From positions 62,001 to 126,000 of the forward strand of contig BCJC01000004.1 of the NCBI GenBank assembly GCA_001600175.1: a stretch of 64,000 bases of DNA, given 5' to 3'. Within the stretch, counting starts at the first letter, position 1; each line of letters starts with the position of its first letter. Below the pieces are notes generated by a model that did no database searches, was not told the DNA's origin, and saw nothing but the letters and a program-made list of their open reading frames with translations. The position numbers and the translations under genes were made by a program. Below, piece by piece: positions 1 through 64,000 of the stretch. Source of the stretch: Erythrobasidium yunnanense (lineage: Eukaryota > Basidiomycota > Cystobasidiomycetes > Erythrobasidiales > Erythrobasidiaceae).

Positions 1-1544
1 CGACTTGGACTAACCGACTCTCCAGCGCCATCACCAATGATGATTTGAGTTGGTTCTTGGCTCGTGAAAGCTCGAGATCGGTCACGCCCTTCACTATCCG
101 CCTATTGTACGAGTAGGAACTGCTAGAAGGCTCGTCCATCAGTGCTGATAGCTGTTCTGCAACAAGTTGAGGTGCCCGAGAGATGAAGTGAGGGTTGACG
201 GATATGCACATGGCGAAAAGGCCTGTGTCGAGATAGCAGTGGTGGAAGGCAGAGCAATGCTCGACGTCGTGGTAGCGGTTGAGAAGGTTCGTATAGAGGC
301 GAGAGAACATGCCTTTTCCAGGTCCGCCAGCAGAGAAAGAAGAGCCTCCACCGAGCAGCATCTGTAGCGTAGCGAGGGCGTACACGTCCGGGTCATGGAT
401 TGATAGACCTTCGTAGCCTACGAAAAGATGCGAGAACTCCATGCTGTCTGCACGCGATGTATCATAAACCTCTCCGCCTGTATAGATGGGCGTGGCATCT
501 GCCAGCTCTTCGAACGAGGGTTGTAGCGATGAATGGAAGGAGTCGGAAGCTGTTGCGTATGGTGCTTTCCCTCGTGACCGTGATGAGGCGGATGAAGCTG
601 AGTTGGGGTGTAAGAGGTGTGTAGGGATATTTCGGGAGGCCGAAGACGACAAAGAAGTGGATGATGAGGCTGCTTTGCTTGAGGGGGACGCTTCCAAGCT
701 TGAGAAATGTTCTTGTGCTAGTTCTAGCAGTTGTTGATGCGGTATCCCCGCTCCTGCCACTACCATTCTCTCAGGCCTGAACCACTGCCTCCTGAAATCC
801 TTGATGGTCTTATTATCTATACTCTGCAGCTTCTCCTGTTGTATGAGCAGAGGGTTCCCAAGCGTATTGCCTTGAAATGCGACTTCGTATAGCAGTTCAG
901 GGAGGATCATTTCTGGCTTATTATGTATCTCCTGCAGCTCCCATGCTGCCGACTGCCGTTGCAGTTCCAGTTCTTCTGATGATATCGTAGGATGAAGGAC
1001 AGTGTCGCTCAGCAGCGACATGACTGAAGGTAATGCGTGGGTGTAGGAAGAGGCCTGATACATGATGACTTCGCGGGACGAAGAGGCCAAGAACTGTCCT
1101 CCTAGCCCTTCTATCTCGTTTGTCATCTGCTCAGCAGTACGATGCCTTGTAGACTGCATTTGATAGGTGTCAGCCAAATCATTACAGTAGATCGAAAGAT
1201 CCTGAACTGACCTTGAATGCCAGTCTGTCGAGCATATGGCTGCTCCCACTGTTGCCTTCCCATTCAAATCTACTACCTGCACCTAGATACACTCCTGCAG
1301 CTACGAAGTGACCAGGCGTTCCATCAGTCGCAACTCGGACCCCATTAGGCAGCGTCGAGACTTGGAGTAAAGGTTCGGAAGAAGCAGCATCGGGGATGGT
1401 AGATGCTGTAGGCAGTGCTGTGCTTGTTGATTTGCTTCGCATGTGACGGGCTAGATTATGACTGGCTATGGCAGGAACGACGGCTTTCGCTGTCGATAGG
1501 CTCGAGCTGGCAGCGCTACTCTGGCGCGCGAGGTGCCGGAGCAT
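1..1544 (-). CDS. MAS2: Mitochondrial processing peptidase alpha subunit (3' end beyond window)
   Basis: Non-catalytic alpha subunit of the matrix peptidase that removes presequences from imported mitochondrial proteins. Exons are 1544-1212 and 1153 to beyond position 1, with one intron 1154-1211 (GTCAGT...GCAG). The N terminus is Ser/Arg/Ala-rich, as in a mitochondrial presequence (about residues 1-50). The M16 fold starts at TLPNGVRVATD; the zinc-site position reads HMLDRLAFK instead of the HxxEH of the beta subunit, which marks alpha. The substrate-binding glycine-rich loop GGGSSFSAGGPGKGM is present, followed by FSRLYTNLLNRY. The C-terminal part lies outside the window. Family assignment is firm; the exact start is the only upstream ATG in this frame. 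Confidence 0.93.
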
Positions 1545-2028
1545 GGCTAACTACTTTGAAGAAGTAGGTGTCGCTGTATTGACGTTCCTTTGAAGTAGTT
1601 GCTGCAATGTCAACCGCGTCAGCCAGATGGCAATTTAGGGGAAGACTCGGAAAGGCCAGTCAGCCGAAGCATCACGACATTCTAGAAAGTAGCAAGCACG
1701 ATGAATGAGGAAATGTAGAATGACTTTGAAAGCAGCTCTAGCAGGTACACTACTGTCTCTAGCACGGAAGACGAAAGATCTAATGCTTCTTTGGCCAGAA
1801 AGAAGGATATGTAAACGTTTGAGCTTAGGTGAAAGCACAATGAAGGATGAAAAGATAGGATAGGATAGGTAGAGGAGAAGGGGGAAAGAGTGTGTCATTC
1901 CGCAACTAGGAGACCAAAAGCCGAATCGTCTAAAACATATCCCATTCTTCATATGCCTGTTCTTTCCCTTGCGACATTCCCTGACTACTCTTGTATTGAT
2001 ATGGCGTCTCTCTAATGCATTTTCTAAT
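1545..2028. other. Intergenic, no gene seen
   Basis: This 484-bp gap lies between the MAS2 start codon and the stop of the desaturase, both on the minus strand. It must hold the MAS2 promoter and the desaturase 3' untranslated region. The reading frames here are open only by chance and show no family-like protein sequence or splice-supported exon. Confidence 0.5.
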
Positions 2029-3660
2029 CTAAATCTCCTCATCGCTCTCCTTGACGTTATCTTTGACATCTACACCCGAGTCAGTAGCTTCGTAGACTAC
2101 TCTCATTTTGGACTTTCCGTTGATGTCCTTGTAGACGACACAGCTTCCAGTGTCTTCTACAAACTTGCAGTCGCGGTGGTTCTTATATAGCGAGGAGTAC
2201 ATGTTCTCGTCGGACCAGTTGTAGTGCTCCCCGAGGAACTCCTTGAGTGCTTTCGTGGCGTCCCAGGCGTGGTAGTGCTGTGGAAGTACCCAGTCAGCTT
2301 GATGTGAAAATAAAGCAATGAATGTCGGGCAACTTACAGGAATCTTCGAGCAGATGTGGTGAGCAACGTGGGTCTCGCAGATACCGTGGAAGACGGCAGA
2401 TCCGAGCCATCCTCCCATGTTTCTGTCGATGGTGCACAGTGCTCCTTTAGGGAAAGTCCACTCGTCTTTTCTGTAGTGGACGAGGTTGCTATCTGTGTGC
2501 TGGAGGAAGGTGATCATGACGAGGTGGTGGTTGACGACGAGATATGGAAGTAGATAGTATCTTGCGGCTTCTGCGAATCCGCGCTTCATTCCCCAGAGAG
2601 TGAGTGCGGTAAGGACGATGGAAAGACCGATGTCGGAAGCGACGATCTGCATGAAGTGTCGCTTGTCGAAGATGGGTGACTCGGGGTTAAAGTGGTTGGT
2701 CCATTTGCCGTACTTCTGTCCAGATGCATTGCGGATCAGGTATGCGGGCCAGCCGAAGAGTTGCTGGACGACAACGTTGTACAAGTTCCAGAGAGGAGCA
2801 TCTTCGAGCAGCTCATCCATCTTCTCGTATAGCGTCTCGGTCTTGTGCTCGTCCTCGTGCGAAGAGTGCAGCTCGACGGTCACTTGCTCATTCTCTGGCT
2901 TGATGCCGAGCTGGGAGCGTGTCTTGGGCACAAATACCTCGTCTCGCTCCATGGAGCCAGTGGCAGCATGGTGACGGGCGTGCTGCGGGATCAAGTGTGT
3001 AAGCTTTGTTCAAACCTTTCAGCAGAAAAGTATACTCACGCTGATTCTCCAGCTGTGGTAAGGAACGAGAAGAGCAGAGTGGCAGACCCATCCGACTGTA
3101 TTGTTGATGGTCTTGCTAGTCGAGTATGCTTGGTGACCGCCTATACATTGCCCGAAAGCAGTCTCAGCAAAGTGCACGTTTACCCAGCGAAAAGTCGGGA
3201 GTGGCGGGAGGTTGCACGGGCTACTCACATTCGTGTGCGATGATCCATACACCAGTTCCTACTGATCCAGCAGCAAAGATGTATGCAGACCATGCTAGTA
3301 CGCGTAGTGCTGATCCAGCGATGCCATCTACGAGCGAGCCTGAGCGGCCGAAGAGGGTGTCGATGAAGGATGCCAAGTAGGCGAAAGTCGCGAGGAGAGC
3401 AATGTCTACGGCGAGGTAGGCAGACGAGCGGAGTGCTGATCTCTCAAAGCAGTGCTTGGGGATGGCGCCTAGGAAATCGTAGATTATCAGCTTGTTTCCC
3501 CCTTTCTCTTGGAATGGTCGACCCAAAACTCACCTAGCAGATCCTTGACGGTGAATGTTGGAGGTGTAAACACTCCTGTGAACTCTTTGCTTGCTTCGCC
3601 GTTGGGTCCACTGAGGTAGGACAATTTTGACATTTTGACAGGCGCCTGTGTTGAGGCCAT
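2029..3660 (-). CDS. Membrane fatty acid desaturase, delta-12/omega-6 type
   Basis: Acyl-lipid desaturase of the endoplasmic reticulum that most likely turns oleate into linoleate. Exons: 3660-3534, 3468-3229, 3140-3040, 2982-2338, 2277-2029 (453 residues, the usual length). All three di-iron histidine boxes are visible: HECGH (built across the intron 3141-3228), HARHH in the stretch [14 protein letters not shown], and HVAHH near the C terminus. Hydrophobic membrane segments flank the boxes. The start at 3660 gives [16 protein letters not shown]; in-frame codons further upstream are preceded by non-coding-like sequence. It is divergent from the Ap4A phosphorylase gene across 423 bp. A delta-15/omega-3 specificity cannot be excluded from sequence alone. 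Confidence 0.92.
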
Positions 3661-4083
3661 GGTGGGTGAACAGAGGGGAGTGATGGGAGGGGAAGGATGT
3701 GTTAAGATCCCTTGAAGATGAGATGATATGAAAAGTATTGGTTGATTTTGAGTGAAGAAGAGGGCAGAGCAGACCAGCGATTCCGAGCAGCCCAAGAGTC
3801 GCCCTATTCGCCCCTATTTTCTGGGGAGACGCGAAAATTGAGAGGGCCTGGGCAAAGAGGTTGAGGAATCCTCCGGGAGAACAGCAGAGAAGGGCAGTCT
3901 GATTGGGCAGGCTACACGTACATCTATAACGACAGCAACAAAGTGACATGTAGGACAACCGCGTTGTAGATGCAAAGAACTGACACAGACATGTTCCTGT
4001 GAAAGAAAACGGCTCAATCGCGCTTGGCTCTGTTCCTTGCACTTGACAAAACACTGATCGATTGATTGATTGATTGTTTGATC
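3661..4083. promoter_or_regulatory. Divergent intergenic region, desaturase / Ap4A phosphorylase
   Basis: Two genes start outward from this 423-bp region, so it must contain both promoters. I saw no clear TATA box. The only strong sequence feature is a short GATT repeat that abuts the right-hand start codon. Confidence 0.6.
4060..4076. repeat. GATT tetranucleotide repeat, four copies
   Basis: GATT is repeated four times plus one base, ending eight bases before the Ap4A phosphorylase ATG at 4084. It lies in the 5' leader or core promoter. Confidence 0.85.
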
Positions 4084-5376
4084 ATGGACGCGCTGCATGA
4101 TCTGCCTGACAAGGTGCTGGCAACCTACGATGCGTGCATCGAGTCTGGAGAGGTCAAATACTACCCGTCAGAGGTGAATCCAGAAGACAACGAGCTGAAG
4201 GTGCGCAATCGCAGCTATTCACAAGGACTAGCCATATACTTACTGATGATATGATGATGTTCTCAGACCGAGATCCGACTCTGCGAATCGCTCTCACAGA
4301 AACCTGGTCCGAAGGAATCGGGGTCGGACAGCAAGAAGGATGTGTTCGCAAAGGAAAACTGGACAGACCAGATGTTCATCAAAGAGTTTGATGGAGGACA
4401 AGGAGAAGAGTTTGGAATCCTGCTTGTGCGTATCCAAACTGTTCATGCTTGGCGGTCACTGACGTCTGGGATGTCGATACTCGCAGAACAAGTATGCAGT
4501 CGTCCCACTGCACTTCCTCATCGTTACAAAAGAACAAGAACATCAGACAGCTCCCTTATCCCCTCCTCAGCTCCTCGCAGCTTATCAGATCATCCAAGCA
4601 TTCAGAGCATCTCGCGATTCAGCAGTCGCAAAGACCCCTCCTAGCGACTTGTTGTGTTTCTACAACTGCGGAGAACAGTCTGGAGCATCGCAGGCGCACA
4701 AGCATGTGCAGTTTGCTCCGATGAGCGGTGAGGGGTCACTCGGTCACTTCCCCATGGAACGCGCAGCGGACGCATATACCCTGTCTGAAAACGACAGAGA
4801 TAAGCCATTCAAGTTGGATCGAGTGCCTTATGCGCACTACGTCCGGCGATTCGATGAATACCTCGTCAATTCGACGCCTTCAAGCATACCGCCCACAGAA
4901 ATAATGCAGCATCTACAACAAGTCTACTTATCGCTACTGGACGTCATGCTAGATGGACTGCGCTCGTTGCCTGAAGGTGTCCTTCCAGATGATCCAAATG
5001 CAATCAAGCTAGGCAAAGGATTGAGCTATAATTTGCTCATGACGAAGAAACATATGCATATCATACCGAGGAGAGAGAAGGTGTACAAGATGCCTGTTCC
5101 AACAGCGAAGGGAGAAGAATCACCCAAAGCGTCGACGGAACCAGCTATTATCGGATGCAATGCGCTGGCATACACTGTAGGCTCGGGAGATGAGTATTTA
5201 CTGTACTGAAGCTAAGCTGACATACTTGTCTGGCGATACAGGGTACTGTTCTCGTCAAGTCGAAGACAGACGTAAAGCGTCTAGCAAGCATAGGCGGCGT
5301 TATCGAAGTACTCAAGACATGCGCATATCCCAAGACGGACTCACTACCAAGCGTGACGCAAGATTTGGCCAACTAG
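4084..5376 (+). CDS. APA2: Diadenosine tetraphosphate phosphorylase (Apa1/Apa2 family)
   Basis: Splits Ap4A with phosphate into ATP and ADP; a HIT-superfamily nucleotidyltransferase of the cytosol. Exons: 4084-4200, 4267-4425, 4487-5176, 5242-5376 (366 residues; family about 320-350). The catalytic histidine triad-like motif is AHKHVQ in GASQAHKHVQFAP, following CFYNCGEQSG. Conserved YNLLMTKKHMHIIPR lies near the C terminus. The last intron (5177-5241, GTAGGC...ACAG) is required to join NALAYT to GTVLVKSKTD; without it the frame ends early at 5209. An in-frame ATG 18 bases upstream (4066) lies in the GATT repeat; 4084 gives the more family-like start MDALHDLP. Confidence 0.92.
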
Positions 5377-5947
5377 ATTTTCCAACGTACACTACAGCAC
5401 ACATCGTACCAGCCTAGCTCTCATCTTATATACACGGACTTTTCCCAGTTAGACAGTCGTAAAGCAGGAGTGAGTAGACGGTTTCTTGAATCTTCAATAG
5501 AGAAGAGTAGTCATGCATAGCATATTGGATACAAGTAGATGTGCTCAAGACGATACAGGCTAAATATTCGGCAGCCCACTAATCTTTTAATCTCCTTCCC
5601 TAATAGCTGCTACAATAGGAGAAAGCTGAGTCATTCCGAATCTTCTGCAACCTGAAGGACTAGTCGAGCGCCCGCATAGGCCTGGTTGGCCGCCGCCCTC
5701 CCGCATACCTCACCGAATAAGCCGAGGAAAGTATACAGCGCTATATTAGAACGCCGACCCATGCTGACGAATGTCTCGACTATCAGGCACTTCCCCTTCG
5801 TCGCATGTTAGACACAACCTACAAAAGGCGATGCGTACTGTATGTTAGCTCACTAGAGAGTTCACTCGCTCTTGGGTCTCTTCATCTTTCAAGAACTGAG
5901 AACAAGTTTTACGCTGCACCTCAAGATCCAAGACAAACCATACCAAG
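5377..5947. other. Intergenic, no gene seen
   Basis: This 571-bp gap separates the Ap4A phosphorylase stop from the first gene of the orphan family. A 116-codon frame from 5805 shows low-complexity, splice-free sequence overlapping the 5' end of the next gene and has no recognisable features. It presumably holds a promoter. Confidence 0.5.
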
Positions 5948-7197
5948 ATGCCTAGCCGTAGTTGTAAGTCATCGTCGGCAAGCCGCAAATCCTCCTCCTC
6001 AGCAAGTCGCAAAAGTAGCAAGCGGGCTTCAACGAGCACATCGAGCGACGACTCAAGTCTCGCCTCTCGTAAGTGTCTGGTTCACCCTGCCCTCCTTGCT
6101 GGCCCCGCTAAGGCCGATTGCCAGACATTTCACTCGACTCGACAGACTGGACTGACCTACTCCACAGAGCTCGCTCATCTAAAGGCAGAAAGCGAACAGG
6201 CTTACCTGGAGGTCTGGTCAGGCCTGATGGCGAGGTTGTGAACATCTCTGTGGACTCTGCCGGCAAAGTCGAAGCTTCAAGGACTTCTTCCCAACTTCTA
6301 CGGAACCGTCTGCTGTTAGACGATCTAGTACCTTTGGGTATACTGCCAGAACGACATGCCAAAGAAGATCTCCACTGGCGGTTCCGACTCCATCCATCCA
6401 AGCCTGATAAAGGCAGGGAACGGCTAACCAGGACGTTGGAGATCGAGGCGCAGGGAGGTGAGGTCAGCCTCGAGGAGACAACCAAGAAGAAGCTCAGAGG
6501 AAGGACAGCTCTTGCCAAGAACCTGGACCTGCGGCCCCGAATGAGCGAGGACAAGTACGATATGCATAGCAGCCTCATAGGTCGCAACTATGACAGCGGA
6601 CTATACGATGCAGTCGAGAGCGACTCAGAGCTCGAGAAGGCCATACACGATATTTCACGGACGGCCTTTGGTGCCAAAGCTGGTGTGGTCACGATGCCGT
6701 TGAGGAAGCCTAATGCCAAGATATCTAAAACAAAACCGAGACCAGCAAGAATGCAGTATTGTCAGCTACCCAAGTGCAGTACCTATCTCGCAAATGGCAA
6801 CCGATATCGTTCAACCAGGACCGAGGACTACGCATGGTACCGAATTACTCGTCAATCGGCTGAGATTAGGCGTTCGAACTACGTTGATCATCAAGTGCAC
6901 CGGCGAAAGTTGTCCACACATAAAACGGGTCCTCCAGAATCATCGTTTAGGCGTTTCGAGAGTCTTCAACTTTCAGGCTATCCAGACAGGGAGCTGATAT
7001 TGAAGAAAGAGCAACATCACATCGATAGCTATCCCTTTGTCAAAAAACGTTATGTGGCATCTCCATCCTATAGGACATGTGGCTTAGGCCTGCAACGTAG
7101 GCTTATCTTCGATACGAATTGCGCAAGTCTTCGACATAGATTCCAACGGACAACAGCTCTCAGTGATCTAGATCTAAGTGCAACCGTCTTTGACTGA
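5948..7197 (+). CDS. Orphan SR-tailed family protein, copy 1
   Basis: I do not recognise this family. Exons 5948-6068 and 6125-7197 give 397 residues. Residues 1-40 are almost pure Ser/Lys/Arg (MPSRSCKSSSASRK...), with no signal peptide or membrane segment. A phase-1 intron then splits a His codon, and the body begins HISLDSTDW. Shared blocks: a beta-like segment ISVDSAGKV near residue 78; the block RTALAKNLDLR; SSLIGRNYDSGLYDA; LEKAIHDISRTAFGAKAGVVTMPL; and a C-terminal FESLQLSG. Four paralogues in the window share the intron position and block order. The C-terminal third (after about residue 240) diverges most. Basic, mostly soluble; a nucleic-acid or nuclear role is possible but not shown. 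Confidence 0.8.
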
Positions 7198-7357
7198 TTC
7201 CCTTCTTCCCTCCCTACAAAGGCAAAGTCCGCTCGTAGAATCCGGCCTATCTGCAGCGAGCTTGGCTCACGACTATCACCCTCGAACGTCTCAACAGCGA
7301 ATTCAAGCCTACGCAGTCGCCTGGAAATCGTATCAATAATCATCAAGAGTCAGCATC

Positions 7358-8369
7358 ATGTCTACCCCAGGACGCTCAAGGCAAGCCTCAGCTCCAAACA
7401 GTCGCAGAGTCAGCAGAGCAGCCAGCGTGTCGACCATTAGTAGCAGCGATTCCGACAATCAATCCCGTAAGTATGACCCGGCAGTACACAGGATACCCTT
7501 CGTTAATCTTTGCTCTTCTCATAGATGTGACGGTCGATGACCAAGCCTACTATGTCTTGCGTGCTCACGCAAGAGCACTGACCGGTCGACGAGCACAGGC
7601 ACCATTGGTCCACAGTGAAACTGCTCAACTCGCAGTAAATGGCGAAGGGATAGTTTCCGGCAAGCGCACAACCTACATGCCTTATCCCAATCGTCTGTCC
7701 AACGATCAATTAGAGCGAATCACCGGTAGATCGTACGGTAAGTCCAACGTACTTCGTTTCCGGAACTACCCTTCACTGGAGGGAGAACCTCCCGAAACAT
7801 CTCGCATCCGGGAGCTTCAATTCTTCGACGACGAGAGAGGCGCCTTAGGCAAACAGAGCCAAAAACGGCTCAAGAGTGGCAAAAGAGCTCTCGCCAGCAA
7901 CCTTGGGCTGCGCCCATTCTCCGGCGACATCTATACTCTTCGAAGTACCCTGACTGGTCATCGTGCTGGCAGCGACATATACTCGGCTGGCAACTGCAGT
8001 GACAGGGTTCTCGAAGAGCATGTCAACGATCTGTCCAGCATGGTCTTCCGTGCAGAACCTGGAGCGCTCCAGATGCCTCTCAAACAAAGTCAAGATTTCA
8101 GCAATCATCCCCGCCCCCCGTATGCAGCTAATTCATGGGGTTATTACTGCTTCGAGCGCCCGCCAGGGAAGATGAATCATCAGCTCACTTCCGATAAGAA
8201 AGCCACCCCGCAAAGTGCTAGTCCAGCTACCGCGCGAACACCCTCGGCCTTTGTGCAGCAGAAAATTCGACGGGCTCATACGAAGCCTATAGCAAGCATC
8301 GAAAAGCCGCGTTCTGGACACAGTGTCCAGTACGAGACCTTATGGACCACACCAGAAGATGCTGAGTGA
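7358..8369 (+). CDS. Orphan SR-tailed family protein, copy 2
   Basis: Second tandem member, 160 bp downstream of copy 1. Exons 7358-7466 and 7525-8369 give 317 residues, the shortest copy. The Ser/Arg-rich first exon (MSTPGRSRQAS) ends in phase 1 after C of the shared His codon; the body starts HVTVDDQAYYV, the most diverged version of the block. Family blocks: LAVNGEGIV, GKRALASNLGLRP, STLTGHRAGSDIYSA, EEHVNDLSSMVFRAEPGALQMPL. The C terminus is truncated relative to the others and ends near QYETLWTTPEDAE, where the family has an ES/TL motif followed by an acidic-aromatic tail. Function unknown; same strand as copies 1 and 3. Confidence 0.78.
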
Positions 8370-8685
8370 AGATGATCTGCGACCTTAGCGCACTGGGCCG
8401 AAGCTACTTCGATACGAAGCTGTTTCAAACTCAGCTTCCATTTGCGCTTTCTGTTGGCAACTAGGATATGTCAGCTTGACGCGATGTTTCGTCCTTGCTA
8501 AGCTCTTGCCTGGATTGTGTTTAGAAGCACAAAAACCCTTGACACGGGTACTTCACAAAGGCACATCTCCTTTCCATGCATTCCCATTGACGAGGACTCC
8601 ACAAAGGTAGTAGCTGCCATCTACGCTCCAAGGTGCGGGCAGACTATGCCTCTTGGTTCTGCTTTGCCGAAAACGAGATTCTGCA
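8370..8685. other. Intergenic between orphan copies 2 and 3
   Basis: Gap of 316 bp with no coding evidence. It should contain the end of the copy 2 transcript and the copy 3 promoter. Confidence 0.5.
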
Positions 8686-9811
8686 ATGTCCGCCCAATCC
8701 AGCCGAAAGAATTCTGTCGCTAAAGCCAGCCGTGCGTCCAGCACTTCCACCATCGATAGCAGGGACTCCGACCGAGACTCTCGTAGGCTTATAGCTGCCG
8801 CTTATCGTCTGCAGCTTATCTTGACATGCAGATGTATCGTTGGACTCTGCGGCATGGGATTTTGCCTTGGCCGCCGTCAATGATCCTCAAGGTCCTAAGT
8901 CGCAGAGGAGGTTGAGCGAGTCCGAAAGGGTGCGGATATCAGTAAACAGTGCCGGTAAAGTCAGAACCAAACGGACAACTCATACCGCTCAACGCAATCA
9001 GCTGTCTCGTGACAATCTGAAGAAGCTTACAAACAAAGAGCCAGCCGATTCCGGTCTTCTTCGTCTGCGACACCACCCAAACCAGCGACATGTCGGTTCA
9101 GACCTTACTAAGGAGGAGTTGAACGTCTATCTGTATAGCAAAGCAACAGAACTCAAGCAGGTACACAAGAAAGCCAGTGAAGGCCGTGTCGCTCTTGCCA
9201 AGAATCTGGCCTTGAAAGAAGGCACGGGCGACAGGTACACGATTCGCAGCCGCCTGATGGGTCAGAACGCCGATAGTGGATTGTATGCTGCGGCTGACGA
9301 CGATCTGAAGTTGGAATCAGCTGTTCATGACATCTCCAAGACCGCCTTTGGTGCAGAAGCCGGCGTGATGCGCATGCCATTGGAGAACCCGGACCCGCGA
9401 TTCGTGCGCAAGGTATCGGACTCTCGAGAGTACGAGAGGGAGTCCGATCCTTCCGGCTATCGATGGTACACGGGTGATAGGTGCTACGATGTTTCCTCCA
9501 GTACGAAGACGAAACACCACCCTATCAAATGCATCAAGCGAGGCCAGCGCGAGTATGTCACCCAAGAGACCTATCGCGCGGACACAAAACTCTCAAAATT
9601 CACGTTAAATAAACCTGAAGGCCCTGGAGACTATTATACCCGCTACGAGAGCTTGAGACCGATTCCAGGAGGCTCGCAGCTCGAGCACGAAGATCTCCGT
9701 AGACAGCAAGTATACGAAGTGCTGACGAGCGAGCTCTGTTTTCTGAGATTGATGTACCAGAGATGGCTCTATCGTTGTGCCAATTCTTTTTCAAGGATTT
9801 TGCCAACATGA
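8686..9811 (+). CDS. Orphan SR-tailed family protein, copy 3
   Basis: Third tandem member. Exons 8686-8782 and 8832-9811 give 358 residues; the intron (49 nt) has the less usual donor GTAGGC and again splits the shared His codon, giving HVSLDSAAW. Blocks: ISVNSAGKV, GRVALAKNLALKEG, SRLMGQNADSGLYAA, ESAVHDISKTAFGAEAGVMRMPL, and a C-terminal TRYESLRPIPGG...HEDLRR that matches copies 4 and 5. Beyond this the protein runs on for about 35 residues not found in the other copies, so that its TGA stop (9809-9811) overlaps the ATG (9808-9810) of the next gene. The tail may be a recent extension, or an unseen splice may end the protein earlier. Confidence 0.78.
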
Positions 9812-10386
9812 TCGCTTCATCACAAGAGCTGTCTGAGACTCTCTCGAATCCTGCATCTAGCCAGAAAGCAACTTTTGTTTACTTCTTTGCGAACGTGCGT
9901 GGACTCGCAATATCCAGCAGTGTAAGGCATCATGACCTGACGAGACGTTACGGGAGACAGTGGTGTCCAGACTGTCAAGCAGCTGGCCCAGTCATCGACA
10001 GAGCATTCGCAGAAGATAGCAAGAGCCATCAAGATCTGCTCCGAGTCTTTGTCGGCGAGCGCTCCATGTAAGCAGGGACGCGAGCAAGGCTGGATGTCTT
10101 CATCGAGCTGATAGCGTAAGGTAGATGGAAGTCACAAGATAACCAGGTTCGTGGGAGTGACCGCCATTTGACCTTTAAGGTTGCTGAGCGAGATCTATCG
10201 GTCTCTTGACTAGTTCCGACAGGTGCCGTTCTCAATCAGCAGTATCCCTACGCTGATCAAGATGGAAGAGGTGAGACTGGAACAGTACTATTGAGCGCAA
10301 TCTGACAGGTTGTCCAGGGCAAAGAAACGGCCCGACTGGTCGAGAGCGAGATTCTGGATTCTGAACAACTTCAGCAATTCCTGTAG
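9808..10386 (+). CDS. Thioredoxin-fold protein of the TXNDC17/TRP14 (DUF953) family
   Basis: Small cytosolic thioredoxin-like disulfide reductase. Exons: 9808-9894, 9961-10067, 10125-10146 (22 nt), 10223-10270, 10309-10386; 113 residues against about 123 in the human protein. The redox motif WCPDC follows TFVYFFA; later come VFVGERS, W-K-S-Q-D-N-Q, the cis-proline loop ISSIPTLIK and a C-terminal ARLVESEIL, all in family order. The first intron can be read through in frame, and the retained form would keep GRQ before WCPDC, so that junction is less certain. It lies tail to tail with HTS1, stops only 89 bp apart, and its start overlaps the stop of orphan copy 3. Confidence 0.82.
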
Positions 10387-10475
10387 CAAGCACGACGCAA
10401 CGTCCAACTCAGACGAAAGCTTCGGCAGCGAAGTTCATGGATTTCGCTCATACAGCAGCGTGATCTGAACCGCCT

Positions 10476-12534
10476 TCAGCTTCTCTGCGCTAATCTAGAC
10501 TTGATAAAGCTGACGAGTTCTGTCCGGTCTATAAGCTGACCATCTTTATCTTGTCCTTCCGAACCTGCGAGATTCTCCTCCTTCCCGAGCTGTTCCTTCA
10601 CTCTGATCTTGCCTTCCTGGAGCTCGCTGCTGCCGATGATCACTGCGAAGGGTATTTGGTCTCTGTCGATGATGTCGAATTGTGGACGCGCTTTCGGTTT
10701 CGCCTTGTATAGGAACTCCGTCTGAACGCGTAATGTCAGCCATTCATTCTAAGAAGGCAGCAGGCCAGACCTACCCGCAAGCCAGCATCCCAGAGTTCTT
10801 TCGCTATCTGCATACGCTCTAGCAGTAGTCCATCTCCGACAGCCATCACGAATACGTCAACCTCCTTGCTCTTCACCTCTTTCTCCTTAGCTTCTGCCAG
10901 CCTCTTCTTCCACAATATGCTGAAGATCCGTTCCACGCCGAACGAGATACCTACACACGGTATTTGCTGGCCAGAGGGGGAAAACATGCCTACCAGATTA
11001 TCGTATCTCCCGCCCGCAGCGATAGAGCCGACTCCGACTTTGGCATCTTCGTCTTCTGGGTTGCTGCCTGTTGTTTGAGGTGCAGCACCTGTCGCGGAGG
11101 CATCGGCAGCTGGGTTGCTTTCCAGCGATGCTGGAAGTGCGCCCGGAGGAGCGGATTCAGCAGTCACGACTTCGTAGATGATGCCAGTATAATAGTCTAG
11201 GCCTCGGGCAAGGGAAAGATCAAAAGACATCTGTGGATAGACCACTTAGCCTGAACACCCTAGTGCGAGCTTTCTTCGGGACTAACCTTCTCTAAGATTC
11301 CGTACACCTTAAGGTAGGTGAAAAGGAGCTTCATGTCCTGCAGACCTTCCTTTGCCTGCTTGTTCTTCGTTAAGCTAGCATCGGCCAGCAATTTCTCCAG
11401 CAACTCCTCGCTTCCTGCAGACGTAAGCTTCAGCTTAAGGCAACTGCAGATCGTAGCAAAGCAATAAACACCTTTGAGCTTGACATACTCTCCTATCTTA
11501 TCGGCGACTGATGCGTCTAAGCCCTTCTCTTCCGTCATTTCCTTCTTGACTTCTTCCCAGGGCAGCTTGTCCAGCTTGTCTACCGCACTCGAGATGGTCC
11601 GTGTCTTGTCTGCAGGCACTCCGGACACTGCGAATATACCATCAAGCACTTTACGGTGGTTGATCTGGCATGAAAAGGTCAGATGAGCTGATTTCACGGC
11701 TGTAGAGTCAATACTGACCTTGATCGTGTACTCTCCAACATCCAGCTTATCCAGTAGCTGCACTGCCATCACCAGCACTTCTGCATCTGGTAACATCGGA
11801 TCGTATACTCCTGCTACATCGTAGTCGCATTGGTAGAACTCGCGCATCCGGCCTTTGGTCATAGCAGGATTGTCTCGGCGGTAGACCTTCGCGATGTGAT
11901 ATCTCTTGATGTTCTGATACGTAGAGCCATTCATAGCCAGGAAGCGAGCGAAAGGGACCTGTAAAAAGGCATTGTGTCAGAATAGGGGTATCGGCGAAGT
12001 CATACCAGATGCTTGAACCGCTCACAGTGAGGTCATATCTCAGTGAGCAGATCTCACCACCTTGATCTTTCAAGTCGTAGATGAGCTTGGAGTCTTCGCC
12101 GTATTTTCCAGCCAGAATTTCCTTCAATTCGAAGACGGGCGTATCTATCGTGACGGCGCCGTGCAGTTCAAAGTTGGATGTGATAGTCTTGAAGAGCTGT
12201 TGGCGAAGCAGCATTTCAGATGGATGGTGATCTTTCGTGCCCTGAGAATTTCCCGGTGAAACGCATCATTCAGCTTGTTTCGCATAAGCCTGCCTTAATA
12301 ATACAGTTAGCTTACCTTTGGCACCTTTATGACAATCTTATTCTTCTCCTTCTCTTCTTTCTGCTCCTTCTCTGCTTTCGCCAATTTGGCCTTGAGCTCC
12401 TTGACTTCAGCTTGGATACTCTCCAGATCTCCAGAACTGCTCGAGCTGGAACTGGCACCGCCTTGTTTGATGCTGCGAATCTGCCCTCCTAGCGCTGCAA
12501 CGCGCTCCTTCATGGCCTCTATGCTCGACGACAT
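10476..12534 (-). CDS. HTS1: Histidyl-tRNA synthetase, cytosolic
   Basis: Class II aminoacyl-tRNA synthetase that charges tRNA-His. Exons: 12534-12316, 12241-12026, 11958-11719, 11664-11472, 11414-11287, 11230-10775, 10721-10476 (565 residues). An N-terminal coiled, Lys/Glu-rich extension (first 73 residues) precedes GTKDHHP. Motif 2 is visible as [26 protein letters not shown], the histidine-specific motif as [10 protein letters not shown], and motif 3 as [15 protein letters not shown]...[11 protein letters not shown]. The C-terminal anticodon-binding domain ends [17 protein letters not shown]. An Ala/Pro/Asp-rich insertion of about 40 residues lies between LDYYTG and the IAAGGRYD block. No mitochondrial presequence is seen in this frame, though upstream alternative starts as in yeast were not excluded. 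Confidence 0.95.
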
Positions 12535-12829
12535 GTTGATGGCCCTCGACGATGTCGTTGACGAGTCAAAGTGGAATCTTCTGCTGCAACTACGCTTCGG
12601 TACAGCACGGACACTGCCAGATGCGGTCTTCGCGAGTAGTGACCGCAGAATATTGACCTCGTAGATGTTTCCGTGATTTGAATGCAGTCAAGAAAGGTCA
12701 TGCAATTCCACCGGCTATCGACAAGTCCTAAACTACACGATTTTTTGATCTTTCCTATTTACGCTACAGACCCTACACACATTCCTTCCGAGGTTTGGTT
12801 CCTTCCCGCGGCCTTGCTGTCTGGGCAGC

Positions 12830-14022
12830 TCAGGTCAAGGCTGCACCCTTGAACTCGTCCCAAATATCTTGACAAGCCTTCGTGTCATGGCCCGGGATCA
12901 CACGCATCGCGAATTTGTCTGCCATCCTTTTGATCTTATTGTGTGAGCGGAACCAGGATCTTGGTTAGAAGAGAGATCAGTCAGGCCGGCAAGGATGCAC
13001 AAACAGCTGCACTTACGGATGATCACGAGCAAGCCAACCTTGTGTAATGCCATCCTCGTAGTTCTTGGCAACATGGTACTGGTCAGAGCAGAACATCCAC
13101 GAACCGGTCTTGGGGACTGGAAACGCATAAGTGTCAGCAGTAATATGCAATTGCATAAAATATGCACTCGAGCAACGGAATGCAACGGCATAGCTTTATA
13201 CACTCACGATTGATTTGCAGACCCATCAAACCCTCGGTATGGCCGGGGAAGTGATGGAGGAAGATGCCTTGGGCAAAGTCTACGACCGATTCATCCACGA
13301 CCTTCCAGTTGAGGTCGAGATCGAGGTATCCCTTCAAGTATACGCTAAACAGTCAATGAAGTCAGCCTGCGACCGTTACAACTGTGAATTCTCCGGTTGC
13401 TCACGCATCATCTTGGCCAGTCGCAACACAGAAGAAGGCTGACTTGAGCTCCAGTTCGTGAACCCAGATAGGGATTTTGGATCCCTGCGCTACAGTCAGT
13501 CGCGGATTCGATCAAGCTATACGCCAGACTTACCTTGAAGAAGCCCAATCCTCCAGCGTGATCTAGGTGAAGATGTCTGCAGAGAGCTCTCAGCTTCGCT
13601 CGCCAGCCTAAATATATCTAAGTGATTCTGACATACCCGATGATGATGTGCTTGACGTCCTTGATATTATAGCCAACGGACTCGATGGCCTTGTCAAGCT
13701 TGTGAACCTCCTGGTACTCGCATCGATTAAATATATCGTTGACCACAGGTCCGGTCTGGGTAGGCCAGTCGATGTCTCCACCGGTTTCCCACAAGATGAG
13801 ACCGGCTTTGGGATGGTCGATCAAGCAGACATAGAGAGGGAACTTTGTGCGCTTATTGACGAAAGACTGGTTCTCGGTCGACTTGAGAGACGTGTTTCCA
13901 CCTCGGTAGAGGAAACCATCGTCACATTCGAGCCAACCAACACAGAGCACAAAGACTTTCGTGCCGTCTGGGCACATCTGGTGCGCGGGGATCTCGGCTT
14001 CTGCTTGTCCGCGAACTGGCAT
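12830..14022 (-). CDS. Metallo-beta-lactamase-fold hydrolase, N-acyl-homoserine-lactonase-like
   Basis: Two-metal hydrolase resembling AiiA/AttM-type lactonases. Exons: 14022-13637, 13576-13534, 13484-13405, 13344-13208, 13116-13017, 12959-12830 (291 residues). The metal motif HLHLDHAGG is assembled across the intron 13577-13636. Further ligands: the His of HHFPGHTEG, the Asp of FCSDQYHVA and the last His in MRVIPGHD. The N-terminal half carries the typical lead-in VCLIDHPKAGLILWETGGD. Residues before that include PAHQMCPDGTKVFVLCVGWLECD, a usual start of the lactonase group. Substrate is unknown: in fungi such enzymes may open lactones of bacterial or plant origin. No signal peptide is seen, so it is probably cytosolic. 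Family confidence is high, substrate confidence low. Confidence 0.85.
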
Positions 14023-14493
14023 GTTGGCTGTTCGAGTAGGCTTCTGGGTATGTGTAATGCAGGATCAAGGATAAAGAGAAGCAAGAAGCGCAAAGCGGAG
14101 AAGAAGAAATGGGCTGGCCGTCACGTGTGGGCTGACAGCGACGCGCGGGGCGAGCAGCGGTATCTTGCTCGGGCATGGGTAAATATGGGTCCTTCCCGCA
14201 AGGTAGAAGGTAGACTGCGATCTCGTTGTAGACGCTGTTAGGCAGGCTGATCCGTGTCCTGTGGCCTTTGCAAGCGATAGAGACACACAGCGAAAAGCAA
14301 TCTACACGTCCATCTCTCCTCTGCCAAGAACCCATGCAGGGTATGGCTGACACTTCCATGATGCTTTACGCCTTGACCAGTGCTGTTCTGCGTATCTCGG
14401 TCGCTAGGTCCGTGACTTCCTTTCTCCACCTCCCAACGCACAGGCGTGTGGAAAGTGATCGCTTTCGCCTGCTTATGAGCTTTCGCTACCCTC
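14023..14493. other. Intergenic, no gene seen
   Basis: This 471-bp gap lies upstream of the lactonase-like gene and downstream of the bS21m stop. Open frames on both strands here are unsupported by any motif or splice pattern. Confidence 0.5.
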
Positions 14494-15255
14494 CTACATA
14501 CCCTGCCTCTTTGCCTGCATGACAGCCCTGACTCTGAGCCCAATCTCGTATGCGAATCTTCGTCTATGCCTTGCGCTTGCCAGTCTCTGCCTCTTGTACT
14601 TAGGCTTCTCATATCTCTCCAAGAGCCTGAGCTCAGATCTGTAGTTGTTCATCATCACAACGCCCGACATCAAGCGTCGATACTGCCTTGCGAAATCCGC
14701 GGGACTGTCGATGTAAAGAGTGCGAGCGGATGTGGTGTCGCAAGAGTCTAGACCAGCGTTGGTGACGGGGGCAGCATGGTAGTTTGCATCAAGACGTGCC
14801 ATCGGGTCGGTACTGACGAGCCTTGAAGTTCTCTTTGCTGGAGGCTGCCCTCTCTGCGCCAGCGCTTCCGGCGAGTTCAATGACCGTTTCGCATCTGCGG
14901 GATCTTTGGCCATAACAGCTGCGTACAGTGGACCGGATCCAGGATCTACTTCAGTCCTGGTTGCAGGCGAGAAATTCGGGCGAGCGCTTCTGCTTGAAGG
15001 ACCGTAACCAGCGGGAGGAAGCCGTGATGAAGATGTGCGTGCATCTCTCTGACGCAAGCGGAACTGCTCTTCAGATGCTGGAGATGTCGAGACCGAACGA
15101 GAAGCTTGCAAGGAATTGAAGGAGGATCTAGGTATCGACGTAGAAGCAGAGCGCTGCATCGCAAAGCTTGACGTAGTAGATGTAGAAGTACATGTGCAAG
15201 CTAGGCGCTGCAGGAATGGCATCCGCGCTGGCATTCTGGCAGTGAGCGAGGCCAT
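14494..15255 (-). CDS. MRP21: Mitochondrial small-subunit ribosomal protein bS21m
   Basis: Intronless gene of 253 residues. The last 65 residues hold the bS21 domain: an RQYRRLM lead, then RSELRLLERYEKPKYKRQRLASARHRRRFAYEIGLRVR, matching the Leu/Arg-rich helix and basic tail of the family. The first half is Ser/Thr/Arg-rich and low in acids, as in a mitochondrial presequence followed by the long N-terminal extension usual in fungal Mrp21. The reading frame stays open upstream to 15339, but only from a TTG; the first ATG is at 15255 and is used here. It is part of the mitochondrial 37S subunit. Co-directional with the lactonase-like gene and the MFS gene. Confidence 0.85.
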   Translation of the reverse strand: MASLTARMPARMPFLQRLACTCTSTSTTSSFAMQRSASTSIPRSSFNSLQASRSVSTSPASEEQFRLRQRDARTSSSRLPPAGYGPSSRSARPNFSPATRTEVDPGSGPLYAAVMAKDPADAKRSLNSPEALAQRGQPPAKRTSRLVSTDPMARLDANYHAAPVTNAGLDSCDTTSARTLYIDSPADFARQYRRLMSGVVMMNNYRSELRLLERYEKPKYKRQRLASARHRRRFAYEIGLRVRAVMQAKRQGM

Positions 15256-15488
15256 GGAGGATTTGGGACTCTTTGGCCAGCTGGATCTGCTAAGGCTGAC
15301 ATCAGTGAGTTTCGCAATGCATCTACTTAAGCTTGACAACGTACACTTCGAGTAGCAGTACCTACTGACGATGAAGTCGAGATTGAATCGTTACGGATGA
15401 GAGAAGCGCGAGCCTGGCGGGCAAGTGAGCAAGCTTTCCCTTTTCCGCATGCATATCATACAGTGCTTCTGGTCTATATCACTATGCT

Positions 15489-17426
15489 CTACTCGCGCCT
15501 TCTAGATACGCTAGGGATGAAAGTCCAGACTACAGCCATCCCTACAAGAAGCCCAATGACTACAGGCTGCAAAGCTATAGGCCCGAATTTCTGAGCAAGA
15601 GCGCCCGTCATGAACGGGAATGCAGCCGAGCCAGCTTGTCCCGCAGCGGCAACAAGTCCTATGGCGCCTAGCAGAGGGAAAAGGATAAGAGTACGCTCCA
15701 AAGCACATGAGCAGAGGGCCTACCTGTATGTAGATGCTTCGGTAGAAGCTTTGTCATTCTTAGCAGACAAATAGCGAAGAAGGTCGAAAGCAGGAAGCCG
15801 ATGATGCAGATGGCAACGGCTGTTGATCTTCTATAAGCGGGGGTACGAGTGACAATATTTGATCAGACCTACCATTACCAATAAGACTCCTCCAGAACCA
15901 AACCGAAAACTCGAGGAGGAGAGACAGAAAAATGAAGATGTACAAGCAGATGGAGTCGCCAACTCTGGCTTGCAGGTGCGGTAGTACCAGTCTGGAAAAT
16001 CGATTGGTCAGGCTGAGAAGAATCTTAATAGCGGAGCTTCGTGTAGTTCACCTGCCCAGAGTGATACCAGCCCAGAAACCTGAAACATGGCCATGAATTA
16101 GCCGATGTCGCGGTTCACCTCAAGACTCTGCACCTACCTGTAGAAACGTATCCTACGCTGGCTTCACCTCCTCTTTCCCGCAGCAAAAAGCTGACGACCC
16201 AGCCTCCGATACTGACTTCCGCACTGGACCGTAAGGCAGTAGAAGTCAGTGTGGTCCTGATTGTGTTGTGAGCGAACGACTTTACACCTACCCGACGTAT
16301 AAGCATAAGAATATGGCCGACAGCCAGACGACCTTGTTGGTGAGCATTGCCCTGTTCTTGTCTGCCGTGCTATACAGTATGGGCGTCTCTTCCGTCACGG
16401 GCGTCTGCCCTGAACTCTGCATCTCGAGTGAATCTGCACGGCTCGCGATTCCAGAGGGAGCAGCTGCGGACTCTCGGCTTCTTGAGCTTGCAAAATCCGG
16501 ATGCCTGTAGAAGACGAGGAACATGCTCAAAGCATTGGTGAGAGCGAGGCCGAGGGAGACTCCGTAGAAGTAGGAGAAACGGACACCGCTCGATGTAAGT
16601 GCTGTTGCACAAAAGGGTGACAACATCGCGCCAAGACCGTATGCTGCTTGTGTATAGTTGATTTTAATAGATGAGCCAGGCAGGCCGATCAGATAAGACG
16701 ATGTCTGAGACATCTGTAGAGCTATTCCAAAGCCAATGAGAAGAGCGTATGTGACTGGAAACAGTGGAAATGGCGGAGGCGCCAAGATGACAGCATAGCC
16801 AGCAGCTTGCATAAGGGCGGCGAAGGTCAGGACCTGCTCGTACACAATTAGCATGACAATCGGTGTATACTTCGCCCTTCTTGCTGATCATACCTTGCCT
16901 GTACCCAAGCGGTCTGTCAAGAAATTGTTCAAAGCGCCGGCTGTTACAAACCCAAAGAAGGCTCCAACGAAGAGAGTGGATACCTCGATGAAGTTGATCT
17001 GGAGAGCAACGGTCAGCTGCGTACAAGTAGGCCTGTCTTTCGCCTGTACGTGATAGAAGCGCTCCATGTATGGTATCAGAGCTGCATTGGTCTGTTAATG
17101 AGAGGTTCTTCTGGCGAGTCTGAGATGCCCATACCACCGGCGCAAGCATCTTCGCGATCATTCAGTTTGTAGCTTTCGACTCATGATTGCTATCCGGACT
17201 AACCATTCCATCCAGCGACACCAGCTTGCAGGCAGCATGCGGCAATACGTATGCCATCGGTGCTCTTAAGAGCTCTGAATAGTCGGGTTAGGGCATTGCC
17301 ATCATTCTTTCCGCCCACAGAAGGCGTTGTAATGATTGAAGCTGGCTTCGACTCGATGCTCTGGACCCTGGTGGGCGGGAGAGTATCGTCGAGGACTATT
17401 TGGCTAGTCGTCGCAGAGGTCGTCAT
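15489..17426 (-). CDS. Major facilitator superfamily transporter, fucose-permease-like (FHS/Bsc6-like)
   Basis: Twelve-helix membrane transporter. Ten exons: 17426-17204, 17149-17135 (15 nt), 17081-17050, 16998-16894, 16833-16292, 16223-16138, 16079-16052 (28 nt), 15991-15873, 15819-15724, 15667-15489; 474 residues. After a 65-residue cytosolic tail comes GWNDACAGALIPYMERFYH, the loop after helix 1; the motif A position reads NNFLTDRLGTGK. The central loop (HPDFASSRSRES...) is hydrophilic. Helix 7 onward starts with YVGAEVSIGGW. The 15-nt second exon is needed to connect GWN to ALIPYM in frame; both flanking introns are about 53 nt. Substrate is unknown, probably a sugar or other small solute. 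Confidence 0.85.
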
Positions 17427-18007
17427 GATACTTGAAGCTTGAAGGCAGAAGGCAGAAACTCGACTTCTTCTCCGTCAAAAAAGCAGGATTTTAAGCGAAG
17501 TTGCCGGATGACAAATGTGGTCTGAACCGAGGCTGAACTAGGCGACAGGCGTTCTCAGTGCTCGCAGTATCTCGCAGCAGCCTTAGAACTATAGCATCAG
17601 TAATCTGGTCCAGCGGACCTCGAGCTGTGTTATCGACGCGATGGACGTGTCGCAGGCTGAGCAGGCTGTTCTTTCGGAGATAGTCAGAGATTTAGTATGC
17701 ATATGTCCAGCTGGTTCTAGCGGAGAGGTTGCTTCAATGCTATCGCGTTTAGATGGATTGTGACTTCACCGCGTCATCATTCATGGCCTTTTCGTCTTGA
17801 CGATTTGTCTTGGAAACCTAGCGCCGTACTGCGTGGCTGACTTACCTGGCCCAATAACGAGCAAATAAAGACGACCTTACGCCTGGATCAATCAAGGACA
17901 TTGGGCTCAGCGGAAACGGCCTGGGAGCGATCCGCCGTCAAATTATCATGGACAGGATAGCGTAGCATCTTGAGCTGGGTATGTATTCTACCTGATGATA
18001 CTTCGAT
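17427..18007. promoter_or_regulatory. Divergent promoter region, MFS transporter / disordered protein
   Basis: Both flanking genes start outward from this 581-bp region. Apart from a 40-codon open frame at 17641-17763 I see no gene here. An in-frame TGA at 17996 shows that the right-hand gene's ATG at 18008 is not the interior of a longer unspliced frame. Confidence 0.55.
17641..17763 (+). other. 40-codon open frame upstream of the disordered-protein gene
   Basis: An ATG-started frame (MDVSQAEQAVLSEIV...) ends in TGA at 17761. It lies about 245 bp upstream of the next gene on the same strand and could be an upstream open reading frame or a 5' exon (a GTATGC donor-like site follows DL at codon 18). 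There is no family match I recognise; it may be chance. Confidence 0.25.
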
Positions 18008-21000
18008 ATGGATGCGCTATCTGATTCGAAATGGTCGCGACGCTTCAGTACTAGTATGAGGATCCCTTTCAAGAGCAAGAAGTCGTACAAGGAGGACAGC
18101 AAGGCAGACTCGAATGGATTGACGGTCCCGTCATCAAACAATACCACTCCCAGATCATCCTCAGACTACTTGGGCGAGTTCGGACGCCCTTCTGTGAATG
18201 CAAATCCAGAACCCAAGAGGTCATTCTTCAAGCGAAGTCAGACAAGCACTGTCACAGGCGCCAATGACTTTTCCAAGAAGCAGTCAACAAGCCAATATGA
18301 GCGACCTGCGGCGACAATGTCAGCTAGCAGCAGTATAGCCAACGGACATCCCTTGCGACAGCAGACTTTACCAGCAGATCTCGAGGCTAGCAAGGGCAAG
18401 AGACCTCTGCTGAGCTATCCCAAGCGATCGAGCTCAATGGCGCCCTTCGCTGCCTCCCCCTATGCTTCCTCGTCATCATCGTCAGTCCCCTTGTTTGTGG
18501 GCAGCACATCTGCAACACCGCAATCGCAAGCACAAGAACCAACTTCTTCTGCATCTGACTCGTTCCAATTGCGCTCCTTCAGGGCAGTCTCGGGCGTTCG
18601 AGATGCAGAGCAACAACGTCAGCCGACCCTATCTTCACTTGCGCAGGAAGAGGCGCCCAACACCTATGCAGCATCTCCATTCAGCACCAGACCTAATTCA
18701 CCTTCGCCTTCAATAGGCGCGACATCGTATTTCGATAGCCATTTCATGGCACCCTCACCGATAGAAGGGCACGAGCGAACGCAGACAGGATCAGGCTCAA
18801 TTTCAGTCGCAAAGTTCCGAGAAGCATGCGCAGCCAGATCAACTTCGTCTCTGGGCAGCTTTGGTGCATCAGGCAATGCGCCAAATCTGCAAGGAGGGCT
18901 CAAGCTGGACCTACCTCCTCCTCTACCTACCGGCTTGTACTCCAAGAGCAGGTCATCGGTGGATATCTCAAGCGAGAGACAAGGCTTTCCGCATGAGCCC
19001 CTGCCGAAGCAAGTTCAGGACATTACGACGACATCGAATAGTGCTGGTAATCTGTCAGTCCTGGCATCAGATACGAGTCTTGAAGCATATAGTCCAGGAG
19101 TGGCGAGCACAGTGGGCGACTATATCGATCTATATACACCTCACGACTCGTATCCTCTTCACCATTCTCGAGGCTACTCGGCTTCAGAGGGCCATAGATC
19201 GCCGCGCCTGTCTTCTCCCGTACTAGAGACGCTCGCCGAACATCCAGACAATGCACTACCTCTACCTCCTATTCCAAGCGAGCCCTTCCGTCCATCCGGG
19301 CATTCTCGCAGGCAGTCTGTCCAGTCTGTTTCCTCGCTTTCTTCAGCCTTAGGCGGATGGATATCCGCTACTAGCGCGAACCTTGGTCTGCCCATGTCTT
19401 TGGACGATGTCCAGAAAGCAGTAGACAAAGGTACATCCGCTATCAAGTCCGCTACCCCGGCCTTAGATGTACCTTTTGCGAAGACAAAGCGGTCATCCAC
19501 ATCGAGCGAAGAGAGGGATGGAAGCCAGGAAGAAATACTGAACAAGACAGGTGCTAGCCTTTCGAAGGCCGAGTTGGATGCACTACTGGGAGGCAAGGTC
19601 TTACCACCTCCGCCGAGCGAAACAGGCGACGACGATCTTCACTTTGGCGCAAGGTCGTGTCCTGCACCTCCTTCGCCAGCTCAATCGGCCAGTCGACCTA
19701 ATATCATTCTATCTCGAGCTTCCTCAGTAGCCACTTCTCCCATGATGGCGCATGCGAAGAATCTATTCTCTTCAAGTTTCGCCAGACCCGCCAAACCTGC
19801 CAAAGACGACGAAGACGATGCCGACCAAGATTCCGAGACGGAGTCTTTGGCTCGAGATCAGCCTGTCAAGGTGAAGCCGCGTGCTGGGCTTTACTCGAGT
19901 TCCGAGTCCGACGAATCAGATGGTGATTCAGATGATAGCGATGTTCAAGCGCGGAAGAATGAGAGGGCAAGGGTCTTCCCGCCGCCAAGACCGAGAACTC
20001 CGCATGAGAGGGAACAAGCATACAAGACAGCTCAGACTCCGCCGAATCTCACCCCTGCAGCGAGCTTTAGTGACCTCCATTCATTAAATGCTGTAAGACT
20101 CCCCGACACTTGATCGCAGCGGTATTGATACTGAAATAACGCATACAGGCATACGCTCGACCGCCTTTACCGCTTCCAGCTCTGACGGCAGGAGCGCTGA
20201 AGGCGCTGGAACCAGATGATGACGAAGATGTTCCACTCTCTACTATAGCCCGCCAAAGAGGTGCAATGAGCGAGCTTGGCCTTCGCCCATCAGCAGCAAC
20301 GAAGAGTCAGCAGAATCTCCGACCACCGCTAGCGACAACACATCATTCTGGAGCAGCAAGCACTTTAGGCATCACTCCATCTGCTAAACCTAGGGTCTCT
20401 AGCAACCTGGCGGCGTCTATGTCTAGCGCGTTGAGCTCGTCAACTTCGTCAACTAGCTCGGCTATGCAGCAGAGATCGTTGTCCACATTGACGTCAACAG
20501 CTAGTCAGAACGCCATCAATCCGCTATCGCATCAACGATCTTCCTCGGCGCAGGGCATTCCTACCCTGTCAAGCAATCAGACGACATCTACGACACTGTC
20601 CGAATTGATCGCGGCAGAGATGGCCAGAGATGGTCTCACATCATCTGCCACGACTACCGGCCACAAACACTCGATCTCTGGGCCTAGTACATCCAGCGAC
20701 TCAAGCCTACCGCGCACTCCCAGCGAGCTATCTGCCATTCAACCCCCTGCATCTCCTGGCTACTCGTCGTCATTACTACAATCTGCTATTCCTACGACGT
20801 ATCGCAAACACAAGAGCTCGCAAAGCGAATTTGGATTCGGCAACTTCTCCGCAAAGAGCGTAGGCAGCCTCAACAGCTCTGCATCAAATATCAATTCTAC
20901 GGCTTCTCTACCGAGGCATGCGAAGACCAATTCCGTTCCTCTGGCGAAGCTTGATAATAGCAACAAAGAAACGGTCTTCGACAAGATGAGGAACCGCCAT

Positions 21001-21524
21001 CGCATGGAGGCACAACAGAACGGCCTTGGTCACGAGTCACACCCTCCTGTATCGCTATCGCCGCTAGGCCAAGCGTATCCTCCCGTGCTCGGTCCGCAAT
21101 CTATACAGGGCTTGCCATGTCCACCTGGCGTTGACCCTGTTCTATATGCATCTCGTAAGCGGAAAGTCGTACTATAACACCGTCAGGTAGCTAACATGTT
21201 GTCTCAGTTCCACCCGATCAAAAGCTCGCCCTACAGCACAGAGCCCAGCAGATGATGAGCATGATGCAAAGCTTTGCTCTCCAGGCTCAATCGCATACGA
21301 TGTCAGGGATGGCGCCTTCTCCCTCCATGACGTTTGCGCCTCCTATGCACATGATGTCTCCCGGCCTCCCTGCCTTTCCATCGATGCCCAGCTTCTATGG
21401 CGCAGCTCCTGCTCCTCTTCCCTTCAACCCTACAATGACCCACAGCTCCTCATTCTCTAGCCTTGGCTATCCGCAATCGTACCAGCAACAGCAAGACCAG
21501 CATTCGTTCCAGCAGCGCAAGTAG
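18008..21524 (+). CDS. Large Ser-rich disordered protein, function unknown
   Basis: Exons 18008-20092, 20149-21154, 21208-21524 give 1,135 residues. I recognise no catalytic domain. The N terminus is basic (KWSRRFSTSMRIPFKSKKSYKED). Most of the chain is Ser/Pro/Ala/Thr-rich with many basophilic-kinase-like sites (RxxS). There is an acidic stretch with DDEDDADQDSETE near residue 600 and again SSESDESDGDSDDSD, a short motif EDDDVPLS-like (EPDDDEDVPLSTIARQRG) near residue 720 and a conserved-looking FDKMRNRHRMEAQQNG segment. The C-terminal 110 residues are Met/Pro/Gln-rich (QQMMSMMQSF, ending QQDQHSFQQRK). It looks like a signalling or cell-polarity scaffold, but this is a guess. Introns are short and phase-consistent. 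Confidence 0.75.
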
Positions 21525-21658
21525 TGTTCGTTCCTATCGCAAACCTTTATTTCCGTACTGTTGCTTGTCCTATAGTATTGCAGTATGCAACTTCCTTATA
21601 TAACGCTGCATGCTTGTTCGCACCTGCGAAAACTGTCCAGTTCGTCGCCATAGAGGTT

Positions 21659-22658
21659 TCACTCCCTTCCGCCCCAAAATGCCGCGGCTTCTGCTTGCAG
21701 ACGATCCGACTGACGGCTTATTGTATGATCGCTTTGCAAAGGGCTGCCATTTTTTGCAGCTTGTAGCATAGGTAACATCACGCGGCGCTTAAACCCGACT
21801 GAAGGCCAATGTATCTGGAATATAGGCTTCGCAGCGTCCAGAATACCTTCCACAGCATAGAAGTTGATCCAATGCGTAGGCAGAAAGACCAGATTTCCAG
21901 TTCCCTCTAGCTTGTCTCGTTGCGCAACAAGCTCGATCGCTGACTGTTCTGCCCATCGCATATGTCTTTGGCCATTCACAAACTGCAGCACCAATTGTAA
22001 GAAGTCGACAGAGCGTTGGTCCACGCGAAGAAAGAATGTTCCGGCATTGAGCGAGTTGTGATCTTCTGTCCATTCATGGCATTTCAGCGCGGTTCGAGAC
22101 GAGTCATATAGCACTTGACTGACTCGTAATCAGGATGAAAGATTTTTGGTGCCCGCTTGGTGGTAGCATGTCCTGCAGACCTATCTTTGGATTGACGATG
22201 AAAGTATCGACATCGGTATACCAAAGCCATTCTAGCCTTTGAGACGCAGGCTTGGCGAGCTCCTCCTTAACCTTGTCACGCAGACAGAAGATCTTGTCCC
22301 AAACGCCATGTCTGCCATGAACAACCAGATTGTATTCATGGCCGTGCATTCGCGCGTAGTCGCGATGATTGCCAACCAGCTGATTGAAGAGTGGCCACTT
22401 GCGTGCATCCGAGCACATCTGTACAATGCTTATGCCATTGTTATTTGAAGCAGGCAGATGCAGCTCGTTGCGGGCGTAAAGTGGGGCGCGCTCAAAGAAG
22501 AAGTAGTACCAGGGCAGAGGCGAGCAGCTGACTCTTCTGACGAGAATTTCTTCCTGTCTACGACCTGAAAGTATCCACCAGAGGAGAGCGGTCACGCCGG
22601 CTATGCAGCTGATTTTGAGAAGCGTCGCGAGAAGATGCCTTGACCGAGGCCAGCGCAT
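21659..22658 (-). CDS. GT34 glycosyltransferase (Gma12/Mnn10-like), copy A
   Basis: Golgi type II membrane glycosyltransferase of the alpha-galactosyl/alpha-mannosyltransferase family. Exons 22658-22124 and 22065-21659 give 313 residues, the shortest of the four tandem copies. Features in order: short cytosolic tail, one membrane anchor (LLATLLKISCIAGVTALLWWIL), stem, IVQMCSDARKW, NHRDYARMHGHEYNLV, the metal-binding DxD as WYTDVDTF, then NAGTFFLRVDQRS, WAEQSAI and IHWPS. Only the second of the two ancestral introns is kept: WLWYTDVD is uninterrupted here. Copies A to D all run on the minus strand. Confidence 0.87.
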
Positions 22659-22875
22659 GCCGCTAGCGGTGGAAGATCAGGGAGTACGATGGATCGATAG
22701 CAGAGTATGCGCAAAGCATCGTCGAAAGCTGAAATTGAGCGAAGCAACAAGGTCCGAGCGTCTTGACGTTGGCAACCAAACTGTTTGACAGCTACATATA
22801 TGGTAAATATCTTACAACTGTATTGTCTATCACTTCCAGTGTTCTATTTCTAAAGTGTCCGTTGCTTCCAACATG

Positions 22876-24081
22876 CTACAATCGCAGTACTAATGTCCTT
22901 TGCTTCCAGAAATTAGCCAGAATGTCCAGCACTCTTGTTTTGCAGTCCTCAAGTACATTTATGCTCAACGATAGTTGACCGGCGCGGAGCTTCTCCAGCA
23001 GTGGAAGCAGCATCGTCTTTTTTAGAGGCCATGACGGAAAGTGTAGGAGAAATATCGGTAGCCGCTGGATGTAGAACGCCTCGCCTGAATAGTCATTCCA
23101 AACTGGCGGCTGAAGATATATCAGATCGCCCTTTGCCTCCAATTGCTGCTCTTCCACGAGAATCATGGCTATAGATTGTTCCGCCCAAACGAGTTTATGC
23201 TGGTGTCGAGGGTATGCTAGGATATCATGTAGAAACTTGACGGATCTGACATCGACACGTAATAGGAAGACGCCAAAGTTCATCCCGTTCATGTCCTCTG
23301 AAGGCAGTGTCAGCGTGCTACCTGGTGGACTGCAGTGGCGAGAACATACTCGATAGCATGATGAAGGGATTCTCGTCTCTGGGCGGGAGGAAGTCTTGGA
23401 GCGAAACAAGTGGATCCACGAAGAGGGTGTCGATGTCCGTGTAGCTGGAAATCCTTACTTTTAGCGTGCGAAAGCTGTCAATAAGCCGTAGGCCACTTAC
23501 AAGATCCACTCCAGTCGGTCTTCAGGCTGCTTCTGCAGTTCATCCAGCACTATCTCCAACAAAGCTTCGACCTTCCTCCAGACACCGTGCTCCCGTCCAC
23601 CGCCCGTGTCGAGCATGTACCTCAGACCGTGCTGTTTCGCATACTCGCGATGGTTATCTAGGAGCGCCAGTAATTGCCAATTATGCTTGTAAGCTCGACT
23701 ACAGAGCTGCACATGTGCAATTTTGGTCCCATTGGTAGACGTGGCATTCGACTCGGGTATAGAGAACCTCTGCTGGAATTCCTCGCTAGAGAAGTAGTTT
23801 GATTGATCCATGAAGTAGTAGAATGGGAGGTCGGCGTGCGAGTCGGTACAGCTCAGCTCCCTGCTCAGAATTCGCAGATGCCTTTCTTCAGAGTGTAGCC
23901 AGCCAACGACCAGAGCGATGAAACCAAAGATCGCAAGGATCAGGATGCATATCCAGTACTTGGAATTTCGCGATATGACCTCTCGCAGCCGGTACAGCCA
24001 GCGAGCCTGGCGGATCTCAGGCGTCTCAGCAGGCGCAGAATCCGAAGATTCTGACAATCGCTCATAGTCGTGTCGGACCAT
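22876..24081 (-). CDS. GT34 glycosyltransferase, copy B
   Basis: Exons 24081-23501, 23444-23350, 23297-22876 give 365 residues. Cytosolic tail of about 40 residues, membrane anchor ICILILAIFGFIALVVGWL, then FYYFMDQSNYFSSEEF, HVQLCSRAYKHNWQLLALLDNHREYA, a DxD written YTDIDTLFVDP, MNFGVFLLRVDVRS, VWAEQSIAMI and the His-containing LLHFPSWP near the C terminus. It has both introns of the family: one in the codon before YTD and one after IMLS. It is closest to copy C in sequence (both carry KHNWQL and FMDQ). Activity probably adds alpha-linked hexose to N-glycans or wall mannan; linkage cannot be told. Confidence 0.9.
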
Positions 24082-24757
24082 ATTGCTAGCAAGATGAGCT
24101 GGACACCATCAGATGAGTTGTTGTATGGTATCTCTGGCGCTCGTGGTTTTAACGGGTCTCGCCAAGGATTGCGCAGTCGACGCAAAACACGTAAAAACGG
24201 CTATTTCGAGAGTCCATGTGTCTCTGCTGGGATTTACAATGGCAGTAGTGTGTCAGTGCAAGCCGCTTTGATCTGGCGGTACGGAATGGCTTTGAAAAGA
24301 AAGCACAGCCTTGAACGCGACAATGCACAGCATCGCAGCAGCATGGCCGAAGTGTGATGGACGCGTTTGTTGATGTTTTCAACGTGTATATTTCTGACGG
24401 TGGGTAAGCATATCTGTCGCAAGATTATCATAGCCAGAAGGGCGTTTTTTTTCCTCATCAAGCCAGGACAGAAAGAGAAGCTGATTCTTCAATAGGCGGG
24501 CTCTTGTCTGTCTTCAAAGCGACCATATACACCAGGAACGAATGACCAGGATGGCTATAGCTTCTGCTGACGTTGAATAGGTAGAGAGCCATGACAATGG
24601 GCTGCAACTTCAATCGAGGCCAGCGCATGTGGGGTCCTGGGATCTACGGTAGTCGAAGGAGACAGAGAAACAGACAGTCGATAAAGCAGGTCCTCAAGGT
24701 CTGAGTCTTCCAGAGAAGGTCTTGGCGCCGGACATTCGAAGGTTACGAAAGAAACGT
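24082..24757. other. Intergenic between GT34 copies B and C
   Basis: This 676-bp gap contains no exon-like sequence on either strand. It is the upstream region of copy B and the 3' region of copy C. No partial GT34 fragment was found in it. Confidence 0.5.
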
Positions 24758-25938
24758 TCATAGCCCAAGTCTCCTTTGCTCCCAAAATCTAGCTAATATA
24801 TTTAACAACTTGTTCTTACAAGCTTGAAGAGTCTCTGCGTCTAGGATCAGCTTGCCAGCACGCAGCTTATCCAGCAAGGGCAGTAATTCTGCCTGCTTTG
24901 TTGGCCACGATGGGAAGTGCAGCATGAATGAGGGCAGACTTTGTGTGAAGACTTTCTCTCCCCGATAGTCGTTCCAAACTGGCGGGTTCAGATATACGAG
25001 ATCGCCTCTCTCCTCCAGTTGCTGCTCTTCCGCCAAAATGATGGCGACTGACTGTTCTGCCCACTCCAGCTTCTCCTGATAGCGAGGATATTCAAGTATG
25101 TCCTGTAGAAACTTGACAGACCTCGGATCGACGCGCAGTAGGGATACTCCGAAGTTGAGTGCGTGAAAGTCCTCTATGAAGTAGGACAGCATCAGCAGCG
25201 GATCGAGGGCAGCAGTTCTAGACGCACTAGAGAGCATGATGAATGGCTTTTCATCCTCGGGAGGTAGGAAATCGCTCAGCGAGACCAGCGGGTTCACGAA
25301 GAGTGTATCGACGTCCGTGTAGCTATATGCCAAGCATCAGCACCCTGTCTGCAGTATAACGCCTGAATTTCTCACAAGATCCACGATAGTCGCTCCTCAG
25401 GCTGTATTAGCAGTTCTTGCTGCACCAACTGCAATAGAGCCTCGATCTTTCGCCAGACGCCTTTCTCCTGCCCTCCGCCTGCGTCCAGTATGTATCTCAA
25501 GCCATGCAACTTTGCATATTCGCGATGATTGTCGAGAAGCGCCGACAATTGCCAATTGTGCTTGTAAGCCCGACTACAGAGCTGAACGTGCGCGATCTTG
25601 ACGGCGCTACTTGGAGATGACTCTGGCTCAGGTATAGAGAAGCGTTCTTGGAACTCTTCTGGACTGTAGTAATTTGTCTGATCCATGAAATAGTAGAATG
25701 GAAGACCTTTTTGAGAGTCGGTACAGCTGAGCTCTCTACTCAAGACGCGTAGATGTGTCTCTTCTGAATGAAGCCAGGCGACAAGTACACTGATGCCGCC
25801 AAAGACAGCAATTGCTAGAATGCACATCCAGATCTCGAGATGTCGCAGCAGGACCCTTCGTATCTGGTCCAGCGAGAGTTTTGGGATATTTCCAGGAGTA
25901 GCAGATTTGTCCAGCAGCTCATAGTCATTCCGAACCAT
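24758..25938 (-). CDS. GT34 glycosyltransferase, copy C
   Basis: Exons 25938-25376, 25322-25228, 25173-24758 give 357 residues. The protein begins MVRNDYELLDKS, parallel to MVRHDYERLSES of copy B, has an anchor IWMCILAIAVFGGISVLVAWL, then FYYFMDQTNYYSPEEF, HVQLCSRAYKHNWQLSALLDNHREYA, the DxD YTDVDTLFVNP, LNFGVSLLRVDPRS, EWAEQSVAII and MLHFPSWP. Both family introns are present in the same phases as in copy B. The high similarity of B and C, including the cytosolic tail, suggests a recent tandem duplication. Confidence 0.9.
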
Positions 25939-26333
25939 GTCGCTGGCTGCCTGGGGCTGGGTCAGCTAGAATGCATCAATTTGTCGACTTCCTGGTCTTG
26001 CTGCGAGGACCCCGGCAAAGCAAAGGTCGAGCACAGCGTCCATCTAGCAAAGGTCGTTGCATATTTGGCGAGAGTGCCCAAAGGAGGCGGCCTTTGCAAC
26101 GTGATGCCTTTATTTGGCCTCAGACTTCACCGCCGCCTGCTGAAGACCGAGCGAAGAGAATAGCGCTCGACGCGTAGATGCAGCATTAATATTGTCCTTT
26201 GCATTGCGCTTCTGCCACTGGGTAAGAGGCGTTCTGACGTAGCACAGTTTGAGATTGCGGATCGGACAAGAAGCAAGTCCTTTACGTTTTTTGCGTCAGA
26301 AAGCTGGCCTATGCTGACTTCTAGCAAAGTGTG
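25939..26333. other. Intergenic between GT34 copies C and D
   Basis: Gap of 395 bp without coding evidence; it should carry the copy C promoter and the copy D 3' end. Confidence 0.5.
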
Positions 26334-27430
26334 TTACATATTTACACGCTGTTGCCAAAAGCCAGCCATTATGTTTACAAGCTGGCCTCTAAGCCGTTCC
26401 AAAACATCTGTACCCAGGGCCAGTCTTCCGCTTGAAAGCTCATCTACCAAAGGAATAAGCTTATCCCTCTTTGCCTCTCCTGATGGATAGTGAAGTAGGA
26501 ATAGTGGCCGCTTGTCCCTGAACGCTTTCAGATGGGCGTAAGAATTGAAGAGCCTGGGTTGCACATAGACCATTTCGCCGTTCTTTTCGAGAGCACGCGC
26601 AGTACTAATGATCTTCATAACGCTTTGCTCGTAGAACTGCATATCGTGGATAGGGTAATTCAGAACAGCCTGTAAGAATGCTTTGGATCGCTCATCGATC
26701 CGAAGAAAGAAAGCACCGGCATTCATGCCGTTTCCATCTTTGCTGATCATAAACCAGATCTTATCGTGTTCTAGATCATCTGGCGGAAGGAAGTCTTCGA
26801 GAGCTACCAACGGGTTGAAAATGATTGTGTCGACGTCCGAGTAACTGTCGAAGGCGGCTTAGCGAGAGCAAAAGGTGACGAACACAGGAAAAGCATGTAC
26901 AAAAGCCAAGATAGCCTCTCTGTCACCGGCTTTCTTAACTCTTCTGTCACTTTTTTAAGCAGAGAATCGATTTTATACCAGACTCCGGAGGTGACTTCGG
27001 TGGACGTATACAGCTGGTATTCCAAACCATGCTGGATCGCATACTGCTTGTGTTGATCAAGTAGGTAATGCAGGTATCTGCTATTTAAGTTCATCCGACT
27101 GCACACTTGTACATGGCCTACTCGGCGAGCCGTTGAAGTCGAGTTGCTTGTCACAGCGTATTCTAAGGCAGATTCTTGCGGTGTATAGTACCGCTCGTTC
27201 CATGCTAGCTTGTACCACGGCTGAGGTTCACAAGAGATATTGCTCTGTTCTACCCAGAGATGTCGGACATGTGAGCGGTAGTATGTATAGACAAGGCCAG
27301 TCGACAGAATGAGGAGGATGTGTGACAGCCTCGCCCTTCGCCGACGCGATGCGGGTGAGATGCGGAGAGCGATCTGACTGTATTCAAGCTCGCTAGTAGG
27401 AAGAGCTGTATAATCCTGATTACGAAACAT
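26334..27430 (-). CDS. GT34 glycosyltransferase, copy D
   Basis: Exons 27430-26901 and 26844-26334 give 346 residues. A basic cytosolic tail (PASRRRRARL) precedes the anchor HILLILSTGLVYTYY. Family blocks: WYKLAWNERYYTPQES, HVQVCSRMNLNSRYLHYLLDQHKQYA, GVWYKIDSLL, the DxD YSDVDTIIFNP, MISKDGNGMNAGAFFLRIDERS, FYEQSVMKI and LLHYPSGE. Only the first family intron is kept (before YSD); the second is absent. It is the outermost and most diverged copy apart from A, so the array probably grew from an older A/D-like pair. Confidence 0.88.
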
Positions 27431-27788
27431 AGCTTAGCTCGCTTGACCCGAAGAGAGCCCTAATGTCTATCCATCAGCAACAGTTGGAGGGACAAACAAT
27501 TGATAATTTGGGCGAAAGCCGACCAAACGATGTGACATAGGGAAAATAAGTGCGGCTGAAGCGGAAAAGGGAATTTGACTGTTTGTATAGTCTGTAGGTG
27601 ATCGAGCAAAGTGTCAGCCATGGCATGTGTGATTTGTCAAAGCCACATCTAAGTTTTGTTACTTTTGCAGGGTGTTGGAGGAAATTACAGCAGTGCAGCG
27701 GGGTTCCCTAGGTTTGATACCAGACGAGCAAACGCTTGAGCATGACTTGAGCATGACTTTGTCAAGCGTTTGCACTACAGTAGCGCGC
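27431..27788. other. Intergenic between GT34 copy D and enolase
   Basis: This 358-bp gap lies upstream of copy D and downstream of the enolase stop codon. It holds a perfect inverted repeat listed separately and no coding evidence. Confidence 0.5.
27728..27773. repeat. Perfect 12-bp inverted repeat enclosing an 11-bp tandem repeat
   Basis: GCAAACGCTTGA at 27728-27739 is repeated inverted as TCAAGCGTTTGC at 27762-27773. Between and overlapping the left arm, TTGAGCATGAC occurs twice in tandem (27736-27757). The element starts 16 bp beyond the enolase stop on the transcribed side and could form a hairpin in the enolase 3' untranslated region, or serve as a protein site about 300 bp upstream of GT34 copy D. 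Confidence 0.75.
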
Positions 27789-29690
<1,902 letters not shown>

Positions 29691-30115
29691 TGCTGGTTAA
29701 TTAGTGTTTAGTGCAAAGTAAACAGTGGTGAAGGGTGGAAAGCAGAGTCACGAAAGCTCAACCAACTTGAGGTCAGGCACACAAACGTGAAAGCTGCTGT
29801 TTGTCTCGAGGAAGGGTCGGCAACGAGATTATTACGCTTCAGTGAGATGTCAACTACGGCTGCTTGAATCCTCCGGAAGCACCCGACGCGATGCAATCGT
29901 GTGAGGTCTCCACCTTCTAGCGTTGAACCTCGACGAGATGAAATGAACGATATACCTGAATGAGATCTAATGCTAAGAAGCATGAACGATAGGAAGAATA
30001 TGACACCCAAGAGAGGAGGAAGCCTCTATGTAAAGGACTGAAAAGATACTGCTTGCAAGGAGTCCACTGCCGAGACATTGTCCGTGAATTCGTAGTCTGC
30101 CCCCGTGAGATACAT
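29691..30115. promoter_or_regulatory. Enolase promoter and leader / chitin synthase 3' region
   Basis: This 425-bp stretch separates the enolase start (minus strand) from the chitin synthase stop (minus strand). It must include the promoter and untranslated leader of enolase. I see no further gene. Confidence 0.5.
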
Positions 30116-33100
30116 CTAGTACAAATTAGAGAGAGCTTGCTCGATCTGAGCGTTGATGAAAGCCTTGCGTTCGGTAAGGTCCATGCCATAAGCCTGTGTG
30201 CCATCAGATCAGCTCTAGATATTCATATTAAAGAAGAAGTCAGCTCACCCTCTCGAGCTCTTCTCGTACACCCTTTTTAGTTAGAGTCTGTAGGTCGGCT
30301 CTTGCCAAGACAGCCTTGATGTCGGCTTCAAGCTGTTCATCGCTGGGCATGCCATCTCCTTGCATCAACGGCATGCTCTGAGCGCCGAGAGACAGACTGC
30401 TCTGATGTCGCGAGGCGAACGGATTTTGCTGAGCACCTTGCAGCTCGTAGCCTTCGGTATACTGCTGACCTCCGCTGAAGTATTGCGAGCCGTAGCCTCC
30501 GCTCTGGTACGGCGAGGCACCAGAGATAGACCCTACTTGCGACCCTGCATAGCCCGGCGTATGGTAGCCAGTCACACCTGGAGGTGGCCCGCTGGAATAG
30601 GAATTGAGCGCTTGATGGTAAGACCGGGCGCCAAACTCGGACATAGGCGTTCTGGGTCTGCTGCCAGCTTGGTTGTTCAAGCCCATGACGCTTTCGTGCC
30701 CGTAGATGCTGCCCTCGCCTCGCATTCTTGCTGCATAGTCGGCTTCTTCCTTTTCAGCAAGTAATTGACCGATAGACGCATTGCTGCCTCGTTCCCATAG
30801 CTCGTTTTCGTAATCTACATGGCAACAGAACACATTAGTGTGATGCTTGTCTCGACACTCGGGAGCAAGTCTTACCATGCCACGATTTGAGGGGAATCTC
30901 TCTCTCATCATAGGCCCCTTCGTCATGGATGACAAGCTTCTTGCCTTGTTCTCCTAGAACAACACGAGTCTGACCCCAGCTGAAATCGTCTTGCTTCCAG
31001 AACGAGTATAGCGGCAGTGCGAAAGAGAAGACGGGAATAGCGAGAATGTAGATGATCATCCAGACGATCTAGCGCAGTATGAGCGTTAGCATTGTTTGCT
31101 CGTAGCTCGACCCATCTCCAGCTTACCATCTCGAACTTCCGGTGGAGTAGGAAAATGACAGCTTGAAGACCGTAGATCGCGCCAAGCATGATCAGAGCAG
31201 TCGTAGGTATTGCTTGACCTTCTCCCGCGACAAGATAGATGAGATAGACGATGTAAGCGACCGTTACAGGCTGGATGAGGGTAGAAATAAGATCGATAAG
31301 AACGATGGAGCGCATGCTGCAGCAGCAGAATCCGCAAAGTCGATCGACACGACCAATAAGTTCTGCAAGGTTGTGAATAGTAGAATTGATCCATCGTCGA
31401 CGCTGGGACAAGAGAACCTTCCACTCTTCGGGCGCGCTGCGAACGACAAATCAGCTTCCTCCCGCATGCAGCATCATGTGGTAGCACAACTTACATAGTC
31501 TTGGCGTGTGCATCCTTTGTGAAGGTCAATTTAGAAGTGGGGAAGTTCTTGAGCAGTAAAGTCGTCAAATATCGATCTTCTCCGAGATGCAACAGATTCT
31601 TCATGTGCAAGGTCTGGTGACATAGACTTAGCATTGTTCTTTCAGCAAGTATAGCAGACTTGCATCTACGCGGTTCTCGCCGAAAGCGATGACCACATCG
31701 TTAGCGATGAAGACGGGTTTGTTCTCCATGCTGCGAAGTCGGTAGAGAGAGAAACACCCAGGAAGACATGTAACACTGCCGAAAAGTGACTCGAATGCTT
31801 TGGCCAAATGATGGGAGATGAAGTACTGCAGAAGAAAATTCCACAGTCAGGAAACTTGCTGAATTATCGGAAAACTGCTCGCTCACCTCGTAGACCTGCA
31901 TCATAGATATCATCGACTTCTTGGCATTTGATAGCTCGGTTTCTCCGCAAGTAGCAATAACCTTTCGGTCGTGAGTCATTGCTGAGATGAAGCGGTTGAG
32001 CGAGAAAGGATCGACGACTGTATCGGCGTCGATAGCCAGCAAGAACTCGTAGAACGTAGGATTGACACCTGTATCGTACATTAAACGAGCTGATTATCAG
32101 ATTAAATTGACGAGACTTACCGATGACATTCTTGATCTGATGGTAGACTTCCAGCTCGCAAGGCGACATTGGCGAATCGAAGTGAACTCGGTTGAAGAAC
32201 CGCATAAGGACCATTTGAGAGTCTCGTTTACCACGGTTTCCAGGGCGAGAACGCTCTGATGGCTTGCCGACCTTGACGAAAACTATGTAGGGAATGACAT
32301 GTCCAGCATGTTCGTACAGACCTGAGTACACCTTGGCCTACAGAACAAGCATCGGATCAGCGAGAGGATATCTTGAAGTGGAACGGCACTTACCATGTTG
32401 TGCTGCTTGCTACCTTCGCCAAGCGATTGGAAGCTCAGTGGCTCCGGGTCAAGAGCTGGGTCTGCACCCAAGATGTCCAGTACGATTCTTGGAGTAGGTC
32501 TATCGTTACCAGATCCGATAATCATGCCGTCACAAATGACAAAGAGAAGTTTACGCTTGTCATCGTACTTCAAGCTAGCCAGACTCTCGAAGCATTCTCG
32601 GAGCGACTCTTCGCCTTCTGTATAGCATGGCACCTGCAGTACGACGAACCGATCGTGGTTCTCAGGTTGTCGAGGTTTGCCAAATTGAAGTGCGGCGATA
32701 AACTTGAAACCGATGATGGATATCATGCAGATTGAGAATGCCAAGAGGATGTAGCGGGAGAACTGACATTGGGCAGAGTTGCGGGTATCGACTCTGCCGA
32801 TGAAGAACAGATTCCTTAGACAGACCCTTTGTGCGGCCAGAACGTCGGCGGGTAGATTTAGGCTATCCAAGCGGTTGGTTATGTCTTGACCGGCAAACTG
32901 CTGGAAGATACTGACAACCTGGTCGTGCATAAACTGCCTGTCTGTATCTGCGGGAGCCGAGAAGCCAGCTGGAACAGCGATACCTCCACCATTATTGCTG
33001 ATATAGCCTGACATGTCGTACACATGACCGCGATAGATGACCGTATTGCGTCCATTGGTTGTTCTTGCGCGCTTCGTAACGTCGCTATGCGAGAAGCCTA

Positions 33101-36100
33101 CGAAGCCCTTTCTATAGTTATATCGGAGAAACACCATTTGTTCCCAATACCAGTCTGGGCGGGAATCATTCGTGACTATGAAGCAACTGTTAGCAGATCT
33201 GTTCACAAGATAGGTTGATCTACGACTCACAAGCTCGGAAGTCGTGATAGACGGCATTAGAGTCGCTAGAATTTGCTGTATCGAGCGTAACCCAGGGGCT
33301 GACAGAGCCGTCTTTGCCATTACAGAGGGCAGATACTTGGACAGGGAAAATATTCGACGCATCGACACCTCCGTATCGGAGGACGCTTCTTGTCGGAACC
33401 ACAGATGGATAATGGACATTTGCGAAGTTGCTGAGATCGAAGATTTCGCCTCTGATGGAGAGCATTTCAGATCCTGCATTGTTTGACGTCGAGTATTGTC
33501 CGAGTTCTTGAGGCGTGTAGACGTATTCTTTCGGGCAAATGAGGTTGCCCATGATAGCGACCACGAAGACTGCAGATCCGCAAAGCAGCATGATGAGCAT
33601 GAATATGGTGACCTTCTCGCGCCATGCCATCCTGACATCGGGTCTCTTCATTCTGCCGATGGTGCTGAGCAGAGGTGTCGGAATCCACCAAGTGAAAGCC
33701 CAAACGAGGAACTTCCATTGCTTGCGTGCTCTCGTTTCCTTGTACACTTCGACAGTCTCCTTAGGCGTTTCCTCCGTTGTAAGACCGGCCTTTTCGTCCG
33801 CAGTAGGCATCATGTCCTTGCTGAGCTCGTATTGCGAGGCAAAGTCGCCAGTTCTGCGCCGGCCACCGCCTTCTTCGAGATCCATCTTAGACTGCACATC
33901 ATCGTCCATAAAGAACGTCTTGCGATCATCATCGTCCCCAAAAGCATCCGGAGCAACTAGGGGCAGAGCTGCAGTAGACACGCTATTTGCATGCAGAGGA
34001 TGGTTATATAGCCGAGGGGCAGCTCCGAACGGAGATGCTTGATCGAGGGTGGGCGTATCGGGAGCAGCGAGAGGAATCGATGGTCTTGAGAAGGGGTTGT
34101 ATGGATCAGCTTCAGGTTCAGCGGACCGCGTGGCGAACTCTCGCATTCGCTTCTGCTCGTCCTGGTCAGCAGACCGTAGGCTGTCTTCGAGTTGCCTGAA
34201 TGTTGTGTGATTCAAGAAAACCTATGAAACGCATCAGTCTCAGCTTCGTCATGGTTATCCGAAGCGATCTATAGCTTACCCTGTCTTTGCCGATCCTGAA
34301 TTCCAATTCGGTCCATTCCATCTCCTCTTTGACGGCTATCATTTTGTCCTTCCACATCAAAGCAGCCGCTCTTTTCACAAGGTCGTTCTGCCATCTTTCA
34401 ATGACAGAATACCTATCCCAGAACTCCTTATACTCCATATCTACGACCCATAACGGTGCAGAAGCACACTTGTCGCGGATCATGTTCAGCTGTAGTGCCT
34501 TGATTTGCGACTTGAGATAGCGCGAATCGATGCCCGCGAAGCCGGATTGGCGAGCAGAGATAGATTCGTGAGAACCGCTGTTATAGGGAGTGAGACAGAG
34601 CAGGAAGAACATCCTGCATGATTCCGTGAGAGTCTCGAATAGATCGTTCAGAGAGGTATTGAGCGTTCCCATGACACAGCGCTGTGAGAGCATCTCCGCT
34701 CGTCTTGCAGCGACGGTGTTCTTCCTTGCAAGAGTAGCGCCGCGATTGAGACCAGTAGCGTTTTCATCGTCGTGGCCTGCTGCTTTCTTGGTCGAAGCTT
34801 TCCTGCGCATGGATGGTTTTCTCGCGGCTTTAGCGCCTGGTACAGCCAGACTGTTGGTTGCGGTATCTTCAGAGTTGGACGAAGCACCTAGAGGTCCACC
34901 CATAGTAGCCTTCTCGTTCGCCGCAGCATTCAGAACTTCATTCGCGAAGAGTTCCCTAACGAACGAGCTCGAAGATCCTCCGATAATAGTATTTCCGCCA
35001 TTATCATCCTTTGTGTTTTGTCGACGTCCACTTGTTCGCTTTGAAGCTGTACTCATTGATGGAATAGCTTTTCCACCTAGCAAGTCTACCAGGTCACTCG
35101 GGACTAGATTCAGGTTTCTCTCCGGAAAATCCTCAGTAGAGTACGTGATGAGTTCGCTGTCGTTCCAGTGCTCGACAGTGAACGTTCCAGCTCTTGACGA
35201 GCCAGAATCTGATTCTTTCCTCCATCCGAACTGTCGATTCTTGCCCCATCGCTTGCCCATTGCGTCTAGCATAGTCTTCTCCGTCTTTCCTTTGCGCACA
35301 CTCTGGTCGTCGATAATGTGTGCGAGACCTCCCGGCTGGTTTGTGAGTATGCGAACAGTCTCGCTGACGGATGCCGGTGGAGAAAGAGGTTTCTGGATCA
35401 TATTAGCAGACAATTGCTGCGATGTCTGCACCTCATAAGAGGCTTGAGGGAATAGAGAGCTTGTAACGAATGAGAAGATACGTTCGGAAGCGAAGTTGTT
35501 GCATAATGTAGAGAGGGTATTGCCTTCGTTTCGATGACCGGGAGAATTGACAAGTGCCGGGAAATCGACGAGCGCGATAAAGCCAGCAAAGTCATCTCTT
35601 TCCAGTTTCTGGTTGATGAACTCGCCTAGCCATTCCCATAGAAGTCTGTACAGAACTTTGGCCACGTATTCTTTGTTGTCGTTGGCTTTGTCGACATCGA
35701 GCACGATGGTACATTTGTCGCCATCGACGACCGCAGTCTTGGACGTGAATGCTTCTTCGAGTTTTGCAAGGTTGGCATCGGCGGTATTGGCGTTGTCGAG
35801 CAGGCCAAGCAGGGATGCGATGATGTGCAAAATGTCGGGAGTGGAAATGGAACAGCCTGTTGCAGAGTCCGACGTGGAGGAGGGAGTGAATTGTAGAGAT
35901 GATATATGGAGGACAGCAGCCAGAGTAGAGCAGAGGGACGCAACTATCGAATAGGAACGGATCAGCCTGGCAGCCCCATTGAACGGAAGGACGCATCACG
36001 TACCCGCTTTCTTTGGGAAGCCAAATGTCTTGAATGCTTGCTTCAGCAGCCCAAAACGCTCTCTGTTCTGCTGTTCAGACGATTCTACTCCACCAGTCCC

Positions 36101-36850
36101 AGGCTCGGGCAGTCTCAAGTGAGTCCTCTCGTCCGGGCTCGCGCCTGCGACTAGCCATCTGAGAGCGTTGAAGCTCCTCTCCTTGTTGTGTATCCCATTG
36201 ACTCCTTCTAACCCAAATCCGATCCTGCCTGTGTCCAGATCAAGGTTGTAAAGCAGAGTCTTGTATCCTGCTATCCTGCCTCTATCGCTGAACTGTAATT
36301 CTGCATATCTCCCAAATCTCGGATTGCTGAACTGCGTAGACGATGATCCCAAACAGCCAAACGCGTCTACGATGAACTCAGCCGCGCTGATCTGTTTGGC
36401 GACTCTGCTGCTCTTGCTGTTTGGTTCTGCAGGATTGCTCGACAGGCTCAACAGAGCTCTTGTAGCTAACCTGCGCTGCTCAGACTGTCCGGTTGCGCTA
36501 CTGGGCGCTGCAGACTGAAATAGAATGGCCTGGTCTTGGCTTGTCCTGCGCAAGTAGTAGTATGCCTTTGCAGCCAGCTCATAGACGTGTGGCTGAAGCT
36601 GTTTCTTGTCATCTTGGTCCTCATCAGTCTGTGCGAAATCGTAGTAATCCTCCAGGTAAGGCCTCAGGTCCACCGAAGCGTCGCCAACTTGCGGTGGCCT
36701 CAAGCTGAGTAGCAGAGCTGGTGAGTAGGCGACATAGCCATGACCATTCGAAGCCAGATGACCGCCAAGCTGCGATGTGAGCGCGTCGACGCTGGTGCCA
36801 GTGTATCGCGGCGCAGGCTGCTCGTCCTCAGCAATGGGCGAGGAAGCCAT
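30116..36850 (-). CDS. Chitin synthase with N-terminal myosin-like motor domain (class V/VII type)
   Basis: Plasma-membrane enzyme that polymerises UDP-N-acetylglucosamine into wall chitin. Twelve exons: 36850-36004, 35943-34280, 34221-33231, 33175-32394, 32337-32121, 32068-31887, 31825-31664, 31613-31495, 31436-31127, 31068-30876, 30814-30249, 30193-30116; 2,036 residues. Residues 1-840: myosin-like domain ([26 protein letters not shown]) without a usable P-loop. Then membrane helices, a cytochrome-b5-like section, and the GT2 core with [24 protein letters not shown] and [13 protein letters not shown]-terminal helices follow, then a DEK-C domain ([27 protein letters not shown]). The intron 31614-31663 probably uses a GC donor, which restores the conserved [10 protein letters not shown]. 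Confidence 0.93.
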
Positions 36851-37340
36851 ATTGAAGCGCCCAATAGAACGACGGAAAACGACGATGCGATGCGATGCGA
36901 GAGGAGAGATTGAACGACAGGAAACGAAGGGTATTGTACGAGTTCAAGAGAATTAGCGAAGGCAAATCAAAGGGTCAAGCGCAACAAGGGGACCCAAAGC
37001 TTGAGATGCGATGTACAAACAGCTCGAGCGGAGTAAGTAAGCAAGCAAAGTGTACAGAAGCTGCAGAGACGCGTAGATGAGCAGTCTGAGCCGTACCTGC
37101 CGTAAGGGAAGCCTGCATGAGTCTGTCCTCTCTGCATAAATGTTTAGCAGCAGGTGCGACTGCGCTAGAGTGGTTCCCAAATATGTCCACATCTAATTGT
37201 ACATTGTATTGTACAGTGGGTATAGAACGAAGGGTGAGTGAGAATGCGAAGCAGACTGAGCCTAAAGACCGAAGGAAGTCAGCCAGAGATCAACGATGTT
37301 GTAAGGCAAGCCCGTTGCACACACATTAATTCGACGAGTA
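36851..37340. promoter_or_regulatory. Chitin synthase upstream region
   Basis: This 490-bp gap lies between the chitin synthase start and the uS17m stop, both minus strand. It contains a small GATGC repeat (three copies at 36884-36898) 34 bases upstream of the start codon and no gene-like frame. Confidence 0.5.
36884..36898. repeat. GATGC repeat, three copies
   Basis: GATGC occurs three times in tandem in the presumed 5' leader of the chitin synthase gene. Too short to infer a function. Confidence 0.7.
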
Positions 37341-37922
37341 TCACGCCGTCGGTTGCGCCTTCGCTGCATCTGCTTCTTGCGACTGCTGCTCTAGCTGTTC
37401 TACCTCTGCGATTGTCGTGACTGTTTCGGACGCATCGACTCCCTGCGTGATGCCGCCAACGACTTTCGCGCGTTGTAGGATGTCTAGGAGTATATGCCGC
37501 TTGGATGCAGATATTGGCTGATGGAAGGGAAAGGATAGACCACAGAAAAGTCAGAGGAAAGATGACCGAAGGACAGGAAGGATAAGGTAGCGCACGCGAC
37601 AATTCTGAATGACTACTGTATCGCCAACGTTTGCTCGTTGTTCTGGATCATGCGTAGCAATCTGGAAGGTCAGATTGTCAGGCTCGAAATCGCATCTTCA
37701 GGTCAGAATAAAGAGTCTTCAAAGCACCTTTGTCCCTCGTTTCTGAATCTAACAAGCACAATTACGATACTTCAGCTCATTAAGAGTCACGGGCGAACTA
37801 GAAAGTTGGCCCACCTTTCCGACGACAGGATGGACTTTGTTTCTGCTGACTCTGACGGTGATGGTCTTGGGCATTCGATGCGCCGCTGTTACTAGACCTT
37901 TGAACTGCTGAGGACCAGGCAT
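37341..37922 (-). CDS. MRPS17: Mitochondrial small-subunit ribosomal protein uS17m
   Basis: rRNA-binding OB-fold protein of the mitochondrial 37S subunit. Exons 37922-37815, 37742-37728 (15 nt), 37661-37596, 37517-37341; 121 residues. The chain reads MPGPQQFKGLVTAAHRMPKTITVRV, then HPVVGK-KRGTK-IATHDPEQRANVGDTVVIQNCRPISASKRHILLDI, matching the family order K-x-K-T, (R)T-K-x-x-A-H-D, VGD-x-V-x-I, CRP-x-S-x-x-K. The 15-nt exon codes KRGTK, which joins the two halves of the conserved middle; flanking introns are 72 and 66 nt. It is Gln/Glu-rich at its end. Start codons of this gene and of the thioesterase lie 84 bp apart. Confidence 0.88.
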
Positions 37923-38006
37923 TATTGAAGTCTTGAAATTGATTGCGAAAGGCTTATTAGAGAAAGCCGACTTGGCTTGACCTTACGTCGATACTAACCA
38001 TCCAAG
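37923..38006. promoter_or_regulatory. 84-bp divergent promoter, uS17m / palmitoyl-protein thioesterase
   Basis: Only 84 bp separate two outward-facing ATGs, so both 5' leaders and both core promoters must fit here or overlap the neighbouring gene. The sequence is AT-rich relative to its surroundings and shows no TATA box on either strand. Confidence 0.7.
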
Positions 38007-39181
38007 ATGCGGCTATCCAGATCGCACTTCTTCCCAGTACTTACGCTTGCTGCCACTCAAGCTACCTATGCCGCTCCTCTGACTACTACATCCTCACCTT
38101 ACCCGGTCGCGATCTGGCATGGTCTCGGCGACAGCTATACGAATCCCGGTTTGACATCCCTAGGCGATGATATCAAAGCTGTTCTAGGGAACAACACCTA
38201 TGTCCACTATGTGCGAACGTCAGAAGACTCAGCCGCCGATCAGAAGAGCACTCTGTTCGGCAATATGAATACACTGCTGCATGATGTAGCTCAGGGCTTG
38301 AAGGATAACCCTGGCTTGCAAGGTGGATTCGATGCGATTGGCTTGAGCCAGGGAGGCGTCTTCTGGAGAGGCTACGTCGAGATATACGGCAGTTCCCCAG
38401 GCTACCCTCGTGTCCGAAACCTCGTCACTTTGGGATCGCCGTGGGCTGGAATATCATACTCTTATCCGAGGTGGTGTGCTGACATGATCTTGTGCAGACA
38501 CATGGGCATCTCATCCTCGCCACCCTGTCATCCTACAGACTTCTTCTGCAAGACAACGCAGTGGGCTTTGAAAGTAGGCGTATGGACACCGTACGCTCAG
38601 AATGGAGTAGTGCCAGCCCAATACTTCCGCAATCAAGCCAAGATAGAGGAATATCTGGCACACGATTCTTTCCTGAAGGATATCAACAACGAACGCGCAA
38701 ACGACACGCAGCCTGTCAGTGGAGCAGAATTTGGCTTATCTGAGGAGCAAGAGTATGTTGCGCGAAACGCGACATACAAGAAGAACATCGCTAGTCTAAA
38801 TAACTTTGTGCTTATGGCTTTCGAGTGGGCTTTTACAGCTTCTATGCGAGACGGAGATATTGATGATGCTCTTCTTGCAGTAACGACCAAACAGTGATAC
38901 CTAATACTTCTCCCCACTTCACGCTTCCCAGCTCCGACTTGCCAGATGCTCATCCGCTCACCTGGAAGTCGCTACCTCTATATTCCGAAGACTACATCGG
39001 ACTTCGCGCACTAGACGAGCAGAAAGGGCTTCATCGAGGAGTCTGCAAAGGACAACATATGCAGATCGACGATGAATGTTGGTCAAAGGTCATCAGTTGG
39101 CTAGGACCAGGCGGGAAAGGAAGAGGTCCTAGAAAAGAGGCAGATGGCAATCAGCCCATGCTGGTCCTCCAGCATTCTTGA
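38007..39181 (+). CDS. PPT1: Palmitoyl-protein thioesterase, lysosomal/vacuolar (PPT1 family)
   Basis: Alpha/beta hydrolase that removes palmitate from S-acylated proteins in the vacuole. Exons 38007-38440, 38498-38824, 38881-39181; 353 residues. An N-terminal signal peptide (FFPVLTLAATQATYAAP) precedes VAIWHGLGDSYTNPG. The nucleophile elbow is GLSQGG; the catalytic Asp is in MAFDNDQTVIP, formed across the second intron; the catalytic His is in CKGQHMQID. Both introns have the same unusual donor GTGGGC. Without the second intron the frame would run to a false stop at 38895. Candidate N-glycosylation sites: NNT and NAT. Confidence 0.92.
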
Positions 39182-39400
39182 TCGTATGTCTTACTAATCT
39201 GTCACATTTTGTAGCATTCAAAGGACGTTTTCGTGCCGTTCAATCCCTTCAGAGGCGAATGTAAGGGTATCACTGAGGACATCGGTTCGAAAGGTCCCCT
39301 CCTCTCGCACGCTGATACAAAGCCTCCCAAGCGTTCACCTCTACTATCATAACGCATCATCATTGGCGATCGTCACATCCTTACAGGCCTGGCTTACAGA

Positions 39401-40668
39401 ATGTCACAACGCTCTGACGCAGGTCCCGTCGGTCGGCAGTCATCAAGGCGGTCGAGCGACTCAGTCAGAAACACCGATATTGTGTCAAGACATTCTAGCC
39501 AAAGCCCGATCCGTCGCAAGTCTTCAGATTCTCTCACTCGTGAGTCAACTATACTACGATTACTCTTTCAAACCTTTCAGTGCCTGACGTAGCTCTTGTC
39601 CTTGTAGACGTATCAGTGGAGTCCAGTGAATGGCCTCGCGGGGACCCTTGTAAGGATCAGCGCCCTGGCACGGCTGCCTGGCTCAAGATACCGCCTGTGC
39701 AGAAAGTTTCAGTTACTGTAGACCACACCGGGACTCTACGAGCGGAGGAGAAGTTGACTGTCACATGTCAAAGAGATTTGACCCCTGCGAAGATCGCCGC
39801 CCTTACGCCCAAAGGCCAGGAGACTTCACCCTTCTTACGCCTTCGACTAAAGCGTTCGGATGAAATACCCAGTAATGAGAAGCGAGTCTCTGAGTATATG
39901 TTCGAGAAAGCAACCGGGAGAACCTATCTGGAAGAAACGAACACCACAATTTATACGAATCGTAAAGCGCTGTCGCGAAGACTCGGCTTACGAGAGACAG
40001 GAGATCGTTACCGAGTCTGGTCTCACACGCATGGCGCATGGGGCAACGAACTATATAAGGCAGCCGGTACTGATGCTCAGCTGGAGCAATGGATTCACGA
40101 TGTTTCGAACCAGGTGTTCTCGGCTGCCAAAGGTGTCATGCGGATGCCTTGCGATGGTCTTGAAGTGGACGAGCTGGACTTTCGAGGAACAACAGGTGGC
40201 TCCTCAGTCACCGACAGAAGTGATAGTGGTCGCCTGAAGAAACGAGTCTTATTTCAGCACTATTCCAAGAAGGTGTTTGGGAAGAAAACTCAGCAGACCG
40301 CGGCTGAGGCCGATGGAAAGACACTTGACCAGTTTCCTAACTATCGCGGCAATGGCTATCCAAGACTGTCCACAGCAAAGAATGAGGACCAGACACAGGT
40401 CATGAAGGTTGACAAAAGAATCACGAAATATACGCTCGACCCACTTCTAAGAGGGTACCATGCAAAAAGGGCAGCAGACAAAGCTTGCGTTTACGGTCAA
40501 GATATCCGTCGCTCCAATCCTGTCGCGGTAACAAGCGCCAGCAAGAATGGCGCTGTAGCTGCAAAAGATGGCTTCATCAAGAGACGCGAGACAATCGCAA
40601 TTCATGGCCGCGAAAAAGAGCTCACCTATAAGGATCTCCGCTACTATCCTTGGAACCAAGAAGGATGA
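39401..40668 (+). CDS. Orphan SR-tailed family protein, copy 4
   Basis: Exons 39401-39539 and 39608-40668 give 399 residues, the longest copy. The Ser/Arg/Asp-rich first exon (46 residues) ends in phase 1 within the shared His codon, and the body begins HVSVESSEW. Blocks: VTVDHTGTLRAEE, IAALTPKGQETSPFLRLRL, NRKALSRRLGLRETGDRYRVWSH, GNELYKAAGTDAQLEQWIHDVSNQVFSAAKGVMRMP, and the C-terminal KRRETIAIHGREKELTYKDLRYYPW. This copy and copy 5 share VDHTG, FGxxLYRS/ACVYGQDIRRS and the YPW ending, and form a subgroup apart from copies 1-3. No signal peptide, membrane helix or known fold is visible. Confidence 0.8.
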
Positions 40669-41039
40669 CCGATATGGCCATAGGCAGATGAAGTATGTGC
40701 CGACTCATCTTCGAACTCCTGCAGTGGACGGAACACAGCTGCGGTTCTGCCTTGGGTGGTCCTGAATGTTGCCAATGGCTGTACCGGTACTTCATTACGA
40801 CAACACCCCTGCTGACCTTACCATGCCGATCAATTTGCGTGAGGTCAGACTTCAAATCCCCTTGATTCCGCTTGACCTTGACGTAAGGGTCCACTCCCTT
40901 CCACTTGGTCACAAAGGCATACTCGCACTCCTGCCTCCCCAGTAATTTCCACACTCTCTCTTTTTACTACCGCACACTCTAGCCAGTCATAAGGAACAGC
41001 AGGAAAAGCTACTACCTGTGCCACTCAACTCCGTACACG
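40669..41039. other. Intergenic between orphan copies 4 and 5
   Basis: Gap of 371 bp, no gene seen; presumably the copy 5 promoter. Confidence 0.5.
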
Positions 41040-42126
41040 ATGTCACGACCACAAAGCCGAAGCTCGCTCACTGGGAAAGCTTCGAAGTCGTCCAGTCGAA
41101 GCGGTTCAGATGCGTCCAGCCGTAAGTGCCTTGTTTGGCCCTTTTCTCGTCAACATGCGACTCATACCATTCCATCTAGACGTATCCCTCAACTCCACCG
41201 ATTGGAACGACACAATGAGAGCTATAGGCGCTAATAAGCCCATCTCGGCTGCTCGGAGCTCAACGCCCGACTTGCACAGAATGCTAGTGACAGTAGATCA
41301 CACCGGGGAGCTACGAGCGGAAAAGTCGTCGCTCGTCCGTACTATGCAAGTACCGCAATCACGGATCAAGACTCTTACCCCCCAAGGAAGAGAATCGGCA
41401 GCATTCCTACGCCTCAGGCAGGGACATTCGAGAAGGCGCCACAGCGACGAAGGAGAGGGGTTCAGAGAATGTGTGATCGAAAAGGCCACCGGGAAGAGCA
41501 TCGTTGGCTCAAAACATCGCAAAATCTTCAAAGACCGTCAAGCATTAGCAGCAGACCGGGGCTTACAAAAGGAGGGCGACCGATATGCAGTCTGGGCTCG
41601 CTCATCTGAACAGTTCGGGTGGCCGAATTTATACGAGACGGCTGATACCGACGAGATACTGGAATGGTGCGTCCACGATATCTCGGAGCATCCCTTCCGT
41701 GCCGAAAGGGGTATCATGCGCATGCCTCTCAAGACAGCAAAAAGCGCTAAGAGGGTAATCCCAGAAGAGCCCTACCTCACAACGTCTGCACCGCCGAGCG
41801 ACTCCTACGTAGGTCATACAGAGCTGATACACTCCAAGGAAGGCAAGAAGCAGCATGTCCGCAGAGCCGATATACATACTTCGAAGTATCCACTAGTCCT
41901 TGCTAGAAGCGGAAGCGGAAGTGGTATAGCAGAAAGACTAGGATCAAATGCATGCGAATTCGGTCAGGCACTTTATCGTTCAGCAAGTTTCGGCAACTAT
42001 AGCAGCCGAGCAAGGCAGTCCGCCGTAGAGACTGATATAATCACCAGACACGAGTCGCTTGCCATACATGGCACCAAAGACGAGCTCACCCATATAGACA
42101 TGCGAACATATCCTTGGAAGAAGTAG
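41040..42126 (+). CDS. Orphan SR-tailed family protein, copy 5
   Basis: Exons 41040-41121 and 41180-42126 give 342 residues. The first exon is short (27 residues, MSRPQSRSSLTGKASK...) and ends in the shared His codon; the body begins HVSLNSTDW, nearly identical to copy 1 HISLDSTDW although the rest is closest to copy 4. Blocks: VTVDHTGELRAEK, IKTLTPQGRESAAFLRLRQ, DRQALAADRGLQKEGDRYAVWAR, PNLYETADTDEILEWCVHDISEHPFRAERGIMRMPL, and ITRHESLAIHGTKDELTHIDMRTYPWKK. It is followed, tail to tail, by the histidine acid phosphatase 163 bp away. Function unknown. Confidence 0.8.
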
Positions 42127-42289
42127 TACGATTCAGCTCGGTTGGGTATGCACCACGTTCCGGAGACTTCACTTAAAGATGGATGCACTCTTGTATAATG
42201 CATTGCATTGAAGTCCGAACTACTAGCACGATTCTTCTACTTCATGACTCTCAGTACACTGATCGCCTCAAAATACGACACTGCGCTAT

Positions 42290-44131
42290 CTATTTCTTGT
42301 CGACCTTACAGATAGTTTCCAAATCTCCATACTCTGACGGGAGTTTCTGGACCAGGTCGATAAAGTCCTCTAGGCCGCACATGTTGTCCGGTCCATCGTT
42401 ACAGAGAGGATGCATCTGCGGCGATCCATTCACTATGATCCTCACAAACGGTACTGTAGCAGGCTCTGGCTCCGGCTCAGGGTGGCCAGGCTTCTTGTCC
42501 TTGTCGCCTTTGTGGTGCTTGTGATGATGCTTCTTGTGCTTCTTGTGATGCTTGAGAAGAGCAGCTTCTGGAACTACATCTTCATTGCATTGTAGTCGCT
42601 CAATAGCTACGTGGCCCAAGAAAGGAATAATCTCGCTCGTCTTCCAAACTCGGTCGTAGTTGATGTGGTCAACGGGCATCTCGGCGCTTTCGTCCGAGTG
42701 ACCATGGAATAGGTCTAAAGCGTGTGTCACTAGAGGAACCTCTTCTCGATGTGTGAACCAGATGTGAAGAGGCTGGGACAAAGTATCGTTTGGCGAGCTT
42801 GTAGGTTTGGGGAGTTTGGCCTTCTTCTGCTCCTCGATAGGCGTAGGTCCATTGGTCATCATGTATTCGTACTTGCGCTTCTGGTGGACCGGCTCTTCTA
42901 CCGTCTCGGCGAGCTTGTTGACGGCGATCTGCAGCCAGGGAATACCGAGGGCGGCAGACCACTTGTTCTGACGACCTAGCATGTAGAAATAGTGTAGATC
43001 CTGACTGTACTCGAAATGCTCCATCTCATTCTGGTCAAAGACATTGCAGAACTGGGATGACCCTCGGATGGCCGTCTCGTAGCCTGCACATTAGGCTTCC
43101 GGTTAGCTCTGTACAAATTCAGAGAGGTGTAGAAGAGTATATCGACTCACCACACATCTGCTGCATAGCGATCAAATCCGTCCACGTCCAGTTCCAGCCA
43201 GGCAGATGCTCGTTGTATCTAGCTAGCATTCCGACCGTGTATGCTTTCTGGAACGCATCTCTTTCCGGCTTTCCAACCGATTTGTCAAACCTGTCGCATG
43301 ACTTGTGAGGAGTCAGGGAGGAGGACCATTTTTCAGCTTTGTTGGGCACAGAGACGAGATCGACTTGCTGTAGACGAGGAAGGGAGGATGTTAGAAGTAC
43401 ATACAAGGTGGAAGAGTATCATTGGGTGCTCACGCCGGGTTTCTTGCCGAGAACGCGCTCAGGGAACATGCCCTCGATGAAAGCCTTGGCAGAGTCGGTG
43501 TCTCTGGACGAGCTAGCGCTATAGACTCTGCAATAGATCGTGTTCATGTTAGAAAGAGAAGATCTTGTAGGCAGAAGGGGAGAGGGTAACCCACTTGAAT
43601 GCAGGATCCTTCTTTCCAGGCAAGAGCTCCTTGTATCGCTCGCTCAGCTCTCGAGCAAACTTCTTTGCATCCTTTCCACCAGGTTCAGTGAACTGTTCCA
43701 TCGTATCTTCCGTGACGGGTGTCGTCCAATCTCTCAGGAACGAGAAGGTAGAAGTCTCGGGAATCTGCGAAGCATCGTATTCTGCCAACTTCTCGACGAA
43801 GGGTCCTAGAGTCTCTGGCCATTCGTCGTCGTTGGCTGTGATGCTTCCGTGTCTTGCGAGAATGGCTACATTTGCGACTTTGCAGCCTTTCGGGTTCAGG
43901 ACATCTGGGCCATGGCTTTGGAAGTATGGTGATATGCCTATTATACCATGTTAGTATAGACCTTGATGCTTGATTATCGCTATACTTGCCCGACAAATGG
44001 TGCAGGACGTTGAAGTCGCTTTCATCCTTGGCAGTGACGCCGTTACTCTGCTGCAGGACTTGCTGCTGGAAGGGATAGGCAGCGGCTACTGCAGCACACA
44101 GTACGACGAGACTGCTGGGACGTTGGAGCAT
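42290..44131 (-). CDS. Secreted histidine acid phosphatase family protein with altered active site
   Basis: Histidine phosphatase branch 2 (acid phosphatase/phytase-like). Exons 44131-43990, 43937-43595, 43527-43434, 43367-43151, 43083-42290; 529 residues. Signal peptide SLVVLCAAVAAAYP, then FNVLHHLSGISPYF. The catalytic His is kept in LARHGSITAND, but the usual RHGxRxP has Ile and Ala where Arg and Pro belong. The C-terminal HD site reads FTHREEVPL. Other family parts are intact: SASSSRDTDSAKAFIEG, CDRF, HDLHYFY-like QDLHYFYMLG and two late Cys pairs. An inserted His/Lys tract (from KHHKKHKK) lies near residue 440. The first intron is GC-AG (donor G|GCAAGT at 43989). The true start is the ATG at 44131. 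Activity is doubtful. Confidence 0.83.
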
Positions 44132-44656
44132 CGTAGAAGGATTGTCTAGATTCGAAGCTCTGTCAAGGAACACACCACACTAAATCGAGATGACGGCACA
44201 ATCATGACGAATAATGACAGACAGTTGCAAGGAGCGAGCGAAAGTCGAGTCGCAGGTACAAGCATGTAGAGCAGCATTACTCTGTCTTCTAGGCTTTTCA
44301 AGCAAAAGCTAGACATCGAAACCATAGTTCTATGATACAACGAAGGCATATGTCCGATTGCCAAACCAGGACAGCTCGAGCGATACTAGCTGCGTTCATG
44401 ATACTGCAGTTCCATGGTAGAATAACCGTATAGCTGGATGGGATCTCGTCGGGTTCAGGAAGCCCATTGCTCGTGCAGTTTCTAGGAGCATGGGCGCAGA
44501 TGCCGACTGTGAATGGCGCCGCAGAAGATGGATGTACGGATAGCTCTACGTTCTAGTCTTGTTGAATGTCGGTCATTTCTTTAATTGCTTCTACGCCTTC
44601 AGGATTGGATCACCTCGTGGTGCAGAGCCAACCCGTGAACAGCAAATTCTGCAGTC
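44132..44656. promoter_or_regulatory. Divergent promoter region, acid phosphatase / SPB4
   Basis: Two genes start outward from this 525-bp region. I see no additional gene or recognisable binding-site cluster. Confidence 0.55.
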
Positions 44657-47079
44657 ATGGCCCTCGTCGATACGGCCAGCGCAGGCGCATGGTCATCCCT
44701 CAAGCTGTCGCCGTTTGTGTAGGCATAACACAATCGCGACAATCTATCCAATGTCAAAATCTTACAATGATTGCTCTAGGTCGGCTACTGTGGACGCACT
44801 CGGTTTCTCCCATATGACTCCCGTACAAGCTTCTGTCATCCCACTCTTTCTGAATCAACATAAAGATGTAGTCGTGCAAGCCGTGACTGGTTCCGGAAAG
44901 ACACTGGCTTTCGTGATTCCTCTGCTCGAGAAACTCGCAAGAAGAGAGACTGCACTTCGCGATGAGCAGATTGGAGGTATAATCGTCTGTCCTACGAGGT
45001 GCGTATAGCAACGCGAAGCCAGGGAAGATAGTTTATCAAGAAAGCTGATTCACCGGTCTTTAGGGAATTGGCAATACAGACGCATAAAGTCGTAGAGTCC
45101 TTCTTAGCATCACAAGCATCACTACCTAGCTCCAGTAAAGTCCGCCATCTCAGCTCTGCCCAGCTTCTCATCGGAGGCAACTCGACCTTGCGAGACGACA
45201 TCAAGACTTTCTTATCTTCCAAACCCGATATCCTCATTGGAACTCCGGGGCGACTTGAAGAGTTTCTACTAGGCTCTTCCTCACTCTCCTCTTCCTCTTC
45301 TGGCTCGTCAAAGAAAGGCAAGAAAGCTGCCCTCCCAAGCAGCAGTATGAAATCCGTCTGTTCAGTCAAAGAAGTAGAGATGTTCATCTTGGATGAAGCG
45401 GATCGCCTACTGGAACTAGGCTTTCAAGCTTCCTTGAATAGGATATTGGGTATACTGCCGAAACAGAGGCGGACCGGATGTTTCAGCGCGACGATGAGCG
45501 AAGGGATCGGAGAACTCGTTAGAGTAGGTCTTAGGAATCCAGTAAAGATAGTTGTGAAAGTGGAGAGGAAGAACACGGCGGACAAGGCGCAAGAGGGAGG
45601 AGAAAGAAGCACACCTGCTACACTCCAGCATACATACGTTCTAGCGCGAACGGAACAGAAGATGGCGAAATTGCTGCAGTTCCTGAAGAAGGAGACTGAG
45701 GCAGCAGACACCATTGATGGAAAGAAGATCATAGTATATTTCGCAACGTGTGCGTGCGTGGACTATTCCTATAAGGTGGGCGAGCTCCTTCAGCTTTACG
45801 AGAAATCCAAGGCTAAATTGAGTGTTCAGCTGCTCAAATCCCTGTCCCAATTATCCTCCTTCACGCTGTATCCACTTCACGGCCAGCAAACACCTTCGAA
45901 GCGGACTTCGACCTATCAATCCTTCATTTCTCCCCCTTCTACCGCGAAAGCGCCTCATCAACTCCTCCTATGTACAGACATCGCAGCACGCGGTCTTGAT
46001 CTACCAGACGTCGATCTCGTAATCCAATACGACCCGCCTCAAGATCCCAAGCAGTTCAATCACCGAGCCGGAAGAACGGCGCGTGCTGGCCGGAAAGGCA
46101 AGAATACCGTATTCTTGTGTAAGAGCGAGGGAGGGAGGGAAGAGGAATATGTGGAGTTCTTGGCGAGAAGAGGGATTGGGATGAAAGCTGAGAAGGGACT
46201 GGAGGAGTTACAGCAAGCGCATTTGGAGAAGCTGTATTCGCAAATGAGATCATTCATCTTGAAAGACAGGGACTTGCACGATAAGGTAGGCCCGTGCGCT
46301 TACGTTGTAGGTACTCTACGCGTATTGACGGCTCGATAATCTCCGCAGGGCATCAAAGCATTCGTATCTTTCGTACGCTCATATAGCAAACATGAGGCTT
46401 CGTACATCTTCAATCTTGCGAATTACGACCTTATAGGTTTGGCGAGATGTTTTGCGCTCCTTCGCCTGCCGAAGATGCCAGAACTGAAGAGTGCGAACGG
46501 GCGGGAGGCGTGGGTGGATGCTGAGGTTGACGTGAGGCCGACATATTAAGGAACATAATGCGACACGTGGCTGATTTATATGGTTAGTGGGACACATATG
46601 CCTTCGCGGACAAATCTCGAGAAAAGCAGCGATTAGCAAATCTAGCCGAGCAGAAAGCGAAGAAGGTCCCAAGCGATGCTGCGGGAGCTGGAGATGTTGC
46701 TGAGGACGGTAAAAACGACAGCAAGAAGCGTGGACCTGCGCCTGCTTGGTCCCATAAGCTAGAAGCCAAAGAGAGGAAAGAGCAGCGTAGGGAGAAGAAG
46801 GCTCGCAAGCGCGCTTTCCTGGAAGCTCAAGATGGAGAAAGCGAGGAGGAGTCGACGCCAGGGAAGGCAACAAAGAGATCGAAAGCACACTCTCGCAGCA
46901 AAGCCAGTCTGGGAAGTGATACGCGAGCCATCCAAGCGAAGAGCAAAGTTTTGCGTAGCGAAGGTGAGGAAGAGGAAGATGAAGACGAGGGGAGTGATTC
47001 ATCTGAGGAAGGCCGCTCTGTGAAAAGGGTCAAGAAGGGTAGGATGCAAATGGAAGCCTTTGATGCGGGCTTCGCATAG
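44657..47079 (+). CDS. SPB4: DEAD-box ATP-dependent RNA helicase of 60S ribosome assembly
   Basis: Nucleolar helicase acting on 27S pre-rRNA. Exons 44657-44718, 44780-44998, 45064-46285, 46349-46531, 46588-47079; 725 residues. Motifs: Q-motif [17 protein letters not shown], Ia CPTRELA (split by an intron inside the Arg codon), Ib [76 protein letters not shown]. The helicase is followed by the Spb4-typical [19 protein letters not shown] and a long basic, acidic-patched tail ([24 protein letters not shown]). A Ser/Lys-rich loop sits between motifs Ib and II. Start chosen because [11 protein letters not shown] matches the family N terminus. Confidence 0.93.
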
Positions 47080-47176
47080 CGTTTGCAGCAAAATACAGTC
47101 TATGAGATACCTACCTCGGTCGTCAAGGATACTTACTTACGCTGATGCCGAGTGAGGTCCCATCCTGCGAGGCACA

Positions 47177-47221
47177 CCGGACCACCTCCGGTCGCCTAAG
47201 ATTAGCTTTGGCCACCTCCGG
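47177..47221. promoter_or_regulatory. Paired CCACCTCCGG sites, likely Zn2Cys6-type upstream element
   Basis: CCACCTCCGG occurs at 47182-47191 and 47212-47221, exactly 30 bp apart (about three helix turns), 77-116 bp upstream of the monooxygenase ATG. The first copy lies in an inverted repeat CCGGA-N5-TCCGG (47177-47191); the second begins an 8-bp palindrome CTCCGGAG. CGG/CCG triplets are the usual half sites of Zn2Cys6 proteins. A related site lies upstream of the transporter gene of the same cluster. Confidence 0.5.
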
Positions 47222-47297
47222 AGCGCCGGACACTCCTCGTCCCAAAGGGCTGCAAGACTGAACAAACTCACATATTATTATTTCCACCATCTGCAAC

Positions 47298-49776
47298 ATG
47301 GCCTACGGTTCAGACTTTCAGAAACCTTCGGTAAACGGAACGAACGGCGTAAACGGAGTCCACCAAGAAGAAGAAGAGCGTCCACTACCTTTCCCATCGC
47401 AAGTTTGCAGACAGACACTCTGCACATTACCTAGTCTTGACATTCCTACCTGCAGTCTCGGTTTTAACCATGACAAGGACGCATACTTCCAGCAACCGCG
47501 ACCATTTCGCATCATATGCAGTCAGTAATTTATGCACAAGCACAAGACGTGGTCGGAGTACTAACGACCATCTCGTTAGTCGGTGCTGGATTTTCTGGCG
47601 TCTATCTGAGTATCCGTGCGCCTCAGATGTGCCCGTACGTGAAGCAGAAGTAAAGGCATATGAGACTGAATTAACCTGTTTCTGAACCTTCAGGGGTGTT
47701 GAGGTTGTCGTATACGAGTAAGAGGGTGCTTTGCCCCTTGAGGAGTGTAGCTGATCGAACGAGTTGTGCAGGAAGAATCACCGCGTGGGAGGCACCTGGT
47801 GCGTCTTCATCGCGAAAGTACGTTAGAGCAACCACTAAATGTATGTTCTAGGTTGGAGAACGTCTATCCTGGCGCTGCTTGTGATATTCCTTCACATCGC
47901 TATGCGTACACTTTCGAGCTCAAACCAGATTGGGCGCACTTTTACTCGGGAAGCGATGAAATCCAGCAATACATTGAAGACACGTGTCACAAGTACAAAG
48001 GCGATCAATTTATCAAATTCAAACATAGAGTTTGCGAAGCTCGCTTTGATGAAAATGCTGGTAAATGGACAATACAGGTCGATCACGAAGGGACGGTCTT
48101 CACAGATACTTGTGACGTCTTGTGCGTATCTTGGGCCTTTACGAAGTTTGTCGATACTGATATAGTCACGATAGAGTCAACGCAGCAGGTCCGCTCAAGT
48201 AGGCCAGCTCTACTCTGCGCGCACGCATGCGCAGAACAGCGCGCTGATATCTGGCTGTGTAGCAAATGGCAGTGGCCGAAGATACCTGACATAGAGTCCT
48301 TCACTGGCACGCTGCTCCACTCTGCAGCTTACAATCGCTCCTTCGATGCGACAGGCAAGAATGTTGCAGTGATTGGGAGCGGCAGCTCCTCGATCCAGAT
48401 CGTCCCAACCCTACAGCCTAAAGCCGCCCACCTGACTGCTCACCTACGAAGCAATACTTGGATCACGCCTTCAATCTCCCAGAATTTGTTGAGACGGCAT
48501 CCCGACGGTACCTTGGATACCTCCTACTCTCCGGAACAGATCGAGACATTCCAAAGAGACTTTAGTGCCCTGATCCAGCACCGACAAGATCTCGAAGGCG
48601 GTATCTCCGAAGGCTGTATGTTGGCAGTGTCAAGCCTGCACAGTGCCATCTTGACTTTGTGTTCTGCGAATCAGTCCATCTCTTCCTTAAAGGGCATCCC
48701 CTACAAGACAAGATGCGCAGGCTCGTCACTAATCAGATGAAGGAACGGTTACAGCGTAAGCCGGAGCTCATCGAGAGCATGATTCCGACTTGGGAGGTTG
48801 GCTGGTAAGTGCCATCGGATTTCTGCGTTGGCCAAAATCCCCTAACATACAATGTAGTCGCCGGATGACACCGGGCATGGGCTACCTTGAGGCACTCTGC
48901 GAGGATAACGTTACAGTGTCGAGAAAATCTATAAAGCGCTTTACTGAGACCGGCTTGGAAATGGAGAATGGCGAAAAGCGCGATTACGATGCAATCGTTT
49001 GCGCAACCGTAAGTCTTGCTCTCTAGAGCCGTGGGGCCATTAGCATTGACGCTGTCATGGTATACAGGGCTTCGATGTCTCTCATAAACCTAGGTTCCCA
49101 TTGGTCGGCAGAAATGGATACCAGCTAGACGAGAAATTCTCAGAAAACCCATATGGCTATATGGCTGTAGCGATGAATAGTTTCCCGAACTACTGGCTGG
49201 TCAACGGCCCAAATGCACCTATCGGACAAGGCAGTCTCGTCCCAGCGAGTGAGCAGCAGGTAGATTACATCCTAAAATGCGTCAACAAGATGCGAAAACA
49301 AGGGATCCGCTCGATGTGCATCCAAGATCGAGCAGTCGAGCACTTTACGCGCTATGTGGATCGATGGATGAAGGATGCTGTTTGGACAGGAGGCTGCAGG
49401 TCGTGGTATAAGAATCACAGTAAAAATGGCCGTGTCACAGCGCTGTGGGGCGGTTCCGGTCTACACTTTATCGAAGCTCTAGAAGAACCCAGATGGGAAG
49501 ACTACGATTACACATACATGGATCCTGCGTGCCAATACTCCTACTTTGGGAATGGCTTCGCCGAAGTCGAATGCAACGGTGGGAATCGGAATGCGCATAA
49601 CGTGAGTTCGGCTGCCGTACGGATGCACTGGTACTCTCTGATGTACATGTATGCAACAGCTGCGACGAGTCGGAGCGATGAAAGACCATCCTTTCCTCAC
49701 GATAGAGCAGAAACGCGAGAAGGAGGAACAAGGCGCTGCTGCGTTGGCGGCTCTTTATAGCGTTGTTACTGTGTAG
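47298..49776 (+). CDS. FAD/NADPH flavin monooxygenase, Baeyer-Villiger-like
   Basis: Oxygenase that probably inserts oxygen next to a ketone or oxidises a related substrate. Twelve exons: 47298-47402, 47478-47520, 47580-47634, 47694-47717, 47772-47798, 47852-48121, 48175-48198, 48263-48615, 48675-48804, 48858-49008, 49068-49601, 49660-49776; 610 residues. FAD site GAGFSGVYLS, then [24 protein letters not shown]; the linker motif reads FTGTLLHSAAYN, close to the Baeyer-Villiger FxGxxxHxxxW; NADPH site GKNVAVIGSGSSS; later CATGFDVSH and LVNGPNAPIGQGS. Four exons are 24-43 nt. The second exon's left border is tentative, since a better acceptor at 47455 would break the frame. Confidence 0.85.
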
Positions 49777-49931
49777 TGTTCAACAGAAGCTCCCGTTCGC
49801 GATATATACACTCTGGCGAGTTGTGCTGCGACCGACCTTGCCTCCGACAGATCTCGCAGCTTCCGGTTCCCTTGCCAAATCCTCTTTCTCGCTGGCCTTT
49901 CCTTCTCTGGACGACTATTACTGACTCCCTG

Positions 49932-51118
49932 ATGGCATACAACCGCACTTCCATTGTCTTCTCTTGGTACTTGGCCTTACGAGAGCTGCTGGCCTTCAGC
50001 AGAGCCAGCTGGGCAAGTCGCATCGTCATCGCACGCATTAGACTGCAGCGAATCAGGACTTTGCGATGGGGTTCTCCAGAAGTTGTTCGAAACATCGTCG
50101 ATAACGCTACCGTGAGCTCTAGCTGACAGGCCTAACAAGCGAGTATGTGATGATGGAAATAAACTATGGCAGCCAGTCGTTCCACCCTCTTTCATGGACG
50201 ATGATCGCCTTCAGCTGAACACATCCAATCTCGATGACGAGCTCCGAAACTGCCCAATTTTTGACTACACTCCAGCTTCCGGCAGCTATAGCTGCACTAT
50301 CGTATACTTACACGGAGGTGAGCCCGCAAGACTCGTGCCGAAGATGTAATTGATTGAGCTCAAGGGTGGCACACGCAATAGGAGCTTACATCCACCAGCC
50401 CGGCGAGAACCAATGGCGTGCCGTATGGCGACTCGTCATCGAGCAGAATGCTCGAGTGATCTTTCCAATTTATCCAAAGGCGCCGACATATACGTGGAAG
50501 ACGGCCTTTCCCCCCTTGATCAAGCTCCTCGAGCAGACAGCGAAGACAGGCAGGTACCTGTTGTTTGGCGATTCAGCTGGAGGAGGGCTGGCTCTAGCTC
50601 TGTGCATTGCATTGCGAGACCAAGGCAAAACCACAGCTATGCCCGCAGAAGCTGTTACCTTCTCGCCTTGGACCGATTTGACACTTTCGACACCAGGACT
50701 TGATTTTCAGAATACAAAGGTGATTTCTCTTCAGAACAATTTCCAATTCCAGCTTCGGGCGATGCTGAGGGGATGACAGGACCCATGGCTCAATCTTGCC
50801 GGGCTCAGAGAAGCCTCCCTCATGTGGGTAGGCGGGCGAACAGATGAGCTTCGAAACCCTTTGGTCAGTCCAATCTACGCAGATCTCATAAGTCCCCTTC
50901 CGCCTATGACAATATCAGTCGGCACGCGAGAGCTATTCTACGAGGATATTCAACTATTTTGGAGTAAGCTTCAAGAAGCATCTGAGCATCCGGAGAGTAA
51001 TACCGTAGTTATCGGAGAGAATATGATACATGTTTATGGAATTTTCTCTGCTATACCCGAGTCTGCTCCAGCTTGGGATGCTGCTGTCCTGGCTGTGAAG
51101 CGGACAACTGCCCAATAA
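49932..51118 (+). CDS. Alpha/beta hydrolase, HSL-type esterase/lipase
   Basis: Esterase of the hormone-sensitive lipase (hydrolase fold 3) family. Exons 49932-50111, 50173-50317, 50382-50719, 50780-51118; 333 residues. The oxyanion motif VYLHGGAYIH is created by splicing at 50317/50382; the nucleophile elbow is FGDSAGGGLALA; the late block is NPLVSPIYADL...PPMTISVGTRELFYED, with the catalytic His in ENMIHVYG. An in-frame TGA at 50774 lies inside a 60-nt intron whose length is a multiple of three. N-terminal 60 residues are basic and may contain a membrane-associating helix. It lies 155 bp behind the monooxygenase on the same strand, as expected for an enzyme opening the ester or lactone that such an oxygenase would make. 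Confidence 0.87.
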
Positions 51119-51212
51119 ACCCACTGAAGTACCTCTGCTGTCAGAATTATCAGTATAAGATGCATTTGATTCTTGTGCGAGTAGCTATCAGCATCCATAT
51201 GCAGCTCCGTCT

Positions 51213-53279
51213 CTACAATTCGTAGCGGAACGAAAGATTCTCCTGTAAATGACAAGTATGAGCAAGATGCCAGTCAAGCGTGCCTGGAGCATCATACCTT
51301 GTCTGTGAGATCCTTGAAAGCTTGATCTCTAGTGGCAATCTCGCCCATAGCATTTCGCCGGCGATTGTCTTGCCAACACAGGTAACTGGTCAAGATACGG
51401 AATCAGCCATCTTGCAAGCGATAGGATCTAGGACGGTCTCACGTGTAAAGACACATCAAGAGTACATCAAGGATGAGGCAGACGGTTGTTGCCAGGAAGC
51501 CACTCGGGAAGCTGGAACATGGCCTGTATCAGCGACTGGTCTCTGATGAGCTTCGACTACAACCTCACTTTGGAGATTGTGTTGGCTTGTATGTCAAGGG
51601 TCCAGCGATTTGACCAAGAGCATAGCCCATCAGAAACATAGCGTTCGCAAGACTGCGCTTGGTGTGTCCCGAAACATTGGAAACCGTTAGAGACAGTAGA
51701 GTGACGAATGAGCTGGTAAAGCTGGAGGATTATCGACGAAAATATTCAGCTTGCCTCGACGCAATATGCCAATGTGTCGAAGGCGGCTTACGTGCTGAAC
51801 CAGGTTACAGCAAAGAACCTTGCCGACGTATTTTCGGTGGGTACTTTCCAGAGGATTGCAGAGCAAGCGATGATGGGGAGGAGTGACAATTGGAAGAAGA
51901 AGAAGCGGCTGTTCCGGAATCGCTGCTGCAGGAAGCCATAGCCAATGACAATTGCCACATTACACGCTCCAGATGGCATGGTCTAGACGGCAACACCGGC
52001 GTCAATGAAGGCTGCTTTGCCGAATACTGATATCGCACCATGATCAAAACCTTTAAGGGTGTGTAACCAAGACCCCGAAGGACTAATGGCCTGCAAAGTG
52101 TCTATCATGAGTAGTGTAACGGGACTGGCGAAGAAATGGGACATACGCAAATGTCGACACACATGCGTTCGGTATGACGTTTAAGAAAGCCAAAGGGATC
52201 ATCAAGAGACACTTAGGATCTGTGAGAGCCTCTCTAGCCTGGTACCAGTTAAAGTGGACATTCTCGACCACTGCCTGATTTTCTCGCAGCCGTTCTGTGG
52301 CTACATATTTCTCTCGAGACGTAAGGAAGTACGCGCCAGCTTGATCGTTCGGTATGATGAAGAAGAACAGGACTCCGAAGAAGACTGTCACGGAGCCCCA
52401 AAGATAGTAGATAGCGTGCCACTTTGGAAAAGGCATGTCCAGCTTCAAAATGCCGTACATAATCGGATAGCCAATAATTTGTGACCACCCGGTTCCGGAG
52501 AACCAGATCGCGGACCTCGACGCTTGCTCTGCCTTAGTGTAGAACATGGCAGTGAGAGTCATAAAACATGGTGTGACGCCTGCTTCCCAGAAACCGAGCA
52601 TGAATCTTTGTGCGTATATTCCCTTGTATGTCTTGCATGCGGGCGCGCATAGGAACACAGCACCCCAGATGATGACATAGGCAGAACAGGTCTGCAGACG
52701 TCCCTCAGCTCAACAATAGGGGCGGTAGCTTGAGAGCTCGTACCCTGCTTGGCTTCACTCGCTGCGCGATGAAGGACAAAGGATAAATTCCGGCCAAGAC
52801 TGCGAATACTGATCATTCAGAACGAACAGTGTAGTAACTCGCCAGAGACGATCTTACATCCAGTCCAGAAAATGAAAGATCCGTTACGGAAGCGGGTTAG
52901 ATCGCTTGTCCCGTTAGGCAACCTTTGTGAGAGCTGCAGATCTGCCAAAGCTCCAAAGTTGGCGCTTAGACCGTACGAAACCTTGTCGAGGTATTGTAGC
53001 ATATATATGAATACCAGCAGAGGCAGGAGGACAATGTCCAGCTTGAAGCGAACGCGCTGTATCTCGGCCTCCGTTGGTGGTGCTTCGCCCGCATGCTCTT
53101 GGATGATGCGCGCAGCAATGTCGGATCTATTGGCAAAGCCAGATTAGTTATATGTCATCTCAATGTACGATGGAGACTCACTCATGCCGAGATGCATGTG
53201 ATCCCCCTTCCTCCTCTTCTTTGCGTGAAAATGTCGCAGCTTCAACGTGCTCGGCCTCTTTCTTTTCCGTATGCAGCAT
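51213..53279 (-). CDS. MFS transporter, Dal5-like anion/carboxylate permease family
   Basis: Ten exons: 53279-53182, 53126-52858, 52799-52744, 52691-52147, 52082-52028, 51982-51792, 51721-51569, 51523-51443, 51385-51298, 51242-51213; 521 residues. Family marks: DIVLLPLLVFIYMLQYLDKVSYGLSANFGALADL in helix 1, FLAGIYPLSFIAQR, YAQRFMLGFWEAGVTPCF, SRSAIWFSGTGWSQIIGY, TSREKYVATERLRENQ after helix 6, a MPSGACNVA block, SNVSGHTKRSLANAM and the C-terminal NRRRN...DLTDKENLSFRYEL. Helix 1 is followed by an unusual loop with an NGT sequon. The intron 51983-52027 is only 45 nt and removes an in-frame TAG. The frame is open upstream to an ATG at 53468, but that part does not look like protein. Substrate unknown. 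Confidence 0.87.
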
Positions 53280-53335
53280 ACTGATGAGGTCTTCACTTGA
53301 CAAATCTAAGTGATTAGAGGGAAGAGAAAAGGCTT

Positions 53336-53408
53336 CGGCGGTCCACTTCTGGGCCTCCGCCGTAGGGGGAGAGAGAAGCCGGGCCAGATTAGGGGTCTCG
53401 GAGGTGGC
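53336..53408. promoter_or_regulatory. CGG-rich upstream sites of the Dal5-like transporter
   Basis: CGGAGGTGGC at 53399-53408 is the reverse complement of GCCACCTCCG, nine or ten bases in common with both sites upstream of the monooxygenase. Nearby CGGCGG (53336-53341) and CCGCCG (53357-53362) form an inverted pair with a 15-bp spacer. All lie 57-130 bp upstream of the transporter ATG at 53279, on its promoter side. Confidence 0.45.
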
Positions 53409-53519
53409 ACCAGGCAGAGGGAAAGCCAAAAATCCGGCAACTCTCTTTGCCTCTCCACGGTACCACATATTCACGATAATCTCCTAAGCCTGTGCAAAAG
53501 CCGGTCCACCATGTAGCCG

Positions 53520-56247
53520 TTACGAGTTCCCGAAGTCCCAAAAGTCTAGGAAAGCGGTAGGCGAACTAGCGTTCGCCGTCGTAAGCCATGTATCCGAGCA
53601 GAGCAGCGCTGATATCTCGTCTTTGCTCATGTTCAACACGTCTAAACCTGAAGTCTCGAAATATCCGAAGTCAGGTTGGGGTTGTGGTCCTGCGTGGAGC
53701 GCAGAGGTATTGCTATAAAACTGAGTGCCGTGGGCAGACGGGCTAGCCAAGTGCTCGAAGTTGTCATCGCTTGCACCAGCAAAAGCCGAAGCCGCGTTGT
53801 TCTGGCCCGGCGTAGGTGCTCGACTTGTAGGCATTCGACTTTCCATATGACATTGAAGCATGCTCCTGAGACGCATGCCATACAGGCCAGACCTGCCAAA
53901 TCTGTGCGCTGGCTCGTTCCCCAAGTTTTGCAGGCGGTCGGCCATCTGTGAGAGAAGGGAATAGATCGATAGGTCTACCGGTGTGCCAGATTCGCGACGG
54001 CTTCCCAACAGCTATTGCAGACTCTTAGCAAGCCTTTTATTGCATTGAGGGGCGCTCAAAGCCCTTACCTTCAATGCCAGACACCCAGCGAAGCATACAA
54101 TGAGCCATGTATTGTTACCAATGTATCTGATGCACTCTTTATCTGCTGTCATGAATGCTTGGCATACTTGGAGAGCAGCTACTAAAGTCTGCTGCATGAG
54201 ATCTCCTTCTGTAATTTCGCCAATGTGGTCCTTCAATACGACCACAAGTATGCTAAGAATGGTGTGTTCCCTGAGTAGGATATCTCAGCTACCGGCAGAC
54301 TAATTAGATTGCCCAAGCTGACCCGACTATACTCAAATAAGCTTGTTGTTGAGGACCGAGGTTTTCAAGCCAATCCGTACGCCAAGATGAGCTAGGGCAG
54401 AGCGTAATTCAGCAATTTACCGATCTAGCGAGTATGCACGAACGTACTGATAAGCCGACAAGACGGCTTGGACGATGCTCGGGCTGGGCCGAAATTTGGA
54501 GGTGCTGCTTGTTGGGCCTGACTGGGATACGTGAAGCGTCCTAAGGATACCGGGCTGCACGCACGGAGAGTCATTATGTAAAGTAGTGCTGTGGACACGT
54601 CACTCACCACATCTTGTCTTATGGCAATCAAAGCGCCAAGGCTGCGATCCGTAGGCGAAGCCAGTGCGTGGTTGGCCCAGACAGACATGGAGGTCTGGAT
54701 CGGGAGCTCTTTCAACATGAAGTTGCGCGGTCTGCCGCTAACCAGGGCGGTTCTGTAAGGGTTGAATGTATTCAGCAGACTGCGCATAATGGACGAGTCT
54801 GGTACACTCCGTACCCTCGCTCAAAGGAATAGAGAACCAAGCACAGTCGCTCAAAGGAGCGTTTCTCGAGCATATTCGCGTCGGCTGATAAAGGCCTTGT
54901 TCTGAGAAGTGTGAGAATCTTTTGGTATGCGAGAGTAAGGTAAGAGTTGGTTTGGTCTAGAGACGAATGGAGGCCAGCATCCAACCAAGGACAATATGCG
55001 CTGATTGCCTGGCATATGGCTAAGCTAGTTGCGCCGCTCAAAAAGACCTTTCCGAGTAGCTCTCGAACATGTTGCTCCAGTCGTGAGGCAGTCGATGCAT
55101 GGCCAGGCAGAAACCTTGACGCAATGTCAGACTCAGCGGCAATGTCGTAGCAGGAAACTCACTTTGATGCAGACGCTAGTATAACCGTGAATAACAAGTT
55201 CGATTGAGATCTGACATTGTCGTATGTGTGAAGTCGGGAATCGAGTACAAGTATCTGAGGGCGTTCACTATTAGCTGCAGCGGATTATTACAGGGAGACG
55301 CAGCAATCACCATAGATTGCAAATGCTCTTCGAAACTGATGTTGTCATGTCAATGAGGGGATCAAGGCTCAGACCTGTATGGCTTAGACTGACAAAACGA
55401 AAAGGACCTTTGCATCTTCTTCGCTTAGAATATTCTGCACGATAGGATCACAGATATCGCTATGGTCGAATTGTGCTGATATTTCCCAATCGGCGCTGAA
55501 GTAGGCTTGAGGAGGTATAGGCGCAATTCTTCCGTTGACTGAAGCTCTGCTGACCCGAAGGATAGTATCTCTATGTTGCAGCAATTCCTGTGCCAGACTA
55601 TCATGCGTATATACTGTGCTCGAACCGAGCGTTGCTAGCATATCAAGCGGAGCCTGCGTTACATCGTAGGCCATTTGAGAATGGCTTTCTTGCAAGCGCT
55701 TCGGACTGCTTGTAACCCATTGCTTGTCAGTACTTGGCTGATGTGCTGGTTGCACCGTTGTCGAACCCGGATTGAGGAAAGGCATAGGTATGAGAGGTAC
55801 CGAAGGCAGGGAGACTGCCAGATTTGTCGAGGTAGATGCCACTTGGTAAGGGTTCGTAAGTGACAGACTGGCTGAAGTAATTGGCGAGGTGCTTGTCAGA
55901 GCGTCTGTTTTGGTCATCGGCAGTTTGATTCTTGCTTCGCAAACCTTCTTGGCCCTCTTACGTCGCTCACAGGGTGCACCGTCGGTTTCCCTAACACATC
56001 GCATCTTGCCTGTAGTATACAGCTGCGCTTAGACAAACTTTGACGAAAGGAGCACAACGAATGCCCACTCCGGCGACCTTCGATATAAAACAGACATCAA
56101 CATGGAAGCGACTTCTCCAGTAAACTGCTTACAGTATTCACACGCATTAGGGACGACTTTGCGCTTGGAGAACGCTGGCGGTGGAGCAGCCGGCATTGAG
56201 GGTTGTACATCTTGGTCTTGGGAAACCGGGATGTCATCGGTAGCCAT
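53520..56247 (-). CDS. Zn2Cys6 transcription factor with fungal-specific TF domain
   Basis: Putative nuclear regulator of the neighbouring cluster. Eleven exons: 56247-56133, 56077-56069 (9 nt), 56009-55394, 55335-55311 (25 nt), 55254-55163, 55114-54815, 54752-54608, 54554-54448, 54391-54323, 54270-54069, 54011-53520; 723 residues. The zinc cluster starts ACEYC; using the 9-nt exon gives CRRSKMRC with the normal C-x6-C spacing, and GAPC-x2-R-x6-VC follows, so the fifth ligand is Arg (CGT) rather than Cys (TGT). The middle-homology part is typical: SEEDAKVLF-VFFEEHLQSMILVLDSRLHTYDNVRSQSNLLFTVILASASKF, later LYSFERG-TALVSGRP. The C-terminal region is rich in acidic and Phe/Trp residues. The start at 56247 is the nearest ATG before the cluster. 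Confidence 0.85.
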
Positions 56248-56538
56248 ATCGGCGGCAAGATCTTCTTCCTTAGCGTGTTCACAGATGTAGCACGCAGACA
56301 ATTTGCATAGATATTCCTGACGCGATTGCTACAGCATTCGGTTGTTAAGAAAGCAAGAGAGCAGGTCACACTCGCGATCCGCCCAATGCAAGTATCGAGA
56401 TTGCGGCTACAGCGTTTCTTGGTTTCCAAAGCAGACAAACGCCGTATACCATATGCGAGTGCGCAGCCGGAACCTCACTACTTGATAGCTTAGATGCTCC
56501 GTTGCATTGCGACCTCTGTACAGCTTCTAGATCTAATC

Positions 56539-57502
56539 TTACGCGACGGAGAACTTCATGCCTCCATTCGCGCAGACGACGCTTCCCGTAGTCCAGCCTG
56601 CTTCCTCTGAACAGAGCATAACGATCGTCCCTGCGATTTCCGACGTAAAACCAGGTCGCATACCACCCATATTCTCCTTGACCATCTTATCGAAGCTCTC
56701 GAAATCCTCATCCCCCAGCATTTCCTTCACCCTTGTCACCTCTGCCTCTGACTCGCCGGCATACTGCGCAAGCGGGGCTGCATCCACATACTTTTGATTC
56801 TGATCCCAGAATGTCTGTCCTGCATTTGTATACATGTCTCCATGGGCAGGTCCAGGATTGACGGCATTTACCGTGGCTCGACTAGCTAACTCGCGAGACC
56901 AGGTACGTGTCATGGCTTCTAGAGCAGCTTTGGAGCCTGCGTATACGCTTTGTCCGGCATACCCGATGGACGAGGATACGCTAGAGACGTTGACAATCCT
57001 CCCGCTGCGATCTGTTGGAAGGTAGGGAGCCACAGCTTGCGTGAGGAGAAGGGGTGCGAGGACGTTCACGTTATAGACTCTTGTGAACTCGCTTGCTTGG
57101 ATTGGACCTTTCTTCGCATCGTTCATTTCTTGATTCGAAGCTACACCAGCGCAGTTTATGAGGATGTCGACCTTGAGATCTTTATATTCGGTTTGAGCGG
57201 CTTGCAAAATCTTGGAAACAGAGGTGGGAGGGTCGCTGAGGTCTGCTTGGACGTGCGAACATTGTACGCCGTGCTTCGCGGATAGCTCTTCGCACAAGTC
57301 TTGCGTCGGACCGGCAGAAGATGAGGATGTGAAGACGATGAAAAGATTGGCTCCTTTAGCCGCCAATCTGCGGCATACTGCAGCGCCAATGCCTATTAAT
57401 TCCAAAGTCAGCTTGGACGTTACCGCTTCGAAGAGGAAACCACGACGACCCTCTTGAACCGCCCGTCACGATAGCCAGCTTCCCTTGATGAGATTCCAGC
57501 AT
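56539..57502 (-). CDS. Short-chain dehydrogenase/reductase
   Basis: NAD(P)-dependent alcohol/ketone oxidoreductase, classical SDR. Main exon 57392-56539 plus a first exon from 57502. The first exon codes MLESHQGKLAIVTGGSRG; the second starts IGAAVCRRLAAKGANLFIVF, together the nucleotide motif TGGSRGIG. Further marks: ILINCAGVAS, catalytic Ser in NVSSVSSSIG, YAGSK (Tyr and Lys), NAVNPGPAHGDMY and SEIAGTIVMLCSEEAGWTTGSVV...GGM. The intron does not splice cleanly: a GT-AG model (57393-57449) leaves one extra base, and a frame-keeping model needs a GG donor, a GG acceptor or a 31-nt intron. The gene sits at the end of the monooxygenase cluster, on the same strand as the regulator. About 301 residues if spliced in frame. 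Confidence 0.82.
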
Positions 57503-57641
57503 CTCTCTGATATCAACAGCCGGCGACGACAAGCGAATCCGAACTGCTGCTATGTCAGAAGTGGAGACTCGAGCGGCATGTGAAAGCCCAAATATAGGGC
57601 ATCTGCGGCTCTTTGTTTCTTTACGACGTGGATAGCACTGC

Positions 57642-59703
57642 ATGCTCCTGCTGCTTCCTCTGGTTCTCTTAAGCATCTTGTTCGAAGCTTCCGCTGCCTT
57701 TCAGCTCCCTTTAGCGGTCATGCCTGCGGATTCCCTCATTCCACCAGCACTCCAAACCCGCATCCAAGACGTTCTCGACGATTGGAAGAGCAGTGACTTT
57801 ATACTGGCTGTCGTGAAACGAGATGAGGATGGCAACTTTCGCGAGGAATACGCTTCTTTCGGAAGCAATCAATATGACCCCAAAACTACGATGTATAGCA
57901 TTGCCTCAAACACCAAGCAATTTACCGCCCTCATGATCGGTCTACTCATGGAAGACGAAGAGGTCAAGCATCGATTCCCACTGGGTTGGCGGACTCCCCT
58001 CAAAAGCGTCTTGACGGACTTTGAGCTCGCCGATGCTACGGCTTCTGAACACCTGACCTTCATCGATGCTTTATCGCATGTCTCTGGTCTTCCAAGACAT
58101 GACATGATGAATGGCGATGTTGCCGAGAAAGGTCGCGAAGTAAGGCATGCTTTTCACTAATTAGACACGCAGCTGAGGGGAGGAACAGGGTCTCCTCCAC
58201 AAGCTGCGGTATCTGCCATCCTCGGTTGAGTTCCGTGAAGCTTGGCAATACAACGCAAGTGCAAGCTGTGGACCCAAAATCGCTCAAGCTGACAGTCTGA
58301 TTGGAATTGCAGAATCAATTCTATGATATTATGGCTCTTGTACCGCAGATTCTCAAGAATCAGTCCTTCTCCCACTATCTGCAAGAGAATATATTCAAGA
58401 AGGCTGGTTTAAAGTGGACGACTTTTGATCTCGGGCAAGCCGAGGAATGGGGCCTCATGGATGGCTATTTTACAACGAACCAGCACAACTCAACCTTGAT
58501 CCCAACGGGCGAGCATTGGGCTAAGAGCCAGTCAAAAGCGTTTAAGGTGCTTCGAGCGGCTGGAGGTATCATCTCGAATGCCAAAGATATGGTAAGCCGA
58601 ACAGCCATATCATTCAGCTCCTCACAAGCTAAAGGAACTTGTGTTGATGATACTGACAGGCAACTTGGCTGAAGATCCTGCTATCACAAGGGCGCGAGCC
58701 GGGAACCGGGAATAGTGTCATACCCACGGACATCCTCGATGCTGCCAGAAAAGCAAGAGTTGTTCGTCCCATTGCAGGGTGGCCTGAGCTTGTAAGCTGA
58801 AGTCGCGCTACATTCTGTCTGCGTAGGCATTGATGCTTTTCAATGCTACAGGGTATACGAACATACGGTCTTGGCTTCATGCGGCAGTCTTACCGCGGAC
58901 ACGATTCTGTGGAACATGTATGTCTACCTCTTCCGCGCGCTCGAGACATCATCACGATATGCTCATGTTATTTTCCTTAGGGCGGCGGCTTGCCAGGCTA
59001 TTGCTCTCAGATAACGCATCTTCCCAACGACGGCATTGGCCTCGTGCTGTTTAGCAACGATAACGAAAATGGCGACATGCTACACCAGATCGTCAGATAT
59101 GTCGTATTGGATCACCTGCTCGACCTCACCAATATCGACTGGAGCAGTCGATATAAGAAAAAGAAAGCCGACGACCTTGAGGCCAAAGAAAGACAGGCAA
59201 CGGGGACGGACAAAGAGGGAGCATCTCCTCAATTTCCGATCTCTGACGCAATTGGGACTTATTCACACCCTGCTTATAACGACTTCGTACTAGGCCTCTT
59301 CGATCCCGCTGATATGCAAGGAGGTAGCTTTATCAACGAGGACGACGCCCGTGCAGTAGCGGCGTGGATCGATGAGCCTATGGACAGACCGGCAGTGTCA
59401 TATGGCTTAATCAGAGCTGGCAAGCTTTTCGGGAAATATCTGCTTCTCCGTCACAAAGAGCAAGACACATACAATCTGACCATGTTGAGCGTCGTTAAGC
59501 ATAGAGGTACGAACAAGCCATTCGCAATAGAGACATACAGCAGAGGGAGGGTGACGCTCGTCAAGGACGGCATGGTATTCGATGGTAACTTTTGGGGTGC
59601 AGAGGAAGATGAAGCAAGACCCCTTGCTAATCCCGCTAAGGGCGAGGTGTACTTTCATAAGGTAGCTGGCACTCCATGTAACCTGATTGTATCATCTGCG
59701 TAA
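57642..59703 (+). CDS. Secreted beta-lactamase-fold serine hydrolase, copy 1
   Basis: Class C beta-lactamase/DD-peptidase superfamily, most likely an esterase, amidase or lactonase. Exons 57642-58139, 58189-58254, 58313-58591, 58660-58791, 58852-58917, 58981-59703; 587 residues. Signal peptide MLLLLPLVLLSILFEASAA. The nucleophile and base are in SIASNTKQF (S-x-x-K). Tyr-x-Asn is WQYN-N, divided by the intron 58255-58312, which has a GC donor (AAC|GCAAGT). The third motif H-G-G is also divided by an intron (VEH|GGGLPGY). The C-terminal extension after residue 400 contains a Lys-rich linker and a beta-rich domain. Several Asn-x-Ser/Thr sequons fit secretion. First of three tandem copies. Confidence 0.87.
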
Positions 59704-59890
59704 AGTAAATCGAGGTTTTGCCGAACGATATGTGTGATATTCCCGTTATCGTACATGATGCAGCAGGGTATGTGACGCTCCAATACTGCACAAACCATAC
59801 GCGAGCAAGATACGCGTAGCCGAGCATGCATGTGCACCATCTCAGAATAGGGGTTACTTGCATCTTTACGTTCGGCCAGACGAATTGGGG

Positions 59891-61891
59891 ATGCTGTACT
59901 TCCCACATCTACTCGTTCTCTTGTCCTTACTCTGCCGACCTTCTGCTGCCTCTCAGATCCCATTTCGAACCATGCATCAGGATCCCTTACTCTCTCCGCA
60001 ACTGAAGACTCGGATCCAGGACATCCTCGATGACTGGAAGAGCAGCGACTTCATACTTGCAGTGGTCAAGAAAGATGCAGATGGCAGCTTTCGCGACGAA
60101 TTTGCTTCATTCGGTCGAAATGCATATGACGCGCGGGAGATCATGTTTAGCGTGGCTTCAAACACAAAGCAGTTCACAGCTCTTACAGTAGCTCTTCTCA
60201 TGGAAGATGAAGCGACCAAAGACCACTTCCCACTCGGCTGGCGGACCCCGGTCAAGAACGTCTTGCCAGACTTCAAGCTTGCCGACCCTGTAGAAACAGA
60301 ACGTCTGACAATCCAGGATGCTCTATCTCACTTATCTGGCCTGCCAAGACACGATATGATGAATGGCGATGTTGCTGAGCATGGCCGTGAGGTAGGTCGA
60401 TACGTCTCTCGATGGCAGCCAAAGCTTATGTGAGGCGACAGGATCTCCTAAGCAAGCTGCGACATTTACAATCTTCTGTGGAGCTTCGTGAAGCGTGGCA
60501 GTACAATGCGAGTCTGTGATTGTGACTAAGGCCCACTGCAAAGCTAACAATTGAATTGCAGAACCAGTTCTACACGTCTATGGCTCTCCTTCCATCTCTT
60601 CTGAAGAATCAGTCTTTCTCGCAATACTTACAAGAAAACGTGTTTGACAAGGCAGGCTTCGCAAAGACCACTTTTAGCCTTCATCAAGCAGAAGAACGGG
60701 GCCTGATGGACGGCTATTTCAAGACAACACAAAAGAACAAGACGCTCATCGCCAGCGACGCTCATTTCGCGAAAGACAAATTCCGAGCATTCCAGATCAC
60801 GCGAGGTGCAGGGGGCATCATGTCGAATGCGCAAGATATGGTGAGCCTGCTTCACAGATGTACTGGCTTGATAGCAGCGAGCTGATCACCGAATATTAGG
60901 CTCTATGGCTGCAAATATTGCTCTGCGATGGGAAACATCCTACTAGAGGGCAGACAGTGGTACCCAAGCATATCTTAGATAATCTTCGAAGCGCAAAAGC
61001 CCTGACTAAAGGCAAATCGGACTGGCCTGAGCTGGTATGCAGCTCTGCGGAGTAGAGTGTAATTATAGAAGCTGACGGTGCGTTTGCGCACAATAGGGTG
61101 TGAGAACGTATGGCCTTGGGTTCATGGGAGAATCGTATTGCGGGCACAAGCTTGTGGAGCATGTGCGTAAAAAAACCATGTCCTGATTCTCTGCTGACCA
61201 ACTTTCATTCCAGGGAGGCGGTCTACCAGGATATCTCTCCCAGATCACTCACCTGCCGAACGATGGGCTTGGCATAGTAGTCTTCAGCAACGACGACGTT
61301 AACGGAAATACGTTGCTTTCGATCATCAAGCATATAGTACTGGACAGCTTGCTGGATCTGGGCGATATCGACTGGAACGACAGATACAAGAAAAAGCAAG
61401 CAGCCGAAGACAAGGAGAAAGAACCGCCAACATCCAACCCCTCAGCTCCCACAATATCCATGCACGATGCGTCAGGCACATACAACAACGCTGCTTACGG
61501 TGACTTCGTTCTTGGGCACTTCGACTTTGGTGATTTGGCAGATTGCGATATCATCAATTCCGAAGATGCGCAAGCTATCATCTCCTGGGTTGACGAAGGC
61601 TCAGTCAAGCCACAGCATCCCTATGGTCTGATCAGATCCAACAAACTTTTCGCAGAGTATATGCTTCTGACTCACGATCGGGGAGATACATACAAGCTGA
61701 ATTTACTGAATCTGGTGCGGAAGAAGGAGACGGGAGAGAGGTTCGCTATAGAACTGGAGAATGGGGGAACCGCAACACTTGTGAAAGGTGGCCTAGTATT
61801 TGGGAACAACTTCTACGGGGCCGTCGAAGAACAAGCTAGAGCTCTGGCTGATCCCGCCAAGGGCGAGGTGTATTTCGAGAAGACAGCTTGA
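59891..61891 (+). CDS. Secreted beta-lactamase-fold serine hydrolase, copy 2
   Basis: Exons 59891-60391, 60442-60507, 60562-60840, 60900-61034, 61097-61162, 61214-61891; 574 residues. Signal peptide MLYFPHLLVLLSLLCRPSAAS; motifs VASNTKQF, WQYN-N and EH|GGGLPGYLSQITHLPNDGLG. The second to fifth exons match copy 1 in length and phase (66, 279, then 135 against 132, and 66 nt). The intron inside Tyr-x-Asn again uses a GC donor, here AAT|GCGAGT, 54 nt long. The linker KKKQAAEDKEKEPP separates the catalytic domain from the C-terminal domain (DASGTYNNAAYGDFVLG...). Copies 1 and 2 are close to each other, indicating tandem duplication. Confidence 0.88.
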
Positions 61892-62196
61892 CTAGAAGTT
61901 GAGGGTTATTAGCAAGCACGTCTGCAATAATGCACGGTGGAAGGCCTCATGTCTTTTTAGCTTTGCCCTCTTGTCTTTCAACGTCCGATAGCTTCATGCC
62001 GCCGATGCACGTAGAGTGAAGCGCTATGGACCCACTGCCAGCAACGACCCACCAGCCTGCCTTGACTAATATCGCCTAATGCCGCAGGCGTCTTCACGGC
62101 GGAGTCTATACGTTCGGCTCGACCATCCAAAGCCGCACTGCGATGTCTTTGAGCTCAGAGCGATAGTGCTTCTCTCGTCCTGCCAGCTCCCTCGCG
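61892..62196. other. Intergenic between hydrolase copies 2 and 3
   Basis: Gap of 305 bp. No signal-peptide exon for copy 3 could be recognised here; the frame of copy 3 is closed by a TAG at 62164. Confidence 0.45.
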
Positions 62197-64000
62197 ATGG
62201 CGACCCTCATTACTTCGGAGCTAAAGGCCCAGATCAGCCAGATCCTTCAAGACTGGAACACTTCGGACTTCATTCTGGCCGTCGTCAAGAAGGACAGTAA
62301 CGGCGCTTTCGTTGAAGACTATGCTTCGTTCGGAAACAACAACTATGATGCTCGGACCACCGTGTTCAGCCTCGCTTCGAACACTAAGCAGTTCACGGCC
62401 TTAAGCGTGGCATTGCTGATGGAGGATGAAGATACAAAACAGCACTTCCCGCTAGGGTGGAAGACACCTATCAAGGACGTGATACCAAACTTTCGATTGC
62501 GCGACCCAGTTGCGAGCGAAAACTGCACTTTCGAGGACGCGCTCTGCCATCGGTCTGGCCTTCCGCGACACGACTATGCGTATGGTAGCTTTGGCGAGAA
62601 CGGGCTCGAAGTGAGTCGATTACCCTGGATGAAGCAGTATACAGCTGACAATTACGGCCATGCAGGAATTGCTGCAGCAACTGCAGTATTTCGAGTCTTC
62701 CACAGGCTTTCGCGAAGATTGGCAGTATGGCAACATATTCTATGCGATCATGGCCCTTCTGCCTCCGCTCTTGAAGCAGGAGTCCTTTTCGGGCTTTCTG
62801 AAGAAGCATGTCCTTGATGAAGCCGGCCTGACTCGGACCACGTTCGATATGGAAAAGGCCAAAGCTTGGAGTCTAGCAGACGGACATTTCAGAACGTCTC
62901 AACGTAGCAAGAAGCTAGCTGCAAGCGCCGCTCATGTCGGTGACGAGAAGTCTCAGGACTTTAAGACATTGCGCGGAGCTGGTGGTCTGCAGTCTTGCGC
63001 ACAAGACATGGTGCGCCTGAGTATATTGCATCCCTAGCATTCACCTAACCCGACACTACGAAAGGTCCGGTGGCTTAAGATTCTGCTTGCGGACGGCCGT
63101 GAGCCTGACACGTGCGAGACCCTATTCCCCAAAGAATTGCTTGATACTCTCCGGAACGCTCGAGTGGTGATCAAGTCAGCATCAGATTGGCCGGAACTGG
63201 TGAGTGCGCCCAGGCGGAAATTGCCATTCATACTGATGAAGCTCTACAGAGCGTTCCCACATACGGCCTGGGCTTCATATCGCATTCATACAGAGGTCAT
63301 CAAATGATCGAGCATGTATGCCTACTTTGACGCAAGACCATCGCATCGCGATAGCTGATGCACCTATCGCCAGGGCGGCGTGCTGCGTGGATATCACTCT
63401 CAAATCACACATTTACCCAATGATGGGATTGGATTAGTGCTATTCAGCAACGATGATTCAAATGGGTCGGAAATCCACAAGGTTATCAAGTACACTGTCC
63501 TGGACAGCCTTTTGAATCTCAGCTGCATCAATTGGAGCAGCAGGGTCAGGCAGGAAAAAGATAAGAAGCAGAGGGGAGGAAGCAGAGAGGGTCAGGGAGT
63601 TGCGACGGAAGGGCGAGAAACTCACTATCGCATTAAAGAGCATAGAAGGCGCATACTACAATTCAGCCTACGGCACTTTCATCCTTCGCGACTACGACAC
63701 TGGCGACGGTCACCTCGACATAATCTCAGCCGAAGACGCTAGGGCGATTGTAGCCTGGATCGACGAAAATTCCGAGCAGCAAGAGAGACCTTACGGACTG
63801 CTAAAGACGGACAAGTTCTGGGCCAAGTATATGCTGATGCAGCACTTGACGAAAGATACATATACGGTGACGCATCTGCTGCTGGGACGCGAAAAAGCTT
63901 CTGGCAAGCGGCTTGTCATACGAGATGGTGACCAGTGCAGTGTCACGCTTTCGGAAGACACTCTGGTCTTCCATAACAATTTCTGGGGCGGGGATAACGA
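62197..64000 (+). CDS. Beta-lactamase-fold serine hydrolase, copy 3 (3' end beyond window)
   Basis: Exons 62197-62610, 62666-63010, 63065-63199, 63250-63315, 63374-63590, 63646 to beyond 64000. Motifs LASNTKQF (S-x-x-K), WQYGN (Tyr-x-Asn, uninterrupted) and EH|GGVLRGYHSQITHLPNDGIG. Its second exon is 345 nt, exactly 66 + 279, the sum of exons 2 and 3 in the other copies, so one intron is cleanly absent. A 55-nt intron (63591-63645, GTCAGG...CATAG) in the charged linker is needed to keep the frame and is not found in copies 1 and 2. The protein starts MATLITSELKAQISQIL with no signal peptide, unlike its neighbours, so it may be intracellular unless a 5' exon was missed. Confidence 0.82.

Follow-up and report, generated by a model that had tools for sequence, protein, structure and literature searches.

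Tandem gene families whose products carry no known domain, have diverged strongly and lie near a chromosome end are a general kind in fungi, and families without a known domain account for a large part of the unexplained fungal genes. The genes described here resemble the lineage-restricted tandem orphan families of fungi in their tandem copies, the lack of a known domain, the strong divergence and the position near a chromosome end, but differ from them in that two copies have well-conserved relatives elsewhere. The stretch of DNA that was analysed (the window, 64,000 nucleotides) corresponds to positions 62001-126000 of contig C4 in a genome of 20,915,242 bases and ten contigs. A sequence-only reading of this DNA had placed five members of one protein family in the window, and all five spliced to open frames with the ends assigned to them in that reading. 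The features, in window numbering, are the following:

Copy A, exon 1: 5948..6068, plus strand, Ser/Lys/Arg-rich tail of 40 codons plus 1 nt
Copy A, intron: 6069..6124, plus strand, 56 nt, GT-AG, phase 1, His codon split
Copy A, exon 2 (body): 6125..7197, plus strand
Copy B, exon 1: 7358..7466, plus strand
Copy B, intron: 7467..7524, plus strand, 58 nt, phase 1, His codon split
Copy B, exon 2 (body): 7525..8369, plus strand, the shortest copy
Copy C, exon 1: 8686..8782, plus strand
Copy C, intron: 8783..8831, plus strand, 49 nt, phase 1, His codon split
Copy C, exon 2 (body): 8832..9811, plus strand, end out of register with its relatives
Copy D, exon 1: 39401..39539, plus strand
Copy D, intron: 39540..39607, plus strand, 68 nt, phase 1, His codon split
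Copy D, exon 2 (body): 39608..40668, plus strand, insertion after the MP motif
Copy E, exon 1: 41040..41121, plus strand
Copy E, intron: 41122..41179, plus strand, 58 nt, phase 1, His codon split
Copy E, exon 2 (body): 41180..42126, plus strand

The spliced proteins, without the stop, were 397, 317, 358, 399 and 342 residues long for copies A to E. Each begins with a short Ser/Arg-rich first exon (40, 36, 32, 46 and 27 whole codons, in agreement with the proposed range of 27-46 residues), followed by a GT-AG intron that in all five window copies interrupts a His codon (C|AY) in phase 1. The sequence blocks proposed for the body, H[VI][ST][LV]xxxx[WY], VxxxG and AL[AS]xx[LR]xL, could be read in all five copies, as could the longer block [HN]D[IVL]Sx3FxAxxG[VIA][MLV]xMP. 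BLASTP, with E values calculated for a database of 8,000,000 residues, related all ten pairs of window copies, with the best E value per pair ranging from 9e-42 (D-E) to 7e-5 (B-E). The proposal of one family with tandem copies and a fixed intron position and block order was thus borne out by homology and by the gene models.

The number of members had to be corrected. A profile built from the five copies, which recovers their bodies and first exons by construction, was run over the window in all six frames and found no further copy (next best E 0.21). Whole-genome searches with four of the six bodies as queries (C, D, E and A, not B or F) each returned the same six genes at E values up to 10, so that by these searches the family has six genes in this genome and not five. 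The sixth, copy F (L003), lies at 980.9-981.8 kb of contig C1, which is 4.95 Mb long. Its first exon has 23 codons and is Ser-rich with a single Arg, its intron of 50 nt has the place and phase seen in the other copies, and its body extends over 318 residues from the split His. Copy F keeps H-V-S-V-x4-W and A-L-A-x-x-L-x-L and has YKVS...Y in place of [HN]D[IVL]S...F. In 6/6 copies of the genome, a His codon ahead of the body is therefore split by a phase-1 intron, and the first-exon tail was counted as Arg-bearing in 5/6; the intron comparison covers these six copies alone, the three outside relatives (P0001, P0002 and P0003) being known as proteins only. A tRNA-like gene (L003 881-962) precedes copy F by about 0.4 kb; ARAGORN, used with the bacterial code, gave it no amino acid and a four-base anticodon.

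Protein searches for these relatives gave two, three and zero matches with copy C, with a profile and with copy D, respectively. The search with C detected the unnamed predicted proteins P0001 and P0002 (sources lgn and jgi; 62% and 64% identity, with matches covering 82% and 73% of the query), which cluster with C in the tree. The profile search, which scored only the 7998 candidates sharing most words, added P0003, an unnamed predicted protein from source lgn that is 61% identical to F and groups with it at 100/100 support. In contrast to copies C and F, the three relatives lack the first exon in the predicted proteins, P0001 and P0002 being predicted as single reading frames. The search with D alone gave no relative at E values up to 10; since it misses even the three known relatives, that protein search misses distant members. 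A word-based literature search for the family found no paper, words being a poor handle on an unnamed family.

In the unrooted tree, for which the program warned of long branches meeting, F was joined to P0003 and D to E with 100/100 support each, and C to P0001 and P0002 with 84/92. Branch lengths were 1.78 for A, 1.94 for B, 1.09 for D and 1.12 for E, compared with 0.27 for C and 0.44 for F. Copies A and B have diverged further, as have D and E to a lesser extent, and C and F keep close relatives elsewhere. Codon comparison of exon 2, with copy C cut before its out-of-register end, gave a dS of 1.92 for D-E and 2.42-6.15 for six other pairs, and was not computable for eight of the 15 pairs. 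Because synonymous sites are saturated, dN/dS was not usable for these pairs. The saturation, together with the observation that C and F are closer to relatives from other samples than to any paralogue here, leads us to conclude from the sequences that the duplications are old. On the simplest account, the lines leading to C and F were already separate when the sampled organisms diverged, and the tandem copies are likewise old. Of the earlier suggestion of a tandem expansion with fast divergence, the tandem family therefore stands, but a fresh burst does not.

The 3' end of copy C needs separate treatment. Approximately 37 residues (window 9698-9811) are out of register with P0001 and P0002, which stop ten residues past the HEDL motif, whereas copy C continues in another frame. 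The residues that resemble the end of these relatives lie in a different frame at the copy C locus, and the 3' end of the copy extends into the reading frame of the gene that follows, which encodes a TXD17-like thioredoxin. The out-of-register end is either a strain indel or an assembly error.

Measured from the left end of C4 (2.29 Mb), copies A-C are at about 68-72 kb and copies D-E at 101-104 kb; both ends of this contig carry a telomere-like repeat. Among the neighbours with Pfam matches, an Ap4A phosphorylase/ATP adenylyltransferase precedes A; C is followed by the thioredoxin and a histidyl-tRNA synthetase; D is preceded by chitin synthase and myosin-head reading frames and by a palmitoyl-protein thioesterase; and E is followed by a histidine phosphatase and a DEAD-box helicase. 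These neighbours include ordinary conserved genes and suggest no pathway. The chitin synthase and myosin-head reading frames adjoin each other at window 32283-36943 on the minus strand, an arrangement like that in myosin-motor chitin synthases. Two further reading frames of the window, at 17999-20113 (704 aa) and 20140-21177 (345 aa) on the plus strand, had no Pfam match at E 0.001.

In agreement with the sequence-only reading, in which no known domain had been recognised, searches of Pfam, NCBIfam, PADLOC, PHROGs and the PDB sequences gave nothing above chance. No Pfam-A row came near its curated cut-off for the five window copies (best E 0.64) or for the eight members of alignment A2 (best E 0.078), the PDB gave no sequence match at E values up to 10, and the PHROGs matches were at chance level (best E 0.031, for one member of nine). 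AlphaFold models of C and F, which rest on 8 and 9 sequences in alignments that share eight, were of moderate confidence, with a best pLDDT of 80 and 76, respectively; the five models of C spread from 80 to 57. The last helix of the C model (residues 301-321) lies in the out-of-register stretch and is therefore to be ignored. The order of helices and strands agreed between the two models, whose alignments overlap as stated, and the predicted body opens with a strand and a helix, which are followed by two strand-strand-helix-strand stretches, one more helix and another five or six long strands. The family is compact (six genes), with a fixed gene structure, a body modelled at moderate confidence and two conserved copies.

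Foldseek found no match to the C model in the PDB at an E value below 0.001. For the F model, 9x2b_A and 6in9_A scored below this value and were rejected on their TM-scores (0.15/0.04 and 0.12/0.13), and the single match below 0.001 in the viral library had a TM-score of 0.13. In the second look, PDB folds of the MHC class I type, a sheet with helices, made up the majority of the rows for each of the two models; these, the thioesterase hot-dog and the porin rows were treated as common arrangements. Since the fold searches used whole models, a domain match could have been missed. An internal duplication in the C model (residues 28-86 and 88-150, each strand-strand-helix-strand) was considered and had no sequence support; four profile-profile comparisons of these stretches and the C-terminal part gave P values of 0.48, 0.67, 0.086 and 0.21. 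With rather low probability, the models may represent a fold unseen in solved structures, to which a Ser/Arg tail that switches location or binding would be joined; at least two old paralogous lines, C and F, would have been kept, and the tandem copies freed to diverge.

All six spliced proteins are basic, with a pI of 9.6-10.1. The highest 19-residue Kyte-Doolittle mean was 0.25-0.70 in all six, and maxima as low as these, as far as hydropathy can tell, give no indication of a membrane span or of a classical signal peptide. By the same measure the signal peptide of a classically secreted effector was not found, the first exons being Ser-rich with no hydrophobic run. The six genes form an old fungal family of basic proteins that bear no sign of secretion or membrane anchoring and combine a Ser-rich tail exon with a conserved body; the tail is disordered-looking and the body, of the alpha/beta type, has about 280-360 residues. 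The six first exons contain 14 R-x-x-S sites, where 5000 shuffles that kept the composition gave 8.9 on average (p 0.021), and the first exon of copy F has none. This excess gives a weak hint that the tail may be phosphorylated.

The reading that we favour, at a probability of roughly 0.3, is that the products are basic intracellular proteins that bind a polyanion, nucleic acid being the most likely one, and that use the Ser/Arg tail as a phosphorylation switch. The family arose from duplications of old date, some of which were tandem events near the left end of C4. The proteins would act inside the cell as binding proteins, with nucleic acid or another polyanion as the most likely partner in view of their pI; phosphorylation of the Ser/Arg tail would switch binding or location, and the copies may have split or shifted their partners. 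This proposed mechanism is weakly supported. A high pI does not by itself demonstrate that the proteins bind nucleic acid, and neither the domain searches nor the fold searches gave a match pointing to any function. The six genes look like a real but ordinary uncharacterised gene family, which by itself leaves the general picture unchanged. Its compactness and the conservation of C and F make its function approachable by gene removal and localisation.

Other explanations have to be set beside that of an intracellular binder. That the body is an uncharacterised enzyme seems unlikely, although alignment A3 (nine sequences) has 19 invariant columns, several of them polar: in copy F numbering, R82, R84, D138, Y140, Y154, D160, E164, S171, R251 and E274 are invariant polar residues. 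Conserved Arg, Asp, Tyr and Glu would then meet in a pocket, for which the two Arg of the LRLR strand, the Asp and Tyr of GDxY, the Asp and Glu of DxxLE and a late Arg and Glu are candidates; against this, no Pfam, NCBIfam or PDB sequence match rose above chance. Quite unlikely, in our estimate, is a family acting at a fungus-host or fungus-fungus interface, effector-like or in self/non-self recognition, and diverging under changing selection. The tandem clusters 68-104 kb from a contig end with telomere-like repeats, the long branches leading to A, B, D and E, and the variable C-terminal third would fit such a family, but the first exons have no hydrophobic run fit for a classical signal peptide, the duplications are old and copy F is found 0.98 Mb into a contig of 4.95 Mb. 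None of the explanations, the intracellular binder included, is well supported.

Both the dispersed and tandem arrangement and the high divergence could also be seen in domesticated remains of a mobile or viral element. We consider this origin very improbable, since only six copies were found and all share the intron, the PHROGs matches and the Pfam transposase row (E 0.078, one member of eight) are at chance, and viral contigs gave no relative of copy C at a sensitivity for close relatives. In the latter search the short patterns of copy C occurred in 10 stretches of viral contigs and 62 stretches of bacterial and archaeal contigs, none of which encoded a relative (tblastn); such a search reaches close relatives only, and one of its six patterns lies in the out-of-register end. 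That the five frames are chance open reading frames and no genes deserves next to no credence. Their codon scores (0.05-0.13) do fall short of the 0.15-0.22 reached by seven reading frames of the window that have Pfam support and were scored on themselves, but among the six possible frames the annotated one scores highest in 5/5 window copies, six copies share protein-level homology and a fixed intron, and relatives exist in other samples. Conservation of the predicted proteins already speaks against chance reading frames.

The repeat at the contig ends is a tandem of AACCCTCTGT(A), which is (T)TTACAGAGGG on the G-rich strand, with units of 10 and 11 nt; an example is C4:1-45 (L027). This telomere-like unit is non-canonical and stands in place of TTAGGG. 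A 22-base pattern of two units had 63 exact matches in the genome, compared with none for the reversed control; 62 were at the ends of C1 (both), C2, C3, C4, C5, C7 and C9, and one was inside C3. A 14-base pattern had 74 matches, compared with one for the reversed control; it brought in the start of C3 and the right end of C4, which makes 10/20 contig ends with the unit. The part of the TelFinder paper considered here (PMC10100673) gives TTAGGG for most Pezizomycotina and a few named exceptions, none of them (T)TTACAGAGGG. A literature search on spellings of the (T)TTACAGAGGG unit gave no title on fungal telomeres among the matches listed. Patches of the unit were also detected inside contigs:

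C3:564798-564819, minus strand, interior patch matched by both patterns
C1:1845986, plus strand, interior patch matched by the 14-base pattern
C1:2218272, minus strand, interior patch matched by the 14-base pattern
C5:1621216, plus strand, interior patch matched by the 14-base pattern

Rfam gave no match when the four interior patches were searched together and only a chance-level microRNA row for one patch. The four patches hold two to three units each, some of them imperfect; one could be the template of a telomerase RNA, and the others could be interstitial repeats.
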